Shown here piece by piece: positions 1 to 41,305 of a stretch of 41,305 nucleotides of DNA. Position numbers and translations under genes: made by a program. Location of the stretch: the NCBI GenBank assembly GCA_902783365.1, contig CACZQL010000076.1:1-41305 (forward strand), read 5' to 3'. Every line of letters starts with the position of its first letter. The first letter of the stretch is position 1. Below the pieces are notes generated by a model. The model was not told where the DNA came from. It worked only from the letters and a program-made list of their open reading frames with translations, and did no database searches. This DNA comes from an uncultured Bacteroidia bacterium (lineage in GTDB: Bacteria; Bacteroidota; Bacteroidia; Bacteroidales; F082).

Positions 1-1
1 C

Positions 2-208
2 AACTGGGAAGCCATGAGCGGCGACGTTAACTTCGAACCCAAACTCCAGCGTACCATCAACGTCGATATCCGCTACGTGCTCTTCGTTATCGACAAGTAC
101 GCCGGCGGAATATACTTTTTTAATGCGGAATGCGGAATGCGGAATAATTACCTGATACCGGTAGGCTTATTCCGCATTTCGCATTCCGCATTCCGCATTC
201 CGTATTAA
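2..208 (+). CDS. C-terminal end of an unidentified protein (partial, 5' end outside window)
   Basis: An open frame enters from the left edge and stops at 206-208. The first 40 residues or so (to about position 120) look like genuine protein, including a hydrophobic beta-like stretch [20 protein letters not shown]. The last 29 or so residues are encoded by the TGCGGAA palindromic repeat at 122-206 and read NAECGMRN and onward, so they are probably an accidental tail gained when the repeat arrived at the 3' end. The ATG at position 14 is probably internal because the frame stays open before it. I do not recognise the family. An envelope protein is possible but not shown. Confidence 0.45.
122..206. 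repeat. TGCGGAA heptamer palindrome, copy 1
   Basis: The left arm has three TGCGGAA units (122-147), then a spacer of about 20 bp, then a right arm of about five TTCCGCA units with two variant bases (168-206). The same architecture recurs at 38071-38149 and 40843-40926. It overlaps the 3' end of the left partial gene and ends 8 bp before the -7 box of the CotH gene. Confidence 0.9.
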
Positions 209-213
209 ATCCC

Positions 214-221
214 TATCTTTG
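214..221 (+). promoter_or_regulatory. Bacteroidota -7 box for the CotH gene
   Basis: TATCTTTG matches the TAnnTTTG consensus and lies 28 bp before the ATG at 250. The region where the -33 element should be falls inside the preceding heptamer repeat. Confidence 0.7.
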
Positions 222-249
222 CAGCCTCAATGTCTTATGGTGATATCCG

Positions 250-2091
250 ATGTTTAAAGCATACATCCAACAGTTATTAATCTGCCTGTGTCTGGTACTT
301 GTGCCGTTTTTTGGCACAGCCCAACCTGCCGAGAAGGCTTGTTTTTCCGTGCCGGGAGGCTTCTATGAGGAGCCGTTCCAGTTGGAGCTGTTTCCGTTTT
401 ACGCCAACCATCACATCCGGTTCACCATCAATGGCAACCAGCCAACGGCCCAGTCAACCCTTTACACGGAGCCGTTGACCCTCGACGAGCGTTTGTATTC
501 CACCTCCGACATTTTCACTGTAGCGGTGTCGCTCGACCATGAGATGTTCTATCCCGACAGCGTGGGGCATTGCATCGTGATCCGCGCGGCGGTTTTCGAT
601 GCGCAAGAGAACCGCCTCAGCGAGGTGGCCACCAACAGCTATTTCATCCGTTCCTTGGGCTGCGACACCCACGGTCTTCCTGCGATTTCGCTTTGCGCCG
701 ACTCGCTCGACTTGTTCAGCTTTTACCGTGGCATCATGGTGCCGGGAGCCTGGTGGTCCAGCGCCATACCCGAATGGACAGGCAACTATTTCTGTAAGGG
801 CATGGAATGGGAACGCCCCTGCAATGTGGAGTTCTACGAGGCCGACAATACCGGTATCAACCAGCAAGCCGGACTACGCACCCATGGCGGTGCCTCTCGC
901 AGGCTACAACAGAAAGGCTTAAAGCTTTATGCCCGCGAAGAATATGGCAAAAAACGGTTTGAGCATCCTTTCTTTGAGGAAATCCCCCAGGCAAGCTTCA
1001 AACACCTCTCGCTGAAACCTTTCCGGTGCAGCCACTGGATGACGACCGGCTTACAGGACCCACTCGCCCATCGCATCGCCCGCAACCTCGACCTTGATGT
1101 TCTGGCCGCCCGTCAAGCCGTCCTCTTCCTCAACGGTGAATACTATGGCATCTATGCCGTGGAGGAAGTGCCCGACGAGCGTTATCTCGAAGACCACTAT
1201 GGCATCGACCCCGATAGCGTCAACATCATCAAGAAATGGAACCAACTTGACTGTGGCGACAGCACCCACTGGCACGACCTCTATTATTGGGTCAAGGAAA
1301 ATGACCTCTCCATGGCCGAAAACTACGAAAGGATACAGTCGCTCATCGACATGGACAACTTCATCGACTACCTGGTCTTCGAGCTCTGTTCCGCCAATAA
1401 TGACTGGCCTGCCAACAACGTGCGTTGCTGGCAAGAGGGCGACGGCCCTTGGCGTTGGTTCTTCTACGATGGCGATGGCTGTTTCTTCAAAGACTGGGAT
1501 GTGTTTGCCAACGTTACCGATACCAGCAACCACATCAACCCCTCCAACGCCCAATCCACCTTGCTGTTCCGTAAACTCTTCGAGAACGAAGACTTCATGC
1601 AGCGGTTCTCCACCCGTTTCCATCAACTCACCTCCACAACCCTCCAGTATGCTGAAACCTTCCCTTACCTTGACCAGCAGCAGGCCCTGATTCGCGAGGA
1701 GGTGCCCCAACAATGTCAACGTTTCGCCTTTCTCCCCGACATGGAGAAATGGGAAGCCGACCTGGCCCATGTGGATGACTATCTCCGCAATTTGCAGGAG
1801 AACCTCGATAACAAACTCTCCTGCTTCATGAGTGTTTACAACCATCAAATTCCCGAATCCCCCTTGTTGTGCTACCCCAACCCTTTCCATGACCGACTCA
1901 ACCTTCAAATCAACACCTCCCTCCCTGACAATAGCGAGGTGCGGTTGTGCAATGCATGGGGTCAAATGGTCTATCGGCAAAAAGCCACCCTTGCCCCGGG
2001 TATCAACAGAATCTCCATGGACCTCCATCTTCCTGCCGGCGTCTATTTCCTTTGGGTGGACCAATATGTCACCAAAATAGTCTGCCAATAA
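250..2091 (+). CDS. CotH-kinase family surface protein with T9SS sorting domain
   Basis: This is a 613-residue exported protein. A signal peptide (about residues 1-25) is followed by a chitobiase/Fn3-associated type beta domain (about 30-130, with FTINGNQPT and LYTEPLTL), then a CotH kinase domain (about 140-470). Visible CotH features are RTHGGASRR, the LNGEYYGIYAVEE segment and the acidic WFFYDGDGCFF segment expected to bind metal and nucleotide. The last 75 or so residues (from CYPNPFHDRL to GVYFLWV) match a type A T9SS C-terminal sorting domain, so the protein is probably exported across the outer membrane and attached to the cell surface. CotH proteins are atypical secreted kinases; the substrate here is unknown. 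It has its own promoter and sits beside the glycan-modification operon. Confidence 0.88.
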   Translation: MFKAYIQQLLICLCLVLVPFFGTAQPAEKACFSVPGGFYEEPFQLELFPFYANHHIRFTINGNQPTAQSTLYTEPLTLDERLYSTSDIFTVAVSLDHEMFYPDSVGHCIVIRAAVFDAQENRLSEVATNSYFIRSLGCDTHGLPAISLCADSLDLFSFYRGIMVPGAWWSSAIPEWTGNYFCKGMEWERPCNVEFYEADNTGINQQAGLRTHGGASRRLQQKGLKLYAREEYGKKRFEHPFFEEIPQASFKHLSLKPFRCSHWMTTGLQDPLAHRIARNLDLDVLAARQAVLFLNGEYYGIYAVEEVPDERYLEDHYGIDPDSVNIIKKWNQLDCGDSTHWHDLYYWVKENDLSMAENYERIQSLIDMDNFIDYLVFELCSANNDWPANNVRCWQEGDGPWRWFFYDGDGCFFKDWDVFANVTDTSNHINPSNAQSTLLFRKLFENEDFMQRFSTRFHQLTSTTLQYAETFPYLDQQQALIREEVPQQCQRFAFLPDMEKWEADLAHVDDYLRNLQENLDNKLSCFMSVYNHQIPESPLLCYPNPFHDRLNLQINTSLPDNSEVRLCNAWGQMVYRQKATLAPGINRISMDLHLPAGVYFLWVDQYVTKIVCQ

Positions 2092-2118
2092 AAACTGAAA
2101 GTGAAAAACTGAAAGTTG
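2087..2118. repeat. Short-period repeat (AAAACTGAAAGTG unit) against a -7 box
   Basis: Two tandem units of about 13-14 bp, AAAACTGAAAGTG then AAAACTGAAAGTT, fill the gap after the CotH stop codon and end exactly where the TATCTTTG box of the next gene begins. Confidence 0.6.
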
Positions 2119-2126
2119 TATCTTTG
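2119..2126 (+). promoter_or_regulatory. Bacteroidota -7 box for the GH16-like gene
   Basis: TATCTTTG lies 19 bp before the ATG at 2146. It overlaps the codons that would follow a possible in-frame TTG at 2116, which argues against that start. Confidence 0.75.
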
Positions 2127-2145
2127 TCGCCAAAATCATCAGAAA

Positions 2146-4107
2146 ATGAAAAAACGTTCTCTTCTTCTCGTCATCCTTGTCCTGTTGGCCGTCGCCATCG
2201 TTTTCTTCGTCCACCAAGGGAGAAACTGCCATTTCCGCCCCATGACCAATTTCAAAGGAAGCATGGTGCGGCTCGATATGGACCTCGACGAGGCGGTGAC
2301 TGACGGCATCTATCTGCCCTCCGCGCGGCAAACCGACGACGGTTCAGGATGCTTCCACTTCCGTTTTATCGCCCCCGAGAAAGGCTGGTTCTACAAACTT
2401 TACTACCAGAACGAGTCGTATAAGTTTCCCGACACCGCCGCGCTGTCGTCGGAGAACTTCTATGGCAGCTGGGAGGACGTCTCTGTTGGCTTCAAGCCGG
2501 TGGACCGCTGGTGGATGCGCGACAGCCTGCGCATCGTGGGCAACCCGAGAGACGAAAAAATCTATTACGGCGCCGACGTGTCGGAGAACTACCGCGACCA
2601 AAAGCATGTCGATTCCATCAAGCAGTGCATCCGCAACTCCGAGTCGTGGTATAAGTCGGTCATCGAGAAAGCCGCCCAAAACCAAATCAGCGTGGATGCG
2701 CAGCTCACCAACGACGCCCTTTGGGTGGTGGAGGACGACCTCAACCATGGCGACCACAACCACCGCTGGAAACGCAACCCCCGCGTGGGCGAATATGCCT
2801 TCACCCTGGTGCTCTGCGACGAGGAGGGTCTTGCCGAGATTCCCGACCATATCCAGCATCTTGGCGTCACCGCTCCCGAAGGCGGCTTTGAGAATCCCTT
2901 CCACTGGTTCGCCTCACACCCCTCGAAACATATCAAAGTGATTACCTCAGGCCGCAAACTCAAGACACGCGCGGTGCTCGAAGCCAGCCATGGCGTCTAT
3001 GTGGAAGAAGCCAAGATGAAACACGCCACCGCCGACAGCTGCGGCTGCGGCTACAACAAAGAGCTCTACCGCCACGCCCTCTTCGAGCAGTTCTTCAGCT
3101 CCATCAGCCAGCAATACACCCTTCGCAACATCCCCGTCATCCAGGATGTGGTGGGGGAGGACCCCTATACCCGCGCGGAGTACGAGGCCAACAAGACCCG
3201 TTTCGACTCCTCACAGCTCCAGATGAACTACCCCGTGGTCACCGAGAACCCCTGCGCCACCGTACACGCCACCGCCGAGGGCATCACCCTCGTCAACCCC
3301 GCCAGCACCGAGGGACGGCTCCGTAAAGAGTCCACCGGCATCCGTAGCCGCGTGGGCTTCACCTACGGCAAGTTCAGGGGCAAAATCAAATTCCCGGTGA
3401 TGCTCAACGATGAGAATATCTGGAACGGGCTGACCTACGCTTTCTGGTTGATTTACACCGACAACAACGAGTGGAACTATCGCCGTCCCAGCTTCGCGGG
3501 CGGCGGCTACATCCCCAAATACGACGATTCCGAATATCCCCAGCGCACCCCCTACAACGCCTATTCGGAAATCGATATCGAAATCGTGAAGGCCTCCAAA
3601 CACTGGCCCATCAACTATTACCAATATACCCGTGGCGACCTTCAAAACTGCCAGGAGGATGCCAGCCTGAACGACGACGTGATGTTCTGCTGCACCAACT
3701 GGGACCTCGCCACCCCCGAACCGCCCAAGTTCAAAGCCTATATCGACAGCATCCCTTACGGCAAGAAAGACAAGTTCGAGGTGATGCGCTGGTATCCCAA
3801 CTACAAGGCTTTGACCTCGCGCACGCCCATGTCGAACAAGGACTTCAAGGAACCTTGGTACTATTACGAGATTGAATGGAAACCCACCGAGATTATATGG
3901 CGCTTGGGCCCCGACCCGGACCACATGGAGGTGATGGGCTACATGAACGACCAATACACGGCCATTCCCAACAACCAGATGAAGTGTATCGTCACCCAGG
4001 AGTACCATTACTCCGAATGGTGGCCGCCCGTCGTGTGGGAACAGGGACTCATCCCTTACAACAAAACCGATATCATTGGAAAAGTTTATGAAATAGTCAT
4101 TGAATAA
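2146..4107 (+). CDS. Membrane-anchored protein with C-terminal GH16-like domain
   Basis: This protein has 653 residues counted from the ATG at 2146. I reject the in-frame TTG at 2116 because it lies inside the promoter. A single N-terminal hydrophobic segment (about residues 5-24) should anchor it in the inner membrane or act as an uncleaved signal. Residues 30-380 are an unrecognised domain. The C-terminal 280 or so residues resemble glycoside hydrolase family 16 / concanavalin-like glucanases: YSEIDIEIVK carries the ExDxE catalytic signature (E475, D477, E479), and a later YYYEIEWKPTEIIWRL matches the usual GH16 strand before the sugar-binding face. It may cleave or bind the surface glycan that the downstream enzymes modify. 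Catalysis is inferred from the motif only. Confidence 0.65.
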   Translation: MKKRSLLLVILVLLAVAIVFFVHQGRNCHFRPMTNFKGSMVRLDMDLDEAVTDGIYLPSARQTDDGSGCFHFRFIAPEKGWFYKLYYQNESYKFPDTAALSSENFYGSWEDVSVGFKPVDRWWMRDSLRIVGNPRDEKIYYGADVSENYRDQKHVDSIKQCIRNSESWYKSVIEKAAQNQISVDAQLTNDALWVVEDDLNHGDHNHRWKRNPRVGEYAFTLVLCDEEGLAEIPDHIQHLGVTAPEGGFENPFHWFASHPSKHIKVITSGRKLKTRAVLEASHGVYVEEAKMKHATADSCGCGYNKELYRHALFEQFFSSISQQYTLRNIPVIQDVVGEDPYTRAEYEANKTRFDSSQLQMNYPVVTENPCATVHATAEGITLVNPASTEGRLRKESTGIRSRVGFTYGKFRGKIKFPVMLNDENIWNGLTYAFWLIYTDNNEWNYRRPSFAGGGYIPKYDDSEYPQRTPYNAYSEIDIEIVKASKHWPINYYQYTRGDLQNCQEDASLNDDVMFCCTNWDLATPEPPKFKAYIDSIPYGKKDKFEVMRWYPNYKALTSRTPMSNKDFKEPWYYYEIEWKPTEIIWRLGPDPDHMEVMGYMNDQYTAIPNNQMKCIVTQEYHYSEWWPPVVWEQGLIPYNKTDIIGKVYEIVIE

Positions 4108-4112
4108 TTTAT

Positions 4113-4161
4113 AATTGGGAATTTAGAGAAATATGACACAAATCCCTCTAAATTCCCAATT
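4113..4161. repeat. Perfect 16-bp inverted repeat after the GH16-like gene
   Basis: Arms 4113-4128 and 4146-4161 are perfect reverse complements around a 17-bp spacer. The right arm continues as TCTAAATTCTAAATTT to about 4176. It could form a terminator-like hairpin, but no T-run follows, and it resembles the other arm-spacer-arm repeats in this window. The next gene starts at 4183. Confidence 0.75.
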
Positions 4162-4182
4162 CTAAATTCTAAATTTAAGAAA

Positions 4183-5748
4183 ATGGAGTTCAAGGGATTC
4201 AGCAAGCGGGACACGAGTATTTTAAAAGGCATTGGCATCTTGAGCATTGTCTTTCACAATTACTTCCATTGGCTGTTGCCGTCGCCAGGCGAGAATGAGT
4301 TCAGTTTCGCGGCGGAGCGGGTCACCCGTTTTTTCGACTTGTTGGTCAATGAGCCCGGCGAGTTTGTCAACATCCTGTTCAGTTTTTTGGGTCACTACGG
4401 GGTGCAGGTGTTTCTGTTGGTCAGTGGTTTTGGCCTCACCATGTCGATGCTCCGACGGGAGAAAGCGTGGCTGCCCTTTGTGTGGGAACGCCTCTTGAAG
4501 CTCTATGCGTTGCTTTTGACGGGCTTGGTGTTGAGTTATCTCGGCCTTGTGCTGATGCAGAACCGGGTCTTCAACGCTTGGGAGTGGAAGGAAATCGGTT
4601 ACAAGATGCTGTTCATGCACACGCTTTTGCCCAACTCGGGCTTGAGTGTGAACGGGCCGTGGTGGTTCTTCGCCTTGATTTTCCAGCTTTATTTGCTGTT
4701 TCCGCTGTTGTTCCGAGGGATGCGACGCTGGGGCTGGAAAGTCTTCGTGGCTGTTTGTGTGGTTTCCTACGCGATGATCTTCCTGTTTCGCGAGGTCTTC
4801 AACCTGTATCATGGCAGCATTTTGATGCAAAACGCGCCGGGGCATCTACCGGAGTTTTGCTTGGGCATCCTGTTGGCTTTTTCCAAAGACAAAAAGATAC
4901 ATTGGGGCTGGCTGGTGTTGGCGGTGGCGGTGTTCTGTCTGGGCAATGTCTATTCCTGGGCTTATCCCTTCACGTTCTTGGCGGTGGCGGTGATGACGGT
5001 TTTTGCCTATCAGGGCTTGAAGTCGCTTCCTTTCAAAAAACGTTGGATAGGGGAGGCGCTCTCTTATTTCGGGGGGATTTCCATGCTGCTGTTTGCCGTC
5101 CACGGTCTTTTCAGAGTGCCTTTTCTCAACTTGGCGGCGGCTTGGCCCACTCCTTGGGGACATCTTGCCACAGGTTTGCTATTTTTTGTCACCGTGTGGC
5201 TGTTCGCTTTGGCCGTCAAGCCACTGCATACCTGGCTCTCCAACTTGTTCTCCCGGTGTGCCATTCGTGAAAGCAAAGTTACAAAAATATTGCAACCAAT
5301 ACTTCAAGTGTTCTTGTTGCTGTTTTTTGCAGGTGTGATGGTCCATTACCTGGTTCAAGACCGCAGCTCGCGATCCATCACGCCCACGGTTGCTCCGCTG
5401 CTGATGGATCAAGGTGTGGTGACCCCGGCTGACAACTATGTGACTTTTGTGTCGTTCGACTTGCCGGCGAATCCTTCTGTGGTGCGTTTCAAAGGCAGTT
5501 TCGATTTCAAGAGCGATGCCGCCGAGGATCAGCTGCCTTCGTTGGTGGCCGACATCCGTAAGACCTATTGGAATAGCATCAAGCTCACCAAACGTGTGGA
5601 TGGCGATTGGTCACACTACGAGTTCAGTTGCGATTTTTACCGTTCTTTCATCCAAGATGTCAAGGATAAGCGCGTCTCCCTCTATTTCTTGAACCGTCAT
5701 CAAACTGAGATGGCCTTCCGTGATGTGCATGTCGAAGTGAGTTATTAA
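4183..5748 (+). CDS. Acyltransferase-3 family membrane protein with extra C-terminal domain
   Basis: This 521-residue protein resembles the acyltransferase-3 (OafA/YrhL-like) family of integral membrane O-acyltransferases. It starts with KGFSKRDTSILKGIGILSIVFHNYFHWL, whose His after the first helix is typical, and has about ten hydrophobic helices to about residue 380. Such enzymes acylate sugars of LPS, capsule or peptidoglycan at the membrane. The last 135 residues are soluble and probably extracytoplasmic. Their ending, with LYFLNRHQTEMAF, resembles the ends of the two LtaS-like proteins downstream (LYLFNRHKTELQL and CYFSNRGHIEFMI). It is the first gene of a plus-strand run with gaps of only 16 bp, so it is probably co-transcribed with the MBOAT and LtaS-like genes. 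Confidence 0.8.
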   Translation: MEFKGFSKRDTSILKGIGILSIVFHNYFHWLLPSPGENEFSFAAERVTRFFDLLVNEPGEFVNILFSFLGHYGVQVFLLVSGFGLTMSMLRREKAWLPFVWERLLKLYALLLTGLVLSYLGLVLMQNRVFNAWEWKEIGYKMLFMHTLLPNSGLSVNGPWWFFALIFQLYLLFPLLFRGMRRWGWKVFVAVCVVSYAMIFLFREVFNLYHGSILMQNAPGHLPEFCLGILLAFSKDKKIHWGWLVLAVAVFCLGNVYSWAYPFTFLAVAVMTVFAYQGLKSLPFKKRWIGEALSYFGGISMLLFAVHGLFRVPFLNLAAAWPTPWGHLATGLLFFVTVWLFALAVKPLHTWLSNLFSRCAIRESKVTKILQPILQVFLLLFFAGVMVHYLVQDRSSRSITPTVAPLLMDQGVVTPADNYVTFVSFDLPANPSVVRFKGSFDFKSDAAEDQLPSLVADIRKTYWNSIKLTKRVDGDWSHYEFSCDFYRSFIQDVKDKRVSLYFLNRHQTEMAFRDVHVEVSY

Positions 5749-5764
5749 ATAAAAGTAAAAAGTT

Positions 5765-7174
5765 ATGGTCTTTAGCAGCAACGTCTTTCTTTTGTATTTT
5801 CTGCCGCTCTTTTTGCTGTGCTATTTCATCTGCCCGCGGAAGTACAGAAATTATGTGCTGCTGCTGTTTTCTGTGGTGTTTTACGCTTACGGGGGTCCCG
5901 ACTTTGTGCTGATCCTCCTTGGCGCCACCACGGTCACCTATTTCCTTGTGAAGGCGATGTGCCGCACCGACAGCACCACCCAAAAGAAATGGCTTTGTGC
6001 CGCCGCCATCATCATCAACCTTGGTCTGTTGGTCTATTACAAATACGCAGGTTTCCTCATCAAAAACCTCTTGCCTTTCACCTCTCACCTTTCACCTCTC
6101 ACCTCTCACCTCTCAACCATCGTTCTCCCCATCGGCATTTCGTTTTTCACCTTCCAGTCCATCACCTACGTGCTCGACACCTACCGGGGCCAGGTGAAGC
6201 CCATGGACAAGCTGACCGACTATATCGTTTATATCATGATGTTTCCCCAGCTCATTGCCGGTCCTATCGTGAAATACGGTGACGTGGAGCAGCAACTGCG
6301 GCATCGCGAGAGTCCCGCGTCGGAATGCCTTCAGGGCTTCTATCGCTTCGTCATCGGTTTGAGCAAGAAGGTGCTCATCGCCGATGTCATCGCGGTGCAG
6401 GCCGATGCCTGTTTTGGCGGCAACCTCGCCACCTTGGACATGGGTTCCGCCTGGATTGGCAGCTTGGCCTACACGATGCAGCTCTATTTCGATTTCTCAG
6501 GCTACAGCGACATGGCCATCGGCCTCGGGCGCATCATGGGATTCAAGTTCCCCGAGAACTTCGACAATCCTTATACCTCCCGCTCCATCACAGAGTTCTG
6601 GCGCCGTTGGCACAAGACTCTTGGGGCCTTCATCATGAATTACCTCTACATCCCTTTGGGCGGCAACCGCAAGGGCCAACGCCGCACCTACCTCAACCTT
6701 TGGATTTGCTTCCTGCTCTCCGGCCTTTGGCACGGCGCCGCCTGGAACTTCGTCCTCTGGGGGGCGTTTCATGGATTCTTTATTGTCCTAGAGAAGCGAC
6801 TGGAGAGTGGAAAGTGGAAAGTTTTCCTTTCTCCACTCTCCACTTTCTTGCTGGTCAACTTCGGCTGGGTGCTGTTTAGGGCGGATAGCATCGGACATGC
6901 TTTTGACTATTATCGGGCCATGTTCTCTTTCAATTTCCAAGGCTTCAGCTGGAATGCCGGAAGTCAGTTCTATGTCACCCTCCTTGTGGCGTTCCTTTTC
7001 TCTTTCCTGACCTTGTTTCCCTTTGGGCGAAAAGTGGAGCAGTGGGTGTTTTACCGTAATTATGGAACCGTGGGGCATTGCGTTGCCTGGGGATGCTCCA
7101 TGCTGATCCTGCTCACTTGCATTGCCGCGTTGAACGCCACGGGATTCAGTCCCTTTATCTATTTCAGATTCTAA
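5765..7174 (+). CDS. MBOAT O-acyltransferase (plus-strand copy, MBOAT-0)
   Basis: This 469-residue polytopic membrane protein belongs to the MBOAT family (AlgI/DltB type). It begins MVFSSNVFLLYFLP and carries VLPIGISFFTFQ, AGPIVKYGD, YFDFSGYSDMAIGLG, TEFWRRWHKTLG and LSGLWHGAAW, where H323 is the expected catalytic histidine. It ends FSPFIYFRF, an ending shared by all four MBOATs here. Family members pass acyl groups (acetyl, D-alanyl) from cytoplasmic donors across the inner membrane. Two loops carry short-period repeats in frame: 6074-6118, encoding FTSHLSPLTSHLST, and 6801-6847, encoding ESGKWKVFLSPLST. No SGNH partner lies beside it, unlike the minus-strand copies; its neighbours are an acyltransferase-3 and LtaS-like enzymes. 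Confidence 0.92.
   Translation: MVFSSNVFLLYFLPLFLLCYFICPRKYRNYVLLLFSVVFYAYGGPDFVLILLGATTVTYFLVKAMCRTDSTTQKKWLCAAAIIINLGLLVYYKYAGFLIKNLLPFTSHLSPLTSHLSTIVLPIGISFFTFQSITYVLDTYRGQVKPMDKLTDYIVYIMMFPQLIAGPIVKYGDVEQQLRHRESPASECLQGFYRFVIGLSKKVLIADVIAVQADACFGGNLATLDMGSAWIGSLAYTMQLYFDFSGYSDMAIGLGRIMGFKFPENFDNPYTSRSITEFWRRWHKTLGAFIMNYLYIPLGGNRKGQRRTYLNLWICFLLSGLWHGAAWNFVLWGAFHGFFIVLEKRLESGKWKVFLSPLSTFLLVNFGWVLFRADSIGHAFDYYRAMFSFNFQGFSWNAGSQFYVTLLVAFLFSFLTLFPFGRKVEQWVFYRNYGTVGHCVAWGCSMLILLTCIAALNATGFSPFIYFRF
6074..6118. repeat. In-frame CACCTCT/CACCTTT repeat in MBOAT-0 (loop site 1)
   Basis: About six tandem CACCTCT or CACCTTT heptamers encode SHLSPLTSHLS just before the conserved VLPIGISFF segment. 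MBOAT-1 and MBOAT-2 carry the same kind of repeat at the same place; MBOAT-3 does not. Confidence 0.85.
6801..6847. repeat. In-frame GTGGAAA inverted repeat in MBOAT-0 (loop site 2)
   Basis: GTGGAAAG-type units are followed at once by their approximate reverse complement, CTTTCTCCACTCTCCACTTTC. The three minus-strand MBOATs carry a repeat of a different unit (AGGTGAA) at the equivalent position. Confidence 0.8.
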
Positions 7175-7190
7175 AAAAACAACCTCCCTC

Positions 7191-9602
7191 ATGAATAAAG
7201 ACAAGATTTCACAAGGCATCAAAGCTTTCCTCGACTTTCTCTTCTGGATGCTGGTTTTCGGTTTCGTGGTCAGGCTCTTTGAGGCCGCTTTGCTAGGCTA
7301 TTACCATCAGGAGTTTTGGAAACAGCTCTCGCTTTGCTGCTATGGTTATGGCTACGATATTCTCTTCTTCGCCAAGTTCGCCCTGCTGCTCTGCCCTTTA
7401 TACCTGCTCATCCATATTTTCTCGGAAGCCGCCGCCCGCTGGACCTTCCGCATCCTAGGAGCTGTCATGCTGCTGATTTCCAACGCGATGGTGATGTATT
7501 ATATGTCGGCCTACCTCCCTCTCGACAAGGTGTTTTTCGACTATAGTGTCAAAGAGCTGGTCTATATCTCCCAATCCACCGGGGCCTTCGTTTGGTGGGG
7601 CTATGTGGGGTTGCTGCTGATCCCCGCGCTGTTTTTGGTGGTCTCGCGCCGGAGGCTGAACCTGGGCCGCGGCTGGATGTTCGCCTGGCTGGCGCTCGCC
7701 CTCTGTGCCCTCTTTGTGTGGGAGGTGCCATCGTGGTTGTACAAGAGCATCGAGGAAAGAAACACCCTCTGCAACAAGCAGGAGTATTTCTGGAAAAGCC
7801 TGCTCAAGAAAGAAGCCAAGTTCTCCCGCTTCGACTCCAGGGATCTGGAACGCCAACATGAGCGTATCGAAAATTTCCAAGCGATGTTCCCCGAGGATGA
7901 CTTCGTCGATTTCCGTTACCCCTTCGCCCATCTGGACCAGTCGCCCGATGTGCTTTCTTCCTATTTCAACCTGCATCCCGACAAGAAACCCAACCTGGTG
8001 TTCATCATCAGCGAGGGTCTGAGCCGCGAGTTCAGTGGCGAGCACTCCTATTATCCCTCCGCCACCCCATTCCTCGACTCCTTGGCCAACCATAGTCTCA
8101 ACTGGCTCAACTGCATGTCGTCGTCGCAACGCACCATCGGGGTCCTGCCCACCTTGTTTGGCAGCCTGCCTTTCGGCAAACGCGGCTTCATGCAGTCGTC
8201 CAACACCCCCCGCTTCCACTCCCTCGTGGGCATCCTCAAAGACAACGGCTACCAGCCCTCCTTCTTCTATGGCGGATGGACCTGCTTCGACGATATGTGC
8301 TACTTCCTCAACGACATGGGCGTGGAAGACTATCTCCCCGATTATAACTCCTATCCCAAGGACATCCAGTCCACCTGGGGATTATACGATGAATATTTAT
8401 TTTCAGAATCATTAAAACATATTAAACAAAACAACCCTCAACCTCGTCTGGATATCTATCTTACGCTGACCACCCACGATCCTTTCGACTATCCCGACAA
8501 GGAACGCTACACAAAGACCTATATCCAATGGCTGGAGCGTGACCACCGTCTCAACGACATCCAGCCCTCGCAATACGAGCAATACGCCTCTTATCTCTAT
8601 TATGACGATTGCCTGCGCAAGTTCTTCAAGGATTACCAGAAGATGCCGGAATATGAGAACACCATCTTCGTGATTACTGGCGACCATTGCTTCAACGCGC
8701 AGTCGCAGGAGCTGGAGAAATACCATGTGCCGTTCCTCGTGTGGTCGCCGATGCTCAAGGCGCCGCGCCGTTTTCCGGCCATGGTGGCGCACCGCGATGT
8801 CACGCCTTCGTTCCTGGCCCTCATGAAGAATAACTATCACATCAATGCTCCTGAAGTCGTCAGCTGGATCAACACAGGTCTCGACACGTCATCGGTTTTC
8901 CGCGCCAACACCTTCACGCCGCAGTTGAAAAGCTCCCGCAAGATGGACAACATGGTCTATAAAGACTGGTTTTACGACGAGGGCAAGGTGTATCGTTTCG
9001 GCTACGACGAGGGTCGGCTCACCCTTACGGAAGTCGAGGCGGAGCCAATGGCCTCCTTCATGAGCGAGTACCGGGCCATGGACGACTACGTGATGAACAA
9101 CGACGCATTGATCCGGATTGATGAGGACAAGCAACGGCTGATACTGGTTGTCGATAGCACCAAGAGTGTGAACTATGTGCTGTTGAACTCCTTCGTTCGT
9201 CCCATCGACACGTTGGAACACGAAAATGTGTTCAAACTGGTCAACGACTATCCTTTCAACCTGTTTACCATGCCCTTGTCCGATAGCTTGCAGTCGGTGG
9301 TGGTATATAGCGATTTCAATATCCGTATTCCCCGTCAGGAAAACGGCGGCGCCAAGGTGATGCTGGGTTTCGAGTTGAGCCGTCACGACGGCACCCGCGA
9401 GGTCATCAAGCCCATTGTGGTGAATTACGACTGGTATGAGTACTACGACCGTTGGCAGCATTTCTCCATGACCCAAACGTTCAACCGGTCGCAGCTGCAT
9501 TATCAGGATGGCGACCAGCTGAAGTGCTATTTCTCCAACAGGGGTCACATTGAGTTTATGATCGCCGATTTTAACCTGAAAATTGTGGAAGTCAGTGAAT
9601 AA
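7191..9602 (+). CDS. LtaS-like membrane sulfatase-fold transferase 1
   Basis: This 803-residue protein has about five N-terminal membrane helices (to about residue 190), then an alkaline-phosphatase-superfamily domain like lipoteichoic acid synthase LtaS or phosphoglycerol transferase OpgB/MdoB. The expected residues are present: metal-binding E275 in FIISEGLS, the nucleophile T315 in SSQRTIGVLP, and D498-H499 in VITGDHC, plus a THDPF histidine motif. It should act on the periplasmic face, moving phosphoglycerol or a similar head group from a phospholipid to a glycan or lipid. Residues after about 600 form an extra region whose final 90 or so residues resemble the ends of the acyltransferase-3 protein and of the next gene. 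The start is 16 bp after the MBOAT stop. Substrate and donor are inferred from the family only. Confidence 0.85.
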   Translation: MNKDKISQGIKAFLDFLFWMLVFGFVVRLFEAALLGYYHQEFWKQLSLCCYGYGYDILFFAKFALLLCPLYLLIHIFSEAAARWTFRILGAVMLLISNAMVMYYMSAYLPLDKVFFDYSVKELVYISQSTGAFVWWGYVGLLLIPALFLVVSRRRLNLGRGWMFAWLALALCALFVWEVPSWLYKSIEERNTLCNKQEYFWKSLLKKEAKFSRFDSRDLERQHERIENFQAMFPEDDFVDFRYPFAHLDQSPDVLSSYFNLHPDKKPNLVFIISEGLSREFSGEHSYYPSATPFLDSLANHSLNWLNCMSSSQRTIGVLPTLFGSLPFGKRGFMQSSNTPRFHSLVGILKDNGYQPSFFYGGWTCFDDMCYFLNDMGVEDYLPDYNSYPKDIQSTWGLYDEYLFSESLKHIKQNNPQPRLDIYLTLTTHDPFDYPDKERYTKTYIQWLERDHRLNDIQPSQYEQYASYLYYDDCLRKFFKDYQKMPEYENTIFVITGDHCFNAQSQELEKYHVPFLVWSPMLKAPRRFPAMVAHRDVTPSFLALMKNNYHINAPEVVSWINTGLDTSSVFRANTFTPQLKSSRKMDNMVYKDWFYDEGKVYRFGYDEGRLTLTEVEAEPMASFMSEYRAMDDYVMNNDALIRIDEDKQRLILVVDSTKSVNYVLLNSFVRPIDTLEHENVFKLVNDYPFNLFTMPLSDSLQSVVVYSDFNIRIPRQENGGAKVMLGFELSRHDGTREVIKPIVVNYDWYEYYDRWQHFSMTQTFNRSQLHYQDGDQLKCYFSNRGHIEFMIADFNLKIVEVSE

Positions 9603-11997
9603 CCGTCTTGACAGTTGGCTTTCGGGGCTACGCTCTTGGTTGGGGTTGAACATTGTGCTGCTTATCTGCATGGTGGCTATGCGCCCTTTGTTTTTTTTGG
9701 AGGTGCATAGCAGGTTAGGGGTGGCCCCACTGCAGTTCTTCACCATCCTGTCGGGGGCGGTGTTCGATTTGTTGCTGGTGGCGCGCATCTTCTGTTTCGG
9801 TTTGATACCTTTTCTGCTGCTCCATCGCTGGAGGCCCAAGCTGGCGCGAGGGATTTTTCTTGGCCTGACTGTCCTCTATATCGTGGTCAACGCCTTGCTG
9901 ATGGAATACTACTGCAATCTGGGCATGCCCCTGGATCATGTCATCCTGGTTTATACCCCCGAGGAGTTAAAAACCACGGTGTTTTCCTCCGCGTCGATAA
10001 CGATAGGGCAAGTGCTGTGGATGCTGCTTCTGGTGGCTTTGCCAGTTTTTTTGGCTTTTGTTATCGTGATATCAATCCGTCATAATACGCTCTCCCTGAT
10101 TGTCTTGTCATCAGCGATAATGCTGAGTGCGCTGGTCAGCTATCCGCGTCTTTTGCGCACCGAGGCCTTGTATCCCGCCCACGAGGACTTCTGCCTTGCC
10201 GTGAACCAGCCTTCTTATTCCTGGGTGAAAATCATGGATTATCGGCACGACGGGGATGCCCAAAAAGCCTTTGAGTCTGAGCATGAAGAGTATCCTTTTT
10301 ATCGTCAGGCGGATGACCCTGATGTGCTGGGGCCTTTTTTGGAGGAGAGTTCCGACGGCTTGCCGCCTAACTTGGTGTTTGTGGTGGTGGAGAGTCTGGG
10401 CCAGCGCCTCACGGGTGTCGATGTCCCCGGCATCTCGTTCACGCCTTTTATCGACAGTCTTGCCCAAGAGAGCCTCTATTGGCCCAACTGCCTTTCCACG
10501 GCTGAGCGCACTTTCGGGGCGCTGCCCTCACTGTTTGCCTCCGCGCCCCATGGCCGTTACGGCTTCTCCACGCCTTTGGCGCCCACGCCAAGGCACCATT
10601 CCTTGCTGAAAGACTTGAAACGCAATGGCTACCGCTTGTCGTTCTTCTATGGCGGCGACATGGCCTTCGACCGTTATGATTTCTTTTTGAAAGACAATGG
10701 CGTCGATTTCCTGTTGGAACCCGAGGTGGTGGTGTCCGACTCGGCGACCTATCGTCTGATGGTCGATAACCACCGCTGGGGTCTCGACGACGCGCAGCTT
10801 TTCCACGCCGCGGAGCGTTGCATCGAGGCCGACACCTTGAAACGGCCCAGAATGGACCTCTTCTTGACCCTCTCCACGCACGAGCCCTTCCTCATCGACG
10901 CTATTGAGTATTATGAGAGCCTGGTGCGCCGTATGGTGGAGCAGGCAGGAAACCTCTCCGACAAAGAGCGCGACAATGTGCTGCGAAACACCAATATCTT
11001 CGCCTGTTATCTCTATGCCGACCAATGTGTCCGCGAGTTGTTCCACTTCTACCGTCGCCAGCCTGGCTTCGAGAACACCCTTTTTGTGGTCACAGGCGAC
11101 CATCGCATGGGGCCTCTGCCTTTTGGCAACGCCATCCATAAATACAATGTGCCTTTCCTTGTGTATTCGCCTTTGCTGAAACGGTCCAAGACCATGCGGG
11201 CCGTGGTGTCGCATCTCGATGTCACCCCTTCGCTCAACGCCTATCTCCATGCCCGTTACGACTATGCCATCGACAGCGCTTGCCACTGGTTGGGCAGGGC
11301 TTTCGACACGGTGGCGGACTTCCGCAGCGAGCGCCGGCTGCTCTTTATGCTCAACAACCGCGACGCTGTGGACTACCTCCAGGGCGATCTCATGCTGAGC
11401 CGTTCAAAACTGGCCCGTCTGGACTCCTGTTTCCGGGAGACGGTGCTGCACGACGATGCTTTGCTCGACACCCTGCAAAAGGAACGGGCCCGGTTCGACC
11501 AACGCAGCCGGTATGTGGTGCAAAACGACCTCCTTCTGCCGCCCGACAACGACCGCCTGCTCTATGAGTGCCACCTCGATTTTGAGAAACATACCCTGGC
11601 AGTCTTCAATCCCTATTTGGACCGCGACAGCGGCTTCTTGCACATCGACTCGTTGGAAACCTATTTCCCGCTTTGCTCCCACATCAAAGTGGCGCCCCAG
11701 TATCATCACCTCACGGTGGAGGTCTCTTTCGACCTCAAGAATCTCGACCCTGCCAAGGAACTTCCCGAGCTGGTGGTAGAGCAAGGAAGCCGTCGCGACC
11801 CCAGGCCCTTGGCGTTGGAAACAGCCGGGATGGCCCAACCAGGGGCATGGCGGCACTTCCGTCTCCGCACGGTGGTCAATGTCTTTGATCAAAAGGAAAA
11901 CGAGGAACTGAAATTGTATCTCTTCAACCGGCATAAAACCGAATTACAGCTTGACAACCTGCGGGTCACTGCGAAAGCATCCATTCGGCGTCCATGA
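9595..11997 (+). CDS. LtaS-like membrane sulfatase-fold transferase 2
   Basis: This is a paralogue of the preceding gene, 800 residues from a GTG start at 9595 that overlaps the upstream stop by 8 bp. A TTG at 9583 is also possible; no ATG precedes the first membrane helix. Four to five N-terminal helices precede the LtaS-like domain with E266 (FVVVESLG), nucleophile T306 (AERTFGALPS), a STHEPF histidine and D502-H503 (VTGDHR). The C-terminal 110 residues, including KLYLFNRHKTELQL, resemble the end of the acyltransferase-3 protein. The overlap implies translational coupling to the first LtaS-like gene. Two copies may serve priming and extension, as in some Firmicutes LtaP/LtaS pairs, or two substrates. 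Its 3' end overlaps the convergent SGNH-5 gene by 32 bp. Confidence 0.83.
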   Translation: MNNRLDSWLSGLRSWLGLNIVLLICMVAMRPLFFLEVHSRLGVAPLQFFTILSGAVFDLLLVARIFCFGLIPFLLLHRWRPKLARGIFLGLTVLYIVVNALLMEYYCNLGMPLDHVILVYTPEELKTTVFSSASITIGQVLWMLLLVALPVFLAFVIVISIRHNTLSLIVLSSAIMLSALVSYPRLLRTEALYPAHEDFCLAVNQPSYSWVKIMDYRHDGDAQKAFESEHEEYPFYRQADDPDVLGPFLEESSDGLPPNLVFVVVESLGQRLTGVDVPGISFTPFIDSLAQESLYWPNCLSTAERTFGALPSLFASAPHGRYGFSTPLAPTPRHHSLLKDLKRNGYRLSFFYGGDMAFDRYDFFLKDNGVDFLLEPEVVVSDSATYRLMVDNHRWGLDDAQLFHAAERCIEADTLKRPRMDLFLTLSTHEPFLIDAIEYYESLVRRMVEQAGNLSDKERDNVLRNTNIFACYLYADQCVRELFHFYRRQPGFENTLFVVTGDHRMGPLPFGNAIHKYNVPFLVYSPLLKRSKTMRAVVSHLDVTPSLNAYLHARYDYAIDSACHWLGRAFDTVADFRSERRLLFMLNNRDAVDYLQGDLMLSRSKLARLDSCFRETVLHDDALLDTLQKERARFDQRSRYVVQNDLLLPPDNDRLLYECHLDFEKHTLAVFNPYLDRDSGFLHIDSLETYFPLCSHIKVAPQYHHLTVEVSFDLKNLDPAKELPELVVEQGSRRDPRPLALETAGMAQPGAWRHFRLRTVVNVFDQKENEELKLYLFNRHKTELQLDNLRVTAKASIRRP

Positions 11998-13480
11998 CCA
12001 TGGCGGTCTCCAACTCAAGATGCCTTTCTCCGGCTTTTTTTTGCAAGCTTTCCATCCATTTGGGATCCTCGCACATGTGGCGTAGCTTGAGAGTCAAAGG
12101 ACTGCCAGGGGCGCTTTTCTGTACCAGGAGATTCCGGCCTTTTGGGTGGTCCTCCTCTATGTCGGGAAAATAGTTTCCGGGATTGCTGTAGAGCACGTAC
12201 GCCGCCTCTTTTCGGATGGCTTCCTCCAAGGTTTTGTCATGATAGACCGGTTTTTTTTGGATGGCCTCGACCCACTCGGGGGTGTTGTGGATGGCTCTGA
12301 CGATGTCGTCGAGCGCCTGTTGGACTTCCCGTTGGCTATGGCAGAGGTTGACCAACGCCGCCGAAGAGAAGTTGTGGCTCATGTCGTAAAGGTTGGAGGT
12401 GCTGTACGACACCACCACGTAGTCGGTGGCCATGAGTTGTTGGAGATAATTCAGCTCGGATGTGGATTTGCTGAGCCAGTTGTCGTAAACAGTGCTGTTG
12501 TAGTACCAAAAGTAATGGCGGGTGAAGAGGCTGTCCAACGGCAGATGGTAGGCGATGTTCCAATAATAGGAGTCGCCGATGGTGATCAACGAGGGTTTCA
12601 CGCTGAGCGAGTCCTGAACCACTTTAAACCTTGCGTAACGGTTGGGCACGCTGCGGATGGACCTCGACAAGTTGAGCAGCTTCTCCAAATCATCGTCAGG
12701 GTACATGGTGGTGTCGTAAAGCGTTTCGCTGATTTCCAGCATGGGGAGGTCGCGATGCCCCAGCCATGCCATGTAGCGCAACACGGAATCAGTGACATGC
12801 AGGGCGGCCAGGTTCGACCAGTGCGTGCCTAATTGGGGATACAGGGCGTAATCGACGGTGTTTTTAATCTCCTGGAAATACCGGTTGAAGTCGATATAAT
12901 TGACCCCGAGGCTGTCGAAAAGGGCTGGATAAATGTCGGCGGCGGTGACGTTGTCAGCAGGGGAAGTCATAGAAGCCGGGAGGAGCTCGGGATAAACATT
13001 CGCCTTGCTGGGTTCAATGACCACGAAAAGCTGTTTGCCGCACTCGGCCAGGATTTGCTGCACGTTGCGGAGCCTCAGCGCTTCCTGACGTAGTTTTTGG
13101 CGCAGCTGGGGCAGGTCGTCGGCGAATTGCTGGCGGTAAGTGCCAAGATAGTCATCCACCGGATTCTTGCTGAAGACGCAGTCGTCCTTGCCGACAATCA
13201 CGGATTTGACGTTGGTTTTCTTGTAAAAATCCCAAAGATATTGGTTATAACCGCGGATAAGTGGCTCGCGGAAGCCGAAATTCTCGCGGCTGTATTGTTC
13301 CAAGTCGCTTTGCAGCCGGCCTGAGGCGAAGTTTTTCAGGGTGAAGGCTGGAAACTGGGTCTTGACCTCGACACCGGCCAAGGGTTTGAAGGCGAAAGGA
13401 TGCCAGTGCTCTTGGACGAAAAAGGCCATGAGGCTTACCAGGGTGACGAGGCATAATATAATATACAATGGCTTCTTCAT
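11966..13480 (-). CDS. AlgX/AlgJ-like SGNH acyltransferase (SGNH-5)
   Basis: This protein has 504 residues from the ATG at 13480, which begins MKKPLYIILC and gives an N-terminal membrane anchor or signal. The open frame upstream of that ATG overlaps SGNH-4 and looks non-coding. The domain resembles the SGNH-hydrolase-like acetyltransferases AlgJ/AlgX. LITIGDSYYW carries the nucleophile S304 and LGTHWSNLAA the histidine H220. The Asp of the usual D-x-H-W motif is replaced by Gly. FGFREPLIRGYNQYLWDF near residue 70 is typical of this family. It is closest to SGNH-1 (shared AGVEV, GFREPL, NQYLWDF, PDDDLE and LITIGDS motifs). It is the last gene of the minus-strand operon and overlaps LtaS-like gene 2 tail to tail. 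Confidence 0.82.
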   Translation of the reverse strand: MKKPLYIILCLVTLVSLMAFFVQEHWHPFAFKPLAGVEVKTQFPAFTLKNFASGRLQSDLEQYSRENFGFREPLIRGYNQYLWDFYKKTNVKSVIVGKDDCVFSKNPVDDYLGTYRQQFADDLPQLRQKLRQEALRLRNVQQILAECGKQLFVVIEPSKANVYPELLPASMTSPADNVTAADIYPALFDSLGVNYIDFNRYFQEIKNTVDYALYPQLGTHWSNLAALHVTDSVLRYMAWLGHRDLPMLEISETLYDTTMYPDDDLEKLLNLSRSIRSVPNRYARFKVVQDSLSVKPSLITIGDSYYWNIAYHLPLDSLFTRHYFWYYNSTVYDNWLSKSTSELNYLQQLMATDYVVVSYSTSNLYDMSHNFSSAALVNLCHSQREVQQALDDIVRAIHNTPEWVEAIQKKPVYHDKTLEEAIRKEAAYVLYSNPGNYFPDIEEDHPKGRNLLVQKSAPGSPLTLKLRHMCEDPKWMESLQKKAGERHLELETAMVMDAEWMLSQ

Positions 13481-13482
13481 GG

Positions 13483-14829
13483 TTATCTGACAAAGCCCTT
13501 GGGCTCGATGTTGGTGCGGTAGGTGTATTCGGCATTGTCCCACAGCGACTGTTCCAGGGAGACACCTTTTTCTTCCGCCTGTTTCTTGACGCTTTCGTAC
13601 CATTCGGGCGAAGCCTTGATGTTTTCGGAAATACGGCGAATCTCGCTGTCGCGGTACTCGTTGTAAATACGGTCGGTCTCGTCGTAGTCGCCGGGGTTTT
13701 TCCACCGGAACACGTTGTCGTAACCGCTCAAGTAGCGCTCGATGAAGCCGTAGGGCCACAGGTGGTTGGTGGCTTCGGTACACACCAGCAACACAAACTC
13801 TTGGCTTTCAATCTCCTTTTTATAGTCGAGCGCATCCACGTTCTGTCCGTCGCGCTCCGGATAGACGGTTTTGTTGTAGAACCAGAAGCCGCTATTGGAA
13901 AACAGGTTCTCGGGCAAGGCCACGTTCCAGGCCCACACCGTCCACCAGTAGGAGTCGGAGATGGCGAGCACCTTGGGTTTGTAGCCTTCGGTAAAGCCGA
14001 AATGCGGGTTGTCGATGGTGTTGTGGGGCAAAGGCAGGAGGAGGTTCATCATGCGGTAAAGGTCGTCGTCCTGGTTCATCAGTCCGTCCTGGTCGAAACT
14101 TTCGATATAGGCATGGGCCTGCTGTTGGCCGTTTTTCGACTCCATGTAACGCACCAGCGAATCCATGGCCACAGAGGCGGCGTAAACGGTCCAGTGGGCG
14201 CTCAGGTCGCAATACAAAGGATGTTCGAATTGGTCCTTGCGGTCGCAGAAATAGCGGTTGAAGTCAATCATCTCGACGCCTTGTTCTTGCAGCGCCTTCA
14301 GATACACCTGGTAGTTGTTGGTGCCACGGCCTCGCGACAAATATTTGTCGGGTATCAGCTCGGGGTAGTAGGAGGCTTTGCCCACGGTGAAAACGGGAAG
14401 CAGGGTGACGCCCTTGGTGCGGAGCATGTCCTGGATGAGCTTGAGCTGCCGCGAGGTCTGCTGGATTCGTTCCTCGCCAATGAAAGTCTCGCCCGTGTAG
14501 CTGATGATGTAAGACTCTTCAATGAAGGTCTTTCCGTTCTTGCTTTTCACGGGTCCGATGGCGGAGATTTTCCCGAAGGCGGAATAGAGCAGCTGATTGT
14601 TGAGGCGTATCATGGTTCTACGGAACCCGCATTGTTCGGTGAACCAAGTCGTGAGCGAGTCCTGGGCGGTCTCCTCGTAGAGGGTCTTGAGGGTCACCAC
14701 GGGCTTGGGCGTCTCCACAAAAGCCCCGTCCAACGGCTTCTCATCGGCGAAATGGAGCCACCACTGCAACATCGGCAGAAACAGCAGCAACAACAGCGCG
14801 AGGAACCATATCTTCTTGATTGTTTTCAT
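13483..14829 (-). CDS. AlgX/AlgJ-like SGNH acyltransferase (SGNH-4)
   Basis: This 448-residue protein has an N-terminal membrane segment (about 6-23) and should face the periplasm. The SGNH motif is LAISDSYWWT, with nucleophile S293 and Ser in place of the usual Gly of GDS. The histidine block is LSAHWTVYAA (H212), again without the Asp of D-x-H-W. CGFRRTMIRLNNQLLYSAFGKI aligns with the family block that reads GFRE in its paralogues. It is the most divergent of the five copies here. Its start codon shares one base with the MBOAT-3 stop, and 2 bp separate its stop from the SGNH-5 start, so the three genes are one translation-coupled unit. The likely role is transfer of acyl groups delivered by MBOAT-3 to a periplasmic or surface glycan. 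Confidence 0.8.
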   Translation of the reverse strand: MKTIKKIWFLALLLLLFLPMLQWWLHFADEKPLDGAFVETPKPVVTLKTLYEETAQDSLTTWFTEQCGFRRTMIRLNNQLLYSAFGKISAIGPVKSKNGKTFIEESYIISYTGETFIGEERIQQTSRQLKLIQDMLRTKGVTLLPVFTVGKASYYPELIPDKYLSRGRGTNNYQVYLKALQEQGVEMIDFNRYFCDRKDQFEHPLYCDLSAHWTVYAASVAMDSLVRYMESKNGQQQAHAYIESFDQDGLMNQDDDLYRMMNLLLPLPHNTIDNPHFGFTEGYKPKVLAISDSYWWTVWAWNVALPENLFSNSGFWFYNKTVYPERDGQNVDALDYKKEIESQEFVLLVCTEATNHLWPYGFIERYLSGYDNVFRWKNPGDYDETDRIYNEYRDSEIRRISENIKASPEWYESVKKQAEEKGVSLEQSLWDNAEYTYRTNIEPKGFVR

Positions 14830-16352
14830 CAGAACCTAAAGTAAATGAACGGGTTAAAACTGCCTTTGAGGATAAACGACGCCGAGAGCAAGAGAAGCAC
14901 CACAATGATGACTCCCACCACGATGCTCAGGACCGGCGAAGTTTTTTTTGTCGGCGAATTATCTGTTGTCGGCGAATTTAGCGAATTAAGCGAATTAAGC
15001 GAATTAAAATTCGTTAAATTCGCTAAATTCGCCGACTTTCCATTCGCCGACTTTCCAGTGGTAAAGAGGCCAAGGAAGGAGAAGAAGGCGGCCACGATCA
15101 GGGTAAACACGAGTTGGGGCGTGACGTTCGCCGTGGGGGCTTGGCCGTGGAAACCGAACATCGTGCCGATATACTGCACGGCATACCCCAAGGTGTCAGC
15201 CCGGAACAGCACCCAGCCCACCATCACGATGAGGAAAGTTGAAAGGTGAGAGGTGAAAGATGAGAGGTAAGAGGTACCTTTCACCTTTAACCTTTCACCT
15301 TTCACCTTAAAAAGCTTGTCGAGGCAAATGAACAATCCATGGTAGGCGCCCCACACCACGAAGTTCCAGGCGGCGCCGTGCCATAGGCCGGAGAGGAAGA
15401 ACACGATCCAGAGGTTGAGATAGGTGCGGCCTTTGCCTTTGCGGTTGCCCCCCAAGGGGATGTAGAGGTAGTCCATCATCCAGCTGCCGAGGGTGATGTG
15501 CCAGCGTTTCCAAAACTCTGTCACGCTTTTGCTGATGTAGGGATAGTTGAAGTTCTCGGGAAACTTGAACCCGATCATCCGCCCGATGCCGATGGCCATG
15601 TCGCTGTAGCCGGAGAAGTCGAAATAAATCTGGAAGGTGTAAGCGAGGATGCCGATCCAGGCAGTGGCCATGCCCATCTCGCTGGCGGGCAGGGCAAAAA
15701 CCTTGTCCACATATTCTCCCAGGACGTTGGCGATGAGCATCTTCTTGGAGAGTCCGATGACGAAACGATAGAAACCAAACAACTTGTTGTCGATGGTTTC
15801 GTTGGCGCTTCGGTCCACAATCTGCGCGGCCACCTCGTTGTATCGCACGATGGGTCCCGCGATGAGCTGGGGAAACAGCATGATGAACAAGGCATAGTCG
15901 AAGATGCTCTTCAAGGGTGCCGAGGTGCCTCGATAGACATCCACGCTGTAACTCATCTTTTGGAATGTGAAGAAAGAGATGCCGATCGGAAGAACCACTT
16001 TGGTCCATCGTACTGGATTGGCTCCAAAGATGCTTATCAATGCGTTGAAGTTCTCGATGAAGAAGTTGGCGTATTTGAAATAGGCCAACAACCCGATATT
16101 GAGGATGATGGAGAGGATCAAAAACAGTTTCTTCCGCTTGGGCTCCTGGCTATTAGCCATTTTCCGCACGATGAAATAGTCGATGAGGATGGAGAGCAAC
16201 AGCACGAGCAGAAAACGTGGGGAGCCAAAACCGTAGAACAGCAGGCTGGCGATCAGGGCCACCCCGTTTTTGTATTTCCGGTCGGCCAGGAAATACACCG
16301 CGAGGAACACGGGCAGAAAACAGAAAAGGAAGACACTGCTGCTGAATACCAT
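14829..16352 (-). CDS. MBOAT O-acyltransferase (MBOAT-3)
   Basis: This 507-residue AlgI/DltB-type MBOAT is the longest of the four. It has MVFSSSVFLFCFLP at the start, VLPIGISFFTFQ, AGPIVRYNE, YFDFSGYSDMAIGIG, LSGLWHGAAW with catalytic H325, and the shared PFIYFRF end. Two low-complexity inserts are in frame. The first is KVKGERLKVKGTSYLSSFTSHLS (15235-15308), at the same loop as in MBOAT-1 and -2. The second is an Asn/Ser/Leu-rich stretch (NSLNSLNSLNS, from 14951-15056) before the last helix, which explains the extra length. It has its own promoter at 16375-16382 and leads SGNH-4 and SGNH-5. It lacks the site-1 repeat found in the other three MBOATs. Confidence 0.92.
   Translation of the reverse strand: MVFSSSVFLFCFLPVFLAVYFLADRKYKNGVALIASLLFYGFGSPRFLLVLLLSILIDYFIVRKMANSQEPKRKKLFLILSIILNIGLLAYFKYANFFIENFNALISIFGANPVRWTKVVLPIGISFFTFQKMSYSVDVYRGTSAPLKSIFDYALFIMLFPQLIAGPIVRYNEVAAQIVDRSANETIDNKLFGFYRFVIGLSKKMLIANVLGEYVDKVFALPASEMGMATAWIGILAYTFQIYFDFSGYSDMAIGIGRMIGFKFPENFNYPYISKSVTEFWKRWHITLGSWMMDYLYIPLGGNRKGKGRTYLNLWIVFFLSGLWHGAAWNFVVWGAYHGLFICLDKLFKVKGERLKVKGTSYLSSFTSHLSTFLIVMVGWVLFRADTLGYAVQYIGTMFGFHGQAPTANVTPQLVFTLIVAAFFSFLGLFTTGKSANGKSANLANLTNFNSLNSLNSLNSPTTDNSPTKKTSPVLSIVVGVIIVVLLLLSASFILKGSFNPFIYFRF
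14951..15056. repeat. In-frame GCGAATTAA repeat with perfect 20-bp inverted arms in MBOAT-3
   Basis: Arms 14968-14987 and 15017-15036 are perfect 20-bp reverse complements, with GCGAATTAA units (period 9) between them. The tract encodes the Asn/Ser/Leu-rich segment near the C-terminus of MBOAT-3 and keeps the frame. Confidence 0.88.
15235..15308. repeat. In-frame AGGTGAA/TTCACCT inverted heptamer array in MBOAT-3
   Basis: Units of the form GAAAGGTGAGAGGTGAAAG form one arm and CCTTTCACCTTTAACC the other, meeting near 15275. The tract encodes the KVKGERLKVKG...SSFTSHLS segment. Homologous arrays sit at 18051-18122 and 20850-20922 in the other minus-strand MBOATs. Confidence 0.85.
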
Positions 16353-16374
16353 AGGTTTACTCGTTACGGGTGTG

Positions 16375-16382
16375 CAAAGTTA
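16375..16382 (-). promoter_or_regulatory. -7 box for the MBOAT-3/SGNH-4/SGNH-5 unit
   Basis: The minus strand reads TAACTTTG, matching TAnnTTTG, 22 bp before the MBOAT-3 ATG, in the 51-bp gap after the SGNH-3 stop. It splits the eight-gene minus run into a possible 5-gene and 3-gene transcript. Confidence 0.65.
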
Positions 16383-16403
16383 CGTTTTTTTTGGATTGCG
16401 GGA

Positions 16404-17720
16404 TCATTGTTTCCGATGTTTTCGGTTTTCGAGGTAGTAGATGGCGTTGATGCGGAGGTTCTCTTCCACCGTGAGGTGATGTTGCTCCGCCTGCTTCACC
16501 ACGGCCTCGTACCAAGCGGCGTTGTTGCGGATGAGCTCCTGCGCCTCCAGGATATCCTCTTCTTGGAGGGCGTAGAGTTTAAGGACTTTCATCGGGAATC
16601 CCGACATGAAGTTGTACATCATGGGCGCTGTGTTGATGCCCAGGATGATGTCGGCTTCTCTGATGGTGTTGTCGGTGTCGGGAATGTTGCTGAAAGGCAC
16701 TCTCCAATAGCCTTTCGAGGAATACACATTCATCAAATACTGCCAGAAATCCCATTTCTTGAAGGCGTTTTTGAAGCAGGAGAACATGATTTGGTCGAAA
16801 TAGCTGTCGCCCACCACCAGCAGGTTGGGATGGTCTTTTCCGGTGGTGTCGCTCAAGATGTATTGGGGACGGGGTTGGGGCGACCGAGGCCAGGGCAGCA
16901 GCAGGTTCATGCTCTTCTCCAGCTCCCAGTCGTAGTCGCTGTAATCGGTGGTGATGTTATCATCGAGAAGCTCGATGCTGGGAAGGTTGTACTTGGTGAT
17001 TTCGTTGAGGGTCTTGAGAATGGTGTCGGCGGCGATCTGTACGGCGTATTCTGACCAATGCGAGGCGGCCTTGGTGTAAATCAGATAGCGCGACGTGTCG
17101 CCCACCGCCTGGAAATAATGATACAGGTCGATGTGCGGAATGCCGAATTCCTTGAAAAGCTCGATGTAATACTCTTCAAGGCTGAAGTCGGCGATGTTGT
17201 CACGATAATGTTGGGGCATCTTCTCGGGATAAACCGAGGTTTTGGTCGGGGCGAAGACATACAGGAAATAGGTGCCGTGTTTCCGCAAGACGTCCATCAT
17301 CTGCACGGTTTCCCAGGCATGGCGTCTCGCCTGGTCTTTGGCCTCCTCCACGCTTCCGAACTTTTGTTGGAGGGTCGCTCCTGTAATGTCGTTCAGATAC
17401 ATGTTGATAAACAGGTCACGATCCTCGCCTTCCACGACATTGTTGTTGGAGATTTTATGGAAACCACTGTAAAGCAATTGGTTATACAACCTGATCCACC
17501 ATTCCCTGAAGCCGGTGTTCCGTTTGGCGTGCTCGGTGAGATAGTTTTGGTAGCTGCCATCGTAAAAGGTCTTGAACGTCAGGGGTACGGTGTTTTCCTC
17601 TTTGGGATAGCCGAACAATGGTTTGATCTTGGCCCAGGGGGTGATGCCTTGGGTCATGATGGCGAGTAGCACCGCCATCACACACAGGAACTGAATGAGA
17701 AAATACCGTTGGTTTTTCAT
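16404..17720 (-). CDS. AlgX/AlgJ-like SGNH acyltransferase (SGNH-3)
   Basis: This 438-residue protein has an N-terminal hydrophobic anchor (about 7-25) and an SGNH domain. The nucleophile block LLVVGDSYFDQ places Ser at 306; the histidine block AASHWSEYAV places His at 221, with Ala-Ser where D-x is usual. It is a close relative of SGNH-2: both contain an IRxYNQ block, an N-N-T/N-V/I-like segment, ITG near residue 115, a TDYSxxDxELExSxNLL segment and a VYPE motif. It lies 3 bp after the MBOAT-2 stop, so it is probably the partner of MBOAT-2. The expected role is periplasmic O-acyl transfer onto a polysaccharide. Confidence 0.82.
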   Translation of the reverse strand: MKNQRYFLIQFLCVMAVLLAIMTQGITPWAKIKPLFGYPKEENTVPLTFKTFYDGSYQNYLTEHAKRNTGFREWWIRLYNQLLYSGFHKISNNNVVEGEDRDLFINMYLNDITGATLQQKFGSVEEAKDQARRHAWETVQMMDVLRKHGTYFLYVFAPTKTSVYPEKMPQHYRDNIADFSLEEYYIELFKEFGIPHIDLYHYFQAVGDTSRYLIYTKAASHWSEYAVQIAADTILKTLNEITKYNLPSIELLDDNITTDYSDYDWELEKSMNLLLPWPRSPQPRPQYILSDTTGKDHPNLLVVGDSYFDQIMFSCFKNAFKKWDFWQYLMNVYSSKGYWRVPFSNIPDTDNTIREADIILGINTAPMMYNFMSGFPMKVLKLYALQEEDILEAQELIRNNAAWYEAVVKQAEQHHLTVEENLRINAIYYLENRKHRKQ

Positions 17721-17723
17721 GGC

Positions 17724-19163
17724 TCAGAAGCGGAAATAGATGAAGGGATTGAAATCGGTGACACAGAGTGAACCTGTGCTGAGCACCAACAGGACGAGGC
17801 AGATGGCGAACATCACCCACGAAAGCCGTTTGGAGTAATGCTCGGCGAAGATAAGGTTTTGCAGCCGTTGTCCACCTTTAAACAGGGTGAGGAACGAAAA
17901 CAGCAGCGCAAGGACCAAAGTGGACCAAAACAGCGCGTCGGCATTGCCGCTCAACCCGCTTCTGAACGAGAACAAGGCGGCATAATACCCTCCCGCCCCG
18001 GCGATGTTGTCGGCCCTGAACAGCACCCAACCCATCATCACGATGAAGAAAGTTGAGAGTTGAGAGGTGAGAGTTGAGAGGTACCTTTCACCTTTCACCT
18101 TTATCCTTTCACCTTTCACCTTAAACAGTTTGTCGAGGCAAATGAAGAGCCCGTGGTACGCGCCCCAAAGGACGAACGTCCAGGAGGCGCCATGCCAGAG
18201 ACCCGAGAGGAGGAAGCAGAGCCAAAGATTGAGATAGGTGCGTCCCTTGCCTTTGCGGTTGCCTCCCAACGGGATGTACAGGTAGTTCATGATGAACGAC
18301 CCCAGGGTGATATGCCACCGTTTCCAAAACTCGGTGATGCTCTTGCTCGTGTAGGGGTCGTTGAAGTTTTCCGGGAAACGGAATCCCATGATCATGCCCA
18401 AGCCGATGGCCATGTCGCTGTAACCGGAGAAGTCGAAGTAAATCTGCATGGTGTAGGCCAGGATGCCCAACCAGGCGGAGCCGGTGGACAACTGTGCGTA
18501 ATTCATGCCAAACACTTGGTCGGCATAAAGTGCCATCGTGTTGGCAATCAACACTTTTTTACTTAAACCGATGACAAAACGGTAAAAGCCCACCACCCGG
18601 TTTTCCATGGTGCTCTCCCGCGAGACCAGCTGCTCGGCCACCGTGTTGTAATTGACGATGGGGCCGGCGATGAGTTGCGGAAACATCATGATATACAGCA
18701 CATAGTCGGTGAGTTTTTTGCTCGGCGGCGTCACCCCGCGATACACGTCCAAAGTATAGGTGAGCGACTGGAAAGTGAAAAACGAGATGCCGATGGGGAG
18801 CACGATGGCTGAAAGGTGAGAGGTGAGAGATGAGAGGTGAGAGGTGAGAAGTGGGAGACGGGAGAGGTTTTCGATGATGAAACCTGCGTATTTGAAATAG
18901 AGCAAAAGTCCCAAAGAGATGAGGATGGATGCCGCGCAGAACAGCTTTTTGCCTCGCTTGGCTTTCACCATACCGTTCACCAAATAGTAGTTGACGACGC
19001 ATTCGCCCACCAACAGGAGCAGGAAATCGGGGGCTCCGTAGGCATAGAATACCAGGGAGAATAACAGAAGGGTATAGTTCCTGAACTTCTTGGGTGTCAA
19101 GAAATACAACACCAAAAAGATGGGGAGGAAAAAGAAGAGGAAGATATTGCTGCTGAAAACCAT
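17724..19163 (-). CDS. MBOAT O-acyltransferase (MBOAT-2)
   Basis: This 479-residue MBOAT starts MVFSSNIFLFFFLP, with VLPIGISFFTFQ, AGPIVNYNT, YFDFSGYSDMAIGLG and LSGLWHGASW (catalytic H324), and ends FNPFIYFRF. It carries in-frame repeats at both loop sites: 18810-18857, encoding LTSHLSSLTSHLSA, and 18051-18122, encoding KVKGERIKVKGERYLSTLTSQLST. It sits 12 bp after SGNH-2 and 3 bp before SGNH-3 in the operon, fitting a tandem MBOAT/SGNH pair. Together they should acylate an extracytoplasmic glycan, with acetyl the commonest group in AlgI-like enzymes, but the acyl donor cannot be read from sequence. Confidence 0.92.
   Translation of the reverse strand: MVFSSNIFLFFFLPIFLVLYFLTPKKFRNYTLLLFSLVFYAYGAPDFLLLLVGECVVNYYLVNGMVKAKRGKKLFCAASILISLGLLLYFKYAGFIIENLSRLPLLTSHLSSLTSHLSAIVLPIGISFFTFQSLTYTLDVYRGVTPPSKKLTDYVLYIMMFPQLIAGPIVNYNTVAEQLVSRESTMENRVVGFYRFVIGLSKKVLIANTMALYADQVFGMNYAQLSTGSAWLGILAYTMQIYFDFSGYSDMAIGLGMIMGFRFPENFNDPYTSKSITEFWKRWHITLGSFIMNYLYIPLGGNRKGKGRTYLNLWLCFLLSGLWHGASWTFVLWGAYHGLFICLDKLFKVKGERIKVKGERYLSTLTSQLSTFFIVMMGWVLFRADNIAGAGGYYAALFSFRSGLSGNADALFWSTLVLALLFSFLTLFKGGQRLQNLIFAEHYSKRLSWVMFAICLVLLVLSTGSLCVTDFNPFIYFRF
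18051..18122. repeat. In-frame AGGTGAA inverted heptamer array in MBOAT-2 (site 2)
   Basis: AGTTGAGAGGTGAGAG-type units are followed by CCTTTCACCTTTCACC-type units, meeting at about 18080. The position in the protein matches the arrays of MBOAT-1 and MBOAT-3. Confidence 0.85.
18810..18857. repeat. In-frame GAGAGGT heptamer array in MBOAT-2 (site 1)
   Basis: About six GAGAGGT/GAAAGGT units lie in one orientation just before the codons for VLPIGISFF, in the same loop as 6074-6118 and 21609-21656. Confidence 0.85.
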
Positions 19164-19175
19164 GGCGTGATAGGG

Positions 19176-20516
19176 TTATTGCTGTTGTTCTAGTTTCGCT
19201 TTCTTGTTGTGTTGAAGGACGTATTCGGCGTTTTGGCGGAGGTTCTCCTCAAGGGTGATGCCCCGTTGGACGGCCTGTTCCTCGATGGCTTTGAACCATT
19301 GAGGGTTGTTTTTCATGTTGCTGATGATTTGGTTGATGGCGGCTTCGTCGTTGAGATGACCCTCACGGAGCTGCTCAAGGGCGTAGGGAATGAATCCGAA
19401 CATGTAGTCGGGCAGATAGGCGGAAGTGAACATGACGAGCACCAAGTCGGCGTCCTCGATGACTTCGCCCGCATCGAACACCATGTTCAGGTGCTTCCCG
19501 TTGTAAAACTTCCTTGAAGAATAGATATCCATATTGTAGAACCACAAATCCCATTGGCGGAACGCATCGACGAAACAGCTGCGTCGTAGTTGGTTGAAGT
19601 AGCTGTCGCTTACCACTAGGAGGTTGATGCGGTCGGCGTCTGCCGTGTCGCGCAGGGTGAACACAGGGTTGGGCATAGGAGGCTTGGGAAAGGGAAAGAG
19701 CAGGTTCAGGCTTTCCTCCAACTCATCGTCGATGTAGGAGTAGTCGGTACTGATGTTGGGGTCGATAACCTCGATGGAGGGCATTTTGTGTCCCGTCAAC
19801 GCCTCGATTTTGCGGAACAATGAGTCGGCCACCATGGGGATGGTCGCCTCCGACCAATGGGTGCCGGTTTTGGCGTAAAGGGGATAAGGGAACTTGTCCT
19901 TGAGGTCAATGAAATAGTTGAGGAAGTCGATGTGCGGGATGCCTTTCTCCTTGTATAGTTCGATGTAATATTGCTCCATGCTGAAACAGGGGAGGTACCT
20001 GCGGTATTTCCTGGGCATGTATTCGGGATAGACTTCCGTCTTGCTCGGGGCGAAGACCACCAGGAAGTCGGTGCCATGGTTTCGCAACGTGTCGATAAAG
20101 GCCAGCGTGGCCTCGACGTCTTTTTGTGCCTGCGCCTTCGCCAGCTCCACCGTAAGATGTTGCTCCGCCAAGGCTTCCCCAGTGATATGCTTCAGGTAAA
20201 GGGTGTTGTACAACTCGTTGTTCAAGCCCTTTTCGATGGTGTTGTTGGTGATTTTGTTGAAACAGGTGTAGGACACCTGGTTGTAGTTACGGATGAAAAA
20301 CTCACGGAAACCCGTGTGTAACTTGGCGTATTTGGTGAGGTAGTCTTGATAGGACCCGTCGTGGTAGGTTTCCCAACTGGGCTCCACAGGTTTCAGCTGC
20401 TCGGTGAAGCCTCCCAAGGGTTTCATGGGGATCCATCCCGTCAGCCCTTGGACCAGCACGCTGACGAGCAACGCCAGAAAGAAGAAAAACTGTATGGAAT
20501 GGTGCGGGTGTTTCAT
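19176..20516 (-). CDS. AlgX/AlgJ-like SGNH acyltransferase (SGNH-2)
   Basis: This 446-residue protein has an N-terminal membrane segment (about 8-25) and an AlgX/AlgJ-like SGNH domain. The nucleophile block is LLVVSDSYFNQ (S305, with Ser for Gly before DS); the histidine block is KTGTHWSEAT (H220, without the Asp of D-x-H-W). VVFAPSKTEVYPEYMP matches the APxKxxVYPE block of its paralogues. The closest copy in the window is SGNH-3. Three base pairs separate it from MBOAT-1 upstream and 12 bp from MBOAT-2 downstream, so it could serve either. It should be anchored in the inner membrane and act in the periplasm. Confidence 0.82.
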   Translation of the reverse strand: MKHPHHSIQFFFFLALLVSVLVQGLTGWIPMKPLGGFTEQLKPVEPSWETYHDGSYQDYLTKYAKLHTGFREFFIRNYNQVSYTCFNKITNNTIEKGLNNELYNTLYLKHITGEALAEQHLTVELAKAQAQKDVEATLAFIDTLRNHGTDFLVVFAPSKTEVYPEYMPRKYRRYLPCFSMEQYYIELYKEKGIPHIDFLNYFIDLKDKFPYPLYAKTGTHWSEATIPMVADSLFRKIEALTGHKMPSIEVIDPNISTDYSYIDDELEESLNLLFPFPKPPMPNPVFTLRDTADADRINLLVVSDSYFNQLRRSCFVDAFRQWDLWFYNMDIYSSRKFYNGKHLNMVFDAGEVIEDADLVLVMFTSAYLPDYMFGFIPYALEQLREGHLNDEAAINQIISNMKNNPQWFKAIEEQAVQRGITLEENLRQNAEYVLQHNKKAKLEQQQ

Positions 20517-20519
20517 GAC

Positions 20520-21959
20520 TCAAAACCTGAAATAGATGAAAGGACTGAATCTCGAAGCGTTAAGGGCTGCGATACAGAATAAAAATGCAAAGATAGCAAT
20601 AATCCAGACAACTACATGCTGCCGGTCGGTATAATGGGCAAAATAGACCTTTTCCTGAAGCTTTTTCCCGAAAGGAAAGAGGGTGATGAACGAAAACACG
20701 AAGGCGAGAAGCAGCGTGAAGTAGAAGCGGGCTTCGTTTTGGAGTGTCACCGGCGCGAAGTCGAAGGCAAACATCCTGCCCACAAACGTGAAGGCGTCGC
20801 CCACATCCTCGATGCGGAAAAACATCCAGAGGATGGACACGATCAAGAAAGTTGAAAGGTGAGAGGTGAAAGGTGAGAGGTGAGAGGCACCTTTCACCTT
20901 TAACCTCTCACCTTTCACCTTAAATAGTTTGTCGAGGCAGATGAAGAGTCCGTGGAACGCGCCCCAAAGCACGAAGTTCCACGAGGCGCCATGCCAAAGG
21001 CCGGAGAGGAGGAAGCAAATCCAGAGGTTGAGATAGGTCCTGCCTTTTCCTTTACGGTTGCCGCCGAGCGGGATGTAGAGGTAGTTCATGATGAAGTTCC
21101 CCAAGGTGATGTGCCAGCGTTTCCAGAACTCCGTGACACTGCGACTGGTGTAGGGGTTGTCGAAGTTTTCCGGGAAACGGAAGCCCATGATACGACCCAA
21201 GCCGATGGCCATGTCGCTGTAACCCGCGAAGTCGAAGTAAATCTGGAAGGTATAGGCCAAGGCGACGATCCAGGCGGTGCCAGTGTCCAACCCCGCCACG
21301 GGGTTTTTCAGCACCGCGTCCACCTGCGCCCCAAGCACGTCGGCGATGAGGATCTTCTTTGACAAGCCGATGACAAACCGGTAAAACCCTTGCAGGCGGT
21401 CGTCGAGGGTCGATTCCCGTTGCCTGATTTGGTCGGCCACCTCGTTGTAGCGCACAATGGGACCGGCGATGAGCTGGGGAAACATGGTGATATACAGCAT
21501 GTAGTCGCTGAGCCGGTCCATGGGTCGGTTCACCCCACGGTAGGTGTCGAGGGTGTAGGTGACACTCTGGAACGAAAAGAAGCTGATGCCGATGGGGAGC
21601 ACGATGGTTGAGAGGTGAGAGGTGAGAGGTGAAAGGTGAGGAGTGAGGAGGGAGAGGTTTTCGAGAAAGAAACCTGCGTATTTATAGTAGGCCAACAGGC
21701 CGAGGCTGACGAAGAGGGAGAGGGTGCAGAGGAGTTTTTTCCGACGGGGTTTGTCGGTGCGGCACATCGCTTTAACAAGGTAGAAGTTGGCGATGATGGA
21801 GAGGAGGAGCTGCACGAGGAAGTCGGGTGCGCCCCAGGCATAGAACACGAGGGAGGCCAACAGCAAAGTGTAGTTGCGGGTCTTCTTCGGTAGGAGGAAA
21901 TACACCAGGAAGAACACCGGCATGAAACAGAGAAGGAACACGTTGCTACTGAATACCAT
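20520..21959 (-). CDS. MBOAT O-acyltransferase (MBOAT-1)
   Basis: This protein has 479 residues from the ATG at 21959, which gives the family N-terminus MVFSSNVFLLCFMP; the longer open frame upstream overlaps SGNH-1 and is not family-like. Conserved blocks are VLPIGISFFSFQ, AGPIVRYNE, YFDFAGYSDMAIGLG, TEFWKRWHITLG, LSGLWHGASW (H323) and the end FSPFIYFRF. It carries in-frame heptamer arrays at site 1 (21609-21656) and site 2 (20850-20922). The first 14 bases overlap the 3' end of SGNH-1, so translation is probably coupled. Its role is the membrane acyl-transfer step, with SGNH-1 or SGNH-2 as partner. Confidence 0.92.
   Translation of the reverse strand: MVFSSNVFLLCFMPVFFLVYFLLPKKTRNYTLLLASLVFYAWGAPDFLVQLLLSIIANFYLVKAMCRTDKPRRKKLLCTLSLFVSLGLLAYYKYAGFFLENLSLLTPHLSPLTSHLSTIVLPIGISFFSFQSVTYTLDTYRGVNRPMDRLSDYMLYITMFPQLIAGPIVRYNEVADQIRQRESTLDDRLQGFYRFVIGLSKKILIADVLGAQVDAVLKNPVAGLDTGTAWIVALAYTFQIYFDFAGYSDMAIGLGRIMGFRFPENFDNPYTSRSVTEFWKRWHITLGNFIMNYLYIPLGGNRKGKGRTYLNLWICFLLSGLWHGASWNFVLWGAFHGLFICLDKLFKVKGERLKVKGASHLSPFTSHLSTFLIVSILWMFFRIEDVGDAFTFVGRMFAFDFAPVTLQNEARFYFTLLLAFVFSFITLFPFGKKLQEKVYFAHYTDRQHVVVWIIAIFAFLFCIAALNASRFSPFIYFRF
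20850..20922. repeat. In-frame AGGTGAA inverted heptamer array in MBOAT-1 (site 2)
   Basis: A GTTGAAAGGTGAGAGGTGAA-type arm meets a CACCTTTCACCTTTAACC-type arm near 20887. It encodes KVKGERLKVKG...SPFTSHLST. Confidence 0.85.
21609..21656. repeat. In-frame GAGAGGT heptamer array in MBOAT-1 (site 1)
   Basis: Tandem GAGAGGT/GAAAGGT units in one orientation encode LTPHLSPLTSHLST before VLPIGISFF. Confidence 0.85.
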
Positions 21960-23337
21960 AATGCTGCTGTGCTTTGGTGGAACGTTTGGTGGGAATGCTA
22001 TCGCGCAAGGCGGGAAGGTACTGTGCCGGTGATTTCTTGAGCGCCAGGTCCGCTTCGTCGCGGAGTGCCTCTTCAAGGTCGGTGCCCCAGGCTTCCACGC
22101 GGCGTTGGAGGTCGGCAAACCAGGCTTTCTGGTGCCGGATGTCATTCATGAGCCACTCCTTTTTCGCCGCAATCTCCTCAGGGTCGTAGCAAAGCTCGGT
22201 GAGAAGTTGCTGTGTGAAACCGTCGCTCATCTTGTAGAGCTGGGTGGAACTGTAGGAGAGCATCACAAAGTCGGCGTCGAGCACCTCGTCCAACAGGTCG
22301 AGCTCGCTGATGTGATGGGCGGGCTCGTCGAAATAGACGGTGCTGAAATAGTACCAATAGGGGAGGGCCTGGAAGATATCCTTGAAAGGCGTGTGTTCGA
22401 TGATGTTCCAATAAAACGAGTCGCCGATGGTGATGAGGGTTGGCTTCACCGTTCCGGGCTTCTCAATCACCCGGGTCTCGGCGTAGTAGTTGGGGGCTTT
22501 CTCCAGGGGACGGATGAGGTTGAGTAGCTGCTCCAGGTCGTCGTCGGGGTGCAGGGTGGCCTCGTATCTCGGGCCGACGCTGAAATGGTTCATCTGAATC
22601 CCTTTCGCCTGCTCCATGTAACCGATCAAACTGTCGGCCACCCGCATCGCGGCGAGGTTGCTCCAATGGGTGCCGGTTTGCGGAAAGAGCAGATAGTCGG
22701 CGGTGTCCTTGGCTTGCTGAAACCACGACCGGATGTCTATGTAGTGGATGCCGGCCTTGTCGAACGATGTCTTGAAATAGTCGTAGGCGGAGAGGTGCGG
22801 TTTTTTTTGATAGGGAACCTCGGTGGGGAGTTTCTCGGGATAGATCATCTCCTTGCCCGGAATCAGCAACACGAAGAGATGGGTTCCGTAGTCCTCAAGG
22901 AGGTGCTGGATTTGGTAGAGGCGGAAAACCTCCCCGTTCATCTTATTGATCATGTCGAGCGAGTCCTTGGCGTATTTCTCGGCGTTGCCCTCGTAGTATT
23001 CCCTCACGTTTTGCGATTCGAAGTACCAGCCGTCGTCGCTGACTTGGATCCAGTTGCCGCTCAGGAGGTTCGACATGTCGAAGAAGTCCCACAGATATTG
23101 GTTGTAAAACCGGGTGAGGGGTTCCCTAAAGCCGTAATGCTGTTGCAGATAGGCTTCCGACTGCCGTTGGAAACGCTGCGAGGTCCAGTTTTTGAAGCTG
23201 AGTTGCGGCTTGGGACTCTCGACCTCCACGCCGGCGAGCTTCTTGAAAGGGAAGATCCTGAGTTGCTGCTGTAGCAATGGAAGCGACACCACAACGGCGG
23301 TGAGGATGAATAATATGAGCTTGGTACGGCTTTTCAT
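21946..23337 (-). CDS. AlgX/AlgJ-like SGNH acyltransferase (SGNH-1), first gene of minus operon
   Basis: This protein has 463 residues from the ATG at 23337 (MKSRTKLILFILTAVVVSL), an N-terminal membrane anchor. A non-ATG start farther upstream would lie across the promoter. The SGNH block is LITIGDSFYW (S307); the histidine block is QTGTHWSNLA (H224), with Gly at the Asp position of D-x-H-W. It groups with SGNH-5 at the opposite end of the array by shared AGVEV, GFREPL, NQYLWDF and PDDDLEQLLNL motifs. A divergent promoter region of only 45 bp separates it from the U32-family gene. Its 3' end overlaps MBOAT-1 by 14 bp. Confidence 0.83.
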   Translation of the reverse strand: MKSRTKLILFILTAVVVSLPLLQQQLRIFPFKKLAGVEVESPKPQLSFKNWTSQRFQRQSEAYLQQHYGFREPLTRFYNQYLWDFFDMSNLLSGNWIQVSDDGWYFESQNVREYYEGNAEKYAKDSLDMINKMNGEVFRLYQIQHLLEDYGTHLFVLLIPGKEMIYPEKLPTEVPYQKKPHLSAYDYFKTSFDKAGIHYIDIRSWFQQAKDTADYLLFPQTGTHWSNLAAMRVADSLIGYMEQAKGIQMNHFSVGPRYEATLHPDDDLEQLLNLIRPLEKAPNYYAETRVIEKPGTVKPTLITIGDSFYWNIIEHTPFKDIFQALPYWYYFSTVYFDEPAHHISELDLLDEVLDADFVMLSYSSTQLYKMSDGFTQQLLTELCYDPEEIAAKKEWLMNDIRHQKAWFADLQRRVEAWGTDLEEALRDEADLALKKSPAQYLPALRDSIPTKRSTKAQQHYGIQ

Positions 23338-23352
23338 GGCGTGGATAGCCTG

Positions 23353-23360
23353 CAAAGATA
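23353..23360 (-). promoter_or_regulatory. -7 box for the SGNH-1/MBOAT operon
   Basis: The minus strand reads TATCTTTG, 15 bp before the SGNH-1 ATG. It is back to back with the plus-strand box at 23371-23378, so the two promoters share the same 45-bp gap. Confidence 0.75.
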
Positions 23361-23370
23361 GAAAAAATTG

Positions 23371-23378
23371 TATTTTTG
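23371..23378 (+). promoter_or_regulatory. -7 box for the U32-family gene
   Basis: TATTTTTG ends 4 bp before the ATG at 23383, so the transcript is expected to have a very short or no leader. This rules out the in-frame TTG at 23368 as start. Confidence 0.6.
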
Positions 23379-23382
23379 CCTC

Positions 23383-25275
23383 ATGAAAACCTCAAATATT
23401 GAATTGCTTGCCCCGGCAAAGGACTTGTCAGTGGGCATGGCCGCCATCGACCATGGGGCCGACGCGGTGTATATCGGGGGTCCCGCCTTCGGGGCCCGGG
23501 AGAAGGCATCCAACACCATTCGTGACATCGAGTCGCTGTGCCGCCACGCGGCGCAGTTCAACGCCAAGGTGTATGTCACCTTGAACACCTTGCTCCGTGA
23601 GGAGGAGATGGAGGAGGCCCGGCAAATCGCCTGGCAGTGCTGGGAGGCGGGGGTTGATGCCCTCATCATCCAGGACCTCAACCTGTTGCGCCTCGACTTG
23701 CCCCCCATCGACCTCCATGCCAGCACCCAATGCGACAACCTCACGGTGGAGCGGGTGCAGGAACTGGAGCGGCTGGGTTTCAGCCAGGTGGTGCTGGGCC
23801 GTGAGCTGAGCATTGACGAAATACGCGAGATCCGTGCAAAAACCACGGTGCCGTTGGAGTTCTTTGTGCATGGCTCGTTGTGCGTCAGTCACAGCGGACA
23901 GTGTTACTTGAGCGAATACATCGGCAACCGGAGCGCCAACCGCGGGGCCTGCGCCCAGCCGTGCCGACTGCCGTGGGATTTGGTGACCATGGCCCCCCTC
24001 GACCCCAAAAAAGGGGGAGAGGTGGCCCAAGAAAAGGTATTGCTGAAAGGCCGGCATCTGCTCTGCCTGAAGGACTTGAACAACAGCGAGCATCTTGAAG
24101 AGCTGCTGGACGCGGGTGTCACGAGTTTCAAAATCGAAGGCCGGTTGAAAGAGGCGGATTATGTGAAAAACATCACCGCTTTTTACCGCCAGAAACTGGA
24201 CGCCATCTTCGAACGCCGCCCGGAGTTTGTGCAGGCTTCTTTGGGCCATTGCTCCTATACTTTCGAGGTGAACCCCGAGAAGTCGTTCAACCGCGGCTTC
24301 ACCGATTTCTTTATCCATGGCCGCCAACCCAATATCGGTTCGCCTTTCACCCCCAAGTCGATGGGCGAGTACCTCGGCGAGGTGAAGTGGTGCAACTCCC
24401 TCAGGATGGAGCTTGCCACCGACAAAACCCTGCACAATGGCGACGGCCTGTGTTTCCTTGACGACAACCACGAGCTGGTCGGCATCCGCGCCGATGTCGT
24501 CAACGGCCACACCGTTTCCTGCAACCGTCCCCATGGCGCCCATCGCGGTGCGAGAATCTATCGCAATTACGATATCGAATGGCAAAAACAAGTGGATGCC
24601 TCCAAAGGCAACCGCAAAATCGACCTCGCCCTCACCTTGTCCGAAACCGAAACTGGCTACAATTTAAGTGGACAGTTGGCAGTTGACAGTGGACAGTTGG
24701 CAGTTGACAGTTGGCAGTTGGCAGTTAGCAGTTTTTCTCTCCCCAACAGCCAACACCCAACAGCCAACGGCCAACAGCCCACTGCCAACTTCCAACTGCC
24801 AACTCAAAAAGTAGTCGCTACCAACCCCGAGAAGGCCATGGAAAACATCCGGAAAAAGCTTTCCCAATGGGGTGATACCATTTATAACCCTATCAATATA
24901 GAAATCAACCTCTCTCAACCCTACCTGATTCCCGCCGCAGTCCTCGGTGAAATGAAACGTGGACTGATTGGAAAGATGAAAGATGAAAGTGGAAAGTGGA
25001 GAGTGGAAAGTGGAAAGATGAAAGTGGAAAGTGGAAAGTGGAGAGTGGAAAGTAGAAAACTTGAAACCCTTCTCGATAAAGAAAACCTCTCACCTTTCAC
25101 CTCTCACCTCTCACCTCTCATGACTTGCCACCACTGCATCCGTTATGCCAACGGTCTCTGTCCCAAGATCACCGGCAAGCCCACGGGCCCTTTATATATC
25201 CGCAATGGTGCGAACCTGTTTAAACTGGAGTTCGACTGTAAAAACTGTTTGATGTATGTTAAAACTAATGAATAA
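23383..25275 (+). CDS. U32-peptidase family protein (probable RNA hydroxylation factor)
   Basis: This protein has 630 residues from the ATG at 23383. The N-terminal TIM-barrel-like U32 domain is clear: ELLAPAKDLSVGMAAIDHGADAVYIGG, LHASTQCDN, GLxxVVLxRELS-like FSQVVLGRELS, and the family cysteine block NRGACAQPCR. The C-terminus has a Cys-rich segment (CHHCIRYANGLCPK and CKNCLMYV) seen in longer members. U32 proteins such as RlhA and TrhP act in prephenate-dependent hydroxylation of 23S rRNA or tRNA rather than proteolysis; the exact target here is not determined. Two low-complexity stretches (24668-24804 and 24971-25120) encode repeats such as QLAVDS and ESGKWRV in frame and lengthen the protein. 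The ABC exporter gene follows 3 bp later. Confidence 0.85.
   Translation: MKTSNIELLAPAKDLSVGMAAIDHGADAVYIGGPAFGAREKASNTIRDIESLCRHAAQFNAKVYVTLNTLLREEEMEEARQIAWQCWEAGVDALIIQDLNLLRLDLPPIDLHASTQCDNLTVERVQELERLGFSQVVLGRELSIDEIREIRAKTTVPLEFFVHGSLCVSHSGQCYLSEYIGNRSANRGACAQPCRLPWDLVTMAPLDPKKGGEVAQEKVLLKGRHLLCLKDLNNSEHLEELLDAGVTSFKIEGRLKEADYVKNITAFYRQKLDAIFERRPEFVQASLGHCSYTFEVNPEKSFNRGFTDFFIHGRQPNIGSPFTPKSMGEYLGEVKWCNSLRMELATDKTLHNGDGLCFLDDNHELVGIRADVVNGHTVSCNRPHGAHRGARIYRNYDIEWQKQVDASKGNRKIDLALTLSETETGYNLSGQLAVDSGQLAVDSWQLAVSSFSLPNSQHPTANGQQPTANFQLPTQKVVATNPEKAMENIRKKLSQWGDTIYNPINIEINLSQPYLIPAAVLGEMKRGLIGKMKDESGKWRVESGKMKVESGKWRVESRKLETLLDKENLSPFTSHLSPLMTCHHCIRYANGLCPKITGKPTGPLYIRNGANLFKLEFDCKNCLMYVKTNE
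24668..24804. repeat. In-frame CAGTTGG-type inverted array in the U32-family gene
   Basis: The left arm (24668-24731) is made of CAGTTGGCAGTTGACAGTGGA units. After a T/C-rich spacer the right arm (24744-24804) is made of CCAACAGCCAACTGCCAACT units, the approximate reverse complement. The encoded residues are QLAVDSGQLAVDS, then PTANGQQPTAN. Confidence 0.88.
24971..25120. repeat. In-frame GTGGAAA / CACCTTT array in the U32-family gene
   Basis: GTGGAAA and GATGAAA units (24971-25055) are followed, after about 30 bp of ordinary sequence, by CACCTCT/CACCTTT units (25085-25120). The encoded residues are ESGKWRVESGKMKVES, then SPFTSHLSPL. Confidence 0.85.
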
Positions 25276-25278
25276 ACT

Positions 25279-27078
25279 ATGAATCTCTTCCAACTCTTCA
25301 AAAACGTCCGGCCTTTTGTGAAGCCTTATAAATGGCTGGTATTCATCACTTTGTTACTGACACTCATTGGCTCTTTGATGGCCCAGGTGAACGCCATCGT
25401 GCTCGACTGGACCGTCGATCAAGTCAACGGACTGGTGACCGGCGGGGCGGAATGGGGCGCCCAGGCCATCCGCATCGTCACCATCATCTCCATTGTGCTT
25501 TTGGGCAAGGAAATCCTCTCCGCCCTTATCACCTTTGCGCAGAACTACTACGGCGAGCGGATGCGCATCTTCGTCAGCCGCGACTTGGCGCAGAGCGTCA
25601 TCGAGAAGGTGCTCACCTTCAAGATGGCTTTCTTCAACTCGGGCGACAACGCCACCGGCAAACTCCAGGCGCGTATCGACCAGGGCGTGAGCAGCCTCTC
25701 GCGCACGGTGCAGAACTTCTTCATCGACCTGCTGCCGCTCTTCACCTCCGCTTTGCTGGCACTCATCCTGATGTTCATCGCCAATGTCTATGTGGGTCTG
25801 GTGGCCTTGGGTATCGTGCCCATTTATTTCTGGATCACCTATCGCCAGGCACGCAGGCTGAAAGGCTGGCGGCGTGAGATGCGTTCGCATCTGGAGACCA
25901 AGAGCCAGGGCATCAAGAACATCATAGACTCCATCAACGTCATCAAGAGCTTCAACCGCGAGCAAATCGAGGGACAGAAGCAGCTCGACATCCAAAACCA
26001 AGTCACGGAGAACCAGATGAAGACCCGCCGGGTGGCCTTTTACTATAATGGCATCAAGAGCTTTGTGCGACAGGTGGGCACGGTGCTGGTCATCATCCTC
26101 ACCGCCTATCTGGTGCTGAAAGGCTATCCCGGCATGACCATCGGCAAGATCATGTACCACGTGATGCTTTTCAGCAACGTCATCGCCCCCATCACCCAGC
26201 TCCAACGCATCTTCGACGACGTGAACGACGCCTTGATTTACGCGGAAGGCTTCTTCGGCATCCTCGACTCGGAGAAGGACATCGAGCCTTCGGGCAGCTT
26301 TAAACCCGCCAAGATTCACGGCAACTTCGAGCTCAAGAATGTCGATTTCACCTATCCCAACGGTACCCAAGCCCTCTTTGACGTGAACATGCGCATTGAG
26401 CCGGGCAAGATCACCGCCCTGGTGGGTCTCTCGGGCGCGGGTAAGAGCACCATCGTCAACCTGCTCGACAAGTTCTACGAGCCTCAGGTCGGCACCATCA
26501 CCCTCGATGGCGTGGATTTGAAGGAATACGACACCAAGTTCCTTCGTGAGAACATCGGACTGGTGTTGCAGAAGAACCACATCTTTGACGGCACCATTGA
26601 GGAGAACATCCTTTACGGCAACCCCAACGCCACCCACGAGGAGGTGGTGGAGGCCGCCAAGAAATCGCATCTCTACGACCAGATTATGGGTCTTCCTAAG
26701 CAGTTCCAACACAACGCCGCCGACCTCTCGGGCGGCCAGCAGCAGCGTGTGGCCATCGCCCGCATGTTCCTCAAGAACCCGTCCATCATTTTCCTCGACG
26801 AGCCCACCGCCAGCCTCGATGCCATCGCCACCGAGCAAATCAAAAACAGCATCGACGCCATCAAGAAGGACCGCACCGTCATCATCATCTCGCACAGCAT
26901 CTCCCAAATCATCGACGCTGACTACATCTACGCCTTGCAGAACGGTCGTGTGGAAGAATCCGGCGACCCCGACGAGATCTACAAGAAAGGCGGTATCTAC
27001 AAGGACATCATCGACGCCTCGGCGAGAAGCTTGAACATCGAGAAGATTGCCAGGACGATAGACGACGCTAAGGATTGA
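25279..27078 (+). CDS. ABC transporter, fused permease and ATPase
   Basis: This 599-residue type I ABC exporter half-transporter (MsbA-like architecture) has six membrane helices in residues 1-320, then a nucleotide-binding domain. Walker A GLSGAGKST is at 383-391, the signature LSGGQQQRVAIA starts at 483, and Walker B IIFLDEP has D507-E508, followed by an H-loop in IIISHS. It should work as a homodimer exporting a lipid, peptide or drug; the substrate cannot be told. It starts 3 bp after the U32-family stop, so the two are probably co-transcribed, which is a neighbour relation rather than evidence of shared function. Confidence 0.93.
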   Translation: MNLFQLFKNVRPFVKPYKWLVFITLLLTLIGSLMAQVNAIVLDWTVDQVNGLVTGGAEWGAQAIRIVTIISIVLLGKEILSALITFAQNYYGERMRIFVSRDLAQSVIEKVLTFKMAFFNSGDNATGKLQARIDQGVSSLSRTVQNFFIDLLPLFTSALLALILMFIANVYVGLVALGIVPIYFWITYRQARRLKGWRREMRSHLETKSQGIKNIIDSINVIKSFNREQIEGQKQLDIQNQVTENQMKTRRVAFYYNGIKSFVRQVGTVLVIILTAYLVLKGYPGMTIGKIMYHVMLFSNVIAPITQLQRIFDDVNDALIYAEGFFGILDSEKDIEPSGSFKPAKIHGNFELKNVDFTYPNGTQALFDVNMRIEPGKITALVGLSGAGKSTIVNLLDKFYEPQVGTITLDGVDLKEYDTKFLRENIGLVLQKNHIFDGTIEENILYGNPNATHEEVVEAAKKSHLYDQIMGLPKQFQHNAADLSGGQQQRVAIARMFLKNPSIIFLDEPTASLDAIATEQIKNSIDAIKKDRTVIIISHSISQIIDADYIYALQNGRVEESGDPDEIYKKGGIYKDIIDASARSLNIEKIARTIDDAKD

Positions 27079-27105
27079 GAACAAGTGCGCCTTGGTGAAG
27101 TTCAA

Positions 27106-27231
27106 CTACCCAGCAGGTTCCAACAATCCCGTTGTTGTGGCCTTCGTTTGAGGGTCGCCTTCTGGTGTATTATACTCAAGAATCGCATCATCTTTCGAGT
27201 TGATTTGGTCGAGAGCCTTGGAAGTAGTATT
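27106..27231 (-). pseudogene. Possible remnant of an AAA-ATPase/PD-(D/E)XK-type gene (low confidence)
   Basis: A 41-codon open stretch on the minus strand reads KALDQINSKDDAILEYNTPEG and ends at a stop at 27106-27108. A stop precedes it and there is no good start codon. The KALDQINSKD part resembles the conserved end of Bacteroidota ATPases with a C-terminal PD-(D/E)XK nuclease domain. A TAACTTTG box (minus, 27243-27250) lies just upstream. It may be a decayed fragment or chance. Confidence 0.2.
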
Positions 27232-27326
27232 TCAAGGAGCTGCAAAGTTAAAATTTTTCTTTTACCTTATGTGAGATGGAGGGAGTTGCCGAACGAAGAT
27301 TTTTTTGCTATTTACCATGCGATTTT

Positions 27327-27421
27327 CCGTCCAAATCTATCTATTTTGACTAACATTTGGACAAAATTCGTTTGATTTCCGTCCAAATCTCACTTTTTTA
27401 GGTAGATTTGGACAAAAATCT
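27327..27421. repeat. Two tandem copies of a GTCCAAAT...ATTTGGAC hairpin unit
   Basis: GTCCAAAT at 27329-27336 and 27381-27388, each followed about 26 bp later by ATTTGGAC (27355-27362 and 27406-27413), give a unit of about 52 bp repeated twice. The second has a 10-bp perfect stem (27381-27390 with 27404-27413). A further GATTTGGACGAAAA half-unit occurs at 27816-27829. Confidence 0.75.
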
Positions 27422-27441
27422 AAATAGAATCTTCCTCATGA

Positions 27442-27719
27442 AGTGCCGAAGGCACGGCATTTTCGTAACCCCACACGGCAGTGTGGGGTAGGGTGTCCAG
27501 ATGATGATAGTATCAATAAGTGCCGAAGGCACGGCACATCTCCATCAGTCGCAGTGTCGTGCTTTCAGCACTCTGGGGTGGTACTATGACGGGTTTCCAC
27601 ACTGACGTGCTGACCCCCACACCGTCGTGCTGACCTCACACTATCGTGGCGTCCCCATACTGACGTGCTGACCCCCACACTGACGTGCGGGGTTACGGGG
27701 ATGTCGTGCCTTCGGCACT
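27442..27719. mobile_element. 278-bp element with 42-bp inverted ends (REP/BIME- or MITE-like)
   Basis: The left end 27442-27483 and the reverse complement of the right end 27678-27719 match at 36 of 42 bases. Each end starts with the hairpin AGTGCCGAAGGCAC and continues into CGTAACCCC(A/G)CAC. A second hairpin in the left end (CCCCACAC at 27469-27476 with GTGTGGGG at 27481-27488) is followed by another GTGCCGAAGGCAC at 27520-27532. The centre holds about five tandem 19-20 bp units (27598-27694). No coding sequence is seen. It resembles REP/BIME clusters mobilised by IS200-like RAYT transposases, but no such gene is in the window. Confidence 0.65.
27598..27694. repeat. Tandem 19-20 bp repeats inside the 278-bp element
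   Basis: Successive units start at 27598, 27618, 27637, 27656 and 27676, each a version of CACACTGACGTGCTGACCCC. They look like degenerate halves of the CCCCACAC hairpin. Confidence 0.8.
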
Positions 27720-27891
27720 GGGAGTGTCGCTTTTTTGTCTGATTGTTGGATGCTTGCCCCTTTTTATGAACAGCTTCCGCAAACGTATTGCGAGAGCTGC
27801 ACCTTTTTGTTAGTGGATTTGGACGAAAAACCGTATCAAAAGGCTTGCAATCTTCTTGGATTCACAGCGAAATCACCGCCAAAGACCTGCT

Positions 27892-27956
27892 TGCTGAAGT
27901 TGACGAATCGATAGTAGTTGGAATCGCCAAAAAAAATCGAGATTCCGACTATGATC
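27892..27956. repeat. 65-bp direct repeat, left copy, flanking the DUF4143 ATPase
   Basis: It matches 29321-29385 at 56 of 65 bases in the same orientation. It contains a hairpin (27915-27925 with 27941-27951, one G-U pair). Confidence 0.8.
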
Positions 27957-28039
27957 GTTAAGTGGTTGTTTTGGTTTTGAATAATTTTGTGATGAAGACG
28001 AAAAGATCAACCCCTAAAAAACGACAAATCACCGAATTC

Positions 28040-29176
28040 TTAGATTCCTTTTGACCACAACGTTTTAAAGAAATCGAGTACATACATGCACTCTGTGTCG
28101 CCGATGCGTCGGTTGATGCGATCAAGGGAGACGATGATTTTGCGGCTCTGTGGGTGTTCCTCACCGAAGGCTTTCAAGCCTTTCAGGTGTTTCGGCATCA
28201 CTTCTTCAACCGACTTGATCTCTATAGCTGCCCTTGCGTCCCCGATGACGGCATCAACCTCCAAGCCCGTATAGGTGCGCCAATGGGAAAGCTCCTCCTC
28301 GGAATGCGTATAATGTAGCCAGGCATACAGCTCTTGGATGACCAGATGCTCGAAGGCGTGGCCATATTCCGGCGTGCCTATGACGAGGTCCTTGCGATGC
28401 AACAAATGATTGGCCACCCCAACATCGAAATAGTAGAAGCGTGGCGCTTGAACCAAACGCCGTTTCATCACTTTTTGGAATGCTGGAATGCGGTAGCCTA
28501 TGAGCGTGTCTTCCAGAATGTCGAAATAGGCGCTGACTGTGGTGGCACTCACTCCGCAATCGGTAGCGATATTGTTATTGTTGACCATCTCCCCATCGGT
28601 GAGTGCGGCCACCTCGAGAAATCGTTGGAAAGCTTTGAGGTTACGTACCAAGGCCTCTTCCTTGACCTCCTCTTTCAGATATACTTCGATGTAGGCCGCC
28701 AATAGTCGTGAAGGGTTCTTTGCCAGATAGTGGGGTGGTATCATGCCGTAGTTGACGGCGCGGTCGATGTCGAACTCCGGGATTTCAGCACTGACAAAAG
28801 GATAGAAGTAAACGGGGAAGGCTCTTCCTCCCAAGGTGTTTTTGCCTTTGCGTTTTAGCTTGCGTGCGCTTGATCCGCAGAGAATAAACACCAGCCCCTG
28901 CTTCACGATCAGCCGATGTGCCTCGTTGAGCAGTTCGGGCACCTCGGGTATCTCATCGATGATGACCAAAGTGCCCTCTTCCTTGTCTTGCAGCATTTCG
29001 TAAAGCAATGCGGGTCTGCGACTGAAACGTTCTCTGAGAGTTGAATCAAGCAAGTCGATATAGATAGAGTTTGGGAATTGTTGTTGCAAAACAGTTGACT
29101 TTCCTGTTTGACGTGCGCCAAAAAGGAATATGCTGCTATCTAATTCTTTTTTAATCTGTAAGATACGTTCTATCAT
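28040..29176 (-). CDS. AAA-family ATPase with DUF4143 C-terminal domain
   Basis: This 378-residue protein has Walker A GARQTGKST (about residues 20-28) and Walker B LVIIDEIPE (about 70-78), then a winged-helix-like middle and the DUF4143 region with DVGVANHLL, GHAFEHLVIQEL and LEVDAVIGD...AIEIKS, a PD-(D/E)XK-like nuclease core. Such proteins are abundant and variably present in Bacteroidota genomes. Their role is not settled; defence or toxin-like functions have been suggested from the fold. A TATCTTTG box lies at 29260-29267 on the minus strand. The gene stands alone and is enclosed by two 65-bp direct repeats, suggesting it came as a cassette. Confidence 0.88.
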   Translation of the reverse strand: MIERILQIKKELDSSIFLFGARQTGKSTVLQQQFPNSIYIDLLDSTLRERFSRRPALLYEMLQDKEEGTLVIIDEIPEVPELLNEAHRLIVKQGLVFILCGSSARKLKRKGKNTLGGRAFPVYFYPFVSAEIPEFDIDRAVNYGMIPPHYLAKNPSRLLAAYIEVYLKEEVKEEALVRNLKAFQRFLEVAALTDGEMVNNNNIATDCGVSATTVSAYFDILEDTLIGYRIPAFQKVMKRRLVQAPRFYYFDVGVANHLLHRKDLVIGTPEYGHAFEHLVIQELYAWLHYTHSEEELSHWRTYTGLEVDAVIGDARAAIEIKSVEEVMPKHLKGLKAFGEEHPQSRKIIVSLDRINRRIGDTECMYVLDFFKTLWSKGI

Positions 29177-29259
29177 AGCTTTGTTTAATCACTGATTCTA
29201 CTTTGGAAATTCCTTTAAAATCATAAGTACTACTTTGGACTTTCAATCAAAATCAAGCG

Positions 29260-29267
29260 CAAAGATA
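29260..29267 (-). promoter_or_regulatory. -7 box for the DUF4143 ATPase
   Basis: The minus strand reads TATCTTTG, 83 bp before the ATG at 29176. Confidence 0.55.
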
Positions 29268-29320
29268 CAAATAATTCGAGAAAGAATGGCCGTCATTGTG
29301 CTCATCACTAAGTTTTTTTT

Positions 29321-29385
29321 TGCCGAGGTTGGTGAATCGATAGTAGTCGGAATCTCTAAAATAAATCGAGATTCCGACTATAATC
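29321..29385. repeat. 65-bp direct repeat, right copy, flanking the DUF4143 ATPase
   Basis: It is a direct copy of 27892-27956, offset by 1429 bp. It contains a perfect 13-bp stem (29344-29356 with 29368-29380) around an A-rich 11-base loop. It ends 11 bp before the -7 box of the SH3 lipoprotein gene. Confidence 0.8.
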
Positions 29386-29396
29386 ATTTTTTTGCT

Positions 29397-29404
29397 TATC
29401 TTTG
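29397..29404 (+). promoter_or_regulatory. -7 box for the SH3-domain lipoprotein gene
   Basis: TATCTTTG lies 32 bp before the ATG at 29437. Confidence 0.7.
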
Positions 29405-29436
29405 CCTCCCTTCAACGTTTTTAAAACATTTCAACC

Positions 29437-30324
29437 ATGAAAAGAGTTTTATTTGCGACAACTCTCCTGCTTGGCTTGAGCTTCGCACTGGCCTCTTGCG
29501 CCGGAAACCAAAACAAAAACAACAACGTGAACACTGGAGTGGTGACACGAACCGCCATCCCCGAAGAGACCTGCAAGTCCATCTTGAATGGATTGTACAA
29601 TGACTATGTGTTTGGCGACCGCTCTGACGAATTCGATCAGGCGGTGAGCGAGTTCTTCACCAAAAACGCCCAGCAAAAGCTGAGGGATGCCTACGAATAC
29701 GATTGCGACGGCGTGTGCTATGCCATCTGGGCGCTGAGAACCAATGCCCAAGATAGCAAGGAAAACGGAGGCAAAAGCGGTGTCGAAGAACTCTCGCACG
29801 TGTTGGGTAACGTCTATGAGGCTCGTTATTCTGACGGAGGCTGGAATGGCGCTACCTTATTCCTGCTCGCCACTGAAAACGGTAAGGCGAAAATCGACGA
29901 TTTTCATAGAGAATACGACGAGAGCGCCGTGGACTTCGGCCCTTGGAATGTCGATACCCAGGAGGTGGTGATTGACGACCAAGACGCTGTTGCGGGCAAA
30001 TACCTCTTTACGGACGGCGACCATTATATTGTCGAAATGCAGGACTATGCTGAAGTGCCGGTGGCCGGCCATCGCAAGGTGACTTATAGCGCGGAAAACG
30101 GCCAAGGCGTGATTTACACGCTCCGCTCCAGAGTGAATGTCAGGGAATCGCCGACAACGCAGAGCGCTGTCGTGGCCGTCATGCCCACCCCAGGCGACGG
30201 TATGGCTCCCGAGACCTTCCCCTGTCTCGGAAAAACCGACGAGTGGTATAATATCCGCATCAACGGAAAAGAAGGCTACGTGAGGGAAGACCTCGTGGAA
30301 TGGGATTTCCAGAATAGGTTTTGA
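29437..30324 (+). CDS. SH3-domain lipoprotein
   Basis: This 295-residue protein has a signal peptide with lipobox LASC (Cys at about 21), so it should be lipid-anchored. Residues 45-160 form an unrecognised domain with FDQAVSEFFTKNAQQKL and CYAIWALRT. The C-terminal 70 or so residues are a bacterial SH3 (SH3b) domain: YTLRSRVNVRESPTTQSAV then WYNIRINGKEGYVREDLVEW. SH3b domains usually bind cell-wall peptides or other proteins. The gene has its own promoter and a strong hairpin after the stop, so it is probably monocistronic. Confidence 0.8.
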   Translation: MKRVLFATTLLLGLSFALASCAGNQNKNNNVNTGVVTRTAIPEETCKSILNGLYNDYVFGDRSDEFDQAVSEFFTKNAQQKLRDAYEYDCDGVCYAIWALRTNAQDSKENGGKSGVEELSHVLGNVYEARYSDGGWNGATLFLLATENGKAKIDDFHREYDESAVDFGPWNVDTQEVVIDDQDAVAGKYLFTDGDHYIVEMQDYAEVPVAGHRKVTYSAENGQGVIYTLRSRVNVRESPTTQSAVVAVMPTPGDGMAPETFPCLGKTDEWYNIRINGKEGYVREDLVEWDFQNRF

Positions 30325-30342
30325 ACCACGTTTCCTCTTGCT

Positions 30343-30407
30343 TTTTATGTCAGAAACCAGCGAAATCTCTAAAAAAATGATAGATTTCGCTGGTTTCTGA
30401 CATAAAA
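30343..30407. terminator. Perfect 26-bp hairpin after the SH3 lipoprotein gene
   Basis: Arms 30343-30368 and 30382-30407 are perfect reverse complements around a 13-base A-rich loop. The left arm starts with TTTT and the right ends with AAAA, so it could end transcription in both directions. The loop context (AATCTCTAAAAAAAT) resembles that of the hairpin at 29344-29380. Confidence 0.6.
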
Positions 30408-30472
30408 ACACTCAATAATTCTCGAATCCTCCGTTTTTTAAACATCTTTCTTATCTGTTTTGGATATTTTTG

Positions 30473-30480
30473 TATCTTTG
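30473..30480 (+). promoter_or_regulatory. -7 box upstream of the first small HTH gene
   Basis: TATCTTTG lies 265 bp before the HTH start at 30746, implying a long structured leader or a separate small RNA. Confidence 0.55.
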
Positions 30481-30560
30481 AAGCCTAATTCTAAAATCAG
30501 GTAAAAAGAAAAGAAGATATAACCCTCTAATATAATCACGGAGCTTTTGCTCTTATTCCT

Positions 30561-30674
30561 TCATCGAAAATCTGGAAAATTTGTCACATGGGAATAAGAA
30601 TGGCAAAGGTTCATGCTGTATAGCGTGGACTGTCATTACTTATGATGTGACGGGCTTTCCAGAGCCTTCGATGA
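30561..30674 (+). ncRNA. Candidate structured RNA: 114-nt near-continuous hairpin
   Basis: Successive pairings, outside to inside, are 30561-30568/30667-30674, 30571-30578/30656-30663, 30583-30589/30645-30651, 30594-30598/30639-30643, 30599-30605/30631-30637 and 30609-30616/30623-30630, interrupted only by small bulges. That is about 43 pairs, several of them G-U, which points to an RNA rather than a DNA-level palindrome. It lies between the -7 box at 30473 and the HTH gene at 30746. A leader regulator or a small RNA is possible; I recognise no known family. Confidence 0.45.
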
Positions 30675-30745
30675 CATGAGAAATGCGTTTCACGCTTTTT
30701 TCATGGTGCAAAGGGGTGGAGCCAAGGCTGAACACGGGTTGGGCC

Positions 30746-30994
30746 ATGGAACACGACGGCAACATCCATATCGGTCATCTCATCCAAACGCAGCTGAAAG
30801 CGGACCAGCGCAGCGTGGGCTGGCTGGCACGTGAGATAGGCTGCACCCGTAACCATGTTTACAAAATCTTCAAAAAAACCTCACTCGACACCGACTTGCT
30901 GCTCCTGATATCCAAAGCCATGCAGTTCAATTTCTTCCGTTACTACACCTCCGAAATCCTCGAAAACATGAAGCTAAGGATGGGGGATGACTAA
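30746..30994 (+). CDS. Small helix-turn-helix protein, copy 1
   Basis: This protein has 82 residues from the ATG at 30746 (MEHDGNIHIGHLIQ). An upstream in-frame ATG at 30683 gives 103 residues, but the extra part does not match the second copy. The core reads LKADQRSVGWLAREIGCTRNHVYKIFKK, a helix-turn-helix of the XRE-like kind found in many small Bacteroidota regulators, then an FFRYYTSEIL tail. It should bind DNA; its target is unknown. It is about 550 bp upstream of a near-duplicate (31299-31550), and a long hairpin precedes it. Confidence 0.72.
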   Translation: MEHDGNIHIGHLIQTQLKADQRSVGWLAREIGCTRNHVYKIFKKTSLDTDLLLLISKAMQFNFFRYYTSEILENMKLRMGDD

Positions 30995-31298
30995 AAGAAA
31001 ATATTCTTTTTTGCTTTATGAAAATCTCCATACGAGTTAGAAAAGATACAGCAAGGAAAACGCAAAAGAGTGAGACATGGAAAATAACATCGTGAAAATC
31101 ATGTTGTGGAGCCAAGAGGTTGGAAGCTTGTTTTGGGATTCACGTCGCAAACGGTCGGTGTTCAGCTATCATCCCAGTCATTGATGCTTAAAGCGGTGAT
31201 GCCTTTCTTTTTGCCTGCAATAGTGTTTCCACCCGGGGCACCAAATGGATGAAATGGATGGGCCTCAACGGTTTTTCTCGTATTATTTTTGCGCCATC
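30995..31298. other. 304-bp gap between the two small HTH genes
   Basis: No gene or clear hairpin is seen. A short GTGGAGCCAAG stretch (31105-31115) also occurs ahead of the first HTH gene, at 30715-30725. The -7 box of the second gene is at the end of this gap. Confidence 0.5.
31284..31291 (+). promoter_or_regulatory. Possible -7 box for the second small HTH gene
   Basis: TATTTTTG ends 7 bp before the ATG at 31299, a spacing like that of the U32-family gene promoter (4 bp). Confidence 0.45.
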
Positions 31299-31550
31299 AT
31301 GAATGGCAATCATAACCATATCCATATCGGACATCTCATCCAAGCCCAGCTGAAAGCCGACAAGCGCAGCGTGGGCTGGCTGGCGCGCGAGATCGGATGC
31401 ACCCGCAACAATGTCTATAAGATCTTCAACAAAGCCTCTTTGGACAGCGACCTGGTGTTCCGTGTCTCCAAAGCCATGCAGTTCAACTTTTTCCGCTATT
31501 ACACGGAAGAACTCACCAAAACAATGATGGATCGGATGGGGGAGGGTTGA
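31299..31550 (+). CDS. Small helix-turn-helix protein, copy 2
   Basis: This protein has 83 residues from the ATG at 31299 (MNGNHNHIHIGHLIQ). An ATG at 31245 would add 18 residues not shared with copy 1. It is nearly the same protein as copy 1 through the helix-turn-helix (LKADKRSVGWLAREIGCTRN) and the MQFNFFRYYT tail. Changes cluster at the linker after the recognition helix (KASLDSDLVFRVSKAM against KTSLDTDLLLLISKAM). It was probably made by tandem duplication. A beta-barrel protein gene follows 70 bp later. Confidence 0.72.
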   Translation: MNGNHNHIHIGHLIQAQLKADKRSVGWLAREIGCTRNNVYKIFNKASLDSDLVFRVSKAMQFNFFRYYTEELTKTMMDRMGEG

Positions 31551-31620
31551 AACTGAACCAAAAACAATCATATATAATCACTTTTACAGTTGCGCCCGAC
31601 ACGAACCAAGGGAAAAAACA

Positions 31621-32142
31621 ATGATGAAACGCTTACTTTTAACAGGATTGCTTGCGCTTATCCTGGGAGGTTCCACCCTGCAAGCACAACAAACCACAAC
31701 CACCTCAACGCCCAAACGGACGCCCAACAAATTTGCCGTTGCGTTCCAAATGCCTTACAATGGCAACAAACTGGGAGCAGGCCTGAGGTTTTCGTATGAC
31801 TTCACCGACCTTCTCCGGTTTTCCGTGGACGCAGACGGTTATTTCTACACCGTCAAAGGAGGGTTCATAGGAAGGGTGATGGACTTGAATCCCAATCTCA
31901 ATTTTATTTTTGGAAACGGCGATTTCCATTTCTATCTGATCGCCGGCGCTTACTTCACAATGGGCCATTCCATTTTTTTGGAGGTCGTTACTAACTCCAT
32001 GGGCTTCGGGCTTGGCCTGAATGCGGGTTTTGGCATGGAATACCAAATCACCGAAAGCATCAGGGTCTTCCTGGAACAACAAGCCAGCCTCGGTCTCATT
32101 TCATCATGGATGCCCAAAGTGGGATGCGCTTATTGTTTTTAA
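31621..32142 (+). CDS. Small outer-membrane beta-barrel-like protein
   Basis: This protein has 173 residues, with two adjacent ATGs at 31621 and 31624. A signal peptide with a likely signal peptidase I site after LQA (residue about 22) is followed by alternating hydrophobic strands (KFAVAFQMPY, GAGLRFSYDF, LNFIFGNGDFHFYLIAGAYF, GFGLGLNAGFGMEY) typical of small outer-membrane barrels, ending in an aromatic residue. The specific family is not recognised. Confidence 0.6.
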   Translation: MMKRLLLTGLLALILGGSTLQAQQTTTTSTPKRTPNKFAVAFQMPYNGNKLGAGLRFSYDFTDLLRFSVDADGYFYTVKGGFIGRVMDLNPNLNFIFGNGDFHFYLIAGAYFTMGHSIFLEVVTNSMGFGLGLNAGFGMEYQITESIRVFLEQQASLGLISSWMPKVGCAYCF

Positions 32143-32193
32143 GACTTTAAGAAAACACCTTATTAATATTTAATCAATTTAATTATTTTAGCC

Positions 32194-32640
32194 ATGAAAA
32201 AAGCAAGATTCTTAATCGCATTATGCGCAACGTTGCTGCTTGTCAACTTCACCTCATGTTCCAAAGACGTTGAACCCGACCCGACACCCGAGGAGCCTCA
32301 GCCCACGGAGGAGTTTTCAATCATCGGGAAATGGATTTCCCTAAAATGGGAAGAAATTGATGACGGGGAAATTGAGGTGGAAAACACGAATGAATACTAC
32401 GTCATTTTCACGGAATCAGAGGCAAAATTCTATCTCTACGATTGCAACGAGGACGAAACCATTGACTCAGACTACCGTTTTAAGGAAGGTGATGACAGCA
32501 TCATCTATTTCCAAAAAGCCTACGATGACTATGGTTATAAGATAGTCGGAAAAGTGTATGAAGCTGAAAGGCAACTCGTTGTTGAGGTAAGGGGCTACGA
32601 AGATGGTAGTTTTCAACGCTATTATTTTTGGAAACCATAA
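32194..32640 (+). CDS. Small lipoprotein, lipocalin-like
   Basis: This 148-residue protein has a signal peptide and lipobox FTSC (Cys at about 23), then a Pro/Glu-rich linker (PDPTPEEPQPTEEF) typical of Bacteroidota surface lipoproteins, whose acidic residues after the Cys may act as an export signal. The rest begins IIGKWISLKWEEI, then short strands to YYFWKP, resembling lipocalin-like domains. The ligand is unknown. It starts 51 bp after the beta-barrel gene and may be co-transcribed with it. Confidence 0.65.
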   Translation: MKKARFLIALCATLLLVNFTSCSKDVEPDPTPEEPQPTEEFSIIGKWISLKWEEIDDGEIEVENTNEYYVIFTESEAKFYLYDCNEDETIDSDYRFKEGDDSIIYFQKAYDDYGYKIVGKVYEAERQLVVEVRGYEDGSFQRYYFWKP

Positions 32641-32650
32641 AACAGCTTCT

Positions 32651-33862
32651 TCATTGACCGCTAGCCTCCAACTCCTTCTCCAATTGCCTCTTGATCTTTC
32701 TGTACTCCTTCTGATAATAGTCTATGACCTCCCGGGAGGCTTTCTCATAGGCAGGCTTGGAGCTTTTGGACAGGTGCATGGTGTCGAGTTTCTCCTTGAT
32801 GATATCCTTGCTGGTGGATAGGGCATTCCCCATAAAAAACTCCACAGTCTCCAAACGTTTTTTGGCATCGTAACCATTGGCATCAGAATAAGCATCAAAA
32901 ACTCCATGGATACCTTCATACCAATAAAAAAAGTTGGGGGCCAGCGCGTTTTGCAGCTCGTTCTTGAAAATCGCCAGCGAGTCGTCAAGGGTGAGCTCGG
33001 GCTTGGGCTCAGCGATGAAAACCGTGTCGGTTTGCACAATATATAAGGTGTCGTGCTGGACGGGAAGGGCTTCGCTGAGTCTGCCGCCCCCCGAAAGCAT
33101 CCAAACGAGCCCGCCCATCATGCCCGCCGCCACGACCCACCAAGGCCAACGCTTGGGCTGGAGGGCTTTTCTCAAGGCTTCCACGCTCTGGAAACGCTCT
33201 TTCGGGTTCTCTTTCAAACAGCGTTTGAGGATTGCCGGACGGGCTAATTGAAATCGCTCCATGACCTTGCCCAACGCGTAAATATCGGTGGCCGCGGTGA
33301 TGAGTTGGTTTTGGCGGCGCAGCTGTTCGGGCGCGCAATAGTCGCGGCTGAAACCCCCTTCCTGAAGATAACCCTCCGTCCAGCCAAAGCCGAGGTCGAT
33401 GAGCTTCACGTGATGACCTTTGTTGGTGATGAGGATGTTGCCGGGCTTCAAGTCGAGATGCAGCATTCCCTTGCCGTGAAGATAGGCCAGGGCATCCAAC
33501 AACTCGTCCAACAGCTGTCGTCGGCTCTTTTTGTCGTTGAGGAATTCGGGATGTTGCAGGACATATTGCTCCAAATTTTCGCCATCGACATAATCCATCT
33601 TGATGAAAGGCCCTTTTTCGTCGTGAGCGTAGTCGAAATAACGCACAATGTTGGGATGCTCCAACTCGATGCCGAGCGCATATTCCTTTTGAAATAATGC
33701 CAGGTATTCCTCGGAGTGGCGATACTGGGGCTTGGGACGTTTGATGCAATAAGCGCGGTGGCTGATGACACGTTTGTAGCAGTCGGCGGTGCCGCCGCCG
33801 TCGAAAAAGACTTCGCCGCTGTCGTCGGCGGGTCTGGAGGTAAATTCGGAATCTTCAATCAT
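32651..33862 (-). CDS. Transmembrane Ser/Thr protein kinase
   Basis: This protein has 403 residues from the ATG at 33862, which overlaps the upstream regulator's stop by 8 bp. The cytoplasmic kinase domain has the ATP lysine K41 (AYCIKR), a catalytic loop HLDLKPGN (D137, K139, N142) in place of HRD, and DLG at 156-158 in place of DFG. The usual Gly loop is short (DGGGTADCYK). After about residue 240 a membrane helix (WWVVAAGMMGGLVWML) is followed by a periplasmic domain of about 140 residues rich in charged helices. It resembles PknB-type bacterial kinases in layout, without PASTA repeats. Co-expression with the upstream gene suggests that protein is a partner or substrate. Confidence 0.82.
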   Translation of the reverse strand: MIEDSEFTSRPADDSGEVFFDGGGTADCYKRVISHRAYCIKRPKPQYRHSEEYLALFQKEYALGIELEHPNIVRYFDYAHDEKGPFIKMDYVDGENLEQYVLQHPEFLNDKKSRRQLLDELLDALAYLHGKGMLHLDLKPGNILITNKGHHVKLIDLGFGWTEGYLQEGGFSRDYCAPEQLRRQNQLITAATDIYALGKVMERFQLARPAILKRCLKENPKERFQSVEALRKALQPKRWPWWVVAAGMMGGLVWMLSGGGRLSEALPVQHDTLYIVQTDTVFIAEPKPELTLDDSLAIFKNELQNALAPNFFYWYEGIHGVFDAYSDANGYDAKKRLETVEFFMGNALSTSKDIIKEKLDTMHLSKSSKPAYEKASREVIDYYQKEYRKIKRQLEKELEASGQ

Positions 33863-34430
33863 CGTGAGGGTCTTCAATGGTGAACAACTTCAGTCCGTTT
33901 TGTTTGCCGGCGATATAGCACAGCTCGTTGCCGTCGGCGTCGCGCAGGGGTTGGCCTTGCCTTACGATGTGCGACACCTCCAAGGGATAATCGAGGCGGA
34001 AATGATGGATGCTGATCTCGTCGCCGGCAAGGAGTTTCCCGTGTTGGCTTTCGGTGACCAGAAACCGGTTCTCGCCGACGCAAAGGAGCCGGATCTTGCG
34101 GTTGGGTAGCCATTCCGCTTCCACGGTGGCCCCTACCTTGATTTCGTCGGCGCAAACCGCCTTCTCAATCCAGTCGCTGTCGGAAGGTTGCATCCCCGTC
34201 AACTCCTCCCAGGAGGCGTGGCCGAGATAATGGGCCAGGGCGTCGAGGGTGGTTTTCCGTGCCGTGATGGGCTCTTTGGCGTACCCCATCAGCCGTTTCA
34301 AAGTGTTGACCCCCAGACGGTCGTTGGCGGGAAATGATTCCGACAGCACCTCGAAATCCTTGGCGCGCGTGAAATCCATGCCCGACTTTTGCTTGATTTG
34401 CTCGATAATGGATAGAGGAAGCATAATCAT
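33855..34430 (-). CDS. Unidentified protein upstream of and overlapping the kinase
   Basis: This protein has 191 residues from the ATG at 34430 (MIMLPLSIIEQIK); an ATG at 34424 is also possible. The longer open frame upstream passes through the promoter and is not protein-like. Residues 1-80 are helical (FEVLSESFPANDRLGVNTLKRLMGYAKE, TTLDALAHYLGHASWEEL) and resemble a DNA-binding or adaptor helix bundle. Residues 100-190 look like a small beta-barrel (KVGATVEAEWLPNRKIRLLCVGENRFLV). The 8-bp overlap with the kinase start suggests translational coupling and a joint function. The family is not recognised. Confidence 0.6.
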   Translation of the reverse strand: MIMLPLSIIEQIKQKSGMDFTRAKDFEVLSESFPANDRLGVNTLKRLMGYAKEPITARKTTLDALAHYLGHASWEELTGMQPSDSDWIEKAVCADEIKVGATVEAEWLPNRKIRLLCVGENRFLVTESQHGKLLAGDEISIHHFRLDYPLEVSHIVRQGQPLRDADGNELCYIAGKQNGLKLFTIEDPHDD

Positions 34431-34440
34431 TTTTTTGGGG

Positions 34441-34448
34441 CAAAAGTA
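34441..34448 (-). promoter_or_regulatory. -7 box for the regulator-kinase pair
   Basis: The minus strand reads TACTTTTG, matching TAnnTTTG, 10 bp before the ATG at 34430. Confidence 0.6.
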
Positions 34449-34492
34449 CGATTTTTTATAACGGAAAGTATCTCCAATAATGGATAGAATAA

Positions 34493-35059
34493 CTAAAACG
34501 CCACCCCAACCCTGAATCCCGCCGTGAAGGCGAAAGGGGTTTGGTCGTTCCATCCGATGAAGCCATGATGGTAGTTGCTGTGGTTGCTGTTGCCCGTGGC
34601 AAGTCCAAGGCCGCCATAAAGATCGAAAACAAACCAATTCAACACCCAGTCGTACCCCAACACTCCCATCAGGGCCAGCCGATCCACCTTCAGCCTCCCT
34701 CGTGGGTCGTGATTGTAATGATAGGTTGAGTAGCAGAGCTCGGGCTTCACATAAAACCCGCAAAGTTGGTTGAAGGCGTTCCTGGCATTGGGAAGGATGA
34801 ACTTGTAGGCCAACCGCCAGGCAGTGCCGCGAGGATCGCTGTTCTTGAGTTTGTCGAAACCCCAGCCGATGACCCCCGCCGTAAACTCCACGCTCTGGTA
34901 TTTGCGCACCCACCGCTCGTAGGTGACCTTGGTTGTGCCACTTGCCAACGAAAGCAACGCCACCTTCACCTCGTTCTTCCGCATCTTCGGCAACTCCTGC
35001 TGAGGAAAAGCCATCAAAGTGATGCCCAGTAAGGATATTATAATCAATAGGTTTTTCAT
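34493..35059 (-). CDS. Outer-membrane beta-barrel-like protein
   Basis: This 188-residue protein has a signal peptide (cleavage near residue 19-20) and about eight amphipathic strands such as VKVALLSLASGTTKVTYERWV, AWRLAYKFIL, CGFYVKPELCYSTY, WFVFDLYGGLGLATG and FAFTAGFRVGVAF. The final Phe is the usual outer-membrane barrel C-terminal signal. It resembles small Bacteroidota DUF3575-type barrels; function unknown. A two-hairpin repeat lies upstream of the start. Confidence 0.65.
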   Translation of the reverse strand: MKNLLIIISLLGITLMAFPQQELPKMRKNEVKVALLSLASGTTKVTYERWVRKYQSVEFTAGVIGWGFDKLKNSDPRGTAWRLAYKFILPNARNAFNQLCGFYVKPELCYSTYHYNHDPRGRLKVDRLALMGVLGYDWVLNWFVFDLYGGLGLATGNSNHSNYHHGFIGWNDQTPFAFTAGFRVGVAF

Positions 35060-35102
35060 TGTTTTCGAATTTAGATTCCTATTACACTCGGTTCACATCC
35101 AT

Positions 35103-35188
35103 ATATTGCCAGGGGTATACACCCCTGTCTATTATTTTGTCGCCCCTACGGGGCTCCGCTCTAAACTCTAAACTCTGAACTCTCAACT
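35103..35188. repeat. Two-hairpin REP-like repeat and CTAAACT array
   Basis: Hairpin one pairs 35110-35116 (CAGGGGT) with 35121-35127; hairpin two pairs 35142-35146 (GCCCC) with 35150-35154. They are followed by short-period CTAAACT/CTGAACT units at 35161-35188. The element sits between the beta-barrel gene start and the carboxyltransferase stop. Confidence 0.6.
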
Positions 35189-36794
35189 ACATCCTAAAGA
35201 CTCCGAACTGCTGCTGCGGGAAGGGCTGGTTCAACGAGGCCGCGATGCCCAAGGCCAGAATCTTGCGCGTGTCGATGGGGTCGATGATGCCGTCGTCCCA
35301 CAAACGGGCCGTGCTGTAAAAGGCCGAGCCTTCGTAGTCGTATTTGGCCAGGATTTCTTTCTTCAGCTGCGCAATCTCATCCTTCGGGACCTCCAAGCCC
35401 TTGTATTTATATTGGTCCTCCTTCACAGTGGCCAACACACTGGCCGCCTGCTCGCCACCCATGACCGAGATCTTGGCGTTGGGCCACATGAACAGTAACC
35501 TCGGGCTGTAGGCCCTGCCCGCCATGCCGTAGTTGCCCGCACCGAAGGAACCGCCAAAAATCACCGTGAACTTCGGCACGTTGGCGTTCGACACGGCGTG
35601 GACCATCTTGGCCCCGTCCTTGGCGATGCCCCCCTGCTCGTACTGCTTGCCCACCATGAAGCCCGTGATGTTCTGCAAAAACACCAACGGGATGTTGCGC
35701 TGGCAGCACAGCTCGATGAAATGGGTGGCCTTCAAGGCCGACTCAGAGAACAACACGCCGAAGTTGGCGATGACACCCACCGGGAACCCCATCAGATGCG
35801 CGAAGCCGCACACCAAGGTGGTGGCGTAGCGCGACTTGAACTCCTGGAAACGGCTGCCATCGACGATGCGGGCGATGACTTCGCGGGGGTCGGTGAGCTT
35901 GTGGAAGTCGATGGGCGCCAGGCCGTAAAGCTCATGTGGGTCGTATAAAGGCGCCTCCACCGGCAGGTTGTCGAGCTTCTGGCGGTGCGACTTCTCCAAA
36001 GTCTTGAAGATGTTGCGGCAGATTTGCAAGGCGTGCTGGTCGTTCTCGGCCAAATGGTCGGCCACGCCCGAGACGCTGGTGTGCATCTCGCCGCCGCCAA
36101 GCTCTTCCGCCGTCACCACCTCGCCCGTGGCGGCTTTCACCAACGGAGGACCGCCGAGATAGATGGTGCCCTGGTTGCGCACAATGATGGTCTCGTCGCT
36201 CATGGCCGGCACGTAAGCGCCGCCCGCGGTGCACATGCCCATCACGATGGCGATCTGCGGGATGCCCATGGCCGACATCCTCGCCTGGTTGTAGAAGAAA
36301 CGCCCGAAATGGTCGCGGTCGGGAAACACCGTGTCCTGCTCGGGCAGGAAAGCCCCGCCGCTGTCCACCATATACACGCAGGGAAGATGGTTCTCCATGG
36401 CGATCTCCTGGGCGCGAAGGTGCTTCTTCACCGTATATTGCATGTAAGTGCCTCCCTTCACCGTGGCGTCGTTGGCCACAATGACCGCCTCGCGGCCCTG
36501 GATGACCCCGATGCCGGTGACGATGCCCGCCGAAGGGAAGTCGTTGTTATAGGTGTCGTAGGCCGCCATCGGCGAAAGCTCCAAAAAAGGCGTGTTCGGG
36601 TCGATGAGCAGGTCGATGCGCTCACGGGCCAACAGCTTGTTGCGCTTCTTGTGCTTGGCCACCGCCGCCTCGCCGCCGCCCTGCATCGAGGCCGCCATCG
36701 CCTCACGGTATCGCGCCATCAACGAGAGCATGTTCCGCTCGTTTTGCTTGAACTCCTCCGAGTCGGTCTTGATGTTCGATTTCAGGATTTGCAT
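35187..36794 (-). CDS. mccB: Acyl-CoA carboxylase carboxyltransferase subunit (probably methylcrotonyl-CoA)
   Basis: This protein has 535 residues from the ATG at 36794 (MQILKSNIK). It transfers a carboxyl group from biotin to an acyl-CoA. Two crotonase-fold halves are evident: [62 protein letters not shown], and in the C-terminal half [33 protein letters not shown] and [16 protein letters not shown]. These blocks and the length fit the methylcrotonyl-CoA (leucine degradation) branch better than propionyl-CoA, but the substrate is inferred. No biotin carboxylase or biotin carrier gene is next to it. A TAATTTTG box lies 21 bp upstream. Confidence 0.85.
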
Positions 36795-36815
36795 CTTAAA
36801 AATGGTTTGAAATGA

Positions 36816-36823
36816 CAAAATTA
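36816..36823 (-). promoter_or_regulatory. -7 box for the carboxyltransferase gene
   Basis: The minus strand reads TAATTTTG, 21 bp before the ATG at 36794. It excludes a longer N-terminus that would start at 36818. Confidence 0.55.
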
Positions 36824-36837
36824 CTAAAAACTTTCAT

Positions 36838-36877
36838 TAAATCCCCCTAAATTCTGAATTCTAAATGCTAAATTCTG
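36838..36877. repeat. TAAATTC short-period repeat against the ftsX -7 box
   Basis: Units such as TAAATTCTGAATTC and TAAATGCTAAATTC fill the gap and stop at 36877, one base before TACCTTTG. This is the same arrangement as at 2087-2126. Confidence 0.65.
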
Positions 36878-36885
36878 TACCTTTG
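36878..36885 (+). promoter_or_regulatory. -7 box for the ftsX cluster
   Basis: TACCTTTG lies 18 bp before the ftsX ATG at 36904. Confidence 0.7.
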
Positions 36886-36903
36886 CACTCCAAAAGCATA
36901 AGG

Positions 36904-37782
36904 ATGTCAGAAAAAAACACAAACAACCGCCGTGTGGCCGGCTCTTACGCCATGTCGCTGGTGAGCATCACCCTGGTACTCTTTCTCCTCGGGGTGTTCG
37001 CCATGTTCGTCATGCATGCCCGCAAGCTCTCCAACCACATCAAGGAGAACATCGGCTTCGAGATCGTGGTGAACAGTAACGTCAAGGAAGCCAATATCCT
37101 GCGCCTCCAAAAGGAACTCGACGCCATGCCCGCCGTGAAATCCACGGAATACATCACCAAGGACGAAGCCATCAGCCGCCTCAGCGAGGACCTCGGCGAG
37201 GACTTCCTGCAATGGATCGGCAACGAGGCCAACCCCCTGCTGCCCTCCATCGACGTGCGCTTCCACGCGGCCTACGCCAACAACGACAGCATCGCGGCCA
37301 TCGAGGCCCTGCTGCACGAAAACCCCGATGTCAAAGAGGTCTATTACCAAAAGTCGCTCGTCGATCTCATCAACCACAACATCAATAAAATCGCTACCGT
37401 GCTCATGGTCGTCAGCGCCATTCTGCTGGTCATCGCCATCGCATTGATACGCAACACTATACGACTCTCCATCTACGCCAAACGCTTCCTCGTGAGAAGC
37501 ATGCAGCTCGTGGGAGCCACCGAGAGCTTCATCCGCCGGCCCTTCCTCCGTTCCGGAGTTATCCAAGGCTTCCTCGGTGGGGTACTGGCCGACATCTTCC
37601 TCGCGCTCATCCTTTACGGGGTCTCCAAGCGCCTGCCCGACCTCGCCCTGGTGCAGGACACCACCGCCATCGTCGCCATCTTCGTGGGCGTCGTCGCCCT
37701 GGGCGTCGTCCTGGCCTGGCTCTCCACCCGCGCCGCCCTCGACAAGTTCCTGAACGCCAACCTTGAAAAACTTTACGCATAA
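36904..37782 (+). CDS. ftsX: Cell-division protein FtsX
   Basis: This protein has 292 residues from the ATG at 36904 (MSEKNTNNRR). It has FtsX topology: a first membrane helix (about 20-42), a periplasmic domain (about 45-165, with TKDEAISRLSEDLGEDFLQWI), then three more helices. FtsX is the membrane partner of the ATPase FtsE and controls cell-wall hydrolases at division; ftsE is not in this window. It leads the cluster of DUF3098, uppP, truB and queA seen in many Bacteroidota. DUF3098 begins 10 bp after the stop. Confidence 0.9.
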   Translation: MSEKNTNNRRVAGSYAMSLVSITLVLFLLGVFAMFVMHARKLSNHIKENIGFEIVVNSNVKEANILRLQKELDAMPAVKSTEYITKDEAISRLSEDLGEDFLQWIGNEANPLLPSIDVRFHAAYANNDSIAAIEALLHENPDVKEVYYQKSLVDLINHNINKIATVLMVVSAILLVIAIALIRNTIRLSIYAKRFLVRSMQLVGATESFIRRPFLRSGVIQGFLGGVLADIFLALILYGVSKRLPDLALVQDTTAIVAIFVGVVALGVVLAWLSTRAALDKFLNANLEKLYA

Positions 37783-37792
37783 ATATTGAATT

Positions 37793-38071
37793 ATGGCAAA
37801 ACAACCTGAAAAGAAACAAAACACCGCCACACCCGCTAGCTCCGCTGAAGAAGGCAACGCCAAGACCATGCCCTTCGGCAAGATGAACTACCTCCTCGTG
37901 CTGGCCGGCGTCCTGCTCATCGCCCTCGGCATGATCCTCATGATCGGCGGCGGGTCCTCCGACCCCGACGTCTTCAACGAGAAGATGTTCGACTTCCAAC
38001 ATATCACCCTGGCCCCCATCCTCATCCTTCTGGGATTCGTGGTGGAGATCGTGGCCATCTTTAAAAAATGA
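37793..38071 (+). CDS. DUF3098 membrane protein
   Basis: This 92-residue protein has a hydrophilic N-terminus, then two membrane helices (about 33-52 and 70-88) separated by the family block GGGSSDPDVFNEKMFDFQHITLAP. It matches DUF3098, a small Bacteroidota membrane protein of unknown function regularly found beside ftsX and uppP. Such a neighbourhood suggests a role in the cell envelope. A TGCGGAA palindrome begins at its stop codon. Confidence 0.88.
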   Translation: MAKQPEKKQNTATPASSAEEGNAKTMPFGKMNYLLVLAGVLLIALGMILMIGGGSSDPDVFNEKMFDFQHITLAPILILLGFVVEIVAIFKK

Positions 38072-38149
38072 ATGCGAAATTCGGAATGCGGAATGCGGAA
38101 TACCTTGATAGTTTTATTATTCCGCATTCCGCATTCCGAATTCCGAATT
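38071..38149. repeat. TGCGGAA heptamer palindrome, copy 2
   Basis: Perfect 23-bp inverted arms (38079-38101 and 38119-38141) lie around a spacer beginning ACCTTGATAG. It sits inside the ftsX-DUF3098-uppP cluster, 14 bp before uppP. Confidence 0.92.
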
Positions 38150-38163
38150 AAAAATCTTCTCCC

Positions 38164-38985
38164 ATGAACTGGATCCAAGCATTGATTCTGGGCCTCATCC
38201 AAGGGCTCACCGAATACCTCCCCGTCAGCAGCAGCGGACATCTCGCCATCGGTCAAGCCCTCTTCGGCCTTGAGGACGGCGAGGCCAACCTCACCTTCAC
38301 GGTGCTCCTCCACGTGGCCACCGTGCTTAGCACCCTCGTCATCCTCTGGAAAGAGGTGGTGTGGATCGTCAAAGACCTCTTCACGAAACAGTCGTGGAAG
38401 TCGTACCAAGGCCTCAACGAAGGCACCCGCTATTTCATCAACATACTGATTTCCATGATCCCTGTGGCCCTCGTGGGCTTCCTCCTCAAAGACAAGGTGG
38501 AGGAGGTGTTCGGCTCCGGCCTGCTCATCGTGGGTATCATGCTTCTGGTGACGGGCACCCTGCTCACCTTCTCCTACTTCGCCAAACCGCGTCCCAAGGA
38601 AAACATCAGCGGCCTTCACGCCTTCATCATCGGCATCGCCCAGGCCTGCGCCGTGATGCCGGGACTCTCTCGCTCCGGCTCCACCATCGCCACCGGCCTG
38701 CTCCTCGGCAACAAAAAAGAGAAGGTGGCCCAGTTCTCCTTCCTGATGGTCATCCCGCCCATCCTCGGCGAGGCCCTGCTCGATGTGAAAGACATCTTTG
38801 AGGTGGGCTTCAGCGAGGCCATGAGCGGCATCTCACCCGTGGCCGCCCTCGTGGGCTTCCTCGCCGCCTTCGTCTCAGGCTGCCTCGCCTGCAAGTGGAT
38901 GATCAACATCGTCAAGAAAGGCAAACTCGTGTGGTTCGCCGTTTACTGTTTCATCATCGGCACCATCGCCATCATCTTCGCCTGA
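38164..38985 (+). CDS. uppP: Undecaprenyl-diphosphatase
   Basis: This 273-residue membrane protein of the UppP/BacA family removes a phosphate from undecaprenyl diphosphate to recycle the lipid carrier for peptidoglycan and surface glycans. The family signatures are present: [14 protein letters not shown] (starting at residue 14) and [10 protein letters not shown] near residue 165, with about eight hydrophobic helices. It overlaps truB by one base (TGATG), so the two are translationally coupled. Confidence 0.95.
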
Positions 38986-39713
38986 TGTTTTACCCCGAGG
39001 AAGGCACCGTTTTTCTGATTGACAAGCCGATCGACTGGACTTCATTCGATACGGTGAACCTGGTGCGCGCCCTGTTCAACAGGTTCTACGGCATCCGTAA
39101 ACTCAAAGTGGGCCACGCGGGCACCCTCGACCCCCTGGCCACCGGCCTGCTCATCCTCTGCACCGGCCCCATGACCAAGCAAATCGAAGATTTCCAAGCC
39201 CAGGTGAAGACCTACACCGGAACCATGCTGCTCGGCCAAACCACCCCGACTTTCGACCTGGAAAGCGAACCGGACGCGTTTTTCCCCACCGACGATATCA
39301 CGGCGGAGCAAATCGACGCGGCAAGGAAACAGTTTATCGGTGATATCAAACAGCACCCCCCGAAGTATTCCGCCATCAAAATCAAAGGGAAACGCGCGTT
39401 CGACTACGCACGCTCCGACGAGGAAATCGAACTCAAAGCCAGGGATATCCACATCGACGATTTCAAGGTCTCCACGGAGCGTTTTCCGGAGCTCGACTTC
39501 GAGGTCACTTGCAGCAAAGGCACGTACATCCGCAGCCTGGCCCACGACTTCGGCAAAGCCCTCGGCAACGGGGCCTGCCTCAAAAGCCTCCGCCGCACCC
39601 GCATCGGCGATTTCAAGGTGGAAGACGCCTGGCAACTGGACGACCTCAGGACCGCCATCATCGAGTCGGGAGAGGATTACAAAAAATATCTCTTGACAAA
39701 AGAGACAAAATGA
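38985..39713 (+). CDS. truB: tRNA pseudouridine-55 synthase
   Basis: This protein has 242 residues from the ATG at 38985. It makes pseudouridine at position 55 of the tRNA T-loop. The conserved block KVGHAGTLDPLATGLL places the catalytic Asp at 49; PPKYSAIKIKGKRAFDYAR and CSKGTYIRSLAHDFG are further TruB motifs. It lacks the C-terminal PUA extension of longer forms, as is common in Bacteroidota. A TTG farther upstream lies inside uppP and is not needed. Confidence 0.95.
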   Translation: MFYPEEGTVFLIDKPIDWTSFDTVNLVRALFNRFYGIRKLKVGHAGTLDPLATGLLILCTGPMTKQIEDFQAQVKTYTGTMLLGQTTPTFDLESEPDAFFPTDDITAEQIDAARKQFIGDIKQHPPKYSAIKIKGKRAFDYARSDEEIELKARDIHIDDFKVSTERFPELDFEVTCSKGTYIRSLAHDFGKALGNGACLKSLRRTRIGDFKVEDAWQLDDLRTAIIESGEDYKKYLLTKETK

Positions 39714-39715
39714 AT

Positions 39716-39723
39716 TATCTTTG
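39716..39723 (+). promoter_or_regulatory. -7 box for queA
   Basis: TATCTTTG lies 22 bp before the queA ATG, with TTGACA at 39693-39698, so queA can be transcribed apart from truB. Confidence 0.7.
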
Positions 39724-39745
39724 CAGGTTTCAAACTTCTTGAATA

Positions 39746-40810
39746 ATGAAACTGTCACAATTCAAATTCAACCTGCCGCAGGAACTCATCGCCAACTACC
39801 CGATTTCGAACCGCGATGAGGCACGCCTGATGGTGTTGGACCGTAAGACGCAAACCATTGAGCATCGGGTATTTAAGGATTTGGTGGACTATGTGAAGGA
39901 CGGCGACGTGTTCGTCATCAACAACACCAAGGTGTTTCCCGCCCGCCTCTATGGCGAGAAGGAAAAGACCGGCGCGAAGATTGAGGTGCTGCTCCTCCGT
40001 GAGCTGAACCAGGAGAGCCGCCTGTGGGATGTGCTCGTCGATCCCGCCCGAAAAATCCGTATCGGCAACAAGCTGTATTTCGGCGAAGGCGAGGAGCTGG
40101 TGGCCGAGGTCATCGACAACACCACCACTCGTGGCCGCACCTTGCGTTTCCTCTTCGACGGCACCTACGACGAATTCAAGAAGACCATCTTCTCGTTGGG
40201 ACACACCCCCTTGCCCAAGGAGATCCTCGAACGTCGCGAAAACCAGGATGTCATCCCCGAGGATGCGGAGGAGTTCCAGACCATCTACGCCAAGGTGGAA
40301 GGGGCCGTGTCGGCACCCACCGCGGGAATGCACTTCAGCAAGATCCTCATGAAACGCCTGGAACTCGTCGGAGCCACGTTCGCCGAACTCACCCTGCATC
40401 CCGGCATGGGCAACTTCCGCGACATCGAGGTGGAGGACCTTACCAAACACAAGTGCGACTCGGAGGAGATGTATGTCGATCAGGAGTGCTGCGACATCGT
40501 GAACGCGGCCAACAACCGCCACAACACGGTCATCGCCGTGGGCACCACCACCCTCAAGGCCCTGGAGACGGCCCAAACCATCTCGGGCAAGATCAAGCCT
40601 TACAGCGGTTGGACCAACAAGTTCATCTTCCCGCCCTACACCTTCTCGGTGGCCAACGCCATGATTACCAATTTCCATTTGCCCAAGTCGCCCATGATGA
40701 TGGAGGTGGCCGCCTTTGCGGGATATGAATTCCTGATGAAGGCCTACAAGGAGGCCGTTGCCCAGAAATACCGTTTCTTCACCTACGGCGACGCGATGCT
40801 CATTCTCTAA
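39746..40810 (+). CDS. queA: S-adenosylmethionine:tRNA ribosyltransferase-isomerase
   Basis: This 354-residue protein makes epoxyqueuosine from preQ1-modified tRNA using the ribose of S-adenosylmethionine. QueA motifs are clear: [24 protein letters not shown] at the start, [45 protein letters not shown] and [15 protein letters not shown] near the end. The length is normal. It has its own promoter after truB. Confidence 0.96.
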
Positions 40811-40842
40811 CCATCTTTCACCCTTCGGGTGATTCGTCGTTT

Positions 40843-40926
40843 GGAATGCGGAATGCGGAATGCGGAATGCGGAATACCTTGCCTTGTCAGTTTATTCCGC
40901 ATTCCGCATTCCGCATTCCGCATTCC
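40843..40926. repeat. TGCGGAA heptamer palindrome, copy 3
   Basis: Perfect 33-bp inverted arms (40843-40875 and 40894-40926) lie around an 18-bp spacer, ACCTTGCCTTGTCAGTTT, that resembles the spacer of copy 2. It lies between queA and the regulator gene and encodes the last residues of the latter. Confidence 0.95.
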
Positions 40927-41305
40927 GGTCAATGCCTTGGATCATCTCCTCGAAGGTTCTGGGGTCGGTGAGACCATTCATCTTCTCTTGTTTGACACGG
41001 GATTTGCGACGAGCGTAGGAGGCGATTTGCATGTTAAGAAGGATGGAAATGACTTGGTTGGAGAACCCCTGTTTGGTAAGGCAACACATGGGGAGGTCGC
41101 CCTTGTTGAGCAACGGATATTGTTGTTGGAGTCGCTTGACAAAACCATCGTAAACCAGGTCCACGAGTTCTATATAGTCGTCCCAATCCTGCGATTCGAG
41201 ATTGAAATCAAGGGTCGAGGCGGTGATTTGCTCGGTGAGGGCTAGGGCGGTCACATACACCTTGTTTTTCTTCAGTTCCAGCTCAAGTTGGTTCTTCATC
41301 TCCTC
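40892..41305 (-). CDS. C-terminal part of a LuxR-like (probably TPR) regulator (partial)
   Basis: The frame is open to the right edge, so the ATG at 41299 is probably internal. A coiled-coil-like start (QLELELKKNKVYVTALALTEQI) is followed by a block resembling the end of Bacteroidota TPR-containing regulators: WDDYIELVDLVYDGFVKRLQQQYP, LNKGDLPMCCLTKQGFSNQVI and ASYARRKSRVKQEKM, a GerE/LuxR-like helix-turn-helix, then FEEMIQGI. It should bind DNA or act as a transcription regulator. The last ten or so residues ([11 protein letters not shown]) come from the TGCGGAA palindrome, so the natural stop was probably lost when the repeat arrived. Confidence 0.65.
   Translation of the reverse strand, partial: EEMKNQLELELKKNKVYVTALALTEQITASTLDFNLESQDWDDYIELVDLVYDGFVKRLQQQYPLLNKGDLPMCCLTKQGFSNQVISILLNMQIASYARRKSRVKQEKMNGLTDPRTFEEMIQGIDRNAECGMRNAE

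Follow-up and report, generated by a model that had tools for sequence, protein, structure and literature searches.

What would a bacterium do with four MBOATs and five SGNH proteins at a single locus? The characterized MBOAT/SGNH systems, as far as the available portions of their descriptions go, pair a single MBOAT with either one SGNH or two. The window, i.e. the whole stretch of 41,305 nucleotides that was analyzed, is contig C76 of a bin of 2.75 Mb (154 contigs, 84% complete). Two tight convergent runs at positions 4183-23337 encode four MBOATs, five AlgX/AlgJ-type SGNHs, one AT3 and two LtaS-like enzymes, an array that we did not find described in the open-access PMC literature. The reading we favor, with a probability of roughly 0.6, is that the locus may encode a multi-relay system for O-acylation and phospho-substitution of one glycan.

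Gene content and order of the array

The following genes were assigned, with U32 and ABC counted as flank:

250..2091, plus strand: CotH-family kinase-like protein with a T9SS type A sorting tail (Pfam CotH 1e-38, Por_Secre_tail 3e-7; TIGR04183 1.2e-8)
2149..4107, plus strand: GH16-like protein with an N-terminal membrane anchor read from the sequence (Glyco_hydro_16 3.7e-5, C-terminal part); start codon uncertain, ORF opens at 2116
4183..5748, plus strand: AT3 acyltransferase with a C-terminal jelly-roll domain (PF01757 6e-29; domain model pLDDT 86.6)
5765..7174, plus strand: MBOAT 4, type M2, ends FIYFRF (PF03062 5e-32; both His and shuttle tail)
7191..9602, plus strand: LtaS-like transferase 1 (PF00884 3e-33; PDB VP1736 1.4e-21, LtaS 2e-5)
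9583..11997, plus strand: LtaS-like transferase 2 with a C-terminal jelly-roll domain, TTG start uncertain (PF00884 3e-27; PDB VP1736 8e-14, lipoteichoic acid synthase 2 1e-5; jelly-roll match 2e-6)
11966..13480, minus strand: SGNH 5, type S11, two hairpin copies at 12182-12313 and 11972-12067 (PF16822 1.5e-9)
13483..14829, minus strand: SGNH 4, type S5, likely partner of MBOAT 3 (PF16822 2e-11; M5 then S5 in 18/18)
14829..16352, minus strand: MBOAT 3, type M5, ends FIYFRF (PF03062 3e-34)
16404..17720, minus strand: SGNH 3, type S1 (PF16822 2.8e-11)
17724..19163, minus strand: MBOAT 2, type M3, ends FIYFRF (PF03062 6e-35)
19176..20516, minus strand: SGNH 2, type S1 (PF16822 2.4e-10)
20520..21959, minus strand: MBOAT 1, type M1b, ends FIYFRF, ORF opens at 22145 (PF03062 6e-35)
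21946..23337, minus strand: SGNH 1, type S2 (PF16822 1e-16; AlphaFold model pLDDT 92.5; nearest solved structures AlgJ, AlgX and PatB1)
23368..25275, plus strand: flanking U32 peptidase (PF01136 1e-72)
25279..27078, plus strand: flanking ABC exporter-type protein (PF00005, PF00664)

Read from 23337 downward, the minus strand carries SGNH, MBOAT, SGNH, MBOAT, SGNH, MBOAT, SGNH and SGNH, separated by -14, 3, 12, 3, 51, -1 and 2 bp. Pfam matches and ORF coordinates agree with the original prediction in enzyme content and in this order, as well as in its statement that all gaps but one measure 14 bp or less, the exception being the 51-bp gap. In the plus run (AT3-MBOAT-LtaS-LtaS) the gaps are 16, 16 and -20 bp, the last value depending on the uncertain TTG start of the second LtaS-like gene. 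The two runs overlap at 11966-11997. The starts of SGNH 1, SGNH 5 and MBOAT 1 were placed within longer ORFs according to length and homology. The interval first proposed, 4183-23337, is right for the array itself, but it left out the CotH and GH16-like genes that precede it, which we count as part of the system. Pfam revealed neither a glycosyltransferase nor a polymerase among the 16 main ORFs of 250-27078.

The window genes are intact and their sequences bear signs of purifying selection. The dN/dS ratio was 0.04-0.23 for 13 of the 14 genes, each compared with the best match available (AT3 yielded no estimate); with dS values of 1.1-3.7, close to saturation or beyond it, these ratios are informative in direction only. 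Heptamer repeats lie inside the MBOAT genes, where slippage switching is possible in principle; this idea was weakened by the occurrence of the repeats throughout the genome (94 exact 15-mers vs 11 in the control).

Catalytic motifs and shared modules

The four MBOAT ORFs match PF03062 at 5e-32 to 6e-35, and the three that were scanned also match the DltB model, at 155-175 bits against a cut-off of 375. Conservation was assessed in the sets passing score and length limits, i.e. 102 of 107 MBOATs and 134 of 146 SGNHs. Both His columns are kept in 102/102 MBOATs, including all four of the window. The FXYXXF tail, present in all four as the acyl-shuttle motif FIYFRF, was found in 101/102 (the exception, L048_8469p, reaches its contig end). 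According to a published account, PatA auto-acetylates the Tyr of this tail, a model that its authors extend to other MBOAT-SGNH pairs (PMC12148441). In the MBOAT tree the four window proteins fall into four clades, with SH-aLRT values of 100 for M1, 100 for the window part of M2, 99 for M3 and 100 for M5; M2 as a whole (52) is weak, and M1b within M1 (16) is unsupported. Since these clades are separate and have orthologues in other species, recent tandem duplication of one MBOAT was ruled out.

The five SGNH ORFs match ALGX (PF16822) at 1.5e-9 to 1e-16, with 38.4-61.9 bits against a curated cut-off of 26.5, and the top PDB matches of SGNH 1 are AlgJ (2e-12), AlgX (2e-8) and PatB1 (1e-6). The His column is occupied in 134/134 SGNHs and the Ser column in 128/134, with Gly in the other six; all five window proteins keep both residues. 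The AlgX/AlgJ family is described as having a Ser-His-Asp triad with a DxH motif (PMC4148444). The triad Asp (position -2) is present in 14 of the 134 SGNHs, i.e. missing from 120, and in none of the five from the window. The label AlgX-like therefore holds for fold and profile and fails for the triad Asp, and transferase activity cannot be carried over unchanged from AlgX. In SGNH 1, the one SGNH modeled, only helices follow residue 363 and the model lacks a C-terminal CBM.

Both LtaS-like ORFs combine a Sulfatase domain (PF00884) with a membrane anchor read from the sequence. They score 49 and 32 bits with the LtaS equivalog (cut-off 970) and 29 and 17 bits with the OpgB equivalog (cut-off 574). 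The GH16-like protein reaches 23.7 bits with Glyco_hydro_16 in its C-terminal part and 20.2 bits over its whole length, the cut-off being 22. Its EIDIE motif (residues 474-478), invariant in 10/10 aligned homologues, we take to be the ExDxE motif of GH16. Sequence searches gave no PDB match for this protein or for the CotH protein.

Two modules, neither with a Pfam match above cut-off, recur in different enzymes of the locus. A helical hairpin is common to all five window SGNHs and the GH16-like protein (residues about 152-200). A search of the genome with the hairpin returned seven matches, all at the array locus, and an unguided comparison of the SGNH and GH16-like alignments reported the hairpin stretch alone (probability 95.4). 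At the best-scoring places in gene order, 28 of 32 hairpin ORFs were clear SGNH or GH16-like members. The jelly-roll domain had only three matches in the genome: AT3 (8e-56), LtaS-like 2 (2e-6) and, weakly, LtaS-like 1 (0.2). Two hhalign comparisons of AT3 with LtaS-like C-termini gave probabilities of 94 and 95.9, the second alongside nine control stretches that scored at most 2.0; the domain is absent from some LtaS-like ORFs of relatives. The jelly-roll is a common fold, and Foldseek pointed to no specific ligand, showing weak likeness to, among others, CBM16, CBM4, AlgX and BcsB (TM-scores of 0.31-0.66, normalized to query length), with unrelated proteins among the matches. The confinement of both modules to this locus within the genome ties the enzymes together.

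Linkage and distribution in relatives

Several groups of loci were compared: (i) L031-L050, most of them chosen for closely spaced MBOAT matches, (ii) L051, added separately from another search, (iii) L052-L070, further congeneric MBOAT matches (L070 is from the bin itself), (iv) L071-L090, which lie outside the genus, and (v) L091-L120, from a search with SGNH 4-type proteins. Nine loci (L093-L097, L100, L109, L111 and L114) were dropped before counting as duplicates, five of them confirmed by sequence and four by the length of the contig. The slices measured at most about 22 kb, and many stop at contig ends.

Three or four MBOATs were found in 21 of the 59 fetched loci with any array gene (a partly hand-picked sample); the maximum per slice was four MBOATs and eight SGNHs. 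CotH is present in 25 mapped loci and the GH16-like protein in 31. Gene order is mostly constant (373 of 397 pairs in the majority direction), and the types of neighboring MBOATs and SGNHs share 1.66 bits of mutual information (97 pairs), compared to at most 0.59 in 10,000 shuffles; these order and pairing counts come from related genomes and partly hand-picked loci, uncorrected for kinship. Besides the constant succession of M5 and S5, M3 is followed by S1 in 15/17 cases, S2 precedes M1b in 20/25 and an SGNH stands directly after M2 in 17/20. In the window, an SGNH adjoins MBOATs 1-3 and not MBOAT 4 (M2), which is followed by the first LtaS-like gene. Array members were gained and lost between relatives. 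Some units are solitary: L113 and L116, which are other Bacteroidales records, hold isolated M5-S5 pairs, and in L056, L057, L075 and L076 units of type M2 are not accompanied by the remaining types. The original prediction of a dedicated linked locus unlike one-MBOAT systems is borne out by the recurrence of genes and order in relatives; scattered, unlinked genes would have spoken against it, and in the fetched loci they are linked and mostly colinear, apart from some units alone.

The carriers form a group of uncultured gut Bacteroidales, many from ruminants. Of the named records that contain the SGNH 4 type, 30 in all, nine have a ruminant in their title and another 11 bear RUG labels, which denote rumen bins; one array carrier is bacterium F082. 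The SGNH family is patchy within the genus, being present in 82 of 99 genomes and wholly absent from eight of 46 good-quality congeners. A phylum-wide count, which scored no more than four candidates in each genome, found matches in at least seven of 391 genomes besides the bin itself, at least one or two in each.

An array SGNH divergently adjoins the U32 gene in 23 of the 24 mapped loci with U32. In eight congeners where no SGNH was matched, apart from a single weak match in G407 (E 8e-8), U32 has other neighbors, alike in seven of the eight as judged by gene length only. Its scores there are 639-719 bits; in relatives, uncut copies beside the array score about 860-1040. Given these different neighbors and lower scores, an empty site at U32 in the SGNH-less congeners was not supported.

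One glycan or several targets

The genes, their linkage and order, the His, Ser and Tyr motifs and the shared modules are established at the level of sequence. By homology to PatA/PatB and DltB/DltX/DltD, we infer that each MBOAT would take an acyl group from cytoplasmic acyl-CoA and load it onto the Tyr in the FIYFRF shuttle at its own C-terminus. The group would then cross the membrane and be received by the Ser of a neighboring membrane-anchored periplasmic SGNH transferase, which would use it to acylate a hydroxyl of a glycan that is exported or lies in the envelope. The parallel MBOAT/SGNH types could thus give the polymer multiple acyl substitutions that differ in group, position or residue; AT3 would contribute another acyl group, and a phospho-substituent (phosphoglycerol or a comparable group) would come from the two LtaS-like enzymes. 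The jelly-roll common to AT3 and the LtaS-like enzymes may bind the same polymer. Trimming, editing or transfer of that polymer would fall to the GH16-like protein, whose hairpin, shared with the SGNHs, may hold it in the same periplasmic complex. The earlier claim of one polymer gains two new lines of evidence, jelly-roll and hairpin.

Parts of this scheme recall known systems, as far as the accessible portions of their descriptions go. The AlgI/AlgJ/AlgX/AlgF alginate system of Pseudomonas has one MBOAT with two AlgX-family SGNHs, and its pathway includes a CBM (on AlgX) and a polymer-cutting enzyme, AlgL; the fold of SGNH 1 is closest to AlgJ and AlgX. However, the array exceeds it in MBOATs and SGNHs per slice, its SGNHs mostly lack the DxH Asp, LtaS-like, AT3, CotH and GH16-like proteins are added, and a general ORF scan of the array recognized no alginate polymerase or AlgF. 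PatA/PatB likewise joins an MBOAT with a C-terminal FXYXXF acyl shuttle to a separate SGNH transferase, but as a single pair with a single target. The DltB/DltX/DltD system for D-alanylation of teichoic acid also relays through a shuttle Tyr, whereas the array MBOATs carry the motif fused. Cellulose acetylation by WssHI and CcsHI employs an MBOAT and an SGNH, and in clostridia the cellulose locus also includes a cognate glycoside hydrolase, but no cellulose synthase was recognized in the array ORFs scanned. The LtaS-like enzymes share membrane anchor and PF00884 domain with LtaS and OpgB and match both models; they differ in scoring far under the equivalog cut-offs, in the extra C-terminal jelly-roll domain and in their best PDB match, the uncharacterized VP1736.

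The relays might instead be separate systems sharing a site, each pair with its own polymer and acting on different molecules (e.g. lipid A or core, capsule, protein O-glycan). The stand-alone M5-S5 and M2 units indicate modules able to work independently, and no shared polymer gene was recognized in the locus; against this, the order is mostly constant and the two shared modules are confined to the locus in the genome, and we consider such a division unlikely. It is less probable still that most of the array is a redundant or decaying duplication, with one or two active relays and the others relics or regulators. Gly at the Ser column, the widespread loss of the triad Asp and the turnover of members between relatives would fit decay, but the window genes are intact, their five SGNHs keep His and Ser, dN/dS is low in 13/13 estimates and four MBOAT clades are kept across species. 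An amplified peptidoglycan O-acetylation of the PatA/PatB kind appears very improbable: one MurNAc position needs neither four relays nor LtaS-like, AT3 and GH16-like proteins, AlgJ and AlgX are the nearest structural matches, and the distribution in the genus is patchy, even though the MBOAT-SGNH layout and tail motif are the same and the structural matches include PatB1, whose target is a secondary wall polymer.

A more specific form of the one-glycan reading, which we offer tentatively, is an 'acyl-code' factory. Here the hairpin would dock several SGNHs and the GH16-like protein onto a single complex in the periplasm, the jelly-roll would bring AT3 and the LtaS-like enzymes to the same chain, most SGNHs would use a Ser-His dyad, and gain or loss of modules in a fixed row would yield species-specific acyl and phospho marks. 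A locus of as many as four MBOATs and as many as eight SGNHs in mostly constant order makes the division of specificity among parallel relays testable, and the hairpin and jelly-roll provide handles on partner and substrate recognition.

Gene content and layout of the locus

The four MBOATs, five SGNH proteins, single acyltransferase-3 (AT3) and two LtaS-like enzymes of the original prediction were all located at their predicted places by Pfam, with the SGNH proteins assigned to the ALGX family and the LtaS-like enzymes to PF00884. The tight packing claimed for the minus strand was also confirmed: the distances between consecutive genes are -14, 3, 12, 3, 51, -1 and 2 bp, i.e., one of 51 bp and the others of 14 bp or less. 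The plus- and minus-strand runs are convergent and overlap at 11966-11997. Two further genes precede AT3 on the plus strand:

250-2091, plus strand, CotH protein with a T9SS tail (first gene of the run)
2149-4107, plus strand, GH16-like protein (ahead of AT3)

Both adjoin the array again in mapped loci of relatives and are parts of the system. Pfam recognised no polymer-making gene in the 16 main ORFs between 250 and 27078, and this is the largest gap in the proposed mechanism. On the right flank (32651-33877), a protein kinase domain of eukaryote-like type was recognised (PF00069, 1e-30).

Tandem heptamers resembling TCTCACC/TTTCACC occur within all four MBOAT genes and the adjacent U32 peptidase gene:

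6066-6117, tandem heptamers
15234-15307, tandem heptamers
18052-18128, tandem heptamers
18808-18857, tandem heptamers
20849-20921, tandem heptamers
21607-21658, tandem heptamers
25088-25122, tandem heptamers

They are translated into 7-residue units such as LTSHLSP. There are 35 matches in the window versus 0.23 expected, and 94 exact 15-mers in the whole genome versus 11 for the control. The MBOAT 3 gene also contains an inverted repeat (14968-15036), near the low-complexity sequence NLTNFNSLNSLNSLNS.

A modular row conserved in relatives

The MBOATs (M types) and SGNHs (S types) of the window and of fetched loci of relatives (L numbers) were typed by tree. The window MBOATs are spread over four separate clades of a 50-sequence tree (SH-aLRT 99-100), in which the M1b node and the node of the whole M2 type are weakly supported; the sister of the M5 clade (support 99) consists of two stand-alone M5-S5 pairs, in L113 and L116.

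The recurrent gene order beside U32 is S2-M1b-S4-M1a-S1-M3-S1-S8/S10-M5-S5-S3. The full row is present in L032 and, with its first gene cut, in L051; other loci are shorter. Opposite the row lie some or all of the LtaS-like, AT3, M2, GH16-like and CotH genes. In 23 of the 24 mapped loci having U32, an array SGNH is divergent beside it, and in 20 it is of type S2. Linkage in relatives, on which the prediction depended, was upheld in the fetched loci: 373 of 397 ordered pairs (34 arrays, eight types) run in the direction that prevails for the pair in question, a count in which agreement is favoured by construction. Order is near-even for S4 with M3, S3 with M1a, and S3 with M3. Three or four MBOATs are found in 21 of the 59 loci carrying any array gene, and the most SGNHs in one of these loci is eight (L040, one of them cut). 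Some M2, M1a, S6 and S7 units are sited elsewhere, in slices without U32 (L047, L049, L056, L057, L059, L060 and L069).

The pairing of neighbouring MBOATs and SGNHs is specific. M5 is followed by S5 in 18/18 cases, M3 by S1 in 15/17 and M2 by some SGNH in 17/20, and S2 stands ahead of M1b in 20/25. The mutual information between neighbour types is 1.66 bits, versus at most 0.59 in 10,000 shuffles (97 pairs; kinship not corrected). The locus is a real conserved system with signs of selection.

One SGNH of L040 (16874-18226) is seemingly chimeric, its first ~90 residues being unlike the S5 type and the remainder S5-like in alignment, which hints at recombination between array members. A second type of MBOAT row occurs in the same genus, with four MBOATs in L037 (4727-14512) and two in L050 (6023-10912). 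In both rows the MBOATs alternate with proteins some 300-394 residues long; of the ones scanned, three fall into no Pfam family and one gave a weak TIGR02171 match. FkbH- and MaoC-like genes lie close by in L037.

Active sites and shared modules

Both histidines are present in 102/102 aligned MBOATs and the C-terminal FXYXXF motif in 101, the sole exception reaching a contig end. In PatA the Tyr of this tail is auto-acetylated, and PatB uses an acetylated hexapeptide (PMC12148441). Among 134 SGNHs, the His column is invariant and the Ser column contains 128 Ser and 6 Gly; the latter are S1-type proteins of relatives, possibly inactive partners. Position -2 from His is occupied by Gly (101), Asp (14), Ser (14), Ala (2), Asn (2) or Glu (1). 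In AlgJ this residue is the triad Asp (own alignment; PMC4148444), and therefore 120/134 SGNHs, including all five of the window, are without that Asp. CE2 esterases provide a known case of a Ser-His dyad (PMC9487903). The model of SGNH 1 (pLDDT 92.5) matches AlgJ, AlgX and PatB1 best.

Every window SGNH carries at its C-terminal end a helical hairpin some 44 residues long, in two copies in SGNH 5, and the hairpin also lies within the GH16-like protein (residues about 152-200). All seven matches in the own genome lie within this locus. With a model whose training included the window SGNHs and GH16-like protein, hits at E 0.01 in the window and L031-L090 fell in SGNH ORFs (132) and GH16-like ORFs (11), with no hit in the other kept ORFs. 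A match was found in 64/197 genomes of Bacteroidales. The 29 top-scoring places that were given as loci contain 32 ORFs with the hairpin; 28 of these ORFs clearly belong to the SGNH or GH16-like proteins, and four (L152, L163, L164 and L165) score only at hairpin level. In a profile comparison with no preset position the hairpin stretch was the only one aligned (probability 95.4), and four hairpin peptides gave no Pfam match above cut-off.

A C-terminal domain some 100 residues long is common to AT3 and the LtaS-like enzymes (hhalign 94 and 95.9, versus at most 2.0 for nine control stretches); the AT3 copy was modelled and has a beta jelly-roll fold (pLDDT 86.6). In the own genome the domain is restricted to AT3 and LtaS2, with a weak match (E 0.2) in LtaS1; LtaS-like ORFs of three relatives (671-680 residues) are without it. 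Since the solved structures resembling it include unrelated jelly-rolls besides CBM16, CBM4, AlgX and BcsB, sugar binding is a guess.

Distribution and proposed mechanism

The contig that forms the window comes from a 2.75 Mb bin. Among 60 genomes, four or more MBOAT matches were found in 19/36 of the genus (own genome included) versus 2/24 others of the order. An SGNH profile built from 40 sequences matched 82/99 genomes of the genus (38/46 of good-quality ones), with five or more matches in 55 and a maximum of 13, although matches may exceed genes, since the own genome gave seven for the five window SGNH genes. Besides the own genome, at least 7/391 genomes of a phylum sample, with up to four candidates scored per genome, had one or two matches each. 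The broader family PF16822 is present in 132/393 genomes of the order. The titles of 30 named SGNH 4-type records are all Bacteroidales, Bacteroidia or, once, bacterium F082, and nine name a ruminant (buffalo, yak, goat, red deer).

In the proposed mechanism, an acyl group would pass from acyl-CoA to the tail Tyr of each MBOAT, and from there via a neighbouring SGNH to a glycan; this relay step is proposed by homology. AT3 would contribute a further acyl group, the LtaS-like enzymes a phospho-group, and the GH16-like protein would edit the chain, and the hairpin and jelly-roll would keep the enzymes together on a single substrate or in a single complex; we infer these as the most likely roles.

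Judged from sequence, the system would resemble AlgI/AlgJ/AlgX and PatA/PatB in its mode of working. Its MBOAT part belongs to the family by the membership tests applied, and the SGNHs agree with PF16822 (AlgX/AlgJ) in fold and profile but not in the DxH triad, whereas the LtaS-like enzymes score far under the equivalog cut-offs of LtaS/OpgB. A search of the open-access literature in PMC showed no description of the multi-relay row, the hairpin or the jelly-roll. The chemistry is of an already known kind, and the architecture is a novel variation.
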